Below, one piece after another: positions 1 to 64,000 of a DNA stretch of 64,000 bases. The stretch's first letter is position 1, and each line of letters begins with the position of its first letter. This DNA comes from Halichondria panicea (Eukaryota; Porifera; Demospongiae; Suberitida; Halichondriidae), in contig NC_087385.1 in NCBI RefSeq assembly GCF_963675165.1, positions 2,108,501 through 2,172,500 on the forward strand, in the 5' to 3' direction. The notes beneath the pieces were generated by a model, which made no database searches, was not told the origin of the DNA, and was given only the letters and a program-made list of their open reading frames with translations. Made by a program: the position numbers and the translations under genes.

Positions 1-2624
1 TTAGCTCTGAGTATGTTAGCGTAGAGTACCAGTCCGTTAATAGTGCCCGTTGCTACGGTGAGATTCATGCCCATAAGCAACACCACCAATAACATTCCAC
101 TGACTAGTGTTACAGGAATAATCAACAGTAACCAGAGATTAGAGCATTCTTGACACTCTGAACTTCCCAGCATCTGACTGAGATTACCTCCACACTGGCC
201 ACATAGTGTTCCTGACCGTTTGAAAGAGCACTGTACACTTGGGTTAGTTAGAGATAGCTCGGTTTGTTTCTGATTACAGTATCCCAGTGGGCAGTGGCTG
301 TGTATTATGACTGTGTCGTTAGTTGCATTCACCCATACTGTGCCAGACCTGATCACTGTTTGATTGTCGATGATGCACTGTACACCAGCAGCTGTTATTG
401 ATTGAAGGCATTCACATGCCAGATTGTCTGTGTTGTAAATATATCCCGGAAGACATGGTTGTAGGATTATGTGAAGAAGTAAGGGAACTTCATCTGTGAA
501 ATATACTTTTTCTCTAAGTAACTCACTTTTTAACTCTGCTAGCCTTGTTAGTACTTCTTCATTAGCAAGTTCACTTATGCCAAGTACTAATGTTTGGTTG
601 CCTATGGGAGCATGTACAGTGTACTGTACCTTGGTGCAGGTTAGCCCTAAGAGTTGTCTGGCTTGAGATCGTGGAATGTACGGGCGGTTTGAATTTAGTT
701 GCTCCGTGTATGGGAGCATTAGTCTTGCTTGTGCTGTGGCCAATGTAGCTCCTTGAAGTTGACCAACTGCTACTATTAAGAGTTTTATTGTTTGACCAGG
801 TACAATGGTTGTTTCCTTCTCTACTGTGTTGCAGAATATCCCACTAGGCTGGCAGAAACAAAGATAGTATGGTGACGATGTAACCGATGTTTGAAAAGAT
901 GTGTTATAGCTTGAACAAACTGTAGTCCCATTTAGTAGATCATGCTTGCTTGGTAACTTATAATGATTTTCTGATTCAGCTGTTGACTTTCTAAAGTAGC
1001 AGCGGTTGATTGATCCACCATAAATATCATCTCCCCCTTGAATAGATGTATTGTTACAGAAGTGTAGGTTTTTTCTGTCACGAGTCTCACGCGTACGATA
1101 GAAAATGCATTGGTATTTGATGCTAAAAAGGTTTTGCAGGTCACTTACCGGACTTAGATAGCTCATACTGGTGACATATATTGCCCCTCCACTTCTCCAT
1201 GCATGGTTATTGATAAACACAACATTGGCATTCTCATAAAAGTGCATTATGGAGTATTTGTACAGGGATAAGGCACCTCCATAGAAGCCTTGATTTCCAA
1301 TAAAGCGTGTCTCACCGTAAAAATAGAGGGTTGTGTTAGTGGATTTTAGGGCAGCGTTGTCTCTCCCTAGAGTGTTTTCAATCACTGTTCTTCCTGTGAA
1401 TCTCATCACTGAATCCTCTGCTGAAATTGCACTAAATCCTTCCGACCCTTCATTGCTACTCAAGTAAACATCTCCTTCTAATGTGACTGAGCTATAGTCT
1501 GTAATGTCCATAGCGTTTTTGGTATTACTTATCGAACAGTTAGTTATTCGACCCTTAGAGCCTTTCCGAATGTTTAGTCCTATCTCAGAATTCTCGATTG
1601 TAGAGTTGAACATATGAAACGTAATTTGGCTGAGTATTACTCCACCTTGTTTGGGCATTTTTCTTATCACGCAATGCCTTACATATGCTGAACTAAGCTG
1701 TTCGTTGCAGTAAATTTCCCCGCCTATTTGTATTCCTCCGTGGTAAAATCGTGAGTGTGATATATAGATATCAAAAAGAGAACATGTTTTAATCGTTACA
1801 GCAAACAAAAATCCGATCATTTTTTCGCGGCCAAGGAAGAAATTATTGAAAATTGTTATATCTGCCGTAATATAATTTTGAAGTTCAATTGTCATGCCTT
1901 TCTGAGTCTTTTCTATGCCTTTCTCGCTATTCTTGTAGTATATTCCTGGGAATAGTGTTGAGCCATTTATTGTAATGTGAGTAACACCTCTTGAAGAGAA
2001 TCCATCGGAATATACGATTTCAGTGCTTCCCTGAAGTGAACTACTTAAAATGTTCAAGCTTCCTCTTGTATCGATACTGCGAAATACTGACCCATTTAAA
2101 CTATATGCCCGTACATTTGTGAGAAAGACATTTGTGTTCTGTACTAGTAGTATTGCAGTGGGTGTATTACGGAATTGGGATTCCAATAAGAGATTCGAGT
2201 TATCAAGTGCTGTGAAATGTCCACTGCATTCAATCATTTCTATGTCTTGGATATGAATGTTTCGACTGTATTTAATAATCCAAATAACTTTTAGTCCTCT
2301 ACTGCAGCTTATGATAGCTCTCTGCCCGACTTCTCTGGAAGTGATAGTAACGTTGTCTAGTGAGCTTAATTCAATTTCATAAACTTCATCTTCCAAATCG
2401 GTGATATCCATGGAATATTTACCGGGATAGAATTCCAAAATTGAGTGTGAGTCTATCTCAGTGCTCGTCTTTTGAAGTAGGAAACTTATGAAATCAATAC
2501 ATTTGGGGTCGTCATAGCAGCTGCTACTATTTTTGTATGGAGCTACTCTGTATATGGTTGATTCGGCAAACAAACTGCAAAGGAGCACTGACAAGAAAAG
2601 TATGAGAAACCTGCAACTCTTCAT
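1..2624 (-). CDS. Beta-helix/multi-TM surface protein, copy 1 (C-terminus off the window)
   Basis: Single open reading frame on the minus strand from the ATG at 2622-2624 to the window edge, with no stop. It opens with a hydrophobic signal peptide ending FAES, then the motif APYKNSSSCYDD. The ectodomain is Asn/Ser-rich with short repeated beta-strand-like turns, including FVGNQGFYGGAL and SGGAIYV, which resemble the GGAI/FxxN repeats of polymorphic-membrane-protein type beta-helices. A Cys-rich stalk follows (CGQCGG) and the first TM helix (WLLLIIPVTLVSG). The frame breaks off within LYANILRA, so about 360 C-terminal residues lie outside. It aligns throughout with copies 2 and 3, so I read it as intact. 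The start was chosen because the signal peptide begins there and the same Met is shared by the copies. Function unknown; the plasma membrane is the likely location. Confidence 0.8.
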   Translation of the reverse strand, partial: MKSCRFLILFLSVLLCSLFAESTIYRVAPYKNSSSCYDDPKCIDFISFLLQKTSTEIDSHSILEFYPGKYSMDITDLEDEVYEIELSSLDNVTITSREVGQRAIISCSRGLKVIWIIKYSRNIHIQDIEMIECSGHFTALDNSNLLLESQFRNTPTAILLVQNTNVFLTNVRAYSLNGSVFRSIDTRGSLNILSSSLQGSTEIVYSDGFSSRGVTHITINGSTLFPGIYYKNSEKGIEKTQKGMTIELQNYITADITIFNNFFLGREKMIGFLFAVTIKTCSLFDIYISHSRFYHGGIQIGGEIYCNEQLSSAYVRHCVIRKMPKQGGVILSQITFHMFNSTIENSEIGLNIRKGSKGRITNCSISNTKNAMDITDYSSVTLEGDVYLSSNEGSEGFSAISAEDSVMRFTGRTVIENTLGRDNAALKSTNTTLYFYGETRFIGNQGFYGGALSLYKYSIMHFYENANVVFINNHAWRSGGAIYVTSMSYLSPVSDLQNLFSIKYQCIFYRTRETRDRKNLHFCNNTSIQGGDDIYGGSINRCYFRKSTAESENHYKLPSKHDLLNGTTVCSSYNTSFQTSVTSSPYYLCFCQPSGIFCNTVEKETTIVPGQTIKLLIVAVGQLQGATLATAQARLMLPYTEQLNSNRPYIPRSQARQLLGLTCTKVQYTVHAPIGNQTLVLGISELANEEVLTRLAELKSELLREKVYFTDEVPLLLHIILQPCLPGYIYNTDNLACECLQSITAAGVQCIIDNQTVIRSGTVWVNATNDTVIIHSHCPLGYCNQKQTELSLTNPSVQCSFKRSGTLCGQCGGNLSQMLGSSECQECSNLWLLLIIPVTLVSGMLLVVLLMGMNLTVATGTINGLVLYANILRA

Positions 2625-2914
2625 TTTGCAGTAGGGAATCGACTGTTGACAACTGTCTTAGCTACAATATAAGTTAAATTAAATATATACCAATGAGTTG
2701 TGATGTAGCTAGATATATCTTCACCTGTTGTTATCCTGCTTGTTCTCTCGTTATTATTGATCTACTTATAACTTTGAGTTATAAACTCAAAATACATTCG
2801 TTTTTGGAGAAATGTCTTCATGTGTTTGTTTATACTGAAAATTAATTTGTTTTTCTCAAGTCACCTAGGTCTTCTATACTACAGTATATTTACAAACTTT
2901 TTGTTCCTTCCCAG

Positions 2915-5477
2915 AACAAGTTCTACCCTGAGGCCAAAACAATCTACTTGCCAAACCCCTCGTGGCCGAACCACAACCCTGTGTTCAAACAGAGTGGCCT
3001 CGAGGTCAAAAGCTATCGCCATTGCAACTTTCAGAACATGACCTTTGATGCCGCGGGTTGCTATGACGATCTCAGGGTGGGTCAATTGGTTATCCATGCA
3101 TGCGAATTTGGGGTGCTTCAATGTGGTTAATCATTCAATCAGCTGAGTGTACATCTGTGCACTTTAAACGCACTTTAAATGTTCATTTATGTTTATAGTA
3201 TGCTACTTCTATTCTGTAGCTGAAACAGTATTTGATCAATTTTGAGGAAATCTAAGCCTACACTAGCTTGAGATTCTGAGAGTGCTAATTCATTACGCGA
3301 TGATTTGCTGGGGGAATCAAACTTAATCTCTCTCCCTATAGAGTATTCCCAACAAGTCTATGGTTCTGTTCCATGCCTGTGCCCACAACCCTACAGGAAT
3401 CGATCTCAGTGTAAGTTAATTGACACTACAATATGGCTATATGCATTTATAGTCTCCCTTGACATTGTAGTGGCCATTGGGTTAGATTGTACACTCCTGG
3501 GGTGTTTTTATGCATGCTCAGCACCCCCCTGGGGAGCTATATTATATTATCATCAATCTTCAGTATAGACTCTAGATTTAGTATCAGTATACACCATATA
3601 ATTATGTCTGTTGTTGTGTATAGTGAAATGGATTGCTTGTAATTAATTTGGTCACCGTTTATGATACGTCAAGGTTAAGTTTCATTTAGCGTATGTTTGT
3701 AAGTCACCTCATTAATATATGCAATCATTGCCTATCTGTACCAAGGGTGACTGCAATAAGCAGGTTATACTACCCACGTAGAAAATTATTATAATTATAG
3801 TCATAGATAATAATGAAGCTTATCAAGTTGATGATCTTTACCATTTGTTTATATCAAGCACTGATTTGTGAAGAATGAAAGTTTTCACACTCCTTTTCCT
3901 CTCCCTGCGATTATACCCTCTAGTTGGACCACTGGGCTGAGGTGTCCAAGATTTGCAAGGAAAAAAACCACTTGGTGTTTGTGGATATGGCCTACCAAGG
4001 TTTTGCCACGGGTGACCTTGAGAAGGACTCGGCTGGGTTGAGGCTACTGGCAAAAGACGGACACAAATTGGTCCTCTGTCAGTCTTTCTCTAAGAACATG
4101 GGACTCTATGGTTCGTCTCTCTTGTGTTTGCCATGATTGTTTTTCTTTAGAAACAATCACCACTTTTTTGTTTTTTAGTTACATAGAAAATCGAAAATTT
4201 ATTTGTAGCTTTCGTCCAATGTCTCCTTTGACTCATTCATTCACCCTAAACCTCTAAACGTACATTTAGTCACTCCTCAACACTACTCTCATATACCCCA
4301 TCCCCTGATTCAGTAACTCACATTCTTGTTCAATGTTCCCATCTCTCCCCCTTCTCCCTATCCCCATGCAGGTGAGCGCTGTGGGGCCATGACGTTCCTG
4401 ACAGAGAGCGAGTCTGAGGCCAAAGCTGTCGAGTCTCAGATCAAGATCATCATCCGCCCCCTCTATTCCAACCCCCCCATTACCGGTGCAAGGATCGCCA
4501 CGGAGATTCTCACCTCACCTGACCTCTACTCTGAGTGGTGAAGCCCATGTATCTTTATTATGTAGCGTCTAAATGCAATCTTGACTATAATGCATGCTGA
4601 ACTTTGCTAGCAGCGTACAGTAGGCTCTCGCTAATCCGGCTTTCTGAAGTACGGTTACCTCGATATACCGGTAATTTCGTTTAGTACGGATTGCTAGCTT
4701 GTTTTTACTGCACCAAAAACTCGTCCTGAAATGCAGCCACTCGCTATTCCGTGTACTGGCCAGTACTGGCTGCCCCAAACTAGGTTTATTACTTCTGGAT
4801 ATGACGTTTTGAATGTGTTTTGACAGATAAAATTGTATTACACTTAAATAGATTTATTATCCTCGAGACAGAACCGCAAATTGGTCATTATAGTCGAGGT
4901 AGGGATACTTCTGCTATTAATAGCATGCTTCATAACATGTTTTATGATATAATGGCATTATATGTAGTGTGTGTGTGCCTTTCCTTCAGTATATAATTAT
5001 AGTACATGTATCTCCCTGCATGACCTTCCTGCAGGCTTGACGAGCTCAAGGCAATGGCTGGTCGTATCTTTGAGATGAGGGGAAAGCTCCAACAAGGACT
5101 CATCAACGAAGGTGAGAATCTGCTCTGGTTGTAGAGACTACTGAATCAGTATCTCATTGTTAATAGTCGTTTTTGTTGATTTTCGAGTATGAATTTGTTT
5201 GTATAATTATCTCTTGAAAGAAGGCGCTTCAAGTAATTGGTTGAATTGATATTATACTCTCCCCTCCCACCACCCTTTAGGCTCAACTCGTGATTGGTCG
5301 TTCATCCACACCCAGATCGGCATGTTCTGTTACAGTGGTATGAACCAGGAACAAGTCAAGCGACTACAGGATGAGTACGGCATCTATATGACCAAGGACG
5401 GGCGTATCTCCATGGTTTCACTATCCTCAAACAATATAGGCTACGTTGCCAAGTCAATGCACGAAGTCACCAAATAA
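2915..5477 (+). CDS. GOT2: Mitochondrial-type aspartate aminotransferase, C-terminal exons only
   Basis: Six plus-strand exons with matching phases: 2915-3076, 3342-3410, 3924-4110, 4372-4537, 5035-5111 and 5281-5477 (stop TAA). Joined, they read as the family from [17 protein letters not shown] to the end, HEVTK. Visible PLP-enzyme landmarks are the Trp of NPSW, the Asn of HACAHNPTG, the Asp and Tyr of FVDMAYQGF, the PLP-binding Lys of [10 protein letters not shown] and the Arg of KDGRIS. The known reaction is aspartate plus 2-oxoglutarate to oxaloacetate plus glutamate in the mitochondrial matrix. About 150 N-terminal residues are missing: no upstream exon is visible back to 2625, where the minus-strand gene begins. 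Either the 5' exons lie left of the window, with the beta-helix gene nested in an intron, or this is a 5'-truncated duplicate. The reading frame and splice sites are clean, which argues for recent or continuing constraint. Confidence 0.85.
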
Positions 5478-6445
5478 CTATTATTTATTGTGACAACAAA
5501 CTAGCTATTTTTGTGTCCCTAGGTCTACATAGGATGATGTGAATTTTATTTAATGTGTCATTGAAGTGTTGACATGCATGCATGGCTTGTGCTAAATATG
5601 TGCATGTTTAGTTCATTTGCTTCAAGCAAATTAAGAATAATTATGCCCTTGGTATAAGCACTTCTACCAAAGCAATGGTCATCATTATTAAAAATGAAAA
5701 AAGAAGAACCACCGATCAGTAAGAGATTGCTATCAATGGTGAGCCTATAACAAAAATTACTAGTATTATTCTAGTATCTTTAATTTGTTACCTTTTGACT
5801 GTCCTCTGAGGCTCTGAGATCAAAGGAAAAGCAGTGCCAATATATGGCATACTGCACTGTGGTCTGTATATGGCATATACAGAAAAGTTCACCACTGAAC
5901 CAGGAACTACTTTAATCAGCTGAGCAATCCAATTGGGTGAAATATCCAATTGGCGCTTGCTTACATTGGAGTGGCACTTTAAATTTAGACAAATACAGTG
6001 TACGCATGCTGGCCTGCAACAATTAAGCTGATCCTGTTCAGTTATATTCCAAAGTGAGTTTGCATTACAATATTTCCTGTGAATAACGCGTATATAACGC
6101 CATATCGGGCTGTACCATACATGACCGCCACACTCCAGAAAATGGCATAATACAAGTGTGACGTTATCGTGATCTATATATAGACTGGTCTCGTGATCCA
6201 CAGTCCTCGTGTTCTATGGTAGTTGAGTTAATGTCTACTTGAGTAGCTTTACAATAGTTACTAATGTTACAACAAGGTCTATAAACACAATTCACTAGCT
6301 GCTAGATACATGACTGTAAAAATAAATACGTGTAAGTGCTATGACAAAATCTATCTATAATATTAAACTGTCCCTACAAGGCTACAATATGCTTTAGCTA
6401 TAAGTGTTCTAGTTGTGTAAAGTCTACATATAGTACGCCTTTTAG
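5478..6445. other. Intergenic stretch, no supported gene
   Basis: It holds a 137-codon minus-strand open frame (5788-6201) with no recognisable domain. Parts around 5940-6010 loosely resemble sequence near 18010-18060 (ATTGGCGCTT followed by a TTTAAATT-like tract), which suggests an old dispersed repeat rather than a gene. Around 5840-5880 the sequence repeats variants of ATATGGCATA. Nothing else is recognisable. Confidence 0.4.
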
Positions 6446-9400
6446 CTAGGAGGTAACATGTTCCATTTCCAAAAGTGGCTTTTCTAAATCGCTAATCGAC
6501 ACAATCTGCATAGTGACAACATTATTCTCTCTCTCTTTGTAACCTTCTTCATGGTTCTCTTCTTCCCTTGCTTCTTGTTTCTTTACAAACCTCTTCATAA
6601 TCTTGAGTGACATTAAACGCATGTATGCTTGATAGATTAAGATACCACAGAAAAGCGTCATGGTAATAACAATGGATATGTCAGTAATCAATTCTTGATC
6701 TCGGCCTGTCAATAGAGCAAAGAGACTGCACACTGATAGCATGGTAAGGTTTAATAGGAAGGCATTCTCTAGAATACTGAGTGCTCTCGATTTATAAACA
6801 TTACCAATGAGCAGTAAGTAGGCGAGTGTGATCATCATTAATAGAGATGTGGCTAACAAGTTAATGGATGGGTCTCCAGCTATGTTTAGTGAAAAGGTAG
6901 CATAGAGGAGAACTCTTAGCAGTAGCAATAGCCCAGTCCAATACCGATGTTTGCTCTTGTATGGTCCGGTGTAAGCATCGAATAAAGGTTTCATTTTCCA
7001 TACCCATGTCAGCCATCGATAGTGAGACACCTTCTGTAGACACGGAATGAAAATGAAAACAGCCGTGTATGGGAATGAGACCATAACTAGAATGAGAATT
7101 CCAATCAAAAATAGGCCGATATGTTTGCCTTGAAGATAGTCAATATTTCCATCGTATAACCACACAAGTTTGGGTACACTAGTTCCATTATTGTAGTGCT
7201 CCAGGTTAAGCGTTGTGAATGAAAATATCGTAATCACAAGTCGTATACTCTTAGAGTATGATAGGAGAAAAAGAGTGGCTAGAACTTGTACAGCATTGTT
7301 TCCGCTTAGTCTAGCAGCTCTTGTAGAGTAGTGACTTGATACTATGATAGTAACTGCAATAGTGCATATGTAGATAGGGAAAGCTAGTTGGAACAGAGTC
7401 TTATAAAAAGCATCCAGTCCGTTATAGAAACAAACCTCGATACCGACATCCAAGTTGATCCATGCTATAAACACATTACATATCTCCGTTATCTTTGAAG
7501 TTTTAACGCTGAAATAGATGTCATTGTTAGCTCTGAGTATGTTAGCGTAGAGTACCAGTCCGTTAATAGTGCCCGTTGCTACGGTGAGATTCATGCTCAT
7601 AAGCAACACCACCAATAACATTCCACTGACTAGTGTTAGAGGAATAATCAACAGTAACCAGAGATTAGAGCATTCTTGACACTCTGAACTTCCCAGCATC
7701 TGACTGAGATTACCTCCACACTGGCCACATAGTGTTCCTGACCGTTTGAAAGAGCACTGTACACTTGGGTTAGTTAGAGATAGCTCGGTTTGTTTCTGAT
7801 TGCAGTAACCCAGTGGGCAGTGGCTGTGTATTATGACTGTGTCGTTAGTTGCATTCACCCATACTGTGCCAGACCTGATCACTGTTTGATTGTCAATGTT
7901 GCACTGTATGCCAGCAGCGGTTATGGGTTGAAGGCATTCACATGCCAGATTGTCTGTGTTGTAAATATATCCCAGAAGACATGGTTGTATGATGATGTGA
8001 AGAAGTAAAGGAACTTCATCTGTGAAATGTATTTCTTTTCTTAAAAATTTGTTATCTGTAAACTCTGCTAGCCTCATTCGCACATCTTCATTAGCAAGTT
8101 CACTTATGCCAAGTACTAGTGTTTGGTTACCTATGGGAGCATGTACAGTGTAATGTACCTTGGTGCAAGTTAGCCCTAAGAGTTGTCTGGCTTGAGATCG
8201 TGGAATGTACGGGCGGTTTGAATTTAGTTGCTCAGTGTATGGGAGCATTAGTCTTGCTTGTGCTGTGGCCAATGTAGCTCCTTGGAGTTGACCGACTGCT
8301 ACTACTGATAGCTGTATTGTTTGACCAGGTACAATGGTTGTTTTCTTCTCTACTGTGTTGCAGAATATCCCACTAGACTGGCAGAAACAAAGATAGTATG
8401 GTGACGATGTGACCGATGTTTGAAAAGATGTGTTATAGCTTGAACAAAATGTTGTTGCTTGTTGGAATTTTTGCAGAGCTCGTTTGTTTATATTTTTCCA
8501 ATGACTTTCAGATTCAGCTGTTGACTTTCTAAAGTAACAGCGACTGATTGATCCACCATAAATAGCATCTCCTCCTTCGACAGATGTATTGTTACAGAAG
8601 TGTAGGTTTTTTCTGTCACATTTATTAGGCCTACACTTACGATAGAAAAAGCACTGGTATCCTATGCTGTATTGTTTTCGTAAATCACTTCCAGGTTGTG
8701 CATAGCTCATTGTGTCGACATATATTGCTCCTCCACTTCTCCATGCATGGTTGTTGGTAAACACAACATTGGCATTCTCGTAAAAGTGCATTATAGAGTA
8801 TTTGTACAGGGATAAGGCACCCCCATAGAAACCTTGATTTCCAACAAAGCGTGTCTCACCGTGAAAATAGAGGGTTGTGTTAGTAGATGTTAGGGCAGCC
8901 TTTTTTCCACCAAGAGTATTTTCAATCACTGTTTTTCCTGTGAAATTCAATACAGAATTTTCTATTGAAATTGCACCAAATCCTTCCGAACCTTCATTAT
9001 TACTTAAGTAAACATCTCCTTCTAATGTGACAGAGCTATAGTCTGTAATGTCCATAGCGTTTTTGCTGTTAATTATTGAACAGTTAGTTATTCGGCCCTT
9101 GGAACCAGTCCAAATCCGTAGTCCTACATCAGAATTCTCAACTGCACAGTTGGACATTTGAAACATAATCTTGCCAAGTACGACTCCACTTCGTGTGGGC
9201 ATTTTGCTCATGATACATTGTTCTAAGTATGCTGAACTTAGTTCGTTACAATAATTCTCCCCACCTATTGCCATTCCTCCATAGAAAAAGCGTGAGTGAG
9301 ATATGTAGATAGAAAAAAGAGAGCATGTTTCAAGATAATATGCATAGCTCGTAACATCTAGCAAAAATCCTAGTATTTTTTCACGGCCAAGGAAAGAAGT

Positions 9401-10171
9401 ATTAAAAATGATTATATCTGCTGTTATATGATTTCGCAGTTGAAGTATCACGCCTTGCTGAAGCCTTTTGTTGTTATTCTTGTAGTATATTCCAGGATAT
9501 ACTATTGAGCTATTTATTGTAATGTGAGTAACACCTCTTGAAGAGAATCCATCGGAATATACAATTTCAGTGCTTCCCTGCAGTGAACTACTTAAAATGT
9601 TCAAGTTTCCTCTTGTATCGATACTGCGAAATACTGACCCATTTAAACTATTTGCCCGTACATTTTTGAGAAAGACATTTATGTTCTGTACTAGTAGTAT
9701 TGCAGTGGGTGTATTACGGAATTGGGATTCCAATAAGAGATTCGAGTTATCAAGTGCTGTGAAATGTCCACTGCATTCAATCATTTCTATGTCTTGGATA
9801 TGAATGTTTCGACTGTATTTAACAATCCAAATAACCTTTAATCCTTTACTGCAGTTTATGGTAGCTTTCTGTCCAATTTCTGTTGAAGTGATAGTAACGT
9901 TGTCTAGTGAGGTTAATTCAAGTTCATAAACTCCATGTTCTAAATCGATGGTATCAATGGAGTATTTGCCGGGATAGAATTCCAAAATTGAGTGTGAGTC
10001 TATCTTACTGCTCGTGTTTTGAAGCAGGAAACTTAGAAAATCAATACACTTTAAATCGTCATAGCAGCTGCTACTATTTTTGTACGGAGCTACTCTGTAT
10101 ATGGTTGATTCGGCAAACAAACTGCAAAGGAGCACTGACACGAAAAGTATGAGAAAGCTGCATCTCTTCAT
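6446..10171 (-). CDS. Beta-helix/multi-TM surface protein, copy 2
   Basis: Uninterrupted single-exon frame of 1241 codons from the ATG at 10169-10171; a Met 12 codons upstream is in frame, but the signal peptide starts at MKRCSFLILF. Residues 1-20 are a signal peptide. About 25-480 is a beta-helix-like region with many N-glycosylation sequons, ending in PMP-like turns near 440 (FVGNQGFYGGAL) and 478 (SGGAIYV). About 480-830 is a Cys-rich region with CNNTS, CFCQSSGIFC and LCGQCGGNLS. From about 832 there are roughly eight hydrophobic helices, beginning WLLLIIPLTLVSG and ending LFCGILIYQAY. The tail is charged (KKQEAREEENHEE) and ends HVTS. I recall this pattern of Cys-rich stalk plus NLTVATGTINGL as an uncharacterised invertebrate family; it is not a classical GPCR. 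No introns, unlike the other genes here, which raises a retrocopy origin for the founder. Confidence 0.85.
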   Translation of the reverse strand: MKRCSFLILFVSVLLCSLFAESTIYRVAPYKNSSSCYDDLKCIDFLSFLLQNTSSKIDSHSILEFYPGKYSIDTIDLEHGVYELELTSLDNVTITSTEIGQKATINCSKGLKVIWIVKYSRNIHIQDIEMIECSGHFTALDNSNLLLESQFRNTPTAILLVQNINVFLKNVRANSLNGSVFRSIDTRGNLNILSSSLQGSTEIVYSDGFSSRGVTHITINSSIVYPGIYYKNNNKRLQQGVILQLRNHITADIIIFNTSFLGREKILGFLLDVTSYAYYLETCSLFSIYISHSRFFYGGMAIGGENYCNELSSAYLEQCIMSKMPTRSGVVLGKIMFQMSNCAVENSDVGLRIWTGSKGRITNCSIINSKNAMDITDYSSVTLEGDVYLSNNEGSEGFGAISIENSVLNFTGKTVIENTLGGKKAALTSTNTTLYFHGETRFVGNQGFYGGALSLYKYSIMHFYENANVVFTNNHAWRSGGAIYVDTMSYAQPGSDLRKQYSIGYQCFFYRKCRPNKCDRKNLHFCNNTSVEGGDAIYGGSISRCYFRKSTAESESHWKNINKRALQKFQQATTFCSSYNTSFQTSVTSSPYYLCFCQSSGIFCNTVEKKTTIVPGQTIQLSVVAVGQLQGATLATAQARLMLPYTEQLNSNRPYIPRSQARQLLGLTCTKVHYTVHAPIGNQTLVLGISELANEDVRMRLAEFTDNKFLRKEIHFTDEVPLLLHIIIQPCLLGYIYNTDNLACECLQPITAAGIQCNIDNQTVIRSGTVWVNATNDTVIIHSHCPLGYCNQKQTELSLTNPSVQCSFKRSGTLCGQCGGNLSQMLGSSECQECSNLWLLLIIPLTLVSGMLLVVLLMSMNLTVATGTINGLVLYANILRANNDIYFSVKTSKITEICNVFIAWINLDVGIEVCFYNGLDAFYKTLFQLAFPIYICTIAVTIIVSSHYSTRAARLSGNNAVQVLATLFLLSYSKSIRLVITIFSFTTLNLEHYNNGTSVPKLVWLYDGNIDYLQGKHIGLFLIGILILVMVSFPYTAVFIFIPCLQKVSHYRWLTWVWKMKPLFDAYTGPYKSKHRYWTGLLLLLRVLLYATFSLNIAGDPSINLLATSLLMMITLAYLLLIGNVYKSRALSILENAFLLNLTMLSVCSLFALLTGRDQELITDISIVITMTLFCGILIYQAYMRLMSLKIMKRFVKKQEAREEENHEEGYKERENNVVTMQIVSISDLEKPLLEMEHVTS

Positions 10172-10629
10172 TTTTGTCAACGAGTTGACGATTAATAACT
10201 GTACCAACTACCTACAAATAATAAATATACCAGTAATTATTAATTTTATATTACTAGTAGATCTACTTACCTGTTTTTAACCTGATGACCTTGCATGCAG
10301 TTCTCTGGTTTATCTTCTTTGAAGTATTCCGTGTTGTGTTTGCACTATGAGGTGCATAGATTTGATGGTTTGTGGGTTATAGAAGTAAAACGTAAAATTT
10401 ACATTCCATGTCTCCAGTATTTGTTTGTATATACTCGAAACCTATACATGCACTTGCCTTTCATTGTTGGCATTGAAAGGTGACATTTCCAAATCCATCT
10501 AGATTCCATCACTTTCATACCAGATAGATCTACTCAAATTTAAATCATGTACATGTATAATAAATCTATTGTCATGAAATTTGTTAAAATGTGCACCTGA
10601 ATGAATAATTATATATGCATTCTTCCCAG
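10172..10629. other. Spacer between copy 2 and its aminotransferase remnant
   Basis: AT-rich spacer upstream of beta-helix copy 2, so its promoter should lie here. It corresponds in position to 2625-2914 and 15932-16278 but has diverged and is longer. I see no confident TATA box or other site. Confidence 0.35.
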
Positions 10630-11054
10630 AACAAGTTCTACCCTGAGGCCAAGACTGTCTAACTGCGGAATTCCTCATAGCCAACCACAATTAGTGAATG
10701 GTTTGAGTTCATGAGCTATCTCATCTCCATTGCAACTCAGCAATTGTATAGCAAGCAATTAGCCTCTGATTGAACTCGGCAATAACGTTGTATATATGGG
10801 CAGAGAATTAGTGTTCAATTATACTATAAATTGCTGAGCTGCACCCCGCTTGTTGTACTACTTCCTCTAATTGCAACAACCAGAACACGACCTTTAATGC
10901 TGCTGTTTACTATGATGACCTCATGGTGAGTCATTTGGGTCGTTTAATGTGCTTATGGCTATCATAATAAGAACCTAATGTGGTATTCTCAATAAGTCCA
11001 TTGTTCTTTCCATGCATGCCTGTGCCCTCAACCACATGCACTTAAATCGATCGG
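10630..11054 (+). pseudogene. Decayed aminotransferase exons, copy 2
   Basis: Begins after an AG acceptor with the same AACAAGTTCTACCCTGAGGC start as the exon at 2915, but codon 11 is TAA (10660-10662). The exon is then interrupted by about 100 bases of unrelated AT-rich sequence and resumes at about 10870-10925 with the end of the homologous exon and a GTGAGT donor. A degenerate match to the second exon (3342-3410) sits at about 10987-11054, with a one-base change in the HACAHNPTG codons and a retained GTAAGT donor. It cannot encode enzyme. It shows that the unit duplicated was the beta-helix gene plus adjoining aminotransferase exons. Confidence 0.85.
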
Positions 11055-12220
11055 TGTAAGTTCTGGTACTCTATAGCATATTGACTACATGTGTATAATT
11101 ATACCTGAGTTGTTCCCTTCACAATGTATTGTACCCATAAATCTTTGGCGTGATTGTAGCATGTCTAACAACTAAATGTGAGCTAGTATATAGTAGAAAT
11201 TAAGGCAATGAACTAGGTTTTGATTTAAAAATGCACTATATATATAGGAGATGACAGCAAATTCGGCAAAGAAGCCTTCATTACTGGGCCCAGCCTTGTA
11301 AGTTGCATACAAAAAAAGTGCAAGTCTGACAATTGTACCATAAAATGGCCTTCACACACACACATTTTGCTTATAATTATAGTTAATTTGCATTAAAAGA
11401 GGTGCAGTAATAAAATCCTTGGTTTGATTTGTTGATTTATATATAAAAATAGCTACGCATACGTATTTACTTGATTAAACGCCCATCTCGTTTAAACACC
11501 CATGGTAAAAGCTCTGTCTTTGTCAATAACGCCCATCTTAAATCATGTATGGGGCGTGACACTGGGGTGGAGCTGAAATAGCATGTGGAACCAGTTGGTA
11601 GTAGAATAATAGATACTATTTATGATAGCCTCAAGACCAGGCCGTTCGTTATCTGAAAGAACGCCTGGTCAAGTTCCAATGTAGAACTGGTCCAGGAATT
11701 TCTTGGACCGATAATTGCTTGTAACAACCATACCTACCATTATGTAAACTGCAGCTAGCTATATAGTATTGTTGAGGTTGCGGTTAACCGCAATCGTGTT
11801 CACAACTACTCAAGCCTAACCACTCGCTGACTCAGCTAGACAATCTACATTGGAACTTGACCAGGCGTTCTTTGAGCGGCTTGAATCAGTGAACACAACG
11901 TCATTGACATAGTAGCCACGACGAGACACCAAATAAAATAAAATGCCACTTAGTTCCAAATGACTTATTTGGCAAATTCAACTCGTCAAAGTTTCCCGAA
12001 ACGGTATTCAACAGTTTACACGTAGGTTCGCTTTAGCTATTATCTAGAGAGCTATATATATCCTAAGCTGTTGCATTGTGTTCTCTATCAACAGTAAATG
12101 CTTGAACATTATACATGCTATACCAACATATTCACTCTTAAGTGCTTTAGCTATAATAGCGTTCTAGTGTGTAAGCTCATGTGGCCCTTAGTGCTCAGCT
12201 ACATTTTTATAGTACGTCTG
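11055..12220. other. Intergenic stretch with one inverted-repeat element
   Basis: AT-rich DNA between the aminotransferase remnant and the 3' end of beta-helix copy 3. The only clear structure is the inverted-repeat element at 11656-11873. A CA-rich run near 11354 and two nearby GCCCATCT-type repeats (11480-11540) were also noted. No gene seen. Confidence 0.45.
11656..11873. mobile_element. MITE-like element with 29-bp perfect terminal inverted repeats
   Basis: The left arm at 11656-11684 (AAAGAACGCCTGGTCAAGTT then CCAATGTAG) is the exact reverse complement of 11845-11873. The arms enclose about 160 bases without an open frame. A related core, GACCAGGCCGTTCGTTATCT, lies just outside on the left (11637-11656), so the element may extend a little further. 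Target duplications are not obvious. Confidence 0.7.
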
Positions 12221-15200
12221 TTAGGAAGTAACTTCTTCCATTTCCAAAAGTGGCTCCCTAATGGACACAATCTGCATAGACACAACATTATTCTCTCTCT
12301 CTTTGTAATCTTCTTCATGGTTCTCTTCTTCCCTTGATTCTCGTTTCTTTACAAACCTCCTCTTCATAATCTTGAGTAGCATTAAACGCATGTATGCCTG
12401 ATAGATTAAGATACTACAGAAAAGTGTCATGGTAATAACGACGGATATGTCCGTGATCAATTCTTGATCTCGGCCTGTCAATAGAGCAAAGAGGCTGCAC
12501 ACTGATAGCATGGTAAGGTTTAATAAGAAAGCATACTCTAGAATACTGAGTGCTCTTGATTTATAAACATTACCAACGAGCGGTAAGTAGGCGAGTGTGA
12601 TCATCATTAATAGGGACGTGGCCAGTAAATTAATGGATGGATCTCCAGCTATGTTTAGTGAAAAGGTAGCATAGAGGAGAACTCTTAGCAGTAGCAATAG
12701 CCCAGTCCAATACCGATGTTTGCTCTTGTATGGTCCGGTGTAAGCATCGAATAAAGGTTTCATTTTCCATACCCATGTCAGCCATCGATGGTGAGACACC
12801 TTCTGTAGACACGGAATGAAAATGAGAACAGCTGTGTATGGGAATGAGACCAAAACTAGAATGAGAATTCCTATCAAGAACAGAGCGATGTGTTTGCCTT
12901 GAATATAGTCAATATTTCCATCATATAACCACACAAGTTTGTGTACACTATTTTCGTTGTTGTAGTGCTCCAGGTTAAGCGTTGTGAATGAAAATACTGT
13001 AATCACAAGTCGTATACTCTTAGAGTACGATAGGAGAAAAAGGGTGGCTAGAACTTGTACAGCATTGTTTCCGCTTAGCCTAGCAGCTCTTGTGGAGTAG
13101 TGACTTGATACTATGATAGTAACTGCAATGGTGCATATGTAGATAGGGAAACCTAGTTGGAACAGAGTCTTATAAAAAGCATCCAGTCCATTATAGAAAC
13201 AAACCTCGATACCGACATCTAAGTTGATCCATGCTATAAACACGTTACATATCTCCGTTATCTTTGAAGTTTTAACGCTAAAGTAGATATCATTGTTAGC
13301 TCTGACTATGTTAGCGTAGAGTACCAGTCCGTTAATAGTGCCCGTTGCTACGGTGAGATTCATACCCATAAGCAACACCACCAATAACATTCCACTGACT
13401 AGTGTTACAGGAATAATCAACAGTAACCAGAGATTAGAGCATTCTTGGCAATCTGAACTTCCCAGCATCTGACTGAGATTACCTCCACACTGGCCACACA
13501 ATGTTCCTGACCGTTTAAAAGAGCACTGTACACTTGGGTTAGTTAGAGATAGCTCAGTTTGTTTCTGATTGCAGTAACCCAGTGGGCAGTGGCTGTGTAT
13601 TATGACTGTGTCGTTAGTTGCATTCACCCATACTGTGCCAGACCTGATCACTGTTTGATTGTCAATGTTGCACTGTACGCCAGCAGCTGTTATGGATTGA
13701 AGGCATTCACATGCCAAACTTACTGTGTTGTAAATATATCCCGGAAGACATGGTTGTATGATGATGTAAAGAAGTAAAGGAACTTCATCTGTGAATTGTG
13801 CATGTTCTCTTACCAATTCATCAGCAAAATATTCTAGTCTTAATTGTACTTCTTCATTAGCAATTTCATTTATGCCAAGTACTAGTGTTTGGTTGCCTAT
13901 GGGAGCATGTACAGTGTAATGTACCTTGGTGCAGGTTAGCCCTAAGAGTTGTCTGGCTTGAGATCGTGGAATGTACGGGCGGTTTGAATTTAGTTGCTCC
14001 GTGTATGGGAGCATTAGTCTTGCTTGTGCTGTGGCCAATGTAGCTCCTTGGAGTTGACCGACTGCAACTATTGAGAGTTCTATTGTTTGACCAGGTACAA
14101 TGGTTGTTTCCTTCTCTACAGTGTTGCAGAATATCCCACTAGACTGGCAGAAACAAAGATAGTATGGTGACGATGTAACTGTCAGTGACGTTTGAGGAAG
14201 TGTATAGTTTGAACAAAATGTAGTCATTTGTTGAAATTGTTGTAGAGCACCATTCCTTTCTGTAGGTTTATTATGGCTTTCAGATTCAGCTGTTGATTTT
14301 CTAAAGTAACAGCGATTGATTGATCCACCATAAATAGCATCTCCCCCTTCAATTGATGTATTGTTACAAAAGTTAAGAGGTTTTTTCCTGTTACAATTCT
14401 CACATGCACCATAGAAGAAGCATTGGTATTTTACACTGAGTGGCTTACGCAGGTCACTTCCAGGTTGTGCATAGCTCATAGTGTCGACATATATTGCTCC
14501 TCCACTTCTCCATGCATGGTTGTTGGTAAACACAACATTGGCATTCTCATAGAAGTACATTATAGAGTATTTGTATAGGGATAAGGCACCCCCATAGAAA
14601 CCTTGATTTCCAACAAAGCGTGTCTCACCGTAAAAATAGAGGGTTGTGTTAGTAGATGTTAGGGCAGCGTTGTCTTTTCCCAGAGTGTTTTCAATCACTG
14701 TTCTGCCTGTGAATCTCATCACCGAGTCATCTACTGAAATTGCACCAAAGCCTTCCGACCCTTCATCGTTACTCAAGTAAACATCTCCTTCTAATGTGAC
14801 TGAACTATAGTCAGCAATTTTTATCGCATTTTTGGTGTTGCTTATCGAACAGTTAGTTATTCGGCCCTCGCTATTCGAAATTTGTAGTCCTACCTCAGAA
14901 TTCTCAATGGTGGAATTGTACATTTGAAATTTAATATCATTGAATGCGACTCCATTCTGTATCGGCATTCTGCTCATGATGCAATGTTCTAGATTCACTG
15001 TACATAGTTTGTTACAGTAATTAGCCCCATCTATTCCCATTCCTCCGTAGTAAAATTGTGAATGAGATATATGAATTGAAAAAACACGTTTATAATAGCT
15101 CATTACCTCTAGTAAAAATCCGAACGTTTTTTTACGGCCATGGAAAGAACAATTATAGATGGTTATATCTGCTTTAATATTATTTCGCAACTGGAGTATC

Positions 15201-15931
15201 ATGCTTTCCTGAATCTTCGTCTTTCCTATATTGTATTTCTTGTAGTATATTCGAGGAGATAGTATTGAGCGATTTAATGTAATGTGAGTAACACCTCTTA
15301 AAGAAGATCCACCAGAGTAAATAACTTCAGTGCTTCCTTGAAGTGAACTACTTAAAATGTTCAAGTTTCCTCTTGTGTCGATACTGCGAAATACTGACCC
15401 ATTTAAACTATATGCTTGTACATTTGTGAGAAAGACATTTGTGTTCTGTACTAGTAGTATTGCAGTAGGTGTATTCCGGAATTGGGATTCCAATAAGAGA
15501 TTCGAGTTATCAAGTGCTGTGAAATGTCCACTGCATTCAATCATTTCTATATCTTGGATGTGAATGTTTCGACTGTATTTAATAATCCAAATAACTTTTA
15601 ATCCTCTACTGCAGTTGATGGTAGCTCTCTGTCCAATTTCTGTGGAAGTGATAGTAACGTTGTCTAGTGAGGTTAATTCAATTTCATAAACTCCATGTTC
15701 TAAATCGATGGTATCCGTAGAGTATTTGCCGGGATAGAATTCCAAAATTGAATGTGAGGCTATCTCAGTGCTCGTACTTTGAAGCAGGAAACTTATGAAA
15801 TCAATACATTTGGGATCGTCATAGCAGCTGCTACTATTTTTGTATGGTGCTACTTTGTATATGGTTGATTCTGCAAACGAACTGCAAAGGAGCACTGACA
15901 AGAAAAGTATGAGAGAGCTGAATTTCTCCAT
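12221..15931 (-). CDS. Beta-helix/multi-TM surface protein, copy 3
   Basis: Single-exon frame, about 1236 codons from the ATG at 15929-15931 (MEKFSSLILFLSVLLCSSF signal peptide); an in-frame Met lies 8 codons upstream. Same order as copy 2: signal peptide, Asn-rich beta-helix-like ectodomain with FVGNQGFYGGAL and SGGAIYV, Cys-rich stalk with LCGQCGGNLS, about eight TM helices, charged tail (KKRESREEENHEE) ending MEEVTS. The TM half and the Cys-rich stalk are nearly identical between copies 2 and 3, while parts of the ectodomain (about residues 210-300 and 490-560) differ by many substitutions and small indels. That is the pattern expected if the ectodomain diversifies while the membrane part is constrained or gene-converted. 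It lies between aminotransferase remnants on both sides. Confidence 0.85.
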   Translation of the reverse strand: MEKFSSLILFLSVLLCSSFAESTIYKVAPYKNSSSCYDDPKCIDFISFLLQSTSTEIASHSILEFYPGKYSTDTIDLEHGVYEIELTSLDNVTITSTEIGQRATINCSRGLKVIWIIKYSRNIHIQDIEMIECSGHFTALDNSNLLLESQFRNTPTAILLVQNTNVFLTNVQAYSLNGSVFRSIDTRGNLNILSSSLQGSTEVIYSGGSSLRGVTHITLNRSILSPRIYYKKYNIGKTKIQESMILQLRNNIKADITIYNCSFHGRKKTFGFLLEVMSYYKRVFSIHISHSQFYYGGMGIDGANYCNKLCTVNLEHCIMSRMPIQNGVAFNDIKFQMYNSTIENSEVGLQISNSEGRITNCSISNTKNAIKIADYSSVTLEGDVYLSNDEGSEGFGAISVDDSVMRFTGRTVIENTLGKDNAALTSTNTTLYFYGETRFVGNQGFYGGALSLYKYSIMYFYENANVVFTNNHAWRSGGAIYVDTMSYAQPGSDLRKPLSVKYQCFFYGACENCNRKKPLNFCNNTSIEGGDAIYGGSINRCYFRKSTAESESHNKPTERNGALQQFQQMTTFCSNYTLPQTSLTVTSSPYYLCFCQSSGIFCNTVEKETTIVPGQTIELSIVAVGQLQGATLATAQARLMLPYTEQLNSNRPYIPRSQARQLLGLTCTKVHYTVHAPIGNQTLVLGINEIANEEVQLRLEYFADELVREHAQFTDEVPLLLYIIIQPCLPGYIYNTVSLACECLQSITAAGVQCNIDNQTVIRSGTVWVNATNDTVIIHSHCPLGYCNQKQTELSLTNPSVQCSFKRSGTLCGQCGGNLSQMLGSSDCQECSNLWLLLIIPVTLVSGMLLVVLLMGMNLTVATGTINGLVLYANIVRANNDIYFSVKTSKITEICNVFIAWINLDVGIEVCFYNGLDAFYKTLFQLGFPIYICTIAVTIIVSSHYSTRAARLSGNNAVQVLATLFLLSYSKSIRLVITVFSFTTLNLEHYNNENSVHKLVWLYDGNIDYIQGKHIALFLIGILILVLVSFPYTAVLIFIPCLQKVSHHRWLTWVWKMKPLFDAYTGPYKSKHRYWTGLLLLLRVLLYATFSLNIAGDPSINLLATSLLMMITLAYLPLVGNVYKSRALSILEYAFLLNLTMLSVCSLFALLTGRDQELITDISVVITMTLFCSILIYQAYMRLMLLKIMKRRFVKKRESREEENHEEDYKERENNVVSMQIVSIREPLLEMEEVTS

Positions 15932-16278
15932 CTTTGTCAGTCGGGAATCGACCACTCTCCTACAATCTAATAAGTTAACATAATTATACTGATGTGTTGC
16001 TATAACCTAGATCTACATGTATAATTATACTAAATATACTCACCTGTACGTGGTTATAGCCTCGTATGACTATTTTCTTTTGCACTATGAGTTATATACT
16101 CATGCATTGAATTGGTTGCTTATGAAATGAAGTGCAAAATTCAGAATTGGTGTTTATACTTGAGAATTACATGTGTATTGAGTGTTATCTTTCATTGTTT
16201 GTATGTGTTCAATGGTGAATTGTCCAAATCTACTTAGTTTTTGTATGCTACTTTACAAAATGTCTTCTCCCTTCCCAG

Positions 16279-16746
16279 AACAAGTTCTACCCTGAAACCA
16301 AAACAATCTACTTGCCGAACCCCTCGTGGCCGAACCACAACCCTGTGTTCAAACAGAGTGGCCTCAAGGTCAATCTGTCACAATTGCAACTACCAGAACA
16401 TGCATGCACGTGAAGCTTATAGCAAGCCTTGGTTTTAAGCAATGCATGCTGGCCTTTGTAGTATTACGTGTGTATGACTGCAGCTGGAGTTATTGGTACA
16501 ACTTTTTTGGCAGTACATTGTGTGACTGTAATGAATGTGTTGATTATCTAGTGTATACTAATTTATTACCCTTATATACGTTTGGCTAGCATGCTCATAG
16601 CCTTCTTCTACACAGTTGCATGTGTATTATTGTGTGTTCAATGTTAGGTTCAGTCTTATCTCCCTGATCTTCTTGCAGGCTGGACGAGCTCAAGGCAATG
16701 GCTGGTCGTATCTTTGAGATGAGGGGAAAGCTACTCATCAACGAAG
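16279..16746 (+). pseudogene. Decayed aminotransferase exons, copy 3
   Basis: Exon from 16279 matches the one at 2915 for about 100 bases ([20 protein letters not shown]) and then carries a 2-base deletion near 16375 that shifts frame; the distal part is lost. The exons for HACAHNPTG and the PLP-binding lysine are absent. The exon at 16679-16746 ([18 protein letters not shown]) keeps acceptor and donor, with a 9-base in-frame deletion relative to 5035-5111. The final exon is not found. Non-functional fragment. Confidence 0.85.
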
Positions 16747-16934
16747 GTGAGAATCTGCTCTGACACTACAGAATCTATAGCATAGTAACCGAATTTCCAG
16801 TCGTTTTGCTATCAGTACAAGTGTCTTAAGTAAATGTGCTATAATTAATATTGAATGCCTTCAAAGCATTGAGAATCTCCATTAATTTTGATTAATTGTG
16901 AGGTGTTTTCTAAGGGCATGAGACTTATATACCG

Positions 16935-17080
16935 TATATTTTGAGGGTATAAATTATGTTAACGGTTTTTGCTAATTAAGCATGTACCGCGAACATTTAT
17001 ATACCCACGACTTTACGCTCGCATGCATGGTGCACTAAAGTAAACGGTCATTCCGCGAAAGTTTATACCCTCGAAATATA
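16935..17080. mobile_element. Short inverted-repeat element
   Basis: TATATTTTGAGGGTATAAA at 16935-16953 pairs with TTTATACCCTCGAAATATA at 17062-17080 (one mismatch), about 145 bases end to end, no open frame. Inner segments (AACGGT / ACCG) hint that pairing continues inward. Typical of a small non-autonomous DNA element. Confidence 0.55.
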
Positions 17081-17819
17081 CCCACTATAATTATATGGTA
17101 GATACTTCCCCTCAGATGCCTACGCATTGCAGACTCACTTATAAAAGCTGTAGCCAGAATCAATTGCAAGTCTGGAGATATCATATAGACGAGTGCTTAC
17201 CTAGCATAGTAAACACTAAAGATCTATCCTTGAGGCTTGAGTTATTATTATTTGAGCAGGTAATTAATTGATGGGAATGACAATTTTGAGTAGTGACAGA
17301 CTAAACCATTGGAGGAGTAGCTGACTTAGATCTACTTTGTGTGCATGAGACAGTTTCCACAGGGGCACGAGCCAATTATGTCGAATGTTCCCGAACTCTC
17401 TTATAAATCCGAATTTCTTTTACATGTATTGGCTACTCTAATATAACTTATAGTGATTCTTGTGTCAAAGGGATTCTTATGTCTATAAAACCTGTTAAAA
17501 TGTTTTCTCTAATTAATTATAATGCTGACAAAAATTGTGGTAGGTAATTTTCGCATGCATACAAATCCAAATTTCTTTTACATGTATTCTAGAGAGGGTA
17601 CTATATTTAAAATTAATGCAGAACTAGTATTAAACACTATAGTTGATAAGATCTACATGGGAAGTACATGGGAAGTACATGAGAAAAGTGCCTCAGAGCA
17701 GGTATACTATGGGACTTAGTATATATACCTGCAAATTTACTTAGTATACCTAGTATTCCGTTGTCAAGTAATTGTATTGTAGTCAAGCAGTTTGTGCATG
17801 CGCACTAGTATCTAAATGA

Positions 17820-17953
17820 GTTAGACACTGTTTTGTTGGTGTCCATGTGATTTATAAGCCCTCAGCCACTTTAGTACCCTCGCTACGCTCGGGATACTAA
17901 ATCAGTGCCTTTGGGCTTCTAAATCCCATAGACACCTCCAAAACAGTGTCTAA
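17820..17953. mobile_element. MITE-like element, about 134 bp
   Basis: The ends GTTAGACACTGTTTT and AAAACAGTGTCTAAC are exact reverse complements. Pairing continues with small mismatches through GGTGTCCATG / CATAGACACC and AAGCCCTC / GGGCTT to a central CTCGCTACGCTCGG loop. It would fold into one long hairpin. No coding capacity. Confidence 0.65.
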
Positions 17954-18284
17954 CTATTATTTAGTTCCGTCTCACAATACCCTCTTTTACCCTACGAACG
18001 CATTGTGGGGAAAATATGCAATTGGCGCTTTAAATTCAGACGATGACTATTGCATGCTGGTTTCTGGTAGACTGGTGGTACCCTCCTACTGGTAGTCAGT
18101 TTATAGTTTGTCTTTTCATCAAATTAATGAAGGTGTCAGATTGTACAAAATATACACACAGAAGTAATATAGCTAGATCTATATTATAGTGCATGAGCAA
18201 ATAAAGCATTGGGTGAACAGTTGATCACGAGGAAGTATACAATGATTACTATACATCTAGCTGTCAATGTTTGGTAGATTCCTT

Positions 18285-21200
18285 CTACAGACTTGCCTGA
18301 TCCTGCATGTATCAAGAAAAAGGCTGCATAATTATAGATCTAATATAAAGTTACCTTTTCGAGATGAGCCAGGTGTTTCTGTAGTTGGGCAATCTTTGCC
18401 CGTACCTCGGGGACAGTAAGAGTGCTCAGTTGCAGAGCGTCGCTTCCTATAGAGAAGTTGTGCGTGTCTCGTTCACTGAACAAATTCTCCCCGTTGGGAT
18501 CTTTGTGGAGCAGGATAATCTGTAGATAAAGCATTACCAACGAACACAATCTGGCGGTGGACATTTAATAGTGATTTGCGTCAACATGTCTATACCGGAT
18601 TTAGTATAATCTCTACTGATTTAGTAATCAAATTTGAGTTGTATCATTTCTCTAGAACCTGGAGGGTCTAGCTGCTCCACCGACAATGACAATGTGGAAA
18701 AATTCGTACTATAGTTACAATGGAACCCTTTCAACAGCCAGTGATATAAATGCAGTCTAAAATGAGCAGTGTACCTTCAACAATTACATTTCAAAATGTT
18801 AACTGAAAGTCTGTATATATATAGCGTTCAACGGTTAGAGCAAATCTGTTGCACTCACCTTTGGAATGAAGGTTAGACCCAGGAAGAGAGTTGCTCCAGC
18901 GAAGATGGCCAGCCCATACAGTGTGACGTACACATCACGATGGCTCCTGAGAGCAAACTCTGTCACTATCAGCATTGTGATAATCACCGTGTTGATGTAA
19001 ATAATAGTGTACAGTTCTTTCGTATCGTTCAACCCCTTAATTTTTACTTTCCGTGTTGTGAAGGCCATGAAAATAGCTCCAAGTTGTAGTAGAGCTTTAT
19101 ACCCAAAAGAAATGGCAATCCAGACTGTAGCTGCTGTGCTGGCACACACAAAAATGAACACCCTCTCGTTCCTTCCATTCTGAAAATAACCAGAACAAAT
19201 ACGCATTTATTAAAAAAAAATTTATTAAAAAAAAAACCACCCATGAATTAGTATTAGTTATTGCCCAGCCAGAGTGCAACATGCCATATATTGCACTGGA
19301 TGGACATAATGCCCTCGGCACGAGGGCACTAACTTGTTGCCCAATGACGTTAAACTCGTCTGACTGGTCATATAAATCGTAATAAAAGACATTTTGAAGG
19401 AATTTAGTGTATTCATTAGTTTTGCTGAATTCCATAGTAAATTTTTGGTTTTCTTCCCACTAGTAGTTTAAAAGTAGTAGCCTATGAAAGGGACCAAATG
19501 AGTTATTGAGTGGGTTGGTTAGGCATAAGTCCCAATTGGATATCTCTTACAGAAATCTACTGCATTAAACCATAGATAGAGTAGAAGAGGGATTGGAAAC
19601 GGAAGTACCCTCGAAGTACCATCCGTGTATCTCTGCGGTTTTAATCGAGGCTTACTTTTTAACACGAGGGCTAAACATGAATAATTCATGAGAAAATTGT
19701 TTTGCTCTCTGTAAGAAGTCCACGAGCAGTTCTGCTGCTAAACATCAACTTTCTCTAATACTTGAGGCCATTTGGGACACAGGACACTACAAAGCCTTAG
19801 CTATATCAAAGGTACTATAGGAACACAAGCATGAAAAAGCGCTCGATCTGTGTACCTCTAGCTACTTCACGACGATCGAGATTATATTTTCTTTGTTTCC
19901 AATTGATACCTACTATCAGGGGGCATGTGATTCAGTAATGGGGGTAGCTCTGAGATGTATGCTTTGGACACAATAAGTTTCCCGGGCTTTTGCGGGAGTT
20001 ATGAGGAGATACACGGATGGTCCCAGAGCCACTACGTAGACTTCATTGTAAACGTTTCCAATCCCTCTTCTACTCTATCTATGATTAAACACAGTGCAAG
20101 TGCATATAATCCAGTCCAATATATGGTAGTGATGCAACATGCCATATACTGAGCACTGGATTGCTTTGATCTGCCCACTCACTGGGTAACAAGTATGCTA
20201 TAACAATTCCCACCAGCTGCATGTATACACAGAATGAAGTGTTGTGCATAATTATGTATAGGGTATAGCAAAGCCATACTGCTACGTTGTTTTACATTTT
20301 GGCGATCTTCATTGACTAGGGTGGCGTTGGCAGTAAGCCTTGACTCTGGAATGGCCGATCCCACTGTCATGACAACCATCTCCAAGCCCACGATAACCAT
20401 AACTATTATCACCAGCATCCAGTCTTTGATTGCCTGTGAGATCACAACCATGCATGCATATTATGTGTTATATAACTAGATATCCTTCTTTTCAAAGGCC
20501 TATTGCATGCATGTAGGCCTGGGGTATCCTACAGTATCAAAAAGCATCGACTTCCTATTCCATTAAGTTAGTGATGGCAATAAAAAAAATACATGTAGCT
20601 GCATTCTTCAATTAAAAAGTACCTTCTTATTAGGAGTTGGGTTGCTGAAGATGTAGTAAATCCTCCATTGCTTGGCCAGAATGACAGCAAAGCAGAGAGT
20701 GTTGCCAACAGAGAACAGCCAAAACCGAAACTGAAAGAAAAAGTGAGTGTATGAATTTGCTCTGGAAGAGACGCAGTATGATGCTCTATGATGCTCTATG
20801 AAAGCCTAAGGGTTACTGTAGTTAAATTTTTACGTGTGCTTTGTTTTTGATATAGTAGGTATTTTGGTCTAAAATATTGTTATACATTATACTATCCTTA
20901 CATTGCAGAATATGGTCTCCTCCAGTTGCTGCGAAAAACTTTCAGCTGATGTAGCATAGAAGAAAATTGAAAGGTAGAGCAATGTTGCCCCAAGAATTAT
21001 AAAAAAGTTCAAGTTTGGACTTCCAAGTTTGACGACACTGTTTGAAAAAGTGGTGCAATATCAGTATAATTATTTTAACATCTAGCTATATGTAAATAAC
21101 TCTATTATATGATCCCCCTAGTCACTTCCAAAGCCATCAGACCATTGTTTAATGGGGTGGGTACCCTGCTTTGGCACTCACCGCTTGTTTTTGAATGCCA

Positions 21201-24200
21201 AATTGAAGATCAAAGCAGCTGTAACAAAGATAAGCCCTATTACACCTAATGAGCTGAGTATGGATGTGATAACAATGTGAGTATGATCCAGTGCACGTTG
21301 TGAACTGCCATCATAGGGTATGACACCACCTGCCCGTATGGGAAAAACACAGTTGAATAATTATTTAGTGCATTTGAAAACATTGAGTTCAATTTTTCTC
21401 AATCCTTCCTAATTAACATGTTCAATGTTAAGGGCAGCAGTTATCAATATGAGTGCATAAATGAATTACTTGTGTTTTTGATCCCAAGAATTTGCTTTAT
21501 ATCATGATTATATAGCGGCGTCTAATAGATCTAGCCATGCACTTGAGTGTGTTTAGGGAAATAACTAGAGATTGCTTGAAGATACAAAGCGTGTAATGTT
21601 GCTAGGTCTAGCCAATGATCTAAACCAGTTAGACTATGCCTTTGGGTCACTGTAACACATAGATACCCCATGCCCATGATACTGTTGTTAAAGTAACAGA
21701 CCGAATCCAAATATATAACTGGTTTAGACACTTTTCGTGGGGCGATAAGTATAAACATGGGCACCAATGCATATAAGGATTTAGACCCACTTTTCGAGTT
21801 TGTTGACGAGCTAGAGCTAGCAACATTACATCATTAATTTGTATATCATAAAGCAATCTAGTTACTGGGAACTATAGCTCATAATTCCCTGCTAATTTAA
21901 ACACATGCATTCAAGTGGATCTAACTATTACGTATATACCTCATCCTCAGCCATCACATTCTCAGTGTTGCAATGTGTACATACATACTTACCGGCTCAG
22001 AGTAATTATGTTGGTGTGTATACGTATCATGTGTGTACCTGGCCAAATGGTGCTTTCACTTTCGCCATTGGTGAACAAGACTGAATCATAAGTGTCAGAC
22101 ACCATGTCTCCCACACCTCCTCTATTCGTCACCCTTGCCACAGTTGGTCTAGTCACAGTGTACGTAGCTAATGTACAACAGATAATATGCACGCAGTTAA
22201 GACAAAAGAATTGTGATATGTACGTACCTTCCTGTTGTTCCACTCTGTTTTGTCTAAGTCTCACGACATTATCAGGTCTAGCACCATCCTCCCTGAATTC
22301 CACAGGTCCCTGTTGAAACAAGTACACCCTCTCGAGGATAAGGCTGCCTTGAAACATTGGAGACTACTACAACTCACCGTAATCCCAAGAATGTTGACCT
22401 CATGGAAGCCACTCCTCAGGTAACATCCCATCTTTTCATTCGTATAGTTGAAGTGGTGTAGTGATACAAGCTCCCCCGCATAAGCCTCACATTCACTGAT
22501 AATAGTTCCATTTTTCATCCATTTGTCCACTAGGTCCAGTCCGTAAGCGACCACCCACATTGAGTCGTAAGCACTCCCAAAGAAATTGAGTGGTGTATAG
22601 TTAGAATAGCGTTCTTCTTTCAAGAGGCTTTGATACTTGTCTGAGAACTTTGTCGGGGTCTAAATAGCAACAGTAAGAATGGACACTACTGTTTATCTAT
22701 GTACTGATAGGAATTTGTCACTATCTTTGGAACGTGCATTACAGGAAAACAATAATTGTTGTTTACAACAGAACCTATACACACTTACAATTCCTGAGTA
22801 AGACACTGTAGAAGTATTTTCTATCAGGTCATAAGTCTGAGGTGTCAGTGCTAGTGTGTTGTTTAGAGCCATCATAACTTCTTCTCTGGTGCAAGAGCTG
22901 TTGACCCGTTCATAGGCCATCTCCCACCACTCAGTCATGTATCGACCGTGCATTATGAGCACTATCTCCTGGTCCAGCAGTCTCTGACCATACTTTCGAT
23001 AGGCCTGAAAGATGTATATAAATACCGTAAATGTCATAGACTTCAATTGTAATACGATACCGTATAGAATGTAATTGTGGTAATTGTTGTAAGGTGGTGT
23101 ATATATATACAAAATTTGACTTAAAATGAAAACGACAACTTTATATTATATACCCATGCATTACACGGTTATTTGATAGGCCTGTGTATATAGGTAGGTA
23201 TGAATAGTTTAATTATGATACAGTGATCATCTAACATGCAAGTATGAAAAACTAACACTACCCACTTTATTAAGTTACAAGATAATAGCCTCGGGTTTTG
23301 AATGCGAGTCTCTTTCGATTGCGGTTGCAAGTTTTCGGATGAATTGTAATCGAAAGACACCTAAAGAGTGAGCGCACTCGAAACCTGGTGTATGATAGGC
23401 CTGTGTGAAGGTAGGAATAATGACAGGAATTGTGGGACTTTCCGACATGCAAAAGCAGGAAGTAGGAAGCAGGAAACGTTAGCTTTGGACACTGCATGTA
23501 TATGTACACTACCCAATGAAACTTTTGCGTATGTTTCATCAAGTTGGATCTTTCAAAACTGACCTGCTATGAAATGTTCTATACAAAATTACGTACCTCA
23601 CACAGGATGTGGTAGGTGTGGTCCTCAAATGTATTGATCATAATGATTCGGTAGTCGTCAGCCTATAGTGTCAACAAACATGACTTGGTTTCGCAGATTT
23701 CGTAGGGAATTAATTACATACCATGTTCAGAAATTGTTCATAGTCAACTACATCCATTTTTGAAGCTTCTCTGATCATTCCTGCTTGACCAAGATCCCAG
23801 CCATTCTCTTGAAATATATTTCGCAACCCCTCAGCAACCTTTAGTTTTATAGCATTGTTACCGATAGCGATGAGCAATGAGCATTCATGCACTTACTGAA
23901 TCGAGGGGACTCTCGTCCTGATTAATGACAGCCATCCTGGTCCAATCAAAATCTTTCATAATCGTTTGAATGGTAAGAGGCTCGTAAACATAACATGGAA
24001 GGGTGTGAAAAAAGGTCCTGAAACGTTTTCTATTACTCAGCACTGGAGCACTTGAAGCAAAGGAAATCTGCAAGGAGACTTTTAATATCTCACATTGTTT
24101 TTGGCTTTCGGTAGACATAAATAATTGCTTAATAATCAAACCACTGCCTTGGTTCACTCGATCTACTGACACATATTTTTTGTGGATTAGATTGAGTGCA

Positions 24201-24833
24201 TGCATTCATTAGGGTAACACTAAGGTACCTCCTACCTGTAGTGTGAACTTACATGAGGCACATTCCAATGATGGCTGATCTCAGCCACAGGAATGGTGGC
24301 AAAAGAACACCCACAGCACATTGAGGTGATGTAGGTGGGCTCTGTCTCACTGTCGAAGTGTTGCAAGAAACTTTCCAGAGCAATTGTAGTGTCACACTAA
24401 CGGAAATGTCATTCATGCATGTGAAGAGTTTCATGTTTCTAGTGTATGTGCACTGTAAAAACAAATGGGTTGAAATAACCCATTTTTGGTTGCCTGAATT
24501 GCAAAATTGCAATTCAGGCAACCAAAAATGGGTTATTTCAACCAATTTGTTTTTACAGTGTGTTAGTGTTATTACCTTTGAATCCAGAACTTGTGTGTAC
24601 TTGAGGTTGTAATCTGGGAGCAACCTAGAGTCATTGTTGATCTGTTCTAGAGCAAAGTCTATAACTGGGATGCCCCCAGAAGACAGTGGACTGCCTGTTA
24701 GAGCTGTGATAAATGAGAAATATAAGTCTCTTTTGTTGGCATCTTGAGCGTGGCTTAGAAGTACACAGCACAGTAGAGTTGTAGCCAACACTGTAAATGG
24801 TTGATTAGATCTAATTCTCTTTGTAGCTTTCAT
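18285..24833 (-). CDS. GABA-B-like family C G-protein-coupled receptor
   Basis: Sixteen exons whose phases agree: 24833-24576, 24396-24253, 24067-23897, 23838-23722, 23662-23597, 23004-22789, 22659-22378, 22309-22228, 22167-22039, 21329-21182, 21037-20902, 20730-20623, 20433-20296, 19179-18859, 18519-18355, 18302-18285 (TAG). Predicted length is about 832 residues. Exon 1 has a signal peptide and the start of a Venus-flytrap ligand-binding domain, which runs to about residue 490. Exons 10-14 give seven TM helices with family marks SPNLNFFIILG, AIKDWMLVII, YKALLQLGAIFMAF and LNDTKELY. Exon 15 has a leucine-heptad coiled-coil tail (VPEVRAKIAQLQKHLAHLEK), as in GABA-B subunits that dimerise. The acceptor of exon 9 and the donor of exon 13 were picked from phase and are the least certain. 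The ligand cannot be named; family members couple to Gi. Introns 1 and 13 carry mobile elements. Confidence 0.88.
19256..20190 (-). mobile_element. Element A, copy 1, inside intron 13 of the GABA-B-like gene
   Basis: Reverse-complement copy of the outer parts of the composite element at 52480-56211: 19256-19570 matches about 55862-56211 and 20091-20190 matches the ends of 52480-53400. The ends are AGTTATTGCCCAG on the left and CTGGGTAAC on the right. It is split by element B (19571-20083). Flanks are imperfect (TAGTATT / AAGTATG), so a 7-bp target duplication is only suggested here. No coding capacity; about 415 bp without the insert. Confidence 0.75.
19571..20083 (+). mobile_element. Element B, copy 1 (513 bp), nested in element A
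   Basis: Terminal inverted repeats begin CATAGATAGAGTAGAAGAGG and end with its reverse complement; about 27 bases match on both sides. It is flanked by a 7-bp direct repeat, ATTAAAC (19564-19570 and 20084-20090). The same stretch of element A without the insert is present in reverse orientation near 53366-53385. No open frame of note, so non-autonomous. Confidence 0.88.
24451..24560. mobile_element. 110-bp near-perfect hairpin in intron 1 of the GABA-B-like gene
   Basis: CACTGTAAAAACAAATGGGT at 24451 pairs with the segment ending 24560; the arms match almost completely through GAAATAACCCATTTTTGGTT and GCCTGAATTGCAA, leaving a minimal loop. It ends 15 bases from the splice donor of exon 1 (exon end 24576). 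It looks like a foldback MITE. In the transcript it would form a long stem beside the donor. Confidence 0.8.
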
Positions 24834-25583
24834 TTCTGAACTGTATAGATCTTGATTTACTTGCTGTTAGATCCTCACTCTTTGTAAAGCATGTGCATGG
24901 CCATTATATAGCTTCATTGTTTACTTAGTCTGCTTCCTTTTCATTGAAGTGTTCTAAACCAATTACTAATACTAGCTCTAGCTACATTCCAAACTGGTTG
25001 ACAATTAGATTATAAGTACACACGTACGTTCATGCATGCATGGCAGTGAGATTTGAAACTTTACAGGCTGCATTAAGCATCACTTCTATTAGAGAGAAAC
25101 CGTATTAATGGAGTTGCCACATCAACTCTTAACCTGTATAACATGTTGCAGTGAACATTTGATGTTACGAGCTGCTTGTGTACAGATGGGGTCGATTTTC
25201 TCATTGCTCTCGTTCTAAGAATTGATTTGTCTGAATGTACTGCAGTGCATGGGGTTTTGTTTGTTGCTAGCTACTCTTTGTTGTCCTGTGTGAGTATAAC
25301 CTTAATAGAAAATATGCCCACTCATAGTATCAAGAGTTCATTAGGAACTCTTGATAGTATAATTATAGTAGTACTATATACAGGTTCCACATCCTTAATT
25401 TTACTTGAAGTTTTTACATTATAATGCTAATCAATATTCCTATTGTATTGTAAGTGCATGCATGGCAAAGTGGTTTGCTACAAACTTTATGGTTCTGTAA
25501 TCTAGCAAATAGAAAAGGTTCAACAGTATAATTATGTATAGAGGCTAATATTTAAGTTTCCTCCATTCTTGTGTGTACAAGTC
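24834..25583. other. Intergenic: upstream of the GABA-B-like gene, downstream of EGF copy 1
   Basis: AT-rich DNA with no gene. The promoter of the GABA-B-like gene should lie just right of 24833; I see no convincing TATA box. A plus-strand 82-codon frame at 25176-25424 has no recognisable content. Confidence 0.4.
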
Positions 25584-28500
25584 TCAAGGTTTCAGGTTTT
25601 CTGCAAAAATCAGATTCGATAATTATTGTATGTGCATGAAAACTTAGATATATACCTTTGTGCTCTTTTGAGTCTTGACTTTGAGTACCTGTCAGTACAA
25701 TTACAAATAATCAATGACTCAAATCTACATTTTGCTCACCTTCAATGCTGCTGCCAAAGACAGGGTTTGGTACCATAACACCACCTACCGCTGGTGATCC
25801 TGCCACATCATAGGTTGTCTTCTTTTGACGCAGATTGTACCGTGATACAAACAGTAGCATTAATGTTATCAGAAACAATATTAGCAAGAAAGCACCAATA
25901 GCAATAGCAACCACAGAAGCAATCACTGCTGTAGTGCATGATATCCCAAGAACCGAATTGCACGAATTTTTAGTAGCATCGATTGTGGAATTAGGTCTTG
26001 AACTACTGGTTAGTCTGCAGTCAACACCACTGAAACCATCTGGACATATGCAATGTGTTATAGAGCCGATTCCTTCAACACAAGTGCCATCATTTTGGCA
26101 TCGATAAGTAGGTGCTTTATCACAAAAATTATTCGTCCATTTGGCACCGATCCCCACTGTATCCATCAGCACATGTGCAAAAATATTGGATGCCAATTTC
26201 TTCAACGCATGTACCCCCATTGAAGCAGAAATCTGGCTCACAAAAATCAAGATCTATCTCACAAACATTACCAATAAATCCATCCATGCAGTCGCAGCTA
26301 GTCTCAGTTCCAAAGCCCTCAATACAGCTCCCGTTGTTCGTACAGTTAACAGCCAAGTCTGTACCACAAAAGTTATCATCATTTTCACAATGATCTCCAC
26401 TAAAACTAAAGGAGCAGTTACAAAAGGTTGTTAGTCCAAATCCTTCGATGCATATCCCATTATTAAAGCAGAAGGTGGCTTCGCAGAAATTTAAATCGGT
26501 TTCACATCGGCTACCTAAAAAACCAGCAAGGCAGGAACAGCTAAACATTGGGCCGAATTCCTCTACACAGGTTCCATTGTTCTCACAACTTTTACTGGTG
26601 CAGGCAAAGAAAGATGAATCGTCTTGATCGCAAACATTCCCAGAGAAACCATTTGGACAAATGCAACTGATTCTTGATCCTTCTCCCTCGATACAAGTGC
26701 CTTCATTTGCACAAGTGATTGGCTCACAGAAATCAAGATCAATCTCACAAGCATCACCAGTGAATCCATCCATGCAGTCGCAGCTAGTCTCAGTTCCAAA
26801 GCCCTCAATACAGCTCCCGTTGTTCGTACAGTTAACAGCCAAGTCTGTACCACAAAAGTTGTCATCATTTTCACAATGATCTCCACTAAAACCAAAGGAG
26901 CAGTTACAAAAGGTTGTTAGTCCAAATCCTTCGATGCATATCCCATCATTAAAGCAGAAGGTGGCTTCACAGAAATTTAAATCAGTTTCACATCGGCTCC
27001 CCAAAAAACCAGCAAGGCAAGAACAGCTAAACATTGGGCCGAACTCCTCTACACAGGTTCCATTATTCTCACAGCTAATACCAGTACAGGCAAAGAAAGC
27101 TGTGTCGTCCTGGTCGCAAACGTTCCCAGAATAACCATCCAAACAAATGCAATTGATTCTTGATCCTTCTCCCTCGATACAAGTGCCTTCATTTGCACAA
27201 GTGATTGGCTGACAGTAATCAAGATTGATGTCACATCTTGGACCATTGAAGCCCTCACTACACTCACACGTAATAGGCTCACCATTGGTTTCAGAACAGT
27301 TTCCATTAAAAGTGCAGCTATTCTCAAGACAAAGTTCTGTTTCACACTGATTTCCACGATAGTTGATAGTACAGTTACAGGAAATATTGGTACCAATACC
27401 TTCAACACATGCTCCACCATTGTGACAAGAGTCCTGGTCACAAAATGGGAGATCCAGCTCACAATTTTGGCCGGAAAATCCATCAACACATTCACAAGTT
27501 GTCATTGTTCCTACACCTTCTACACAAACACCATTGTTCATACAGGTTGAATCAGTACAAAACCCGAGATCAGCTTGACAAGCATCTCCTGTGAAACCAA
27601 TAGCACACATACAAGAGAAAGCTCCATTATCCAGGCCAGCATCGATACAAGTACCACCATTCATACAAGGTATACCATTACATGGGAACAAAGGTATACC
27701 ACAGTTCAGACCAGTGTAGTCTGGGGTACAATCACAAGTGTAGGCTCCATTAAGTAGGTTGTTACAGGTTGCATTACTTAAGCAAGGGGCCTCATCACAT
27801 TCATTGATATCAACAGCACATGTATATCCTGTGAAACCTGTCAAACAAGTGCAAGAAAATGTTATGTTTCCATCGATACACGCACTACTACCAAAGTCAC
27901 TGCAGGGACCAAACGGAGCTGGACCAAATGAGCAATAATCTATATCGTTCTCGCAAAGGTCACCAGACCAGCCTTGGTAACAATCACATGTGAAGCTGTT
28001 GACATCGTCTATACACACTCCATTTTGACAGGGACTAGCGACACATTCCTTAATTTCAGTTTCACAAAATTCTCCGATGAATCCATCGATACAATCACAA
28101 GAGAAAATACCAAATCCATCGATACACGTGCCATTGTTACAGACTCCTTGGTTTAAGGCACATTGATTTATTTCAATCTCACAATTCTCACCAGTAAAGT
28201 CAATGGTGCAGTTACACATGTAGTTTGTAGTGCCAATGTTCTCACAGGTGGCATTGTTAAGGCAAAGGCTAAGAGCACATGGGTTGAATAATGTCTCACA
28301 AAATTGACCTGTGTATGCTGGATGACAGTTACATGTGAAATTGAGTTCTCCACTTATGTTTAGTGCTCTGCAAATTCCTTCATTGAAGCAGGTTACATCT
28401 TGACAGGGATCTGTTGGAATTGTATAAAGTGTACATGGAATTGTTTACATACATACCTGGCGTCCCAGTGATTGTAACAAACAAAGAAGTATCAATATCC

Positions 28501-29848
28501 GTGGATACATCCATACTGCCTTCTAGACTTCCAAATACCACTGCATTCAGATTTATACTGAAAATGGCCAAATTGTCACTGAACAGTTGAACAGGAATTG
28601 TATCACGAAGAAAGATCTGTTCTTGAATTACAATAAAATTGTTTTGTCTGTCTAAATTTGTAAGTGATGAACCTTGATAATTCTTTTCTCTAGAACCACT
28701 GTCATATCTAAATATATTCTGAATTGTTTCGGTTTGTAACATTGTCAAAAATATACCCAAAATGCTATCAAAAGCTGTTTCATTCACTATCACTGTGTAA
28801 TTCAGTACTCCTCTACCAACTACAACATCAGCCTCATCGAGAGTCAAATAATAGGCTGTGGCATTAGTTATCAGTGTAGATGATGCTGGCCCTGTAATGA
28901 AACAATACTAATGAAAAATGTATTATTATCTTTATTTTATATCTCACATTGTTGGCAAGTTGCTGTTGTATGATCTCCATAGGATCCAAAGGGGCACACG
29001 TCCGTGCAGTGAGCTGTCAATAAGTATTCCGGTGGTTCACAGGCTGTTTAGCAGTGAACAGTGGTTTATGTAAGCAATTATATAATTATCACTTACGATG
29101 TTCATTTATTTCAGTAGTTTTCAAATCAGCCCAAAAGATTTGCATTGACTGTACAACTGTGTATCTAATACCAAGGTTGATAATTACTGTTAACACACAC
29201 TTTCAATAACGTTTGTTTTGTCTTACACAAAGTATACTGGACCTGAGCCTTTTGGAGGAGCTGTCCATTCAAATGTAACGTTCATTTTACTGCTCCCATT
29301 CACATGCGTAACTGCACTGCCTAGGGGGTACTGTGAAGGGGGTGATACATGTAATCAATAATCAATTTGTTGTTATAACTATACCCGAGCTTGATCACAG
29401 TTTTGAAAACCATACTTATTGGTGTTTGAGGATTGAAAAATTCCAGTAACATTGTCAGGAAACCCAACCTTTCTTGCCTGAATTTGAAAGCCTTTGAAAC
29501 TTGAATTGGAATTGTTCGCTTGTAGTTTTACTGTGTGTATGTTGTGAATGCATTTTATGATCATCACATGTATCATATTGTATGTACTTTTCTTTACAAA
29601 ATGCTATATACATATACGTATGTATTACCTGTGTAAGTAACTCCAGGAACATATTGATACAGACCGCTTGGAGCAAGAAATTTGTCGATAGTAAGCTCAA
29701 ATGAGTTTGTTTCTACTGGTCGTGATGAAGCTCCATCATGGTTTGGCTGTAAGGTAGAACAGGCCTCAGGTGGAGCTCCTGATGAATAAGCATCACTTTG
29801 TTGCAGTAGTGTAATAATTAGACTGAGTATAATAATGAGTCGATACAT
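25584..29848 (-). pseudogene. Reeler-EGF-TM receptor, copy 1, with a one-base frameshift before the TM
   Basis: Exons: 29848-29629 (signal peptide MYRLIIILSL and start of Reeler), 29530-29385, 29330-29227, 29164-29097 (rest of Reeler: FKGFQIQARK, AVTHVNGSSK), 29043-28948 (Cys linker), 28891-28457 (unknown domain), 28410-25740 (EGF array, TM, tail), 25688-25656, and probably 25600-25584. The large exon holds 20 EGF repeats. Next to about 26132 an extra T, compared with all other copies, shifts the frame after repeat 19 and gives a stop at 26129-26131. Beyond it, repeat 20, a TM helix (VVAIAIGAFLLILFLITLML) and the tail (TYDVAGSPAVGG, NPVF) are open in the other frame. As written, the product would be secreted. 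A sequencing error is possible because only one base is involved. The array includes two 486-bp four-EGF cassettes (about 26261-27233). Exon 8 and 9 choices are tentative. Confidence 0.8.
26261..27233 (-). repeat. Two 486-bp four-EGF cassettes in EGF copy 1
   Basis: Within the large exon, the run of four EGF repeats beginning LDxC, FFAC, LNFC and DNFC occurs twice with near-identical DNA at a spacing of 486 bases. This is a coding tandem repeat. Confidence 0.75.
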
Positions 29849-30396
29849 TCTTGAGCTAGTGATATGCTGTAGATCTAGTAGCAATGTTTGAGCTACAAAG
29901 CAATGATTATAATTATGTTCTCAGGCAAGAATCTGGAATCACCACATGACCATGAATATTTTTATAATAAAAATGGGTGGATGTGTGCAAAAAAATTCTG
30001 AATTAAAGGTTAACCCATTTGGTCTGAATTTAGCACCTAAGTGTACCGAGACCAATACACCCACACAACATAATTTGTTGAAGCATATAGTTGAGTATAA
30101 TTATGGTCATGCAGTGGTCAGTCGCTTTAGCACTACCATAGCATTACATGCAAGCATGCATGAGCAAAACAATTTAAACCAAGAAAGAAAGACTTTCCTA
30201 ATTGTAAGGCACGTTGCCCCCTCCTGAAAAACTCGTGCTTCAAAATAACTTATTGCATGTGAATCAGAACGATCTGCAACAAAATGGGTGGAGTACAATG
30301 ACAGAATGTGCTATGTTTTATACACCAATTTATAACTGGATGATGAATAGTAAAAGTTCAAGGGTATGCGATAAAAATAAGAACTGCATTGGTGAG
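29849..30396. promoter_or_regulatory. Upstream region of EGF copy 1, with a candidate TATA box
   Basis: The minus strand carries TTATAAAAATATTC at about 29955-29972, roughly 110 bases before the ATG. EGF copy 2 has a comparable TATAAATATTCAC at about 33397-33410 and again near 33658. The segment 30000-30310 is repeated at about 33700-33770 and 34304-34520. The latter copy is split by an insertion (33774-34303) that is absent here. No gene seen. Confidence 0.35.
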
Positions 30397-33301
30397 CTAA
30401 TAAGTAATGTAAGGTTCTTCTTTCTCTGTGTACGAGTCAAAATTTCTGCATATCAATCATCTACAAAAAAGAGGCAGTCTTGTAATGAGCTCGATTTTAC
30501 GTATGAATACTTACCTTTTTAATTGTTAGTTTTGAGTGCCTATACTTATCAGTACTCATTGACTCTATTTCATTTCTTGAACTCACCTCATTACTCACAT
30601 AGATAGGGTTCGATATCATAATACCTCCTACCACTGGTGGTCCTGCCACATTATAGGATCTCTTCTTTTGACGCAGTTTGTACCACATTACTAATAGTAG
30701 CATTAATGTTGCCAGAAACAATACTAGCAAGAAAGCACCAATAGCTATAGCAACCACACCACCAATCGTAGCTTTGGTACATGATATTCCAAAAACCAAA
30801 TTGCACAAATCTTGAGTGACATCAATTGTTGAATTTAGTCCTGAACCACTAGTTAGTCTACAGTCAACACCACTGAAACCATCTGGACATACGCAATGTG
30901 TTATAGAGCCAATTCCTTCAACACAAGTACCATCATTTGGACAAAAGTTTTGATCACAAAACGGGAGATCTAGCAATTTTGTCCGGAAAATCCATCAACA
31001 CATTCACAAGTTGTCATTTTTCCCATACCTTCTACACAAATACCACTGTTCATACAAGTAGAATCAGTACAAAACTCGAGGTCAGTCAGACAAGCATCTC
31101 ATGTGAAACCAGTAGCACATTCACAAGAGAAAGCTCCACTTCCAAGGCCAGCATCGATACAAGTACCACCATTCATACAAGGTATACCATTACATGGGAA
31201 CAAAGGTATACCACAGTTCAGACCTGTGTAGTCTGGGGTACAATCACAAGTGTAGGTTCCATAAAGTAGGTTGTTACAGGTTGCGTTATTCAAGCAAGGG
31301 GCCTCATCACATTCATTGATATCAACAGCACACGTATATTCTGTGAAACCTGTCAAACAAGTGCAGGAAAATGTATTGTTTTCCTCTACACACACACTAC
31401 TACCAAAGTCACTGCAGGGACCAAATGGAGCAGGACCAAATGAGCAATAATCTATATCGTTCTCGCAAAGGTCACCAGACCAGCCTGGGTAACAATCGCA
31501 TGTGAAGCTGTTGATGTCATCTATACACACTCCATTCTAGAAGACAGCTGGGACTAGCGATCTCTACAATCACAAGAGAAAATACCAAATCCATCAATAC
31601 ACGTGCCATTGTTACAGACTCCTTGGTTTAAGGCACATTGATCTATTTCAATCTCACAATTCTCACCAGTGAAGTCGATCGTGCAGTTGCACGTGTAGTT
31701 TGTAGTGCCAATGTTCTCACACGAGGAATCATTAAGGCAACGGTTTAGAGCACATGGGTCGAATAATGTCTCACAGAATTGACCTGTGTATGCCAGATGA
31801 CAGTCACATGTGAAATTGAGTTCTCCACTTGTGTTTAGTGCTCTGCAAATTCCTCCATTGAAGCAGTTGATATCTTGACATGGGCCTGTGTTGGAATAGT
31901 GTATAAAGTGTACATAGATGTTCACATACATACCTGGCGTCCCAGTGATTGTAACAAACAAAGAAGTATCAATATCCGTGGGTACCTCCATACTGTCTGC
32001 TAGACTCCCAAATACCACTGCATTCAGATTTAGACTGAAAATGGCCAAATTGTCACTGAACAGTTGAACAGGAATTGTATCACGAAGAAAGATCTGTTCT
32101 TGAATTACAATGAAATTGTTTTGTCTGTCTAAACTTGCAAGTGATGAACCCTGATAATTCTTTTCTCTAGAACCACTGTCATATCTAAATATATTCTGAA
32201 TTGTTTCGGTTTGCGACATTGTCAAAAATATACCCAAAATGCTATCAAAAGCTGTTTCATTCACTATCACTGTGTAATTCAATACTCCTCTATCAACTAC
32301 AACATCAGCCTCATCGAGAGTCAAATAATAGGCTGTGGCATTAGTTACCAGTGTAGATGATGCTGGCCCTGTAATGAAACAATACTAATGAAAAATGTAT
32401 TATTATCTTTATTTTATATCTCACATTGTTGGCAAGTTGCTGTTGTATGATCTCCATAGGAACCAAAGGGACACATGTCCGTGCAGTGAACTGTCAATAA
32501 GTATTCCGGTGGTTCACAGGCTAAAGTTAGCGGTGAACAGTGGCTTATGTAAGCAATTATATATCACTTACGATGTTCATTTATTTCAGTAGTTTTCAAA
32601 TCAGCCCAAAAGATTTGCATTGACTGTACCACTGTGTATCTAATGCCAAGGTTGATAATACACATTTTCAAGAAAGTTTGTTTGTCTTACACAAAGTATA
32701 CTGGACCTGAGCCTTTTGGGGGAGCTGTCCATTCAAATGTAACGTTCGTTTTACTGCTCCCATTCACATGAGTAACTGCACTGCCTAGGGGGTACTGTGA
32801 AGGGGGTGATACATGTAATCAATAATCAATTTGTTGTTATAACTATACCTGAGCTTGATCACAGTTTTGAAAACCATACTCGTTGGTGTTTGAGGATTGA
32901 AAAATTCCAGTAACATTGTCAGGAAACCTGACCTTTCTTGCCTGAATTTGAAAGCCTTTGAAACTTAAATTGGAATTGTTGTTTGCTTGTAGTTTTACTG
33001 TGCGTATGTTGTATGCATTTTATGATCATCATGTGTATCATATTGTGTACTTTTATTTACAAAATGCTACGTATATATTACCTGTGTAAGTAACTCCAGG
33101 CACATATTGATACACACCGCTTGGAGCAAGAAATTGTTCAATAGTAAACTCAAATGAGTTTGTTTCTACTGGTCGTGATGAAGCTCCATCATGGTTTGGC
33201 TGTAAGGTAGAACAGGCTTCAGGTGGAGCTCCTGATGAATAAGCATCACCTTCTTGCAGTAGTGTAGTAATTAGACTGAGTATAATAATGAGTCAATACA
33301 T
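30397..33301 (-). pseudogene. Reeler-EGF-TM receptor, copy 2, multiply disabled
   Basis: Exon positions mirror copy 1: 33301-33082, 32997-32849, 32794-32691, 32639-32572, 32520-32425, 32368-31934, 31885-30597, 30539-30515, and relic tail exon 30445-30397. All splice sites are recognisable. There are several lesions: codon 3 of the signal peptide is TGA instead of CGA (33293-33295); about 80 bases are lost near 31555 within EGF 4, with frameshift; a GGA to TGA stop lies at about 31099; and a 4-base deletion occurs near 30975. Exon 8 also reads CAA AAC TAA, ending the tail early. About eight EGF repeats remain, then TM and an NPIY-bearing tail. A partial duplicate of exon 1 with an intact start lies upstream at 33427-33551. 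Confidence 0.88.
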
Positions 33302-33426
33302 TCTTGAGCTAGTGATGTGCTGTAGATCTATTGAGCTACAAAGCAATGAGTTCTCAGGCAAGGAGTTGGAACCACCCCAATAACACTTATGATCGTGAAT
33401 ATTTATAAAAATGGGTGGTGTGCAAT

Positions 33427-33551
33427 AATGAAGCTCCATCATGGTTTGGCTGTAAGGTAGAACAGGCCTCAGGTGGAGCTCCTGATGAATAAGCATCATC
33501 TTCTTGCAGTAGTGTAGTAATTAGACTGAGTATAATAATGAGTCGATACAT
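33427..33551 (-). pseudogene. Duplicated piece of the Reeler signal-peptide exon
   Basis: Reads MYRLIIILSLITTLLQEDDA and on to ACSTLQPNHDGAS with an intact ATG (33549-33551), then runs into non-homologous sequence with no donor matching the real exon 1. It duplicates the start of exon 1 of copy 2, together with about 125 bases of upstream sequence (compare 33302-33426 with 33552-33680). The copy beside the gene has a stop at codon 3, while this one has a start but no donor. Confidence 0.8.
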
Positions 33552-33773
33552 TCTTGAGCTAGTGATGTGCTGTAGATCTAGTAGCAATGTTTGAGCTACA
33601 AAGCAATGAGTTCTCAGTTAAGGAGCTGGAACCACCCCAATAACACTTATGATTGTGAATATTTATAAAAATGGGTGGATGTGTGCAAAAAAATCTGATA
33701 AAGGGTAACCCATTTGGTCTAAATTTAGCACCTAAGTGTACTGAGACCAATACACCCACACAACATAATTATG

Positions 33774-34303
33774 CCTCGGTGCGCATGCGCAAGTGAGGTA
33801 TACGGTAATGTGTTTGTGTGTGCGTGTGTGTGTGTAGACTGCTATGCTCAAGGATCAATGAATGCAAGTAAGAGTTGCTATAGGCTTCTAGTCATGTTTT
33901 CTTGGATTTTAATTCGTGGATTTGCAAAATAATGCTTCGTTCTCGAGTTATGCCTAGTTTTGCTTATTTGAAATGCCATTGCAGCCTTTTCAGAAGAGCA
34001 TGTAGCCAAACTTGTTTACCGAGTGTTGCTACTCTACGTAGTAGTTAGCTCTGCACTAGAGTGCTAGCTGCAAGAGTGAGAAGAGAGCTGCAATGCTCTT
34101 CTGCTACTATATAGCAGCCATTAATTTTAGTTGAATTTGACATCGATCGTTTTTAACAACAATCATGGTCAATCATTACCCACTCTTTGAGTTTGCATGC
34201 AGCAAATTGAAAAAAATGTTCATCGTGTGTATAAGCTATTAGCTTTATGTTATGTAGCTTTGGCACCTCCACCAAGGCATTAGCACCTACGGTGCTTTGA
34301 TTC
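33774..34303. mobile_element. 530-bp interspersed element inserted upstream of EGF copy 2
   Basis: Starts CCTCGGTGCGCATGCGCAAG, has a TG-rich run (about 33809-33835), and ends in GGCACCTCCACCAAGGCATT then a GGTGCTTTGATTC tail. Flanks carry ATTATG on both sides (33768-33773, 34304-34309). The related segment at about 30075-30115 has the flanking sequence without this insert. No open frame; a short non-autonomous element of unknown class. Confidence 0.6.
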
Positions 34304-34620
34304 ATTATGGTCATGCAGTGGTCAGTCGCTTTAGTACTACCATAGCATTACATGCAAGCATGCATGAGCAAAACAGTTTAAACCAAGAAAAGGAGTATTT
34401 CCTAATTGTAAGGCACGTTGCCCCCTCCTGAAAAACTCGCACTTCAAAATAATTGCTATCCTTATTGCATGTGTGAATCAGAACCATCTGCAACAAAATA
34501 GGTGGAGTACAATGACAGAATGTGCTATGTTTTAGCTATACACAAATTTGTAACTGGGTGATGAATAGGCTAATATAATTAAAAGTTCAAGGGTGTGCGA
34601 TAGAACTGTATATTGGTCAG

Positions 34621-34675
34621 CTAATAAGTAATGTAGGGTTCTTCTTTCTCCATTTTTGTGTACGAGTCAAAATTT
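34621..34675 (-). pseudogene. Relic last tail exon of EGF copy 3
   Basis: Matches exon 9 of copies 4 and 6 and keeps the acceptor and an open frame to TAG, but lies after the new stop in exon 8, so it would now be 3' UTR. A matching relic for copy 2 is at 30397-30445. Confidence 0.65.
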
Positions 34676-34754
34676 CTGCATATCAATCATCTACAAAAAG
34701 AGTCAGTCTTGTAATGAGCTTGATTATACGTATGAATACTTACCTTTTTAATTG

Positions 34755-37601
34755 TTAGTTTTGAGTGCCTATATTAATACTCATTTATTTCTTGAACTCA
34801 CCTTCAACATTACTGTCAAAGACAGGGTTCGATTTTATAACACCTCCTACCACTGGTGGTCCTGCCACATTATAGGATCTCTTCTTTTGACGCAGTTTGT
34901 ACCGCATTACTAATAGTAGCATTAATGTTGACAGAAACAATATTAGAAAAAAAGCACCAATAGCTATAGCAACCACACCACCAATCGTAGCTTTGGTACA
35001 TGGTATTCCAAAAACCAAATTGCACAAATCTTGAGTGACATCAATTGTTGAATTTAGTCTTGAACCACTGGTTAGTCTACAATCAACACCACTGAAACCA
35101 TCTATACATACGCAATGTGTTAAAGAGCCAATTCCTTCAACACAAGTACCATCATTGCGACAAGAGTTTTTATTACAAAATGGGAGATCTAGCTCGCAAT
35201 TTTGTCCAGAAAATCCGTCAACACATTCACAAGTTGTCATTGTTCCCACACCTTCTACACAAATACCACTGTTCATACAAGTTGAATTAGTACAAAACCC
35301 GAGGTCAGTCTTACAAGCGTCTCCTGTGAAACCAATAGCACACATACAAGAGAAAGCTCCATTTCCAAGGCCAGCATCGATACATGTTCCACCATTTATA
35401 CAAGGTCTACCATTACATGGGAACAGAGGTATACCACAGTTAAGACCAGTGTAGTCTGGAGTACAATCACAAGTGTACGCTCCATTAAGTAGGTTGTTAC
35501 AGGTTGCATTACTTAAGCAAGGGGCCTCATCACATTCATTGATATCAACAGCACACGTATATCCTGTGAAACCTGTCAAACAAGTGCAGAAAAATGTATT
35601 GTTCTCCTCTATACACTCACTACTACCAAAGTCACTGCAGGGACCAAATGGAGCAGGACCAAATGAGCAATAATCTATATCGTTCTCGCAAAGGTCACCA
35701 GACCAGCCTGGGTAACAATCGCATGTGAAGCTGTTGATGTCATCTATACACACTCCATTTTGACAGCTAGGACTAGCACTCTCACATTCATTAATATCCG
35801 TTTCACAAAATGCACCAATAAATCCATCGATACAATCACAAGAGAAAATACCAAATCCATCAATACACGTGCCATTGTTACACACTCCTTGGTTTAAGGC
35901 ACACTGATCTATTTCAATCTCACAATTCTCACCAGTAAAGTCAATAGTGCAGTCACACGTGTAGTTTGTAGTGCCAATGTTCTCACAGGTGGCATTGTTA
36001 AGGCAAAGGCTTAGAGCACATGGGTCAAATAATGTCTCACAGAATTGACCTGTGTATGCCAGATGACAGTCACATGTGAAATTGAGTTCTCCACCTGTGT
36101 TTAGTGCTCTGCAAATTCCTTCATTTAGGCAGGTTACATCTTGACAGGGATCTGTGTTGGACAAATGTATAAAGTATACATAGTATTTTTGACGTACATA
36201 CCTGGCGTCCCAGTGATTGTAACAAACAAGGAAGTATCAATATCCGTGGGTACCTCCATAGTACTGTCTGCTAGACTCCCAAATACCACTGCATTCAGAT
36301 TTAGACTGAAAATAGCCAAATTGTCACTGAACAATTGAACAGGAATTGTATCACGAAGAAAGATCTGTTCTTGAATTACAATGAAATTGTTTTGTCTGTC
36401 TAAACTTGCAAGTGATGAACCCTGATAATCCTTTTCTCTAGAACCGCTGTCATATCTAAATATATTCTGAATTGTTTCGGTTTGTGACATTGTCAAAAAT
36501 ATACCCGAAATGCTATCAAAAGCTGTTTCATTCACTATCACTGTGTAATTCAATACTCCTCTACCAACTACAACATCAGCCTCATCGAGAGTCAAATAAT
36601 AGGCTGTGGCATTAGTTACCAGTGTAGATGATGCTGGCCCTGTAATTAAAAAATACTAATGAAAAAATGCATAATTATTAGTGAATGTTATATTTATTTT
36701 GTATCTCACATTGTTGGCAAGTTGCTGTTGTATGATCTCCATAGGAACCAAAGGGGCACACGTCCGTGCAGTGAGCTGTCAATAAGTATTTCGGTGGTTC
36801 ACAGGCTGTTTAGCAGTGAACAGTGGTTTATGTAAGCAATAATTATATAACACTTACGATGTTCATTTATTTCAGGAGTTCTCAAATCAGCCCAAAAGAT
36901 GTGCATTGACTGTACCACTGTGTATCTAATACCAAGGTTGAGAATTATTGTTAACACACACTTTTCAAGAAAGTTTGTTGTCTTACACAAAGTATACTGG
37001 ACCTGAGCCTTTTAGGGGAGCTGTCCATTCAAATGTAACGTTCATTTTATTGCTCCCATTCACATGGGTAACTGCACTGCCTAGGGGGTACTGCGAAGGG
37101 GGTGGTGCAAACAATTATTCATTGTTTAGGTGCCGTAAGAAACTATAATAACTCATACCTGAGCTTGATCACAACTTTGAAAACCATACTCGTTGATGTT
37201 TGAAGAATTAAAAATGCCGGTAACATTGTCAGGAAACCTGATCTTTCTTGCTTGAATTAGAAAGCCCTTGAAACTCACCGAATTGGAATTGTTGGCTTGT
37301 AGTATCACTGTGTGTGTGTTGTGAAATTATTTTGCATAGCTACATTTAGTGTTCCTATAATTATAATAATTATGTTAATACCTGTGTAAGTGACCCCAGG
37401 CACATATTGAAGTACACCGCTTGGAGTAAGAAATTCTTCGATATCTAGTTCATATGGGTTTGTTTCCGCTGGTTGTGATGAAGCTCCATCGTGGTTTGGC
37501 TGTAAGCTAGAACAAGCTTCAGGTGGAGCTCCTGATGAATAGCCATCACTTTGTTGCATTAGTGCAGCAATTAGACTGAGTATAATAATGAGTTGATTCA
37601 T
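34755..37601 (-). CDS. Reeler-EGF-TM receptor, copy 3 (9 EGF repeats, short tail)
   Basis: Exons 37601-37382, 37307-37159, 37090-36987, 36925-36858, 36805-36710, 36639-36202, 36151-34802 and 34768-34755 (stop TAA); phases are consistent and the product is about 812 residues. Residues 1-22 are a signal peptide (MNQLIIILSLIAALMQQSDG). The Reeler domain follows to about 180 (SGAPPEACSSLQPNH, FKGFLIQARK, AVTHVNGS, FEWTAP, FWADL), then a Cys linker, the unknown domain (about 212-358), nine EGF repeats, a TM helix (ATIGGVVAIAIGAFFLILFL) and a basic stop-transfer KLRQKK. The tail has SYNVAG and NPVF and ends EGTQN because exon 8 has TAA where copies 4 and 6 have CAA. The following exon (34675-34621) is still open in the old phase and would read NFDSYTKMEKEEPYITY. 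Likely a plasma-membrane receptor or adhesion protein; no ligand can be named. Confidence 0.87.
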
Positions 37602-37690
37602 CTTTTCAGAAACTGTGTTGCTATATAATTCTTGGTTAGCTATAATTTCTGTATGACCTGAGAATAACACAATTGCATCTGTTGTGTGGT

Positions 37691-37735
37691 GTGCAGTGAA
37701 CCTAAACAATGTTTTCCCTTGTGAAATGTCTGTTT
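37691..37735. repeat. Conserved upstream block, present ten times
   Basis: The block GTGCAGTGAACCTAAACAAT followed by GTTTTCCCTTGTG lies about 90 bases upstream of the start of copy 3. Close matches begin near 38472, 42895, 48131, 48975, 50402, 51870, 59490, 60282 and 61649. Those at 37691, 48131 and 59490 lie 85-90 bases upstream of the ATG of copies 3, 4 and 6. Those at 38472, 48975 and 60282 lie upstream of the decayed Reeler modules. The other four are attached to reverse-transcriptase tails. Either a promoter element or part of a repeat that spread with the duplications. Confidence 0.6.
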
Positions 37736-37819
37736 AGATGCAGTGAAATGTTTATTTTGTCCTTGGCGCTTATAAACAATTAACTCGGCTAAAAATCTGG
37801 AATTGTACAAACTCAGTGA

Positions 37820-38345
37820 CACTTTGCATTGACTGTACCACTGTGTATCTAATAGCAAGTTGATTTTGACACACACTTGCAATAATTAAAATTTGTTGTT
37901 TGTCTTACACAAAGTATACTGGACCTGAGCCTTCCGAGGGAGTAATCATTCAACAGTAATGTTCATCTTACTGCTCCCGGCATTCACATGCTTAACTCCA
38001 CTGCGAGGGGCACTGCAGGGTGGTGTAATTAAATTTTGTGTTTGTCTTACCAGAGCTTGATCACAGTTTTGAAGATCATCGTTGTTGTTTGAGGAATGAA
38101 AAATTCCGGTAACACTATTGTCAGGAAACCTGATATTTCTTGCCTGAAACTTAATTGGCTTGTAGTATGACTGTGTGCGTGGTGTGAAATAATTGCACAT
38201 TAATTTTAGTTACATAGCTAGATCTACATGTACTATTCTTACAATAATACCTGGAGCAAGAAATTTAGCTCAGAATTAAGGATTTGTTTCCGCTGCTGGT
38301 GTGATGGAGTTGGCAGTGAGGTAGAGCTCCCGACGAATAGGTTAT
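37820..38345 (-). pseudogene. Decayed extra Reeler module upstream of EGF copy 3
   Basis: Contains degenerate matches, in transcription order from the right, to Reeler exon 1 (about 38345-38250, GGAGCTCCCGACGAATAG against GGAGCTCCTGATGAATAG), exon 2 (about 38175-38050), exon 3 (about 38020-37916) and the start of exon 4 (about 37858-37823). Frames are broken by indels. Its own copy of the upstream block is at 38472. Equivalent relics sit upstream of copies 4 and 6. Confidence 0.75.
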
Positions 38346-38887
38346 TTTTGCACTATAGTGTAGCAATTACCTCGTGTACAATAATTAGTTGACAGACTAT
38401 AATAATTATAGGGTAGCTTTAATTTTTCTATAATTATGGCCAGAGAATAACACAATCACATGTGTGGTAGTGTGCAGTGAACCTAAACAATGTTTTCATT
38501 TGTGGAATAGTTGATGATTTATGTGGAAATGCAGGAAACTGTTTTATTTTGTCATGTTGTTCGAAAACCTGTAACTGCAAGAACTGTACCTAGATAACTA
38601 ACTATGTGCTTTATATATAAACACTCGAGGTGAAGCCTCTATTTTGCCAACTACACTGTGTACATAAGTAGAGTTTGTTGGGTATGTATCCTGAGCAACC
38701 TTACAATGCTCAATAGTAAGTCATGGAACAGTCGTATTTGATAGAGTAAGTGCATAAGTTTAGTTCGATATAATTATTGCGTTGTTCATAGTTGCTTCAT
38801 TCTTGTGTGTACAAGTCAAGGTTTCTGTTTATCATTTTTTTTTATTTTATAATAATTCAGCATATAGCATAGGATATACACAATTAG
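38346..38887. other. Non-coding repeat-unit sequence
   Basis: Holds a copy of the upstream block (38472), a CACTCGAGGTGAAGCCTCT 19-mer (38622-38640), and the 3' flank of the LINE fragment with an A/T-rich tail near 38838-38860. The segment 38410-38820 repeats at about 48930-49380 and 60230-60720. No gene. Confidence 0.5.
38622..38640. repeat. Recurring 19-mer CACTCGAGGTGAAGYCTCT
   Basis: Seven copies, each in the non-coding part of a duplicated unit: 38622, 43090, 49165, 50605, 52081, 60478 and 61851. The sequence around it varies more than the 19-mer itself. Meaning unknown. Confidence 0.6.
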
Positions 38888-39244
38888 CTAGTAGCTAGAT
38901 GTAAAGTGCATCCTAAACAGAAAATATTTAAACACACTGACAGTAACAATACCTTCTATATTGTACTTACTAACAAGTTTATTCCATAAAGTTACAGTGT
39001 GTGAGAAGAATGAGTACTGGTACATTGATGTTCGAAATCTAATTGGTACCAGGGAGAGCCCATTAACTGAACGGCTATTGTAGATAATCTCTCTTCTTTC
39101 AACCGATGGGTTGGGAAAGTCTATCATGTCATGTACAATTTTGTACAAGTGGCACATTCTTGCAACTACTCTTCTTGTCTCCAGACTTGTAAGTCTGGAG
39201 ACAAGACTCTCTATCATCTGATATCTGCTGCACAAAATAATCAT
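38888..39244 (-). pseudogene. 3' end of a LINE-type reverse transcriptase
   Basis: 118-codon open frame on the minus strand whose pattern (SLETRRVVARMCHLYKIVHD, then FRTSMYQYSFFSHTVTLWNK and FKYFLF) matches the C-terminal tail of jockey/CR1-type LINE polymerases as I recall it: RR-A-L-LYKI, R-Y-SFF--T---WN-L, FK--L. No catalytic domain is attached. It is followed on its 3' side (left) by an A-rich stretch, as expected of a 5'-truncated LINE insertion. A small inverted repeat, TCCAGACTTGTAAGTCTGGA, lies at 39180-39199. Confidence 0.7.
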
Positions 39245-39339
39245 AATTGAGCTCTATATTTCAGAACATTTACCTTTGTATTCCCTTGATTCTAAGTGGA
39301 TGTCATGACGTACAAATCAAACTCAATTTATAAATTTTA

Positions 39340-39757
39340 TTGTGTTCACTTTCAACATTGCTGCGAAAAAGGGTTTGATAATTATCATAAAATCACCTAC
39401 CATTGGAGATCCTGCCACATTATAGGTTGTTTTTCTATTGATGCAGTTTGTACCACAATATTAGAAACAAGTAAGAAAGCACCAATAGCTATAGAACCAC
39501 ACTAGCAATCGTATCTTTAGTACATGATAATTCAATATACCAAACTGCACAATGGTGGAATTTAGTCCTGAACCACTGAGTCTGCAGTACGTCAACACCA
39601 CTGAAACCATCTGGACATACACAATGTGTTATAGAGCCAATTCCTTCGACACAAGTGCCAGCATTTTGGCATTGATAAGCGGGTTCTTTATCACAGAAAT
39701 TATTATCACTTTGGCACTGATCCCCACTGTAACCATCAGCACATGCAGTGGCGTGTA
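39340..39757 (-). pseudogene. Fragment of an EGF-TM gene 3' end
   Basis: Reads two EGF repeats (CADGYSGDQCQSDNNFCDKE, and EGIGSITHCVCPDGFSGVD) then a frameshifted remnant of the TM exon (CTKDTIASVV), with further homology to the tail coding region down to about 39340 (CACCTACCATTGGAGATCCT). Several indels relative to copies 1-7. It shows that another member of the array once stood here. Confidence 0.8.
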
Positions 39758-39902
39758 TAACCGGCCAGGGACTTAGGTGGCTTGAGCACCTCTCTGGCCT
39801 CCCAGACAACCATGGAACTAATCTATCATCAGCACTGGTCTAGCTACTAACTGTGCAGCTCTATTGACTTTTATAATGCAAAGTACATTGTCAACGCATA
39901 GT

Positions 39903-40076
39903 GGAGGATCTTCAGGGTCAAAAGGCCTTAATCATAAACCTGCTTCTGGAGAATTTTAATTGAATTCCACTCATCTACTCTTTTTTAGTATCTCCAATTC
40001 ACGTGGAGCGAGCTGAGTAGAAAGTCCTCCGGAAGCAGCTTTATGATTAAAATCTTTTGACCCTGACGATCCTCCT
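39903..40076. mobile_element. MITE-like inverted-repeat element, about 174 bp
   Basis: GGAGGATCTTCAGGGTCAAA at the left pairs with TTTTGACCCTGACGATCCTC at the right (about 40056-40075), with a few mismatches; pairing continues through CTTAATCATAAA / TTTATGATTAAA. No open frame. Confidence 0.6.
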
Positions 40077-40119
40077 CTGGGCAACGCTAGCTCAAGCCAT
40101 GACCACGCCCAATTGAGCA

Positions 40120-41900
40120 TGCGCAATGAGCATTGGCAGTAGATATATTATGCAGTGACATCGCAATTTGTCGGCCACGCCGTGCGGCCGTGCGCGCAGC
40201 CCTGTTGTCGGAGAGTGAGCGAGCGGTCCCTCGTGTAGGATGCCCCCCCCAAACCGCCCTCAGAAACATAAACTGTACCCACCACTCCAAAGTCCTAATC
40301 AACACCTACCGACAAGATATCAACCTGTTTATTGGTGGAGAAATGTTACTATCACAAGAGGGGACCCAATTTCTATGGCCATAGCCACAAACCCCATCAT
40401 CTATAAGCTAAGATCTGAGCACACCAAATTAACGAGTATAGTTTGCCAACTATACCTCAGCATCTGGTGACCTTCACAGCCTAAGAAGATTCTCGCCATT
40501 GGCTCAGACTACGAAATGCTTCCAAAACGTGGCTTGTGGTGAAAGATGAGAAAGCGAATGAGGTGTTTGGAAACATTGAAGTCCGTATATCTGCCTCGGC
40601 TCAGCAATTGGAATGCAGTTTTTCCAGGAAACCTACGTCCAACATATATACTTGGGTAGAAGAAATTAAACGACTCTCTTCAATAGGCATTACCTAACCA
40701 CATAGCGCATTTTCTGTTTTACACATGGTTTCGCTAGCTGATGGACGTATTTGTCTCGAACCACCTCAAGCATCGCTAATCTCCTTAAGCCACTCAAAGA
40801 AACTAGACAGCTCCCAGCTCGTCATGGGTATCGCAAATCCATGCGAAACAAGCTCCTGCCAGTTCACCATGAGCGAGTCGATCTCAGCACCACAGTCAGT
40901 TTGATACTTGACCGTATACGAACATACATTGAAGTATGAGCAAGGAACAATGCAAAAATTCCGCTGGCAGATGGAGGGCAGAACAGCAACGGTGAATTGA
41001 ATGAACAACTACCAAACAATCTGAGGAAAACCGTCGGAGTATGCTCGGAGAAAGGTATACCTCAAGCTAGGTAACAGCTCTGCTAATCACAGAGCATGGT
41101 TTCATATGTGCCTTTAGAGATGCTCTTTGTCTCCGATATGATTGGCGACCTCAGAACCTACCTTCTCACTGTGTCTGTGGATAGCACTTCACAGTAGAGC
41201 ATGCACTCAGCTGCTCTAGGGTGAGGATTTCCAAACAATGAAATATGTAACATTACAGCAACTCTACAGCATGTGACCATAGATAGAGTAGAAGAGGGAT
41301 TGGAAACGGAAGTACCCTCGAAGTACCATCCGTGTATCTCCGCGGTTTAATCGAGGCTTACTTTTTAACACGAGGGCTAAACATGAATAATTCATGAGAA
41401 TTGTTTTTTCTCTGTATAAAGAAGTCCACGAGCAGTTCTGCTGCTAAACATCAACTTTCTCTAATACTTGAGGCCATTTGGGACACAGGACACTATTTAG
41501 TTACAAAGCCTTAGCTATATCAAAGGTACTATAGGAACACAAGCATGAAAAAGCGCTCTGTGTACCTCTAGCTACTTCACGACAATCTAGATTATATTTT
41601 CTTTGTTTCCAATTGATACCTACTATCAGGGGGCATGTGATTCAGTAATGGGGGTAGCTCTGAGATGTATGCTTTGTACACAATAAGTTTCCCGGGCTTT
41701 TGCGGGAGTTATGAGGAGATACACGGATGGTCCCAGAGCCACTACGTAGACTTCATTGTAAAACATCACGTGAATCACTTCCGTTTCCAATCCCTCTTCT
41801 ACTCTATCTATGATGTGACAGATGAGCAATTACAACTCAGGGAAACCAACCATGAGGATGGCACTCGCCTTGATGTTGTTGCCCAGAGCTTCTGGAGCGA
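40120..41900 (+). pseudogene. Decayed reverse transcriptase, split by element B
   Basis: Plus-strand fragments in broken frames resemble a polymerase palm and its C-terminal part: LFIGGEMLLSQEGT, then QGDP-like GDPISMAIATNPIIYKL (about 40320-40430), NASKTWLVVKDEKANEVFG (about 40515-40580), and after the insertion NHEDGTRLDVVAQSFWSDR (about 41845-41905). The pieces 41080-41275 and 41820-41900 repeat at 49960-50300 and 61190-61530. Element B separates them at 41278-41812. No intact product. Confidence 0.65.
41278..41812 (+). mobile_element. Element B, copy 2 (535 bp)
   Basis: Same element as 19571-20083. Ends CATAGATAGAGTAGAAGAGG and its reverse complement, with terminal repeats of about 35 bases here. 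It is flanked by a 7-bp direct repeat ATGTGAC (41271-41277 and 41813-41819). The uninserted target occurs in the homologous retroelement fragment at about 61429-61448 (CTACAGCCTGTGACAGATGA). Differs from copy 1 by a 20-base segment near the right end (about 41763-41782) and small indels. Confidence 0.9.
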
Positions 41901-42015
41901 TAGGCAGAGTCCAAGGCCGTAGACAGCGGGGGGGCTGTCTACTACTGCATTCCAAAATTATTGATCTGCACATGCCCAATGAGATGTGGGAAAGGCTATC
42001 TGATGCGCATGCTGG

Positions 42016-42411
42016 CTGCTGAGTAGGCCTATGCAAATTTTTTAACCTATTAATCAAATTATTTATTCTCACTTGATCAGCCTATTATTCAAATTGATTA
42101 CACCTATTATTAAACATACCCAGCAGCGAAATAAAACACCTATACATTATATAGCACCAAAAATGGGATTAAGTCATTACTTTTTAATTTTCAGCAGCGA
42201 AATGACACAAAAAATGTGGTTTCAACATTGTGGACTAACAATCACAGATTTACTGCCATGTAAATGTGGGCGTGTTCTGAGCTACTGCGTATGTGCAATT
42301 CAATGAATATTATTAAACTATTTTCACAGTGCTTATTATTCAATTCGTAAAAAAGACTGCCTATTATTCAAAAAATTATTCCGGAATATTTGGCACAGGC
42401 CTACTGCTGAG
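42016..42411. mobile_element. AT-rich element with inverted ends
   Basis: CTGCTGAGTAGGCCTATGC at the left and GCACAGGCCTACTGCTGAG at the right are near reverse complements and enclose about 360 AT-rich bases with several CTATTATTCAAA-like repeats. No coding content. Probably a non-autonomous DNA element. Confidence 0.5.
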
Positions 42412-42654
42412 AATAAGTTATGACCTGTAAAATTCTGAGCTCCACTGCGCCTCTGGGAATCAGGCACCTTCCTATAGTTCAAGCTACCTTGTTTTAGTTG
42501 CTCTAAGTTGGCCCGTGCCACAGCAACTTGTTGGAAGTTGCAATACTCAGAGGATATGAAATAAGATGCAGTTGACCTTTTTTTCAGCTGTTATTTTGCC
42601 ACCCCTGCAAACCTAAGCTATCTACGGCTCTCCAGAGTGTTATGTCAGGGTTTT

Positions 42655-43190
42655 TGACCAGTACACACCTACCTATATCGCTGCTCCACCATGGTCCAGA
42701 GCTACAGAGACGGAGCTAGCCTCCTTCACAAGGCCTAATTAGCCTCTCTTCGAGGAAGAGCGGCCTGGGATCAAGGCTAAGACGGAGCATACAAACAGCG
42801 TGTGAGAGAAATTGAACATGGCTCGTTTTCACCGTTGGTTTTCTCTGCTGCTGGAGGGATGGGTCCGACAGCAGGGATTGTGTACAGCTGTGATGTGCAG
42901 TGAACCAAAACAATGTTTTCCCTTGTGGAATAGCTGTATGCTGCGAGCTGTCTGTTATTGTTTGCAAACAAGAATCTGGAACTGCACACATTTTGGGAAT
43001 CTCAAAACTGAACCCAGTAGATTATGTGTGCTTTACTGTTATAATTGTGAGTCATCGAAGTTAAATTTACCTTCTAGTTAATTAACAATCACTCGAGGTG
43101 AAGTCTCTAGAACTGCACTGTCACTATATATACTTCTTTTGACGCAGTTTGCACCACAATATGTTATCGAAACAATATTACGAAACAACT
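42655..43190. repeat. Duplicated segment: retroelement tail, upstream block, EGF-exon scrap
   Basis: Nearly identical to 51715-52175. It starts at CCTACCTATATCGCTGCTCC, runs through a retroelement tail (CAGAGCTACAGAGACGGA), the upstream block (42895) and the 19-mer (43090), and then at about 43131-43185 enters sequence matching the TM-tail part of the EGF exon (TTCTTTTGACGCAGTTTGCA, then AAACAATATTA). The last join marks a deletion that removed most of an EGF gene. Confidence 0.65.
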
Positions 43191-43360
43191 CGTACTTCAA
43201 AATAATTGCTATCCCAATTTGCATGTGTGTATCACCTGCAACAAAATGGGTGATTACAATGACAGAATGTGTACTATGTTTTATACACACCAAATTGTAA
43301 ATAGATTAACATAAAAGTTCGATGGTGTGTGATAGAAATAAGAACTGCAGCATTGGTGAG

Positions 43361-46300
43361 CTAATAAGTATAAGTAATGTAGGGTTCTTCATTATCCATT
43401 TTTGTGTACGAGTCAAAGTTTCTGCATATCAATCATCTACAAAAAAGAATCAGTCTTGTAATGAGCTCGATTTTACGTATGAATACTTACCTTTTTGATA
43501 TCTTTTTGATATTTTGGTTTTGAGCGCCTATAATTATTAGTACAAACTATAATTATACTTAATGACTCCATTTTATTTCTTGAACTTACCTTCAACGTTA
43601 CTCTCATAGGTAGGGTTCGATATCATGACACCTCCTACCACTGGTGGTCCTGCCACATTATAAATTCTCTTCTTTTGACAAAGTTTGCACCACAATACTA
43701 ATAGTAGCATTAATGTTGCCAGAAACAATATTAGCAAGAAAGCACCAATAGCTATAGCAACCACACCACCAATCGTAGCTTTGGTACATGATATTCCAAA
43801 AACCAAATTGCACAAATCTTGAGTAACATTGATAGAATTTAGTCCTGAAAGTCTGCAGTCAACACCACTGAAACCATCTAGACATACGCAATGTGTTATA
43901 GAGCCAATTCCTTCGACACAAGTGCCATCATTTTGGCATCGATAAGTAGGTGCTTTATCACAGAAATTATCGTCACTTTGGCACCGATCCCCACTGAACC
44001 CATCCATGCAGTCGCAGCTGGTCTCAGTTCCAAAGCCCTCAATACAGCTGCCATTGTTCGTACAATTAACACCCAATTCCTTGTCACAAAAGTTGTCATC
44101 ATTATCACAACGATCTCCACTAAAACCCAAAGAGCAGTTGCAAAAATTTGTTAGTCCGAATCCTTCGATGCATATCCCATCATTAAAGCAGGAGGTTTCT
44201 TTGCAGAAATTTAAATCAGTTTCACAATGGCTACCTGTAAAACCAGCAAGGCAAGAACAGCTAAACATTGGGCCGAATTCCTCTACACATGTTCCATTGT
44301 TCTCACAACTATTACTAGTGCAGGCAAAGAAAACTGTGTCGTCCTGATCGCAAACACTCCCAGAGAAACCATTTGGACAAATACAACTCATTTTTGTTCC
44401 TGTTCCATCGACACATGTACCTTCATTTGCACAAGTGTTTGGCTCACAATAATCAAGATCGACCTCACAAACATTACCAGTGAATCCATCCATGCAGTCG
44501 CAGCTACTCTCAGTTCCAAAGCCCTCAATACAGCTCCCGTTGTTCGTACAGTTAACAGCCAAGTCTGTACCACAAAAGTTGTCATCATTTTCACAATGAT
44601 CTCCACTAAAACCAAAGGAGCAGTTACAAAAGGTTGTTAGTCCAAATCCTTCAATGCATATCCCATCATTAAAACAAAAAGTGGCTTCGCAAAAATTTAA
44701 ATCAGTTTCACATCGGCTACCCAAAAAACCAGCAAGGCAGGAACAGCTAATCATTGGGCCGAATTCCTCTACACATGTTCCATTGTTCTCACAACTTTTA
44801 CTGGTGCAGGCAAAGAAAGATAAATCGTCTTGATCGCAAACATTCCCAGAGAAACCATTTGGACAAATGCAACTGATTCTTGATCCTTCTCCCTCGATAC
44901 AAGTGCCTTCATTTGCACAAATGATTGGCTCACAGAAATCAAGATCAGTCTCACAAACATCACCAGTGAATCCATCCATGCAGTCGCAGCTAGTTTCAGT
45001 TCCAAAGCCCTCAATACAGCTCCCGTTGTTCGTACAGTTAACAGCCAAGTCTGTACCACAAAAGTTGTCATCATTTTCACAATGATCTCCACTAAAACCA
45101 AACGAGCAGTTACAAAACGTCGTTAGTCCGAATCCTTCAATGCACATCCCATCATTAAAGCAGAAGGTGGCTTCGCAGAAATTTAAATCAGTTTCACATC
45201 GGCTCCCCAAAAATCCATCAAGGCAAGAACAGCTAAACATTGGGCCGAACTTCTCCACACAGGTTCCATTATTCTCACAGCTAATACCAGTACAGGCAAA
45301 GAAAGCTGTGTCGTCCTGGTCGCAAACGTTCCCAGAATAACCATCCGAACAAATGCAACTGATTCTTGATCCTTCTCCCTCGATACAAGTGCCTTCATTT
45401 GCACAAGTGGTTGGCTGACAGTAATCAAGATCGATGTCACATCTTGGACCATCAAAGCCGTCATTACACCCACAAGAAATAGGCTCACCATTGGTTTCAG
45501 AACAGTTTCCATTAAAGCTGCAGCTATTCTCAAGACAAATTTCTGTTTCACACTGAATTCCACGATGGTTAATAGTACAGTTACAGGAAATATGGATACC
45601 AATACCTTCAACACATGCTCCACCATTGCGACAAGAGTCCTGGTCACAAAATGGGAGATCCAGCTCACAATTTTGACCGGAAAATCCTTCAATACATTCA
45701 CATGTTGTCATTGTTCCCACACCTTCAACACAAACACCACTGTTCATACAAGTTGAATCAGTACAAAACTCGAGGTCAGTTTGACAAGCATCTCCTGTGA
45801 AACCAATACCACACTCACAAGAGAAAGCTCCATTTCCAAGGCCAGCATCAATACAAGTACCACCATTCATACAAGGTCTACCATTACATGGGAACAAAGG
45901 TATACCACAGTTAAGACCGGTGTAGTCTGGGGTACAATCACAAGTGTAGGCTCCATAAAATAGGTTGTTACAGGTTGCGTTATTCAAGCAAGGGGCCTCA
46001 TCACATTCATTGATATCAACAGCACACGTATATCCTATGAAACCCGTCAAACAAGTGCAGGAAAATGTTATGTTTCCATCGATACACGCATTACTACCAA
46101 AGTCACTGCAAGGACCAAACGGAGCTGGACCAAATGAGCAATAATCTATATCGTTCTCGCATAGGCCACCAGACCAGCCTGGGTAACAATTGCATGTGAA
46201 GCTGTTGATGTCATCTATACACACTCCATTTTGACAACTGGGACTAGCACTCTCACATTCATTAATTTCAGTTTCACAAAATTCTCCAATAAATCCATCG

Positions 46301-48042
46301 ATGCAATCACAAAAGAAAATACCAAATCCATCGATACACGTGCCATTGTTACACACTCCTTGGTTTAAGGCACACTGATCTATTTCAATCTCACAATTCT
46401 CACCAGTAAAGTCAATAGTGCAGTTGCATGTGTAGTTTGTAGTGCCAATGTTCTCACAGGTGGCATTGTTAAGGCAAAGGCTTAGAGCACATGGGTTGAA
46501 TAATGTCTCACAGAATTGACCTGTGTATGCTGGATGACAGTCACATGTGAAATTGAGTTCTCCACTTGTGTTTAGTGCTCTGCAAATTCCTCCATTGAAG
46601 CAGTTGATATCTTGACATGGGCCTGTGTTGGAATAGTGTATAAAGTGTACATGGAATTGTTTACATACTTACCTGACGTCCTAGTGATTGTAACAAACAA
46701 AGAAGTATCAATATCCGTGGGTACCTCCATACTGTCTGCTAAACTCCCAAATACCACTGCATTCAGATTTAGACTGAAAATGGCCAAATTGTCACTGAAC
46801 AGTTGAACAGGAATTGTATCACGAAGAAAGAGCTGTTCTTGAATTACAATGAAATTGTTTTGTCTGTCTAAACTTGCAAGTGATGAAACCGGATAATTCT
46901 TTTCTCTAGAACCACTGTTATATCTAAATATATTCTGAATTGTTTCGGTTTGTGACAATGTCAAAAATATACCCAAAATACTATCAAAAGCTATTTCATT
47001 CACTATCACTGTGTAATTCAATACTCCTCTACCAACTACAACATCAGCCTCATCGAGAGTCAAGTAATAGGCTGTGGCATTAGTTACCAGTGTAGATGAT
47101 GCTGGCCCTGTAATTAATTATTAATGAATGTTATAGTTATTTTGTATCTCACATTGTTGGCAAGTTGCTGTTGTATGATCTCCATAGGAACCAAAGGGGC
47201 ACACGTCCGTGCAGTGAGCTGTCAATAAGTATTTCGGTGGTTCACAGGCTGTTTAGCAGTGAACAGTGGTTTATGTAAGCAATAATTATATATCACTTAC
47301 AATGTTCATTTATTTCAATAGTTCTCAAATCAGCCCAAAAGATGTGCATTGACTGTACCACTGTGTATCTAATACCAAGGTTGATAATTATTGTTAACAC
47401 ACACTTTCAAGAACGTTTGTTTGTCTTACACAAAGTATACTGGACCTGAGCCCTCCAGGGGAGCTGTCCATTCAAATGTAACATTTATCTTACTGCTCCC
47501 ATTCACATGGGTGACTGCACTGCCTAGGGGGTACTGTGAAGGGGGTGGTGCAAACAATTATTCATTGTTTAGGTGCCGTAAGAAACTATAATAATTCATA
47601 CCTGAGCTTGATCGCAACTTTGAAAACCATACTGGTTAGGGTTGGTGTTTAAAGAAGTAAAAATGCCGGTAACATTGTCAGGAAACCTAATCTTTCTTGC
47701 TTGAATTAGAAAGCCTTTGAAACTCACCGAATTGGAATTGTTGGCTTGTAGTATCACTGTGTGTGTGTTGTGAAAATATTTTGTATAGCTACATTTGTCT
47801 TCCTATTATAATAATTATCTAATACCTGTGTAAGTGACCCCAGGCACATATTGAAGTACACCGCTAGGAGCAAGAAATTCTTCGATATCTAGTTCATATG
47901 GGTTTGTTTCCGCTGGTTGTGATGGAGTTCCATGGTTTGGCTGTAAGGTAGAACATGCTTCAGGTGGAGCTCCTGATGAATAGCCATCACTTTGTTGCAT
48001 TAGTGCAGCAATTAAACTGAGTATAATAACGAGTTGATACAT
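43361..48042 (-). CDS. Reeler-EGF-TM receptor, copy 4 (23 EGF repeats)
   Basis: Nine exons with consistent phases: 48042-47826, 47756-47602, 47533-47430, 47368-47301, 47248-47153, 47107-46673, 46622-43590, 43527-43491 and 43421-43361 (TAG); about 1401 residues. Order: signal peptide (MYQLVIILSLIAALMQQSDG), Reeler domain, Cys linker ending CQQ, unknown ~145-residue domain, 23 EGF repeats, TM helix (ATIGGVVAIAIGAFLLILFL), tail. The single 3,033-base exon encodes all EGF repeats, the TM and part of the tail. Some EGFs have the calcium-binding pattern (DINECDEAPC). Three 486-bp four-EGF cassettes lie within. The tail has NPTY (an NPxY motif) and ends EEPYITYTY. This is the longest and best-preserved copy and the best reference for the family. 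It is likely a plasma-membrane receptor or adhesion protein; the Reeler and EGF parts indicate extracellular binding, but the partner is unknown. Confidence 0.9.
43983..45440 (-). repeat. Three 486-bp four-EGF cassettes in EGF copy 4
   Basis: Repeats beginning LDxC, FFAC, LNFC and DNFC recur three times at 486-base spacing (for example, identical codons end at 44615 and 45101). The two left-to-middle cassettes are more alike than the third, which has LDYCEPNTC and DNFCDKELG. Coding tandem repeat inside one exon. Confidence 0.8.
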
Positions 48043-48260
48043 CTTTTCACAGAAACTGTGTGCTATATAAATCTCGGTTAGCTATAATTTCTATATGACG
48101 AGAATAATACAATCGCATCTGTTGTGTGGTGTGCAGTGAACCTAAACAATGTTTTCCCTTGTGGAATATCTGTTTAGATGCAGTGAAATGTTTATTTTGT
48201 CCTTGGCGTTTATAAACATTAACTTTGCAAAAATTTGGAATTGTACAAACTCAGTGACAC

Positions 48261-48870
48261 CTTGCATTGACTGTACCACTGTGTATCTAATAGCAAGTCG
48301 ATATTATTGTTAACACACACTTGCAATAGCGTTTATTGTTTGTCTTACACAAAGTATACTGGACCTGAGCCTTCTGAGGGAGCTGTTCATTCAACAGTAA
48401 TGTTCATCTTACTGCTCCGTTTCATATGCTTATAACTCACTGCAATGGGTAACTCCGCTACGAGGGGTACTGCAGGGTTGAATATAATTTTTGTTTGACT
48501 GTTTTCAGTAATATTACTTACCAGAGGATCACGGTTTTGAAAATCATCTCGTTGGTGTTTGAGGAATGAAAAATAATTCTGGTAACTTGTCAGGAAACCC
48601 GTTGCCTGAATTAGAAACTCACTTAATTGGAAATGTTGGCTTGTAGTATGACTGTGCGTTGTGTGAAAAAGAGCACATTTAGTTGCATAGATTTACATGC
48701 TCTTCTTCAATAACTATGCTAATACCTGGAGCAAGAAAATGTTCACACAGTGTAGTTAGCTCAGAATTACGGATTTGTTTCCGCTGCATGGTGGTGATGG
48801 AGCTCCATGGTTTGGCTGTAAGTTAAAATAGGTTTGAGGTGGAGCTCCCGACGAATAGGTTGTTTTTGCA
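48261..48870 (-). pseudogene. Decayed extra Reeler module upstream of EGF copy 4
   Basis: Degenerate matches to Reeler exon 4 (about 48295-48262), exon 3 (about 48475-48354), exon 2 (about 48655-48520) and exon 1 (about 48870-48725), with indels in every exon. Aligns with 37820-38345 and 59620-60170. Own upstream block at 48975. Confidence 0.75.
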
Positions 48871-49739
48871 ACTATAGTGTAGCAATTACCCCGAGTGCAA
48901 TAATAATTTTAGTTGACAGACTGTAATATAGGGTAGCTATATTGCCTGAGAATAACATATTGTTGTGTGGTAGTGTGCAGTGAACCTAAACAATGTTTTC
49001 ATTTGTGGAATAGTTGATGATTTATGTGGAAATGCAGGAAACTGTTTTATTTTGTCTTGGTCATTCGTAAACAACTTAGTTAAGAACCTGTAACTGCAAA
49101 CATTAAGAACTGGACCTAGATAAACTATGATTATATGTGTGCTTTATACAATGATAAAAAAAAACACTCGAGGTGAAGCCTCTATTTACACTGTGTACAT
49201 ACGGTAGTAGAGTTTTTTGGGAACGAGCTATCTTGTATCCTGAGCAACATTATTATAAATACAATGCTAAGTCATGGAACAGTCATATTTGATAGAGTAA
49301 GTACATAGGTTTAGTTTGATAATTATTGAGTTGTTCATAGTTGCTTCATTCTTGTGTGTGCGAGTCAAGGTTTCTGTTTATCATCTGTTATCTGCTGCAC
49401 AAAAGAATCATAATTGTTTCAGCTTTGTATTCCCTTGAATCTGAGTGCGTGTCAGTACTCACTGCTTCTACAACTTGGTATTGGAGGCAGCATTTTCAAA
49501 ACTATTGGTAATATTTGGTCACAGTTAACGCACATAACAATATAGTAACCATGGTGATAATGTTATCAGATGAAAGGTATTCAATACATTTTGGGAAAAA
49601 TAATGTGCAATTGACGAGATTAAAAAAAAGTAGTTCTTTATAGTACACTAACTTGTTCAAGAAAAATCAGCCTTAGCCTACCGGTGACTCAATTTATTTA
49701 TTGTGCTCACCTTCAACATTTCTAGTATTATGCGAAACA
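48871..49739. other. Non-coding repeat-unit sequence
   Basis: Contains the upstream block (48975) and the 19-mer (49165-49183). It aligns with about 60171-60980 and, in part, with 38410-38820. No gene seen. Confidence 0.5.
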
Positions 49740-50330
49740 AACCCCGATCTCAGCACCACTATCAGTTTGATACTTGACTAATCTGATGTATACGAACCTA
49801 CAACGAAGTACGAGCAAGCAAGACTGAGGAACAATGCAAAAAAAATCTGCTGGCAGATGGAGGCCAGAACAGCAAGTGAACTGAATGAACAACTACTAGG
49901 AAAAGCGTTCGAATAATTATGCTCAGAAAAAGGTATATACACTCAAGCTAGGTAATAGCCTTGCCAATCATAGAGCATAGTTTCATGCTTTACAAGGAAG
50001 CCTTTAGAGATGTTCTTTGTCTCCGATATGGTTGGCAACCTCAGAACCTACATTCTCACTGTGTCTGTGGACAGCGCTTCACAGTAGAGCATGCACTCAG
50101 CTGCTCTATGGGAGGATTTCCAACAATAAGACACAATGAAATACACAACATCACAGTAAATCTCATGAGTGACGTATGTACAGACGTGGGATGGAATTAG
50201 CTCTACAACTGTGACAGATGAGCAATTCCAACTCAGGACAACCAACCGTGAGGACGACGCTCTCCTTGATGTTGTTGCCCAGAGCCAGAGCTACAGATGG
50301 AGAAGAAGAAAGTATACGAACAGTGTGGGA
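49740..50330 (+). pseudogene. Reverse-transcriptase C-terminal fragment
   Basis: Plus-strand pieces read FRDVLCLRYGWQPQNLHSHC, then CGQRFTVEHALSCSMGGFPT, RHNEI and TNREDDALLDVVAQSQS. This is the Cys/His-containing tail seen in some invertebrate retroelement polymerases. Broken by frameshifts; no catalytic domain. Close copies at 41080-41900 and 60980-61560. Confidence 0.65.
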
Positions 50331-50961
50331 GAGAAATCGAACACGGCTCGTTTTCACCATTGGTTTTCTCTGCTACTGCAGGGATTGTGTACAGCTGTGA
50401 TGTGCAGTGAACCAAAACAATGTTTTCCCTTGAGGAATAGCTGTATGCTGTGAACTGTCCGTTATTGTTTGCAAACAAGAATCTGGAACTGCACACATTT
50501 TGGAAATCTTAAAAACTGAACCCAGTAGATTATGTGTGCTTTACTGTTATAATTGTGAGTCATCGAAGTTAAATTTAAATTATACGTTCTAGTTAATTAA
50601 CAATCACTCGAGGTGAAGTCTCTAGAACTACACTGTGTATAATTATTATACTTGGCAGTCGGGTTTCATTTGTCACAAGCTGCAAGTCTCGTTAATCAAC
50701 CTTTTAAATGAATAATAAGTCTTGGAAAGTCATACTAATTAATTTAAGTGTGCTATAATTATGAGTCATTGAAGTTAATTTCGAGTGCTACATGTTCATA
50801 GTTGCTTGTGTATGAGTCAAGCTTTCTGCTCATCAATTATCTGCACAAAAGAATGATAACTGCAGCTCAATACTCAGTATTAAACATGAACACTTACACC
50901 TTTGCGCTCTCCTCATTCTGAGTTCATATCAGTACACAATAAACTTATTTCCCGTGCTCAC

Positions 50962-51714
50962 CTTCAATATTGTTGCGAAAAACTGGGTTCGATATCATGA
51001 CACCTCCTACCACTGGTGATCCTGCCACATCATAGGTTCTCTTCTTTTGACGCAGTTTGCACCACAATACTAATAGTAGCATTAATGTTGTCAGAAACAA
51101 TATTAGAAAAAAAGCACCAATAGCTATAGCAACCACACCACCAATCGTAGCTTTGGTACATGATATTCCAAAAACCAAATTGCACAAATCTTGAATAGAA
51201 TTTAGTCCTGAACCACTGGTTAGTCTGCAGTCAACACCACTGAAACCATCTAGACATACGCAATGTGTTGTATAACCAATTCCTTCAACACAAGTGCCAT
51301 CATTTTGGCATCGATAAGTGGGTGCTTTATCACAGAAATTATCGTCCGTTTGGCACCGATCCCCACTGTAACCATCAGCACATGTGCAAAAATATTGGAT
51401 GCCAATTTCTTCAATGCATGTGCCACCATTAAAGCAGGAATCTGGATCACAGAAATCAAGATCTATCTCACAAACATCACCAGTGAATCCATCCATGCAG
51501 TCGCAGCTAGTCTCAGTTCCAAAGACCTCAATACAGCTTCCATTGTTCATACAGTTAACACTCAATTCTGTACCACAAAAGTTGTCATCATTATCACAAT
51601 GATCTCCACTAAAACCAAAGGAGCAGTTACAAAAGGTTGCTAGTCCAAATCCTTCGATGCACATCCCATTATTAAAGCAGGAGGTAGCTTCGCAAAATTT
51701 AAATCAGTTTCACA
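50962..51714 (-). pseudogene. Reeler-EGF-TM receptor, copy 5: 3' fragment only
   Basis: Part of the large exon: the end of one EGF repeat, three full repeats (DNFCGTELSVNC, LDFCDPDSC, DNFCDKAPTYRC types), TM helix and tail (TYDVAGSPVVGG, NPVF). The upstream boundary is abrupt: at CACA (51711-51714) homology to copy 7 (62198-62960) stops and homology to 42655 onward starts. A missing A in the AAAATTT run near 51698 also shifts the last codons before the join. All 5' exons are absent. Confidence 0.85.
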
Positions 51715-52349
51715 CCTACCTATATCGCTGCTCCACCATGGTCCAGAGCTACAGAGACGGAGCATACAAACAGCGTGTGAGAGAAATTGAACATGGCTCG
51801 TTTTCACCGTTGGTTTTCTCTGCTGCTGGAGGGATGGGTCCGACAGCAGGGATTGTGTACAGCTGTGATGTGCAGTGAACCAAAACAATGTTTTCCCTTG
51901 TGGAATAGCTATATGCTGCGAGCTGTCTGTTATTGTTTGCAAACAAGAATCTGGAACTGCACATATTTTGGGAATCTCAAAACTGAACCCAGTAGATTAT
52001 GTGTGCTTTACTGTTATAATTGTGAGTCATCGAAGTTAAATTTAAATTGTACGTTCTAGTTAATAATTATTATTAACAATCACTCGAGGTGAAGTCTCTA
52101 CAACTACACTGTGTATATATACTTCTTTTGACGCAGTTTGCACCACGATACGTTATCAGAAACAATATTACAAAACAACTCGTACTTCAAAATAATTGCT
52201 ATCCCAATTTGCATGTGTGTATCACCTGTAACAAAATGGGTGATTACAATGACAGAATGTGTACTATGTTTTATACACACCAAATTGTAAATATAGATTA
52301 ACATAAAGGTTCGATGGAGTGTGATAGAAATAAGAACTGCATTGGTAAG
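51715..52349. repeat. Duplicate of the 42.7-43.4 kb segment
   Basis: Same order as 42655-43360: retroelement tail, upstream block (51870), 19-mer (52081-52099), and a scrap of TM exon (about 52115-52173). It lacks about 60 bases present near 42715-42775. It leads into exon 9 of EGF copy 6. Confidence 0.7.
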
Positions 52350-55300
52350 CTAATAAGTATAAGTAATGTAGGGTTCTTCATTCTCCATTTTTGTGTACGA
52401 GTCAAAGTTTCTGCATATCAATCATCTACAAAAAAGAATCAGTCTTGTAAAATGAGCTCGATTTTACGTATGAATACTTGTTTCCCAGTGAGTGGGCAGA
52501 TCAAAGCAATCCAGTGCTCAGTATATGGCATGTTGCATCACTGCCATGGCTACCATCTATTGCACTGCATTATATCAGAGATTGAAGAGAGAGGGATATT
52601 TGATGACGTGTACATACAATCCGTGTTGCCCAAAATGGGCGTGGCACATTGTCTTTACTGCAATTTCTATGTAAACTCATGTAAAATACTTTGTGGGACT
52701 GTATCTCTGGACTTGCTGCTACCATAGATTGAAGAGTTCTAACTCTTCAATCTATGCTGCTACATATAGAACAAAGTTGATATTAAATGCAAGAGTAGAC
52801 CTTTGGGAAGTGCAACAGCTCCTCAGCTAAAAGCCAAGAGACAGTTTGCTTGATCACTTCAACTTTTTTGACCTCTTGTACTTGTCCTGGAGCAAAATTT
52901 TGCAAAATTGTACACTAAAAATCGATTATACTTTCAGCACCAGAGCGATCTAGCCTTTGAGACAGGCACCAGTACATAGAATACATAGCTAACATTAAAA
53001 CTCATCACTAAACCATCTTATGAAAACCAACTTGCTTTCTGCTACAGTCCCACAAAGGCTAGTATAGCCAATAAACCAGGGAATCTGGCGTTCTGGATTT
53101 TATTGCCACCAAATATATTGTAAAACAATCTGTGGCTAGTCAATTATATGATCATAATTCTTCAAGTGAGTCATCCAGCTTTCCATGGGCCTGTTTTGTT
53201 TTATTTACAAATTAAACCGCCATTTTTATAGCAACACGGAGTGCCTAAACTTTTTACTCTGTTTTACATTGAGCACATAAGCTCACGTGATCTAGTTTCA
53301 TATCCCCTTCTCTTCAATCTCTGATTATATGGCATAAGCACTGGATTATATGCACTTGCACTGTGTGTAAATGCAGTAGATTTCTTATTAAGAGATACTA
53401 TGATCTACGGTGGCCGATAGGGGTCACCCGCCTCCGCTTGCCGCCAACTAATACCGCGAACGGTAAACTTTTTACTGCCCGCGGCTAACACTATTACCGC
53501 AAGCAGTAAAGGGTCACCGCTCCATTTAGCCGCGAGCGGTAAACGAGTGACCGCCCGCGGCGAGGTCCAAAAGTGTTTGGTAAAGGTATGTGTTTCTAAT
53601 AAGAGCACACCCACTATATTCTACTAAGTAATATTTAGAACACACCTAGCCAAGATTAAGTGTTTTAATGCGTGCCGAGGATTGGCTCGAGGTTAACGTA
53701 ATGCTCGAGGCGGAGCCGAGTGCATTACGTAACCGAGAGCCAATCCAAGGCACTGGCATTAAAGCACGTGGTCTTGGGTAGGTATATTCTAAATGTTTTA
53801 GTGCTTCACGTGACCACTTGCCGGATTGCTCCGTATACTATGGTTCGAAAATCAGTAGCCATTTTTTTTTACAAAATGGCTGTCGATTTGCTGCACCTGT
53901 AATTAAGTGACTCCAAAGAGCTTAAACTGCGTTCTTCTGCAATTCCAGTCAAAACTAATGCGTGTACGGAGTGGGGTGTTAAACTCTGTGCGGATTGGTC
54001 AAGAGCAAGAGCTGTTGAAGTTGACCGAGTAAGCCCAACAACACCATTGCTACAAATGCTTGTGCCAGACTTTGTATACTGGTTGGAAAAGTTTGTCCTT
54101 GAAATTAGCAAGCAAACAGGAACAAAGTACCCTCCAAATGCAAAGACACTGTATGCCATTGTTTGTTGCTTTAAGCGGTATTTTGAAAGAAATGAAGTGT
54201 ATGATGTCAACCCCTTGAGTCCGCTTGATCCTAGGTTTGGGAACTGTGCTACTACACTGTACCGTCAAGACTTCAGCGACCAGCTAATAAAGGAACGTAC
54301 AGGACATCACTCGCTGAAGCTCTACATGAATATAAACGAACTGGACCCGACCAGCAATACAAGGTATCGATGGCACTACTCCCACAAATAGACGGGAAAG
54401 AGAACAAGAAACTGTGTATGGATGCTAATGATGATGATGAGTTTATCCCTATGAAAAGCCCAAAATTAAGCCAGAAGCCCTCAAAGCCATGTTTGAACAT
54501 TCATCTTTACAAAATTACACAATCAATATTCAAATGAAGTAATATTTTGTATGTATATAATTCCTTTCTGGTGCGTGTGCATTAACTAGTTAAAGCACAC
54601 TTAAGTGTGCATTATGCTATTTAATGTAGGTGTCACATGACCACTTTTGTGCACTGTCATTGGCTAGTGGTGACGTGATCAGCACTAAGAGCGCATAGGG
54701 ATTTCATCTGTAAGCCCTGGAGCAGAGGAGGTTGGACGCGCGTCACATTCAGTGTCACATATCATGTGACACAACTTCAATTGCTGATTGCTCGCGTATG
54801 TACGCAGCAAGCCCCTGTGAGATCGCGAGTGGGCATCATGGCAGTTGCAGCTAATGTTGGAGAGCCTGATCTTTGTCAGAGTTGCGGAGAAGACCTTGAT
54901 GATCATACACTTCTGTTTATACATACCCGAGGAGAGGTAATTGGCTATACTGTGCCTAGTTTTCCAGTCCTAGAAGTTAAATTTACCCACGTTAAGTACG
55001 CAAAGGACGACAGCATGACTAGCTATGATGGATTTATTCGAGAAACTTCTGAGCTAGTGAAGGTAAACACTATGATATCAGTGTGCACTGGCTGTAAAAA
55101 TAGTTTTTTTATTCCTATGGATGAATTTATGAAGTCAAACGTAGAGCTAGAGCTCAACACTTTCGACAACAACTGAGAGGCTAATGTTCAAAGAGGAATT
55201 CTTTTCTTCTGAGGCCTTGTAGGTGTTAGCAAAGTAGGACTGGAAACATGTCTTGGTCTTTTTCCATTGCCCTCCATCTTCCCACACGCCCGCAATCTAT

Positions 55301-58300
55301 ATTCATTATTCAATACACGCAAACATAATTACTGCTGACTTGGCAGAAATAAAGTGCTGACATGACTAAAAAAGGATCCCTAGGATCCCTTTATAATTAT
55401 ATTCATCATTTATCACATGATTTATTATTACCAAGTATGACGCGCGTCCAACCTCCTCTGGCCCTGGAGTACTATGGCATAGTACTCCAGAGCTTACAAA
55501 TGAAATCCCTGTGCATAGTCTATGCTTTGTGAAGGTCCTCTGGGATGTGTAATAATTTAAAAGCTCTCCACACAGATGCTGCAAACACAAGGTGCGCTCT
55601 TATTAGAATTTCGAGATATCTTGCGATTGTTACCGCTGGCGGCGAGGTTTTTGACCGCGGCGGTTCATGAAGGCGGCCACTCATTTACCGCTCGCAGATA
55701 AGTGAGGCGGTCCCTCTTTACCGCTCGCGGTATTTTTCGGGTGGGTAAAAGAGTCAACATTCATTTACTGCTCGCGGGTAGAGAAGGCGGCGACCCTTTA
55801 CCGCGCACAGCATAGGAGGCCGGAAAGCGGAGGCGGGTGACCCCTATCGGCCACCATAGATATCCATTTGGGACTTATGCCCCACCATCCAACCCTATAA
55901 CTCATTTGGTCCCTTTTATAGGTTACTACTTTTATAACTACTAGTGGGAAGAAAACCTAAAAATTTACTGGAATTCAGCAAAACTAATGAATACACTAAA
56001 TTCCTTCAAACACATGTCTTTTATTACGATTTATATGACCAGTCAGACAAGTTTAACGTCATTGGGCAACAAGTTAGTTATTGCAGGCGCCCTCGTGCAA
56101 CATGCCATATATTGCACTGGATGACATAATTCCCGAGGGCCGCAGGCCTCGAGGGCATTATATTGCTCCAGTGCAATATATGGCATGTTGCTCTCTGGCT
56201 GGGCAATAACTAATACTTACCTTTTTGATATCATTTTGTCTTGGTTTTGAGCGCCTATAATTATTAGTACAAACTATAATTAAACTTATTGACTCCATTT
56301 TATTTCTTGAACTCACCTTCAACTTTACTCTCATAGATAGGGTTCGATATCATAATACCTCCTACCACTGGTAGTCCTGCCACATTACAAATTCTCTTCT
56401 TTTGATGAAGTTTGCACCACAATACTAATAGTAGCATTAATGTTGCCAGAAACAATATTAGCAAGAAAGCACCAATAGCTATAGCAACCACACCACCAAT
56501 CGTAGCTTTGGTACATGATATTCCAAAAACCGAATTGCACAAATCTAGCGTATCAGTTTCACATCGGCTCCCCAAAAAACCAGCAAGGCACAAACAGCTA
56601 AACATTACGCCGAATTCCTCTACACAGGTTCCATTGTTCTCACAGCTATTACTGGTGCAGGCAAAGAAAGATGAATCATCTTGATCACAAACGTTCCCAG
56701 AATAACCATCCAAACAAATGCAATTGATTCTTGATCCTTCTCCCTCGATACAAGTGCCTTCATTTGCACAAGTGGTTGGCTGACAGTAATCAAGATCAAT
56801 CTCACATCTCAGACCATTGAAGCCCTCACTACACTCACATGTAATAGGCTCACCATTGGTTTCAGAACAGTTTCCATTAAAGCTGCAGCTATTCTCAAAA
56901 CAAATTTCTGTTTCACACTGATTTCCACGATAGTTGATAGTACAGTTACAGGAAATATGGATACCAATGCCTTCAATACATGTTCCACCATTGTGACAAG
57001 AGTCCTGGTCACAAAGTGGGAGATCCAGCTCACAATTTTGACCGGAAAATCCTTCAAAACATTCACAAGTTGTCATTGTTCCCACACCTTCTACACAAAC
57101 ACCACTGTTCATACAAGTTGAATCAGTACAAAACCCGAGGTCTGCTTGACAAGCATTTCCTGTGAAACCAATAGCACACATACAAGAGAAAGTTCCATTT
57201 CCAAGGCCAGCATCAATACAAGTACCATTATTCATACAAGGTACATCGTTACATGGGAACAGAGGTATACCACAGTTAAGACCAGTGTAGTCTGGGGTAC
57301 AATCACAAGTGTAGGCTCCATTAAGTAGGTTGTTACAGGTTGCATTATTCAAGCAAGGGAACTCATCACATTCATTGATATCAACAGCACACGTATATCC
57401 TGTGAAACCTGTCAAACAAGTGCAAGAAAATGTTATGTTTCCATCGATACACGCACTGCTACCAAAGTCACTGCAGGGACCAAACGGAGCTGGACCAAAT
57501 GAGCAATAATCTATATCGTTCTCGCAAAAGTCACCAAACCAGCCTGGGTAACAATCACATGTGAAGCTGTTGATGTCATCTATACACACTCCATTTTGAC
57601 AGCTGGGACTAGCGACACATTCATTAATTTCAGTTTCACAAAATTCTCCAATAAATCCATCGATACAATCACAAGAGAAAATACCAAATCCATCGATACA
57701 CGTGCCATTGTTACAGACTCCTTGGATTAAGGAACATTGATCTATTTCAATCTCACAATTCTCACCAGTAAAGTCAATAGTGCAGTTGCACGTGTAGTTT
57801 GTAGTGCCAATGTTCTCACAGGTTGCATTGTTAAGGCAAAGGCTAAGAACACATGGGTCAAATAATGTCTCACAGAATTGACCTGTGTATGCCGGATGAC
57901 AGTTACATGTGAAATTGAATTCTCCACTTATGTTTAGTGCTCTGCAAATTCCTTCATTGAAGCAGGTTACATCTTGACATGGACCTGTATTGGACTAGTG
58001 TATAAAGTGTACATGGAATGTTTACATACTTACCTGACGTCCTAGTGATTGTAACAAACAAAGAAGTATCAATATCCGTGGATACATCAATACTGTCTGC
58101 TAGACTCCCAAATACCACTGCATTCAGATTTAGACTGAAAATGGCCAAATTGTCACTGAACAGTTGAACAGGAATCGTATCACGAAGAAAGATCTGTTCT
58201 TGAATTACAATGAAATTGTTTTGTCTGTCTAAACTTGCAAGTGATGAAACCGGATAATTCTTTTCTCTAGAACCACTGTCATATCTAAATATATTCTGAA

Positions 58301-59403
58301 TTGTTTCGGTTTGTAACATTGTCAAAAATATACCCACTATGTTATCAAAAGCTGATTCATTCACTATCACTGTGTAATTCAATACTCCTCTACCAACTAC
58401 AACATCAGCCTCATCGAGAGTCAAATAATAGGCTGTGGCATTAGTTACCAGTAGAGATGATGCTGGCCCTGTAATTAAAAAATACTAATGAAAAAATGCA
58501 TAATTATTATATTTATTTTGTATTTCACATTGTTGGCAAGTTGCTGTTGTATGATCTCCATAGGAACCAAAGGGGCACACGTCCGTGCAGTGAGCTGTCA
58601 ATAAGTATTCCGGTGGTTCACAGGCTGAAGTTTAGCAGTGAACAGATGTAAACAATTATAATTATATCACTTACGATGTTCATTTATTTCAGGAGTTCTC
58701 AAATCAGCCCAAAAGATTTGCATTGACTGTACCACTGTGTATCTAATACCAAGGTTGATAATTATTGTTAATACACACTTTCAAGAAGTTTGTTTGTCTT
58801 ACACAAAGTATACTGGACCCGAGCCTTTTGGGGGAGCTGTCCATTTAAACGTAACATTCATCTTACTGCTCCCATTCACATGCGTAACTGCACTGCCGAG
58901 GGGGTACTGCGAAGGGGGTGGTGCAAACAATTATTCATTGTTTAGGTGGCCGTAAGAAACTATAATAATTCATACCTGAGCTTGATCGCAACTCTGAAAA
59001 CCAAACTCGTTGGTGTTTGAAGAATTAAAAATGCCAGTAACATTGTCAGGAAACCTGATCTTTCTTGCTTGAATTAGAAAGCCTTTGAAACTCACCACAT
59101 TTGACTTGTTGGCTTGTAGTATCACTGTGTGTGTGTGTTGTGAAAATATTTTGCCTAGCTACATTTGTCTTCCTATATACTAATACCTGTGTAAGTGACT
59201 CCAGGTACATATTGATACACACTGCTTGGAGCAAGAAGTTCTTCGATATCTAGTTCATATGGGTTTGTTTCCACTGGTTGTGATGTAGTTCCATGGTCTG
59301 GCTGTAAGGTAGAACATGCTTCAGGTGGAGCTCCTGATGAATAGCCATCACTTTGTTGCATTAGTGTAGCAATTAGACTGAGTATAATAATGAGTCGATA
59401 CAT
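52350..59403 (-). CDS. Reeler-EGF-TM receptor, copy 6 (12 EGF repeats), with a transposon nest in its last intron
   Basis: Exons 59403-59187, 59124-58976, 58906-58803, 58742-58675, 58624-58529, 58468-58034, 57984-56317, 56254-56221 and 52410-52350 (TAG); phases agree, about 943 residues. Signal peptide MYRLIIILSLIATLMQQSDG, Reeler, Cys linker, unknown domain, 12 EGF repeats, TM helix, tail with NPIY, ending EEPYITYTY as in copy 4. The EGF array is cut short compared with copy 4: after the FFAC-type repeat the sequence jumps from CETD to LDLCNSVFGISC, an in-frame deletion of eleven repeats. Intron 8 is about 3.8 kb because element A and its passengers (52480-56211) inserted next to the donor, whose GTAAGTATT is intact. 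Whether exon 9 is still spliced in is unproven; if not, translation stops soon after exon 8 (AAAAGGTAA). Confidence 0.83.
52576..53323 (+). mobile_element. Element C (748 bp), nested in element A
   Basis: Terminal inverted repeats CAGAGATTGAAGAGAGAGGG and its near reverse complement (CCCCTTCTCTTCAATCTCTG), flanked by a 7-bp direct repeat ATTATAT (52569-52575, 53324-53330). The ends resemble element B (CATAGATAGAGTAGAAG), and both give 7-bp duplications, so they probably belong to one superfamily. An internal palindrome at 52723-52755 (CATAGATTGAAGAG, then its complement) looks like a scrap of related ends. No long frame. Confidence 0.8.
53641..53785. mobile_element. Small inverted-repeat unit within element D
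   Basis: The arms CACCTAGCCAAGATTAAGTG to GATTGGCTC and GAGCCAATCC to CTTGGGTAGGT pair imperfectly around a CTCGAGGCGGAGCCGAG centre. Could be a nested MITE or part of the ends of D. Confidence 0.5.
53903..54537 (+). pseudogene. DUF3504-type (tyrosine-recombinase-derived) protein, truncated and frameshifted
   Basis: Open from 53903 on the plus strand. The pattern IPVKTNACTEWGVKLCADW, then MLVPDFVYWLEKFVLEI and KYPPNAKTLYAIVCCFKRYF matches the DUF3504 region of ZMYM/QRICH1/KIAA1958-like proteins, which derive from Crypton tyrosine recombinases. Further on, LIKERTGHHSL is the recombinase-type GH-S motif. At about 54316 the frame shifts by one base: the matching continuation (EALHEYKRTGPDQQ) is in the next frame, ending TGA at 54535-54537. 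The middle of the domain is missing (a jump after PRFGNCATTLYRQD). Likely a relic of the enzyme that once mobilised D or a relative. Confidence 0.65.
54690..55520. mobile_element. Inverted-repeat unit inside element D carrying a small ORF
   Basis: Left end GGGATTTCATCTGTAAGCCC with GAGGAGGTTGGACGCGCGTC (about 54700-54745) is mirrored at the right by GACGCGCGTCCAACCTCCTC and GCTTACAAATGAAATCCCT (about 55440-55513). The right arm has an extra small palindrome, CTGGAGTACTATGGCATAGT. This makes a fourth nesting level: this unit in D, D in A, A in the EGF gene. Confidence 0.65.
54838..55176 (+). CDS. Small hypothetical protein with two Cys pairs, in a mobile unit
   Basis: 112 residues from the ATG at 54838 (an earlier in-frame Met exists at 54766). 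It reads MAVAANVGEPDLCQSCGEDL at the start, has CxxC near residue 13 and a second CxxC (SVCTGCKNS) near residue 83, which could bind one zinc. Ends ELNTFDNN. No family recognised. It lies between the inverted repeats at 54700 and 55513 and so is probably cargo of that unit. Intact frame, no neighbours of cellular type. Confidence 0.5.
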   Translation: MAVAANVGEPDLCQSCGEDLDDHTLLFIHTRGEVIGYTVPSFPVLEVKFTHVKYAKDDSMTSYDGFIRETSELVKVNTMISVCTGCKNSFFIPMDEFMKSNVELELNTFDNN

Positions 59404-59619
59404 CTTTTGCAGAAACTGTGTGGAATTTTCGATTAGCTATAATTTCTATATGGTGAGAATAATACAATTGCATCTGTTGTGTGGTGTATGTGCAGTGAAC
59501 CTAAACAATGTTTTCCCTTGTGTAATGTCTGATGGTTTATGTTTAGATGTATAGTGAAATGTTTGTTTTGTCCTTGGCGTTTATAAACAATTAACTTGGC
59601 AAAACTCTGATCATTGACA

Positions 59620-60170
59620 CTTTGCATTGACTGTACCACTGTGTGTGTATCTAATTAGCAAATTGATATTATTTAACACACACTTGCAATAGCGTTTGTT
59701 GTTTGTCTTACAAATATACTGGATTTGAGCCTTCTGAGGGAGCTGTTCATTCAACAGTAACGTTCATGTTACTGCTCCCATTCACATGTTTATAACTCAC
59801 TGCGATGGGTAACTCCACTACGAGGGGTACTGCAGGTGAACTGTTTTCACTTACCAGAGGATCACGGTTTTGAAAATCATCTCGTTGGTGTTTGAGGAAC
59901 GAAAAATATTTCCGGTAACTTGTCAGGAAACTCGTTGCCTGAATTAGAAACTCACTTAATTGGAAATGTTGGCTTGTAGTATGACTGTGTGCTTGGTGTG
60001 AAAAAGTAGTTGCATAGATTTACATGCTCTTCTTCGCTAATACCTTGAGCAAGAAAATGTTCACACAGTGTAGTTAGCGGATTTGTTTCCGCTGCATGGT
60101 GGTGGTGGAGCTCCATGGTTTGGCTCTAAGCTAACAGGTTTGATGTGGAGCTCCCGACGAATAGGTTGTT
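59620..60170 (-). pseudogene. Decayed extra Reeler module upstream of EGF copy 6
   Basis: Third example of the same relic: degenerate exon 4 (about 59655-59622), exon 3 (about 59835-59715), exon 2 (about 59985-59855) and exon 1 (about 60170-60045). Shares indels with 48261-48870, so both descend from one already-broken module. Upstream block variant at 60282. Confidence 0.75.
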
Positions 60171-60959
60171 TTGTGTAGCAATTACCCCCGAGTACAATAA
60201 TTAGTTGACAGACTATAATAGGGTAGCTTTAATTTCTATATTGCCTGAGAATAACATAATTATTGTTGTGTGCATGGTAGTGTGCATTGAACCTAAACTG
60301 TGTTTTCATTTGTGGAATAGCTGATGATTTATGTGGAAATGTAGGAAACTGTTTTATTTTGTCTTAGTCTTTCGTAAACAACTTAGTTAAGAACCTGTAA
60401 CTGCAAACATTAAGAACTGGACCTAGATAAACTATGATTATATATAATTATGTGTGCTTTATACAATGATAAGAAAACACTCGAGGTGAAGCCTCTATTT
60501 ACACTGTGTACATACGGTAGTAGAGTTTTTGGGAACGAGCTATCTTGTATCTTGAGCAACATTATCATAAATACAATGCTCAATAGAATAAGTCATGGAA
60601 CACTAGTATTTGATAGAGTAAGTACATAAGTTTAGATCAATAATTATGGAGTTGTTCATAGTTGCTTCATTCTTGTGTGTACAAGTCAAGGTTTTCTGTT
60701 TATCATTAAATTATGTTTATCTGCACAAAAGAATCATAATTGTATTAAGTGAGCTCCATATCTCATATGAACATTTACCATGGTAATAATGTTATCAGAT
60801 GAAAGGTATTCATGTTTACAATACATTTTGGGAAAAATAATGTGCAATTGACGAGATAAAAAAAAATGGTAGTTCTTTATAGTACACTAACTTGTTCAAG
60901 AAAAATCAGCCTTAGCCTACCGGAGGACAAATACATTGACTCAATATTTATTGTGCTCA
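60171..60959. other. Non-coding repeat-unit sequence
   Basis: Aligns with 48871-49739; contains the upstream-block variant (60282) and the 19-mer (60478-60496). No gene. Confidence 0.5.
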
Positions 60960-61560
60960 CCTTCAACATTTCTAGTATCATGCAAAACAAGCCCCGATCT
61001 AGCACCATGCACTATCAGTTTGATACTTGATGTATACAAACCTACAAAGAAGTACAAGCAAGCAAGACTGAGGAACAATGCAAAAAAAATCTGCTGGCAG
61101 ATGGAGGCCAGAACAGCAAGTGAACTGAATGAACAACTACTAGGAAAAGCATTGGAATATGCTCGGAAAAGGTATATACACTCAAGCTAGGTAATAGCCC
61201 TGCCAATCACAGAGCATAGTTTCATGCTTTACAAGGGAGCCTTTAGAGTTGTCTCCGACATGGTTGGCAACCTCAGAACCTACATTCTCACTGTGTCTGT
61301 GGACAGCACTTCACAGTAGAGCATGCACTCAGCTGCTCTATGGGAGGATTTCTAACAACAGAAATACGCAACATCACAGCAAATCTCATGAGCGACGTAT
61401 GTCCAGACGTGGGTATGGAATTAACTCTACAGCCTGTGACAGATGAGCAATTCCAACTCAGGACAACCAACCGTGAGGACGACGCTCTCCTTGATGTTGT
61501 TGCCCAGAGCCAGAGCTACAGAAGGAATGAGATGGAGTATACAAACAGTGTGTGAGAGAA
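60960..61560 (+). pseudogene. Reverse-transcriptase C-terminal fragment
   Basis: Near-duplicate of 49740-50330: NAKKICWQMEARTASELNEQ (about 61077-61136), a Cys/His-type tail in broken frames, and TNREDDALLDVVAQSQS. It includes the uninterrupted target of element B copy 2 (CTGTGACAGATGAG, about 61434-61447). Confidence 0.65.
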
Positions 61561-62197
61561 ATCGAACACGGCTTGTTTTCACTATTAATTGGTTTTCTCT
61601 GCTGCTGGAGGGATGGGTCCGACAGCAGGGATTGTGTACAGCTGTGATGTGCAGTGAACCAAAACAATGTTTTCCCTTGTGGAATAGCTGTATGCTGAAC
61701 TGTCCGTTATTGTTTGCAAACAAGAATCTGGAACTGCACATATTTTGGGAATCTTAAAAACTGAACCCAGTACATTATGTGTGCTTTACTGTTATAATTG
61801 TGAGTCATCGAAGTTAAATTTAAATTTAAATTGTACGTTCTAGAGTCTATCACTCGAGGTGAAGTCTCTATATAACTACACTGTGTATATTATACTTGGC
61901 AGTCGGGTTTCCTTTGTCACAAGCTGCAAGTTTCGTTAATCAACCTTTTAAATGAAGAATAAGTCATGGAAAGTCATATTAATTAATTTAAGTGTGCTAT
62001 AATTATGAGTCATCGAAGTTATTTTGAGTGCTACACGTTCATAGTTGCTTGTGTACGAGTCAAGTTTTCTGTTCATCAATTATCTACACAAAAGAATGAT
62101 AACAGTAGCTCAATACTCAGTATTAAGCATGAACACTTACACCTTTGCGCTCTCTTCATTCTGAGTTCATGTCAGTACACTTATTTCCTGTGCTCAC
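61561..62197. other. Non-coding repeat-unit sequence upstream of the next unit
   Basis: Upstream block (61649), the 19-mer (61851-61869), and 3' flank of EGF copy 7, with a likely small tail exon near 62130-62160 (AAAGAGAGCGC region on the minus strand). Aligns with 50330-50961. Confidence 0.45.
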
Positions 62198-64000
62198 CTT
62201 CATTGTTGCAAAAAACTGGGTTCGATATCATGACACCTCCTACCACTGGTGATCCTGCCACATCATAAGTTCTCTTCTTTTGACGCAGTTTGCACCACAA
62301 TATACTAATAGTAGCATTAATGTTGTCAGAAACAATATTAGAAAAAAAGCACCAATAGCTATAGCAACCACACCACCAATCGTAGCTTTGGTACATGATA
62401 TTCCAAAAACCAAATTGCACAAATCTTGAGTAACATCAATAGAATTTAGTCCTGAACCACTGGTTAGTCTGCAGTCAACACCACTGAAACCATCTGGACA
62501 TACGCAATGTGTTGTATAACCAATTCCTTCGACACAAGTGCCATCATTTTGGCATCGATAAGTGGGTGCTTTATCACAAAAATTATCGTCCGTTTGGCAC
62601 CGATCCCCATTGTAACCATCAGCACATGAGTAAGAAAATTGGATGCCAATTTCTTCAATGCATGTACCACCATTAAAGCAGGAATCTGGCTCACAGAAAT
62701 CAATATCAATCTCACAAACATCACCAGTGAATCCATCCATGCAGTCGCAGCTAGTCTCAGTTCCAAAGCCCTCAATACAGCTTCCATTGTTCGTACAGTT
62801 AACACTCAATTCTGTACCACAAAAGTTGTCATCATTATCACAATGATTTCCACTAAAACCGAAGGAGCAGTTACAAAAGGTTGTTAGTCCAAATCCTTCG
62901 ATGCATATCCCATTATTAAAGCAGGAGGTAGCTTCGCAAAAATTTAAATCAGTTTCACAACGGCCACCCAAAAAACCAGCAAGGCAAGAACAGCTAAACG
63001 TTGGGCCGAATTCCTCTACACAGGTTCCATTGTTCTCACAACTATTACCAGCACAGGCAAAGAAAGCTCTGTCGTCCTGATCGCAAATGTTCCCAGAATA
63101 ACCGTCCGAACAAATGCAACTGATTCTTGATCCTTCTCCCTCGATACAAGTGCCTTTATTTGCACAAGTCTTTGGCTGACAGTAATCAAGGTCAATGTCA
63201 CATCTCAGACAACTGAAGCCCTCACTACACTCACACATAATAGGCTCACCATTGGTTTCAGAACAGTTTCCATTAAAGCTGCAGCTATTCTCAAGACAAA
63301 TTTCTGTTTCACACTGAATTCCACGATAGGTGCCAGCACAGTTACAGGAAATATGGATACCAATACCTTCAACACATGCTCCACCATTGCGACAAGAGTC
63401 CTGGTCACAAAATGGGAGATCTAGCTCACAATTTTGTCCGGAAAATCCGTCAACACATTCACAAGTTGTCATTGTTCCCACACCTTCTACACAAACACCA
63501 CTGTTCACACAAGTTGAATCAGTACAAAACTCGAGGTCAGTCTGACAAGCATCTCCTGTGAAACCAGTAGCACATTCACAAGAGAAAGCTCCACTTCCAA
63601 GGCCAGCATCGATACAAGTACCATTATTCATGCAAGGTACATCGTTACATGGGAACAAAGGTATACCACAGTTAAGACCTGTGTAGTCTGGAGTACAATC
63701 ACAAGTGTAGGCTCCATTAAGTAGGTTGTTACAGGTTGCATTACTTAAGCAAGGGGCCTCATCACATTCATTGATATCAACAGCACACGTATATCCTGTG
63801 AAACCTGTCAAACAAGTACAGGAAAATGTTATGTTTCCATCGATACACGCACTGCTACCAAAGTCACTGCAGGGACCAAATGGAGCAGGACCAAATGAGC
63901 AATAATCTATATCGTTCTCGCAAAGGTAACCAGACCAGCCTGGGTAACAATCACATGTGAAGCTGTTGATGTCATCTATACACACTCCATTTTGACAACT
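62198..64000 (-). CDS. Reeler-EGF-TM receptor, copy 7 (5' part off the window, tail frameshifted)
   Basis: Large-exon sequence open from the window edge to 62240: part of one EGF repeat, then 12 full repeats (DYCSFGPAPFG through DNFCDKAPTYRC), a spacer and the TM helix (ATIGGVVAIAIGAFFLILFL). At about 62301-62304 an extra TA in CACAATATACTAAT, compared with CACAATACTAAT in copy 5, shifts the frame just after the TM. The usual KLRQKKRTYDVAG and NPVF tail is replaced by VYCGANCVKRRELMMW and a stop at 62240-62242. The old tail remains open in the other frame to the donor at 62198. If other copies are a guide, the full protein has 16 EGF repeats. Membrane anchoring would persist but the NPxF tail would be lost. 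Confidence 0.8.

Follow-up and report, generated by a model that had tools for sequence, protein, structure and literature searches.

Reeler domains stand at the N-terminus of Reelin, F-spondin and FRRS1. They are followed by Spondin_N, reelin repeats or TSP1 in Reelin and F-spondin and by DOMON and cytochrome b561 in proteins of the FRRS1 type. Binding to bacteria is described for Reeler proteins in both insects and crustaceans; Noduler and the crustacean proteins described in that source are secreted, with a Reeler domain over nearly the whole protein and without EGF or TM segments (PMC12113285). A Reeler gene is also among those responding to microbial patterns in the sponge Aplysina aerophoba (PMC6208332). 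The engulfment receptors Megf10, Draper and CED-1 are described as joining an ectodomain of EMI and EGF units to an NPxY tail (PMC8092387).

Here, we analyzed a window of 64,000 nucleotides (the whole stretch of DNA studied) from the sponge Halichondria panicea. Read from its exons, the locus is predicted to encode type I single-pass surface receptors composed of a signal peptide, Reeler domain, Cys-rich linker, unnamed domain, EGF stalk, TM helix and cytoplasmic tail. An extracellular Reeler domain is shared with Noduler and the crustacean proteins. With Megf10, Draper and CED-1, the cluster shares an N-terminal head, a single TM helix and an array of EGF type; their cytoplasmic NPxY is paralleled in part, by NPx[Y/F] with Tyr only in copies B, E and G and Phe in intact copy C. 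In those receptors, the head is EMI and the motifs include an ITAM or YxxL (with NIM repeats in Draper), whereas the cluster has a head of Reeler, Cys-rich and unnamed Ig-like segments, PF00008-matching EGF units, and no such motif beside NPx[Y/F]. Among the Reeler, Cys-rich and unnamed-domain sequences scanned, none matched EMI in Pfam; no EMI domain was found genome-wide either, but control genomes also gave none, so that the genome-wide result is uninformative. By this comparison, it is likeliest that the cluster is not a member of the Megf10/Draper family, though its role may resemble theirs. Among the papers listed in literature searches, with shortened abstracts and most subscription papers outside the collection, none describes a Reeler–unnamed domain–EGF–TM architecture; the sequence-only reading did not know it from characterized proteins.

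The tandem cluster and its gene structure

The cluster is one tandem family on the minus strand, in eight pieces (A to H) of which two, D and F, are fragments; at least seven members or pieces had been proposed. Exon-by-exon tblastn located exons 1 to 6 in five copies within the window (A at 29.8 kb, B at 33.3, C at 37.6, E at 48.0 and G at 59.4) and TM/tail sequence in A, B, C, E, F, G and H, with a degenerate one in D. Only C, E and G have an uninterrupted frame between ATG and stop (813, 1374 and 917 aa). Copy A has one frameshift, and B and H are multi-lesion pseudogenes. The architecture and tandem origin proposed earlier are supported, with frames open throughout confined to these three copies.

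All features are given on the minus strand. In copy C, exons 1-3 (36987..37601: 37601-37382, 37307-37159, 37090-36987) encode the signal peptide and most of the Reeler domain, exons 4-5 (36710..36925) the Reeler end (36925-36858) and the Cys-rich linker (36805-36710), and exon 6 (36202..36639, phase 1-1) the unnamed domain; the intact exon 7 (34785..36151) holds nine EGF units (1-8 plus a terminal unit), the TM helix, an NPVF tail and the stop. Exons 1-6 of copy E lie at 46673..48042 (48042-47826, 47756-47602, 47533-47430, 47368-47301, 47248-47153, 47107-46673), and its intact exon 7 (43573..46622) encodes 23 EGF units, in which a 4-EGF super-repeat (486 bp) is present three times, followed by the TM helix, an NPTY tail and the stop. 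Copy G has exons 1-6 at 58034..59403 (59403-59187, 59124-58976, 58906-58803, 58742-58675, 58624-58529, 58468-58034) and an intact exon 7 at 56300..57984, with 12 EGF units, no terminal unit, the TM helix, an NPIY tail and the stop.

Exons 1-6 of copy A span 28457..29848 (29848-29629, 29530-29385, 29330-29227, 29164-29097, 29043-28948, 28891-28457), and exon 7 (25711..28410) carries 20 EGF units. One extra base relative to copy F shifts the frame of this exon ahead of the last EGF, with a stop at 26129, and leaves the last EGF, TM and tail in a different frame. Copy B (30497..33301) retains all seven exons in broken form, with a stop at codon 3 and an exon 7 that has out-of-frame deletions, an insertion and a TGA; a partial duplicate of exon 1 lies upstream of it (33429..33551). 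Copy D (39336..39839) is a decayed relic of the last EGF, TM and tail. Copy F (50945..51703) comprises four EGF units, the TM helix and an NPVF tail, and exon-by-exon tblastn found no head exons for it in the window. The 3' part of exon 7 of copy H, with its frame broken in the tail, occupies 62181..64000; its head, just beyond the window (G000:C9), is interrupted by a stop in exon 2 and by a frame-breaking deletion in exon 6, which mark it as a pseudogene.

The five full heads (A, B, C, E and G) have six introns in common, with phases 1,0,2,1,1,1. All 30 introns of these five models, 45-98 nt long, are bounded by GT..AG, and the phases are identical throughout, as the shared exon positions and phases of the sequence-only reading had led us to expect. 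Chance open reading frames are ruled out by the conserved introns, the full-length spliced Reeler domain and purifying selection. Separate Reeler and EGF genes appear disfavored from the exon arrangement, since the intron between exons 6 and 7 is short (46-50 nt) and keeps a matching phase in each of the five copies, and since a divergent relative on contig C12, described below, also has the exon 6-7 join.

Domains of the predicted receptors

The spliced Reeler domains of A, C, E and G (four of the five window heads) matched PF02014 over positions 1-131, at 90.3-93.4 bits against a gathering score of 21 and at E 2e-25 to 2.1e-26 (C 1.8e-25, E 2e-25, G 2.1e-26, A 3.9e-26), confirming the N-terminal Reeler recognized earlier. 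A single unspliced Reeler exon gave a weak match (E 4.6e-6), and splicing brought it to full length. F-spondin Reeler structures were weakly matched (best E 0.37). A Cys-rich exon, which gave no Pfam match in copy E, stands between the Reeler and unnamed domains. Sequences after the Reeler domain matched EGF or nothing in Pfam, with no match to Spondin_N, reelin repeat, TSP1, DOMON or cytochrome b561 in the exons scanned.

The locus also brings out a domain unrecognized by Pfam. Exon 6 of A and E matched nothing in Pfam at E up to 1, and four relatives matched no family, cadherin included, at E up to 5. Modeling, which covered exon 6 of copy A, predicts an Ig-like β-sandwich. One model aligned with a protocadherin-24 EC1-2 chain (Z 9.6, 110 aligned, 2.6 Å, 14% identity), integrin alpha and pilins were the preferred neighbors of a second (best Z 8.4, 121 aligned, 3.6 Å), and the best Foldseek match to the unnamed-domain model was the pilus chaperone FaeE (E 1.5e-4, TM 0.53). 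Cadherin membership was rejected: the resemblance is one of fold only, the fold is a common arrangement, and Pfam returned no cadherin match. A phage portal protein, the best (E 0.011) of six rows when the domain profile was compared with PDB sequences, was taken as chance. Copy H was omitted from the unnamed-domain alignments because its exon 6 is broken.

Tandem EGF matches (PF00008) above the gathering score were obtained in exon 7 of all four copies scanned (A, C, E and G), and one hydrophobic helix was computed for each of C, E and G, with which the other copies align; both agree with the C-terminal EGF array and single TM helix read previously. A six-cysteine pattern counted 20 EGF units in A, 9 in C, 23 in E, 12 in G, 4 in F and 0 in D, and in the broken frames 13 in H and 5 in B; visual counting gave 16 for H, of which three have gained or lost a cysteine, and about 8-9 for B including partial units. 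Pattern and by-eye counts together match the earlier series (20, about 8, 9, 23, fragment, 12, 16). Units have been gained and lost in-frame and in register between copies, and stalk length varies 2.5-fold among the intact copies (9, 12 and 23 EGFs).

The cytoplasmic tail comprises ~40 residues. NPx[Y/F] is present in seven of the eight tails (Tyr in B, E and G; Phe in A, C, F and H) and was not seen in the decayed copy D. By eye, neither ITAM nor YxxL was seen in the tails of A, B, C, E, F, G and H.

Selection on the copies

Pooled pN/pS was 0.35 for the Reeler domain, 0.27 for EGF1-3 (the strongest constraint), 0.63 for the unnamed domain and 0.86 for TM plus tail. In these counts, stop codons were skipped, B was kept, H was dropped for its broken exon, and D and F have no head; F entered only the TM-plus-tail value and the tail invariance count. 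The Reeler domain and EGF1-3 are under purifying selection, as expected of translated, constrained genes, and no diversifying selection is therefore seen there. Nor was any seen on the head; the signal-peptide pN/pS of 1.41 rests on 60 bases. The description of the family as rapidly evolving accordingly holds for EGF number, where units are added or lost in-frame, but not for these two segments. Stalk length shifting while the Reeler domain and first EGFs stay constrained amounts to a natural experiment on receptor length.

The unnamed domain and TM plus tail are relaxed rather than accelerated overall; one unnamed-domain pair, B-G, has a pN/pS of 1.41 (14 vs 3 changes). The tail is invariant at 13 of 35 positions in six copies. 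Given this figure and the TM-plus-tail pN/pS, constraint on the tail is weak, and the NP common to the copies lends modest support to the uptake model set out below.

Relatives in the same genome

Elsewhere in the H. panicea genome, the unnamed domain occurs again, both in a divergent Reeler–EGF gene and at loci that also contain Sushi. The former, found in one copy (G000:C12:857336 onward; L031), is 43% identical to the cluster in the unnamed domain and 46% in the first Reeler exon, and its Reeler domain scored 79.2 bits against PF02014 with a query carrying one extra residue. Like the cluster, it has a Reeler domain, Cys-rich exon, unnamed domain and giant EGF exon, and by eye its head agrees with that of the cluster in layout and intron phases. 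Unlike the cluster, it continues through 36 EGF stretches (Pfam scan) into LamG-like (sub-threshold) and Kazal-like (by eye) stretches, and no clear TM or tail was found in the sequence read; uptake might therefore be confined to this tandem cluster. At the C5 loci (L032 and L033), the unnamed domain is 27-33% identical to that of the cluster, and its exons have phase-1 ends at five of six borders (by eye). It is accompanied there by Sushi matches and by a match to Calx-beta below threshold, and no Reeler was seen in the 10 kb read.

Possible roles

We tentatively favor a model, to which we give somewhat less than an even chance, in which the cluster encodes surface receptors that act in a Megf10/Draper-like manner. 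The Reeler/Ig-like head would bind a ligand (a microbial surface, apoptotic cell or matrix), the EGF stalk would set the distance between head and membrane, and the NPx[Y/F] tail would engage PTB-domain or clathrin adaptors, leading to uptake of whatever the head has bound. The hypothesis of uptake, suggested by the tail, is absent from the sequence-only reading. Nine PTB/PID exon matches over the cut-off occur in the genome; readers of an NPx[Y/F]-type tail therefore exist. These matches, the motif in seven of eight pieces, the bacteria-binding Reeler proteins elsewhere and the Megf10/Draper/CED-1 parallel speak for uptake, as do the 30 canonical introns, the open C, E and G frames, the full spliced Reeler domain and the head layout kept in the C12 relative. 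Against it, intact copy C has NPVF and not NPxY, decayed D has neither, four of the eight pieces (B, D, F and H) are pseudogenes or truncated, and A is frameshifted, a pattern that would fit a family of declining importance. C, E and G, which look intact and have precisely placed exons, offer a handle on particle recognition and uptake in H. panicea.

The strong constraint on EGF1-3, arrays of 9-23 EGF units, and a C12 relative that runs into LamG-like and Kazal-like stretches, as in matrix proteins, would also suit receptors that serve a structural purpose in the extracellular matrix or in signaling, built on an EGF stalk like that of Notch or teneurins and having nothing to do with microbes or uptake. 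We consider this unlikely, as a dedicated structural or signaling partner could hardly tolerate the 2.5-fold stalk variation, and the tail is short and without a recognizable signaling domain.

A little less probable again are homotypic or heterotypic adhesion or self-recognition receptors, which would bind family members on neighboring cells, with stalk length and head class conferring individuality. A tandem cluster with differing stalk lengths, two classes of exons 1-2, and cadherin and integrin domains among the best structural neighbors of the modeled unnamed domain are consistent with such a role; the Reeler domain, however, is without diversifying selection, only three copies are intact in the assembly, and the fold matches reflect a common arrangement, with no cadherin match in Pfam.

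That the family is decaying and has little present function, with C, E and G merely its youngest or luckiest duplicates, seems improbable: the other five copies are all broken or truncated and pN/pS is relaxed in the unnamed domain and TM plus tail, but the Reeler domains of C, E and G (dS 0.11-0.17, dN/dS 0.32-0.38) and a copy E exon 7 open across 3,050 bases indicate that constraint has acted since they diverged.

The uptake model has a bolder extension, which we regard as speculative and doubtful. Exon 6 would be a new domain family, exon-shuffled in phase 1-1 between Reeler–EGF and Sushi proteins, and the cluster would encode phagocytic receptors of an unrecognized class, with recombination exchanging two classes of Reeler head and resetting EGF stalk length. 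If so, one locus would supply receptors of differing reach and specificity, telling food, symbiont and self apart.

Mosaic history of the copies

The copies show a mosaic sequence history. Exons 1-2 fall into two diverged classes, A/B versus C/E/G (compared with B included and without D, F and H), atop a homogenized body. Unequal recombination and gene conversion may rebuild the copies, which would yield differing stalk lengths and two first halves of the Reeler domain on one shared body. Decayed second Reeler exons lie upstream of C (exons 2 and 3; 37931..38176), E (exons 1 and 3; 48351..48857) and G (exon 3; 59714..59809), and the in-frame stop in the decayed exon 3 upstream of G matches in position those upstream of C and E.

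Organization and state of the Reeler-EGF array

Every member of the Reeler-EGF cluster lies on the minus strand of the window (G000:C9:2108501-2172500, in an assembly of 131 Mb and 39 contigs). When the exons of copy A, delimited by eye, were used as tblastn queries, full heads (exons 1-6) were found in five copies (A, B, C, E, and G), D and F appeared as tail pieces without a head, and the window held the 3′ part of copy H, whose head lies just beyond the window end. In our models of the five headed copies, each head is split by six introns of 45-98 nt, with GT..AG at 30/30 of them and phases 1,0,2,1,1,1; exon 7 houses the EGF array, the transmembrane (TM) helix, and the tail. The Reeler profile PF02014 matched a single Reeler exon with an E value of 4.6e-6 and, over its positions 1-131, the spliced Reeler sequences of A, C, E, and G (those scanned of the five heads) with E values of 2e-25 to 2.1e-26.

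Copies C (358+455 residues), E (358+1016), and G (356+561) are open from ATG to stop. Copy A carries one extra base relative to F ahead of the last EGF, which frame-shifts the last EGF, the TM helix, and the tail; this may represent an allelic variant, an error of assembly, or a form that is secreted. Codon 3 of copy B is a stop, and its exon 7, compared with that of C, shows out-of-frame deletions, one insertion, and one TGA. In copy H, exon 2 contains a stop, exon 6 carries an out-of-frame deletion, and the tail is frameshifted; piece D is decayed. Decayed second Reeler exons sit upstream of C, E, and G, and since the decayed exon 3 has an in-frame stop at the identical place in all three, the unit that was duplicated probably already included this dead neighbor. 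A dispersed repeat (87-95% identical; window 42780-43488, 51755-52479, and 61510-61897) is found beside E, F, and H; at piece F it directly borders the 5′ end.

Divergence within the array

We matched the EGF units of the other copies to the 23 units of copy E. Units 11-14, 15-18, and 19-22 of E are one four-EGF block present three times (486 bp, also detected by Tandem Repeats Finder), and unit 23 is the terminal unit. Copy A has 20 units, G has 12 and lacks the terminal unit, C has nine (1-8, then 23), and piece F has four. In the broken frames, a strict pattern found 13 EGFs in H (16 by eye, of which three have gained or lost a cysteine) and five in B (about 8-9 by eye, including partial units). 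Unit order is kept across copies, indicating that the count shifts by in-register gain or loss within one exon, as would be expected from unequal recombination.

Pooled pN/pS among copies A, B, C, E, and G was 0.35 for the Reeler domain, 0.61 for the Cys-rich stretch, 0.63 for the unnamed domain (the B-G pair alone gave a dN/dS of 1.41), and 0.27 for EGF1-3; the TM helix plus tail gave 0.86 (six copies). Among the pooled values, only that of the short signal peptide exceeded 1 (1.41, from 60 bases). The Reeler domain and first EGFs are thus constrained, and the unnamed domain and tail looser. Divergence between A,B and C,E,G is uneven along the gene: fixed differences occupy 56/476 aligned sites across exons 1-2 and introns 1-2 and 4/1213 between the beginning of exon 3 and that of exon 7, and in introns alone 31/113 (introns 1-2) versus 3/179 (introns 3-6), placing the step near the start of exon 3. 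From this pattern we infer that the gene body may have been homogenized by gene conversion or recombination, with two forms of exons 1-2 kept.

A divergent Reeler-EGF gene on contig C12 has the same exon order as the cluster genes, and its intron phases, judged by eye, also agree with theirs. Its Reeler domain scored 79.2 bits (PF02014; the joined query held one extra residue), and its unnamed domain is 43% identical to that of the cluster. Because this divergent gene shares exon order, phases, and domains, the joined architecture probably predates the C9 cluster. Just downstream (L047:747 onward, +) is a second gene with an EGF array; its DIDYCSLD..HGPCDD unit is similar to EGF unit 5 in the C9 family.

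The unnamed domain of exon 6

Exon 6 encodes about 145 residues. No Pfam match was obtained for exon 6 of A and E at E values up to 1, or for the domain in four C12/C5 relatives at E values up to 5. One search placed the domain at nine genomic positions (six C9 copies, C12, and two on contig C5), and another genome search added a third C5 copy; on C5 it is accompanied by Sushi matches and by a Calx-beta match below threshold. The exon is phase 1 at both ends in five window copies and in C12 and, by eye, in the C5 locus L033 and one copy at the C5 locus L032; at the second L032 copy, the donor is phase 1 and the acceptor unclear (by eye). AlphaFold2 on nine sequences predicted a beta-sandwich (pLDDT 79.2, pTM 0.74), for which Foldseek ranked chains of the FaeE pilus chaperone first (E 1.5e-4, TM 0.53) and VIA-align put a chain of protocadherin-24 EC1-2 at the top (Z 9.6, 110 aligned, 2.6 Å, 14% identity). 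A second, weaker model of a C5 copy (pLDDT 66.4, pTM 0.65) was nearest to integrin alpha and pilins (top Z 8.4, 121 aligned, 3.6 Å). On the strength of these models and their fold neighbors, we read the domain as a putative Ig-like sandwich of no assignable family. Next to one of the C5 loci, a 549-aa frame (L032:297-1946, -) resembles, by eye, an IgGFc-binding-protein N-terminal domain.

Membrane helix, tail, and proposed function

After a single TM helix (best 19-residue hydropathy 2.7-3.0; computed for C, E, and G) come a basic stretch and about 40 residues. Seven tails contain NPx[Y/F], with Tyr in B, E, and G and Phe in A, C, F, and H; the motif was not seen in the decayed D tail. Only 13/35 tail positions are invariant among six aligned copies, so that NP is kept within a loosely constrained tail. 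Nine PTB/PID exon matches exceeded the cut-off in the genome.

We favor the view that the cluster proteins may act as uptake receptors, in which the head would bind ligand, the EGF stalk would project it outward, and the NPx[Y/F] tail would recruit adaptors. Our analogy is to Megf10/Draper/CED-1, which excerpts of one source describe as combining an NPxY tail with an EMI+EGF ectodomain, with CED-6 bound by CED-1 (PMC8092387). The cluster proteins gave no EMI match and no visible ITAM/YxxL, which places them outside that family. Noduler and crustacean Reeler proteins are described, in excerpted text, as binding bacteria (PMC12113285), and an excerpt on Aplysina aerophoba lists one Reeler gene among microbial-pattern-responsive genes (PMC6208332); on these grounds, a microbial ligand would be our guess. 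The uptake function is our proposal, and the main text of a sponge phagocytosis proteomics paper contains neither "Reeler" nor "EGF" (PMC12345144). The proteins may instead serve in adhesion or in the matrix.

Other Reeler loci and flanking elements

A published description of the Reeler-EGF receptor architecture was not found among the literature matches listed, and we regard the cluster as encoding EGF-stalk surface receptors in which the head is new and one domain unnamed. One Sycon calcarin with a Reeler domain is reported in an excerpt of PMC12419799. Elsewhere in the genome, more Reeler exons occur at C17:3928k-4437k (several), C14:4579k, C5:6115k, and C1:13927k (weak). Of these, the two loci that were read (L001 and L003) contain Reeler, and an EGF exon was not seen by eye within 3 kb.

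Pieces at window 22226-24866 (-) and L005:8559-9325 (-), a locus outside the window, we take by eye to be class C (GABA-B-like) receptor-like. Such pieces flank the cluster on both sides, with one stretch 70.8% identical between sides; three of those in the window had no Pfam match. Within the cluster, an ORF at window 53903-54391 (+) gave a sub-threshold QRICH1-domain match (25.6 bits against a cut-off of 30.8) and is perhaps a Crypton-like transposon remnant.
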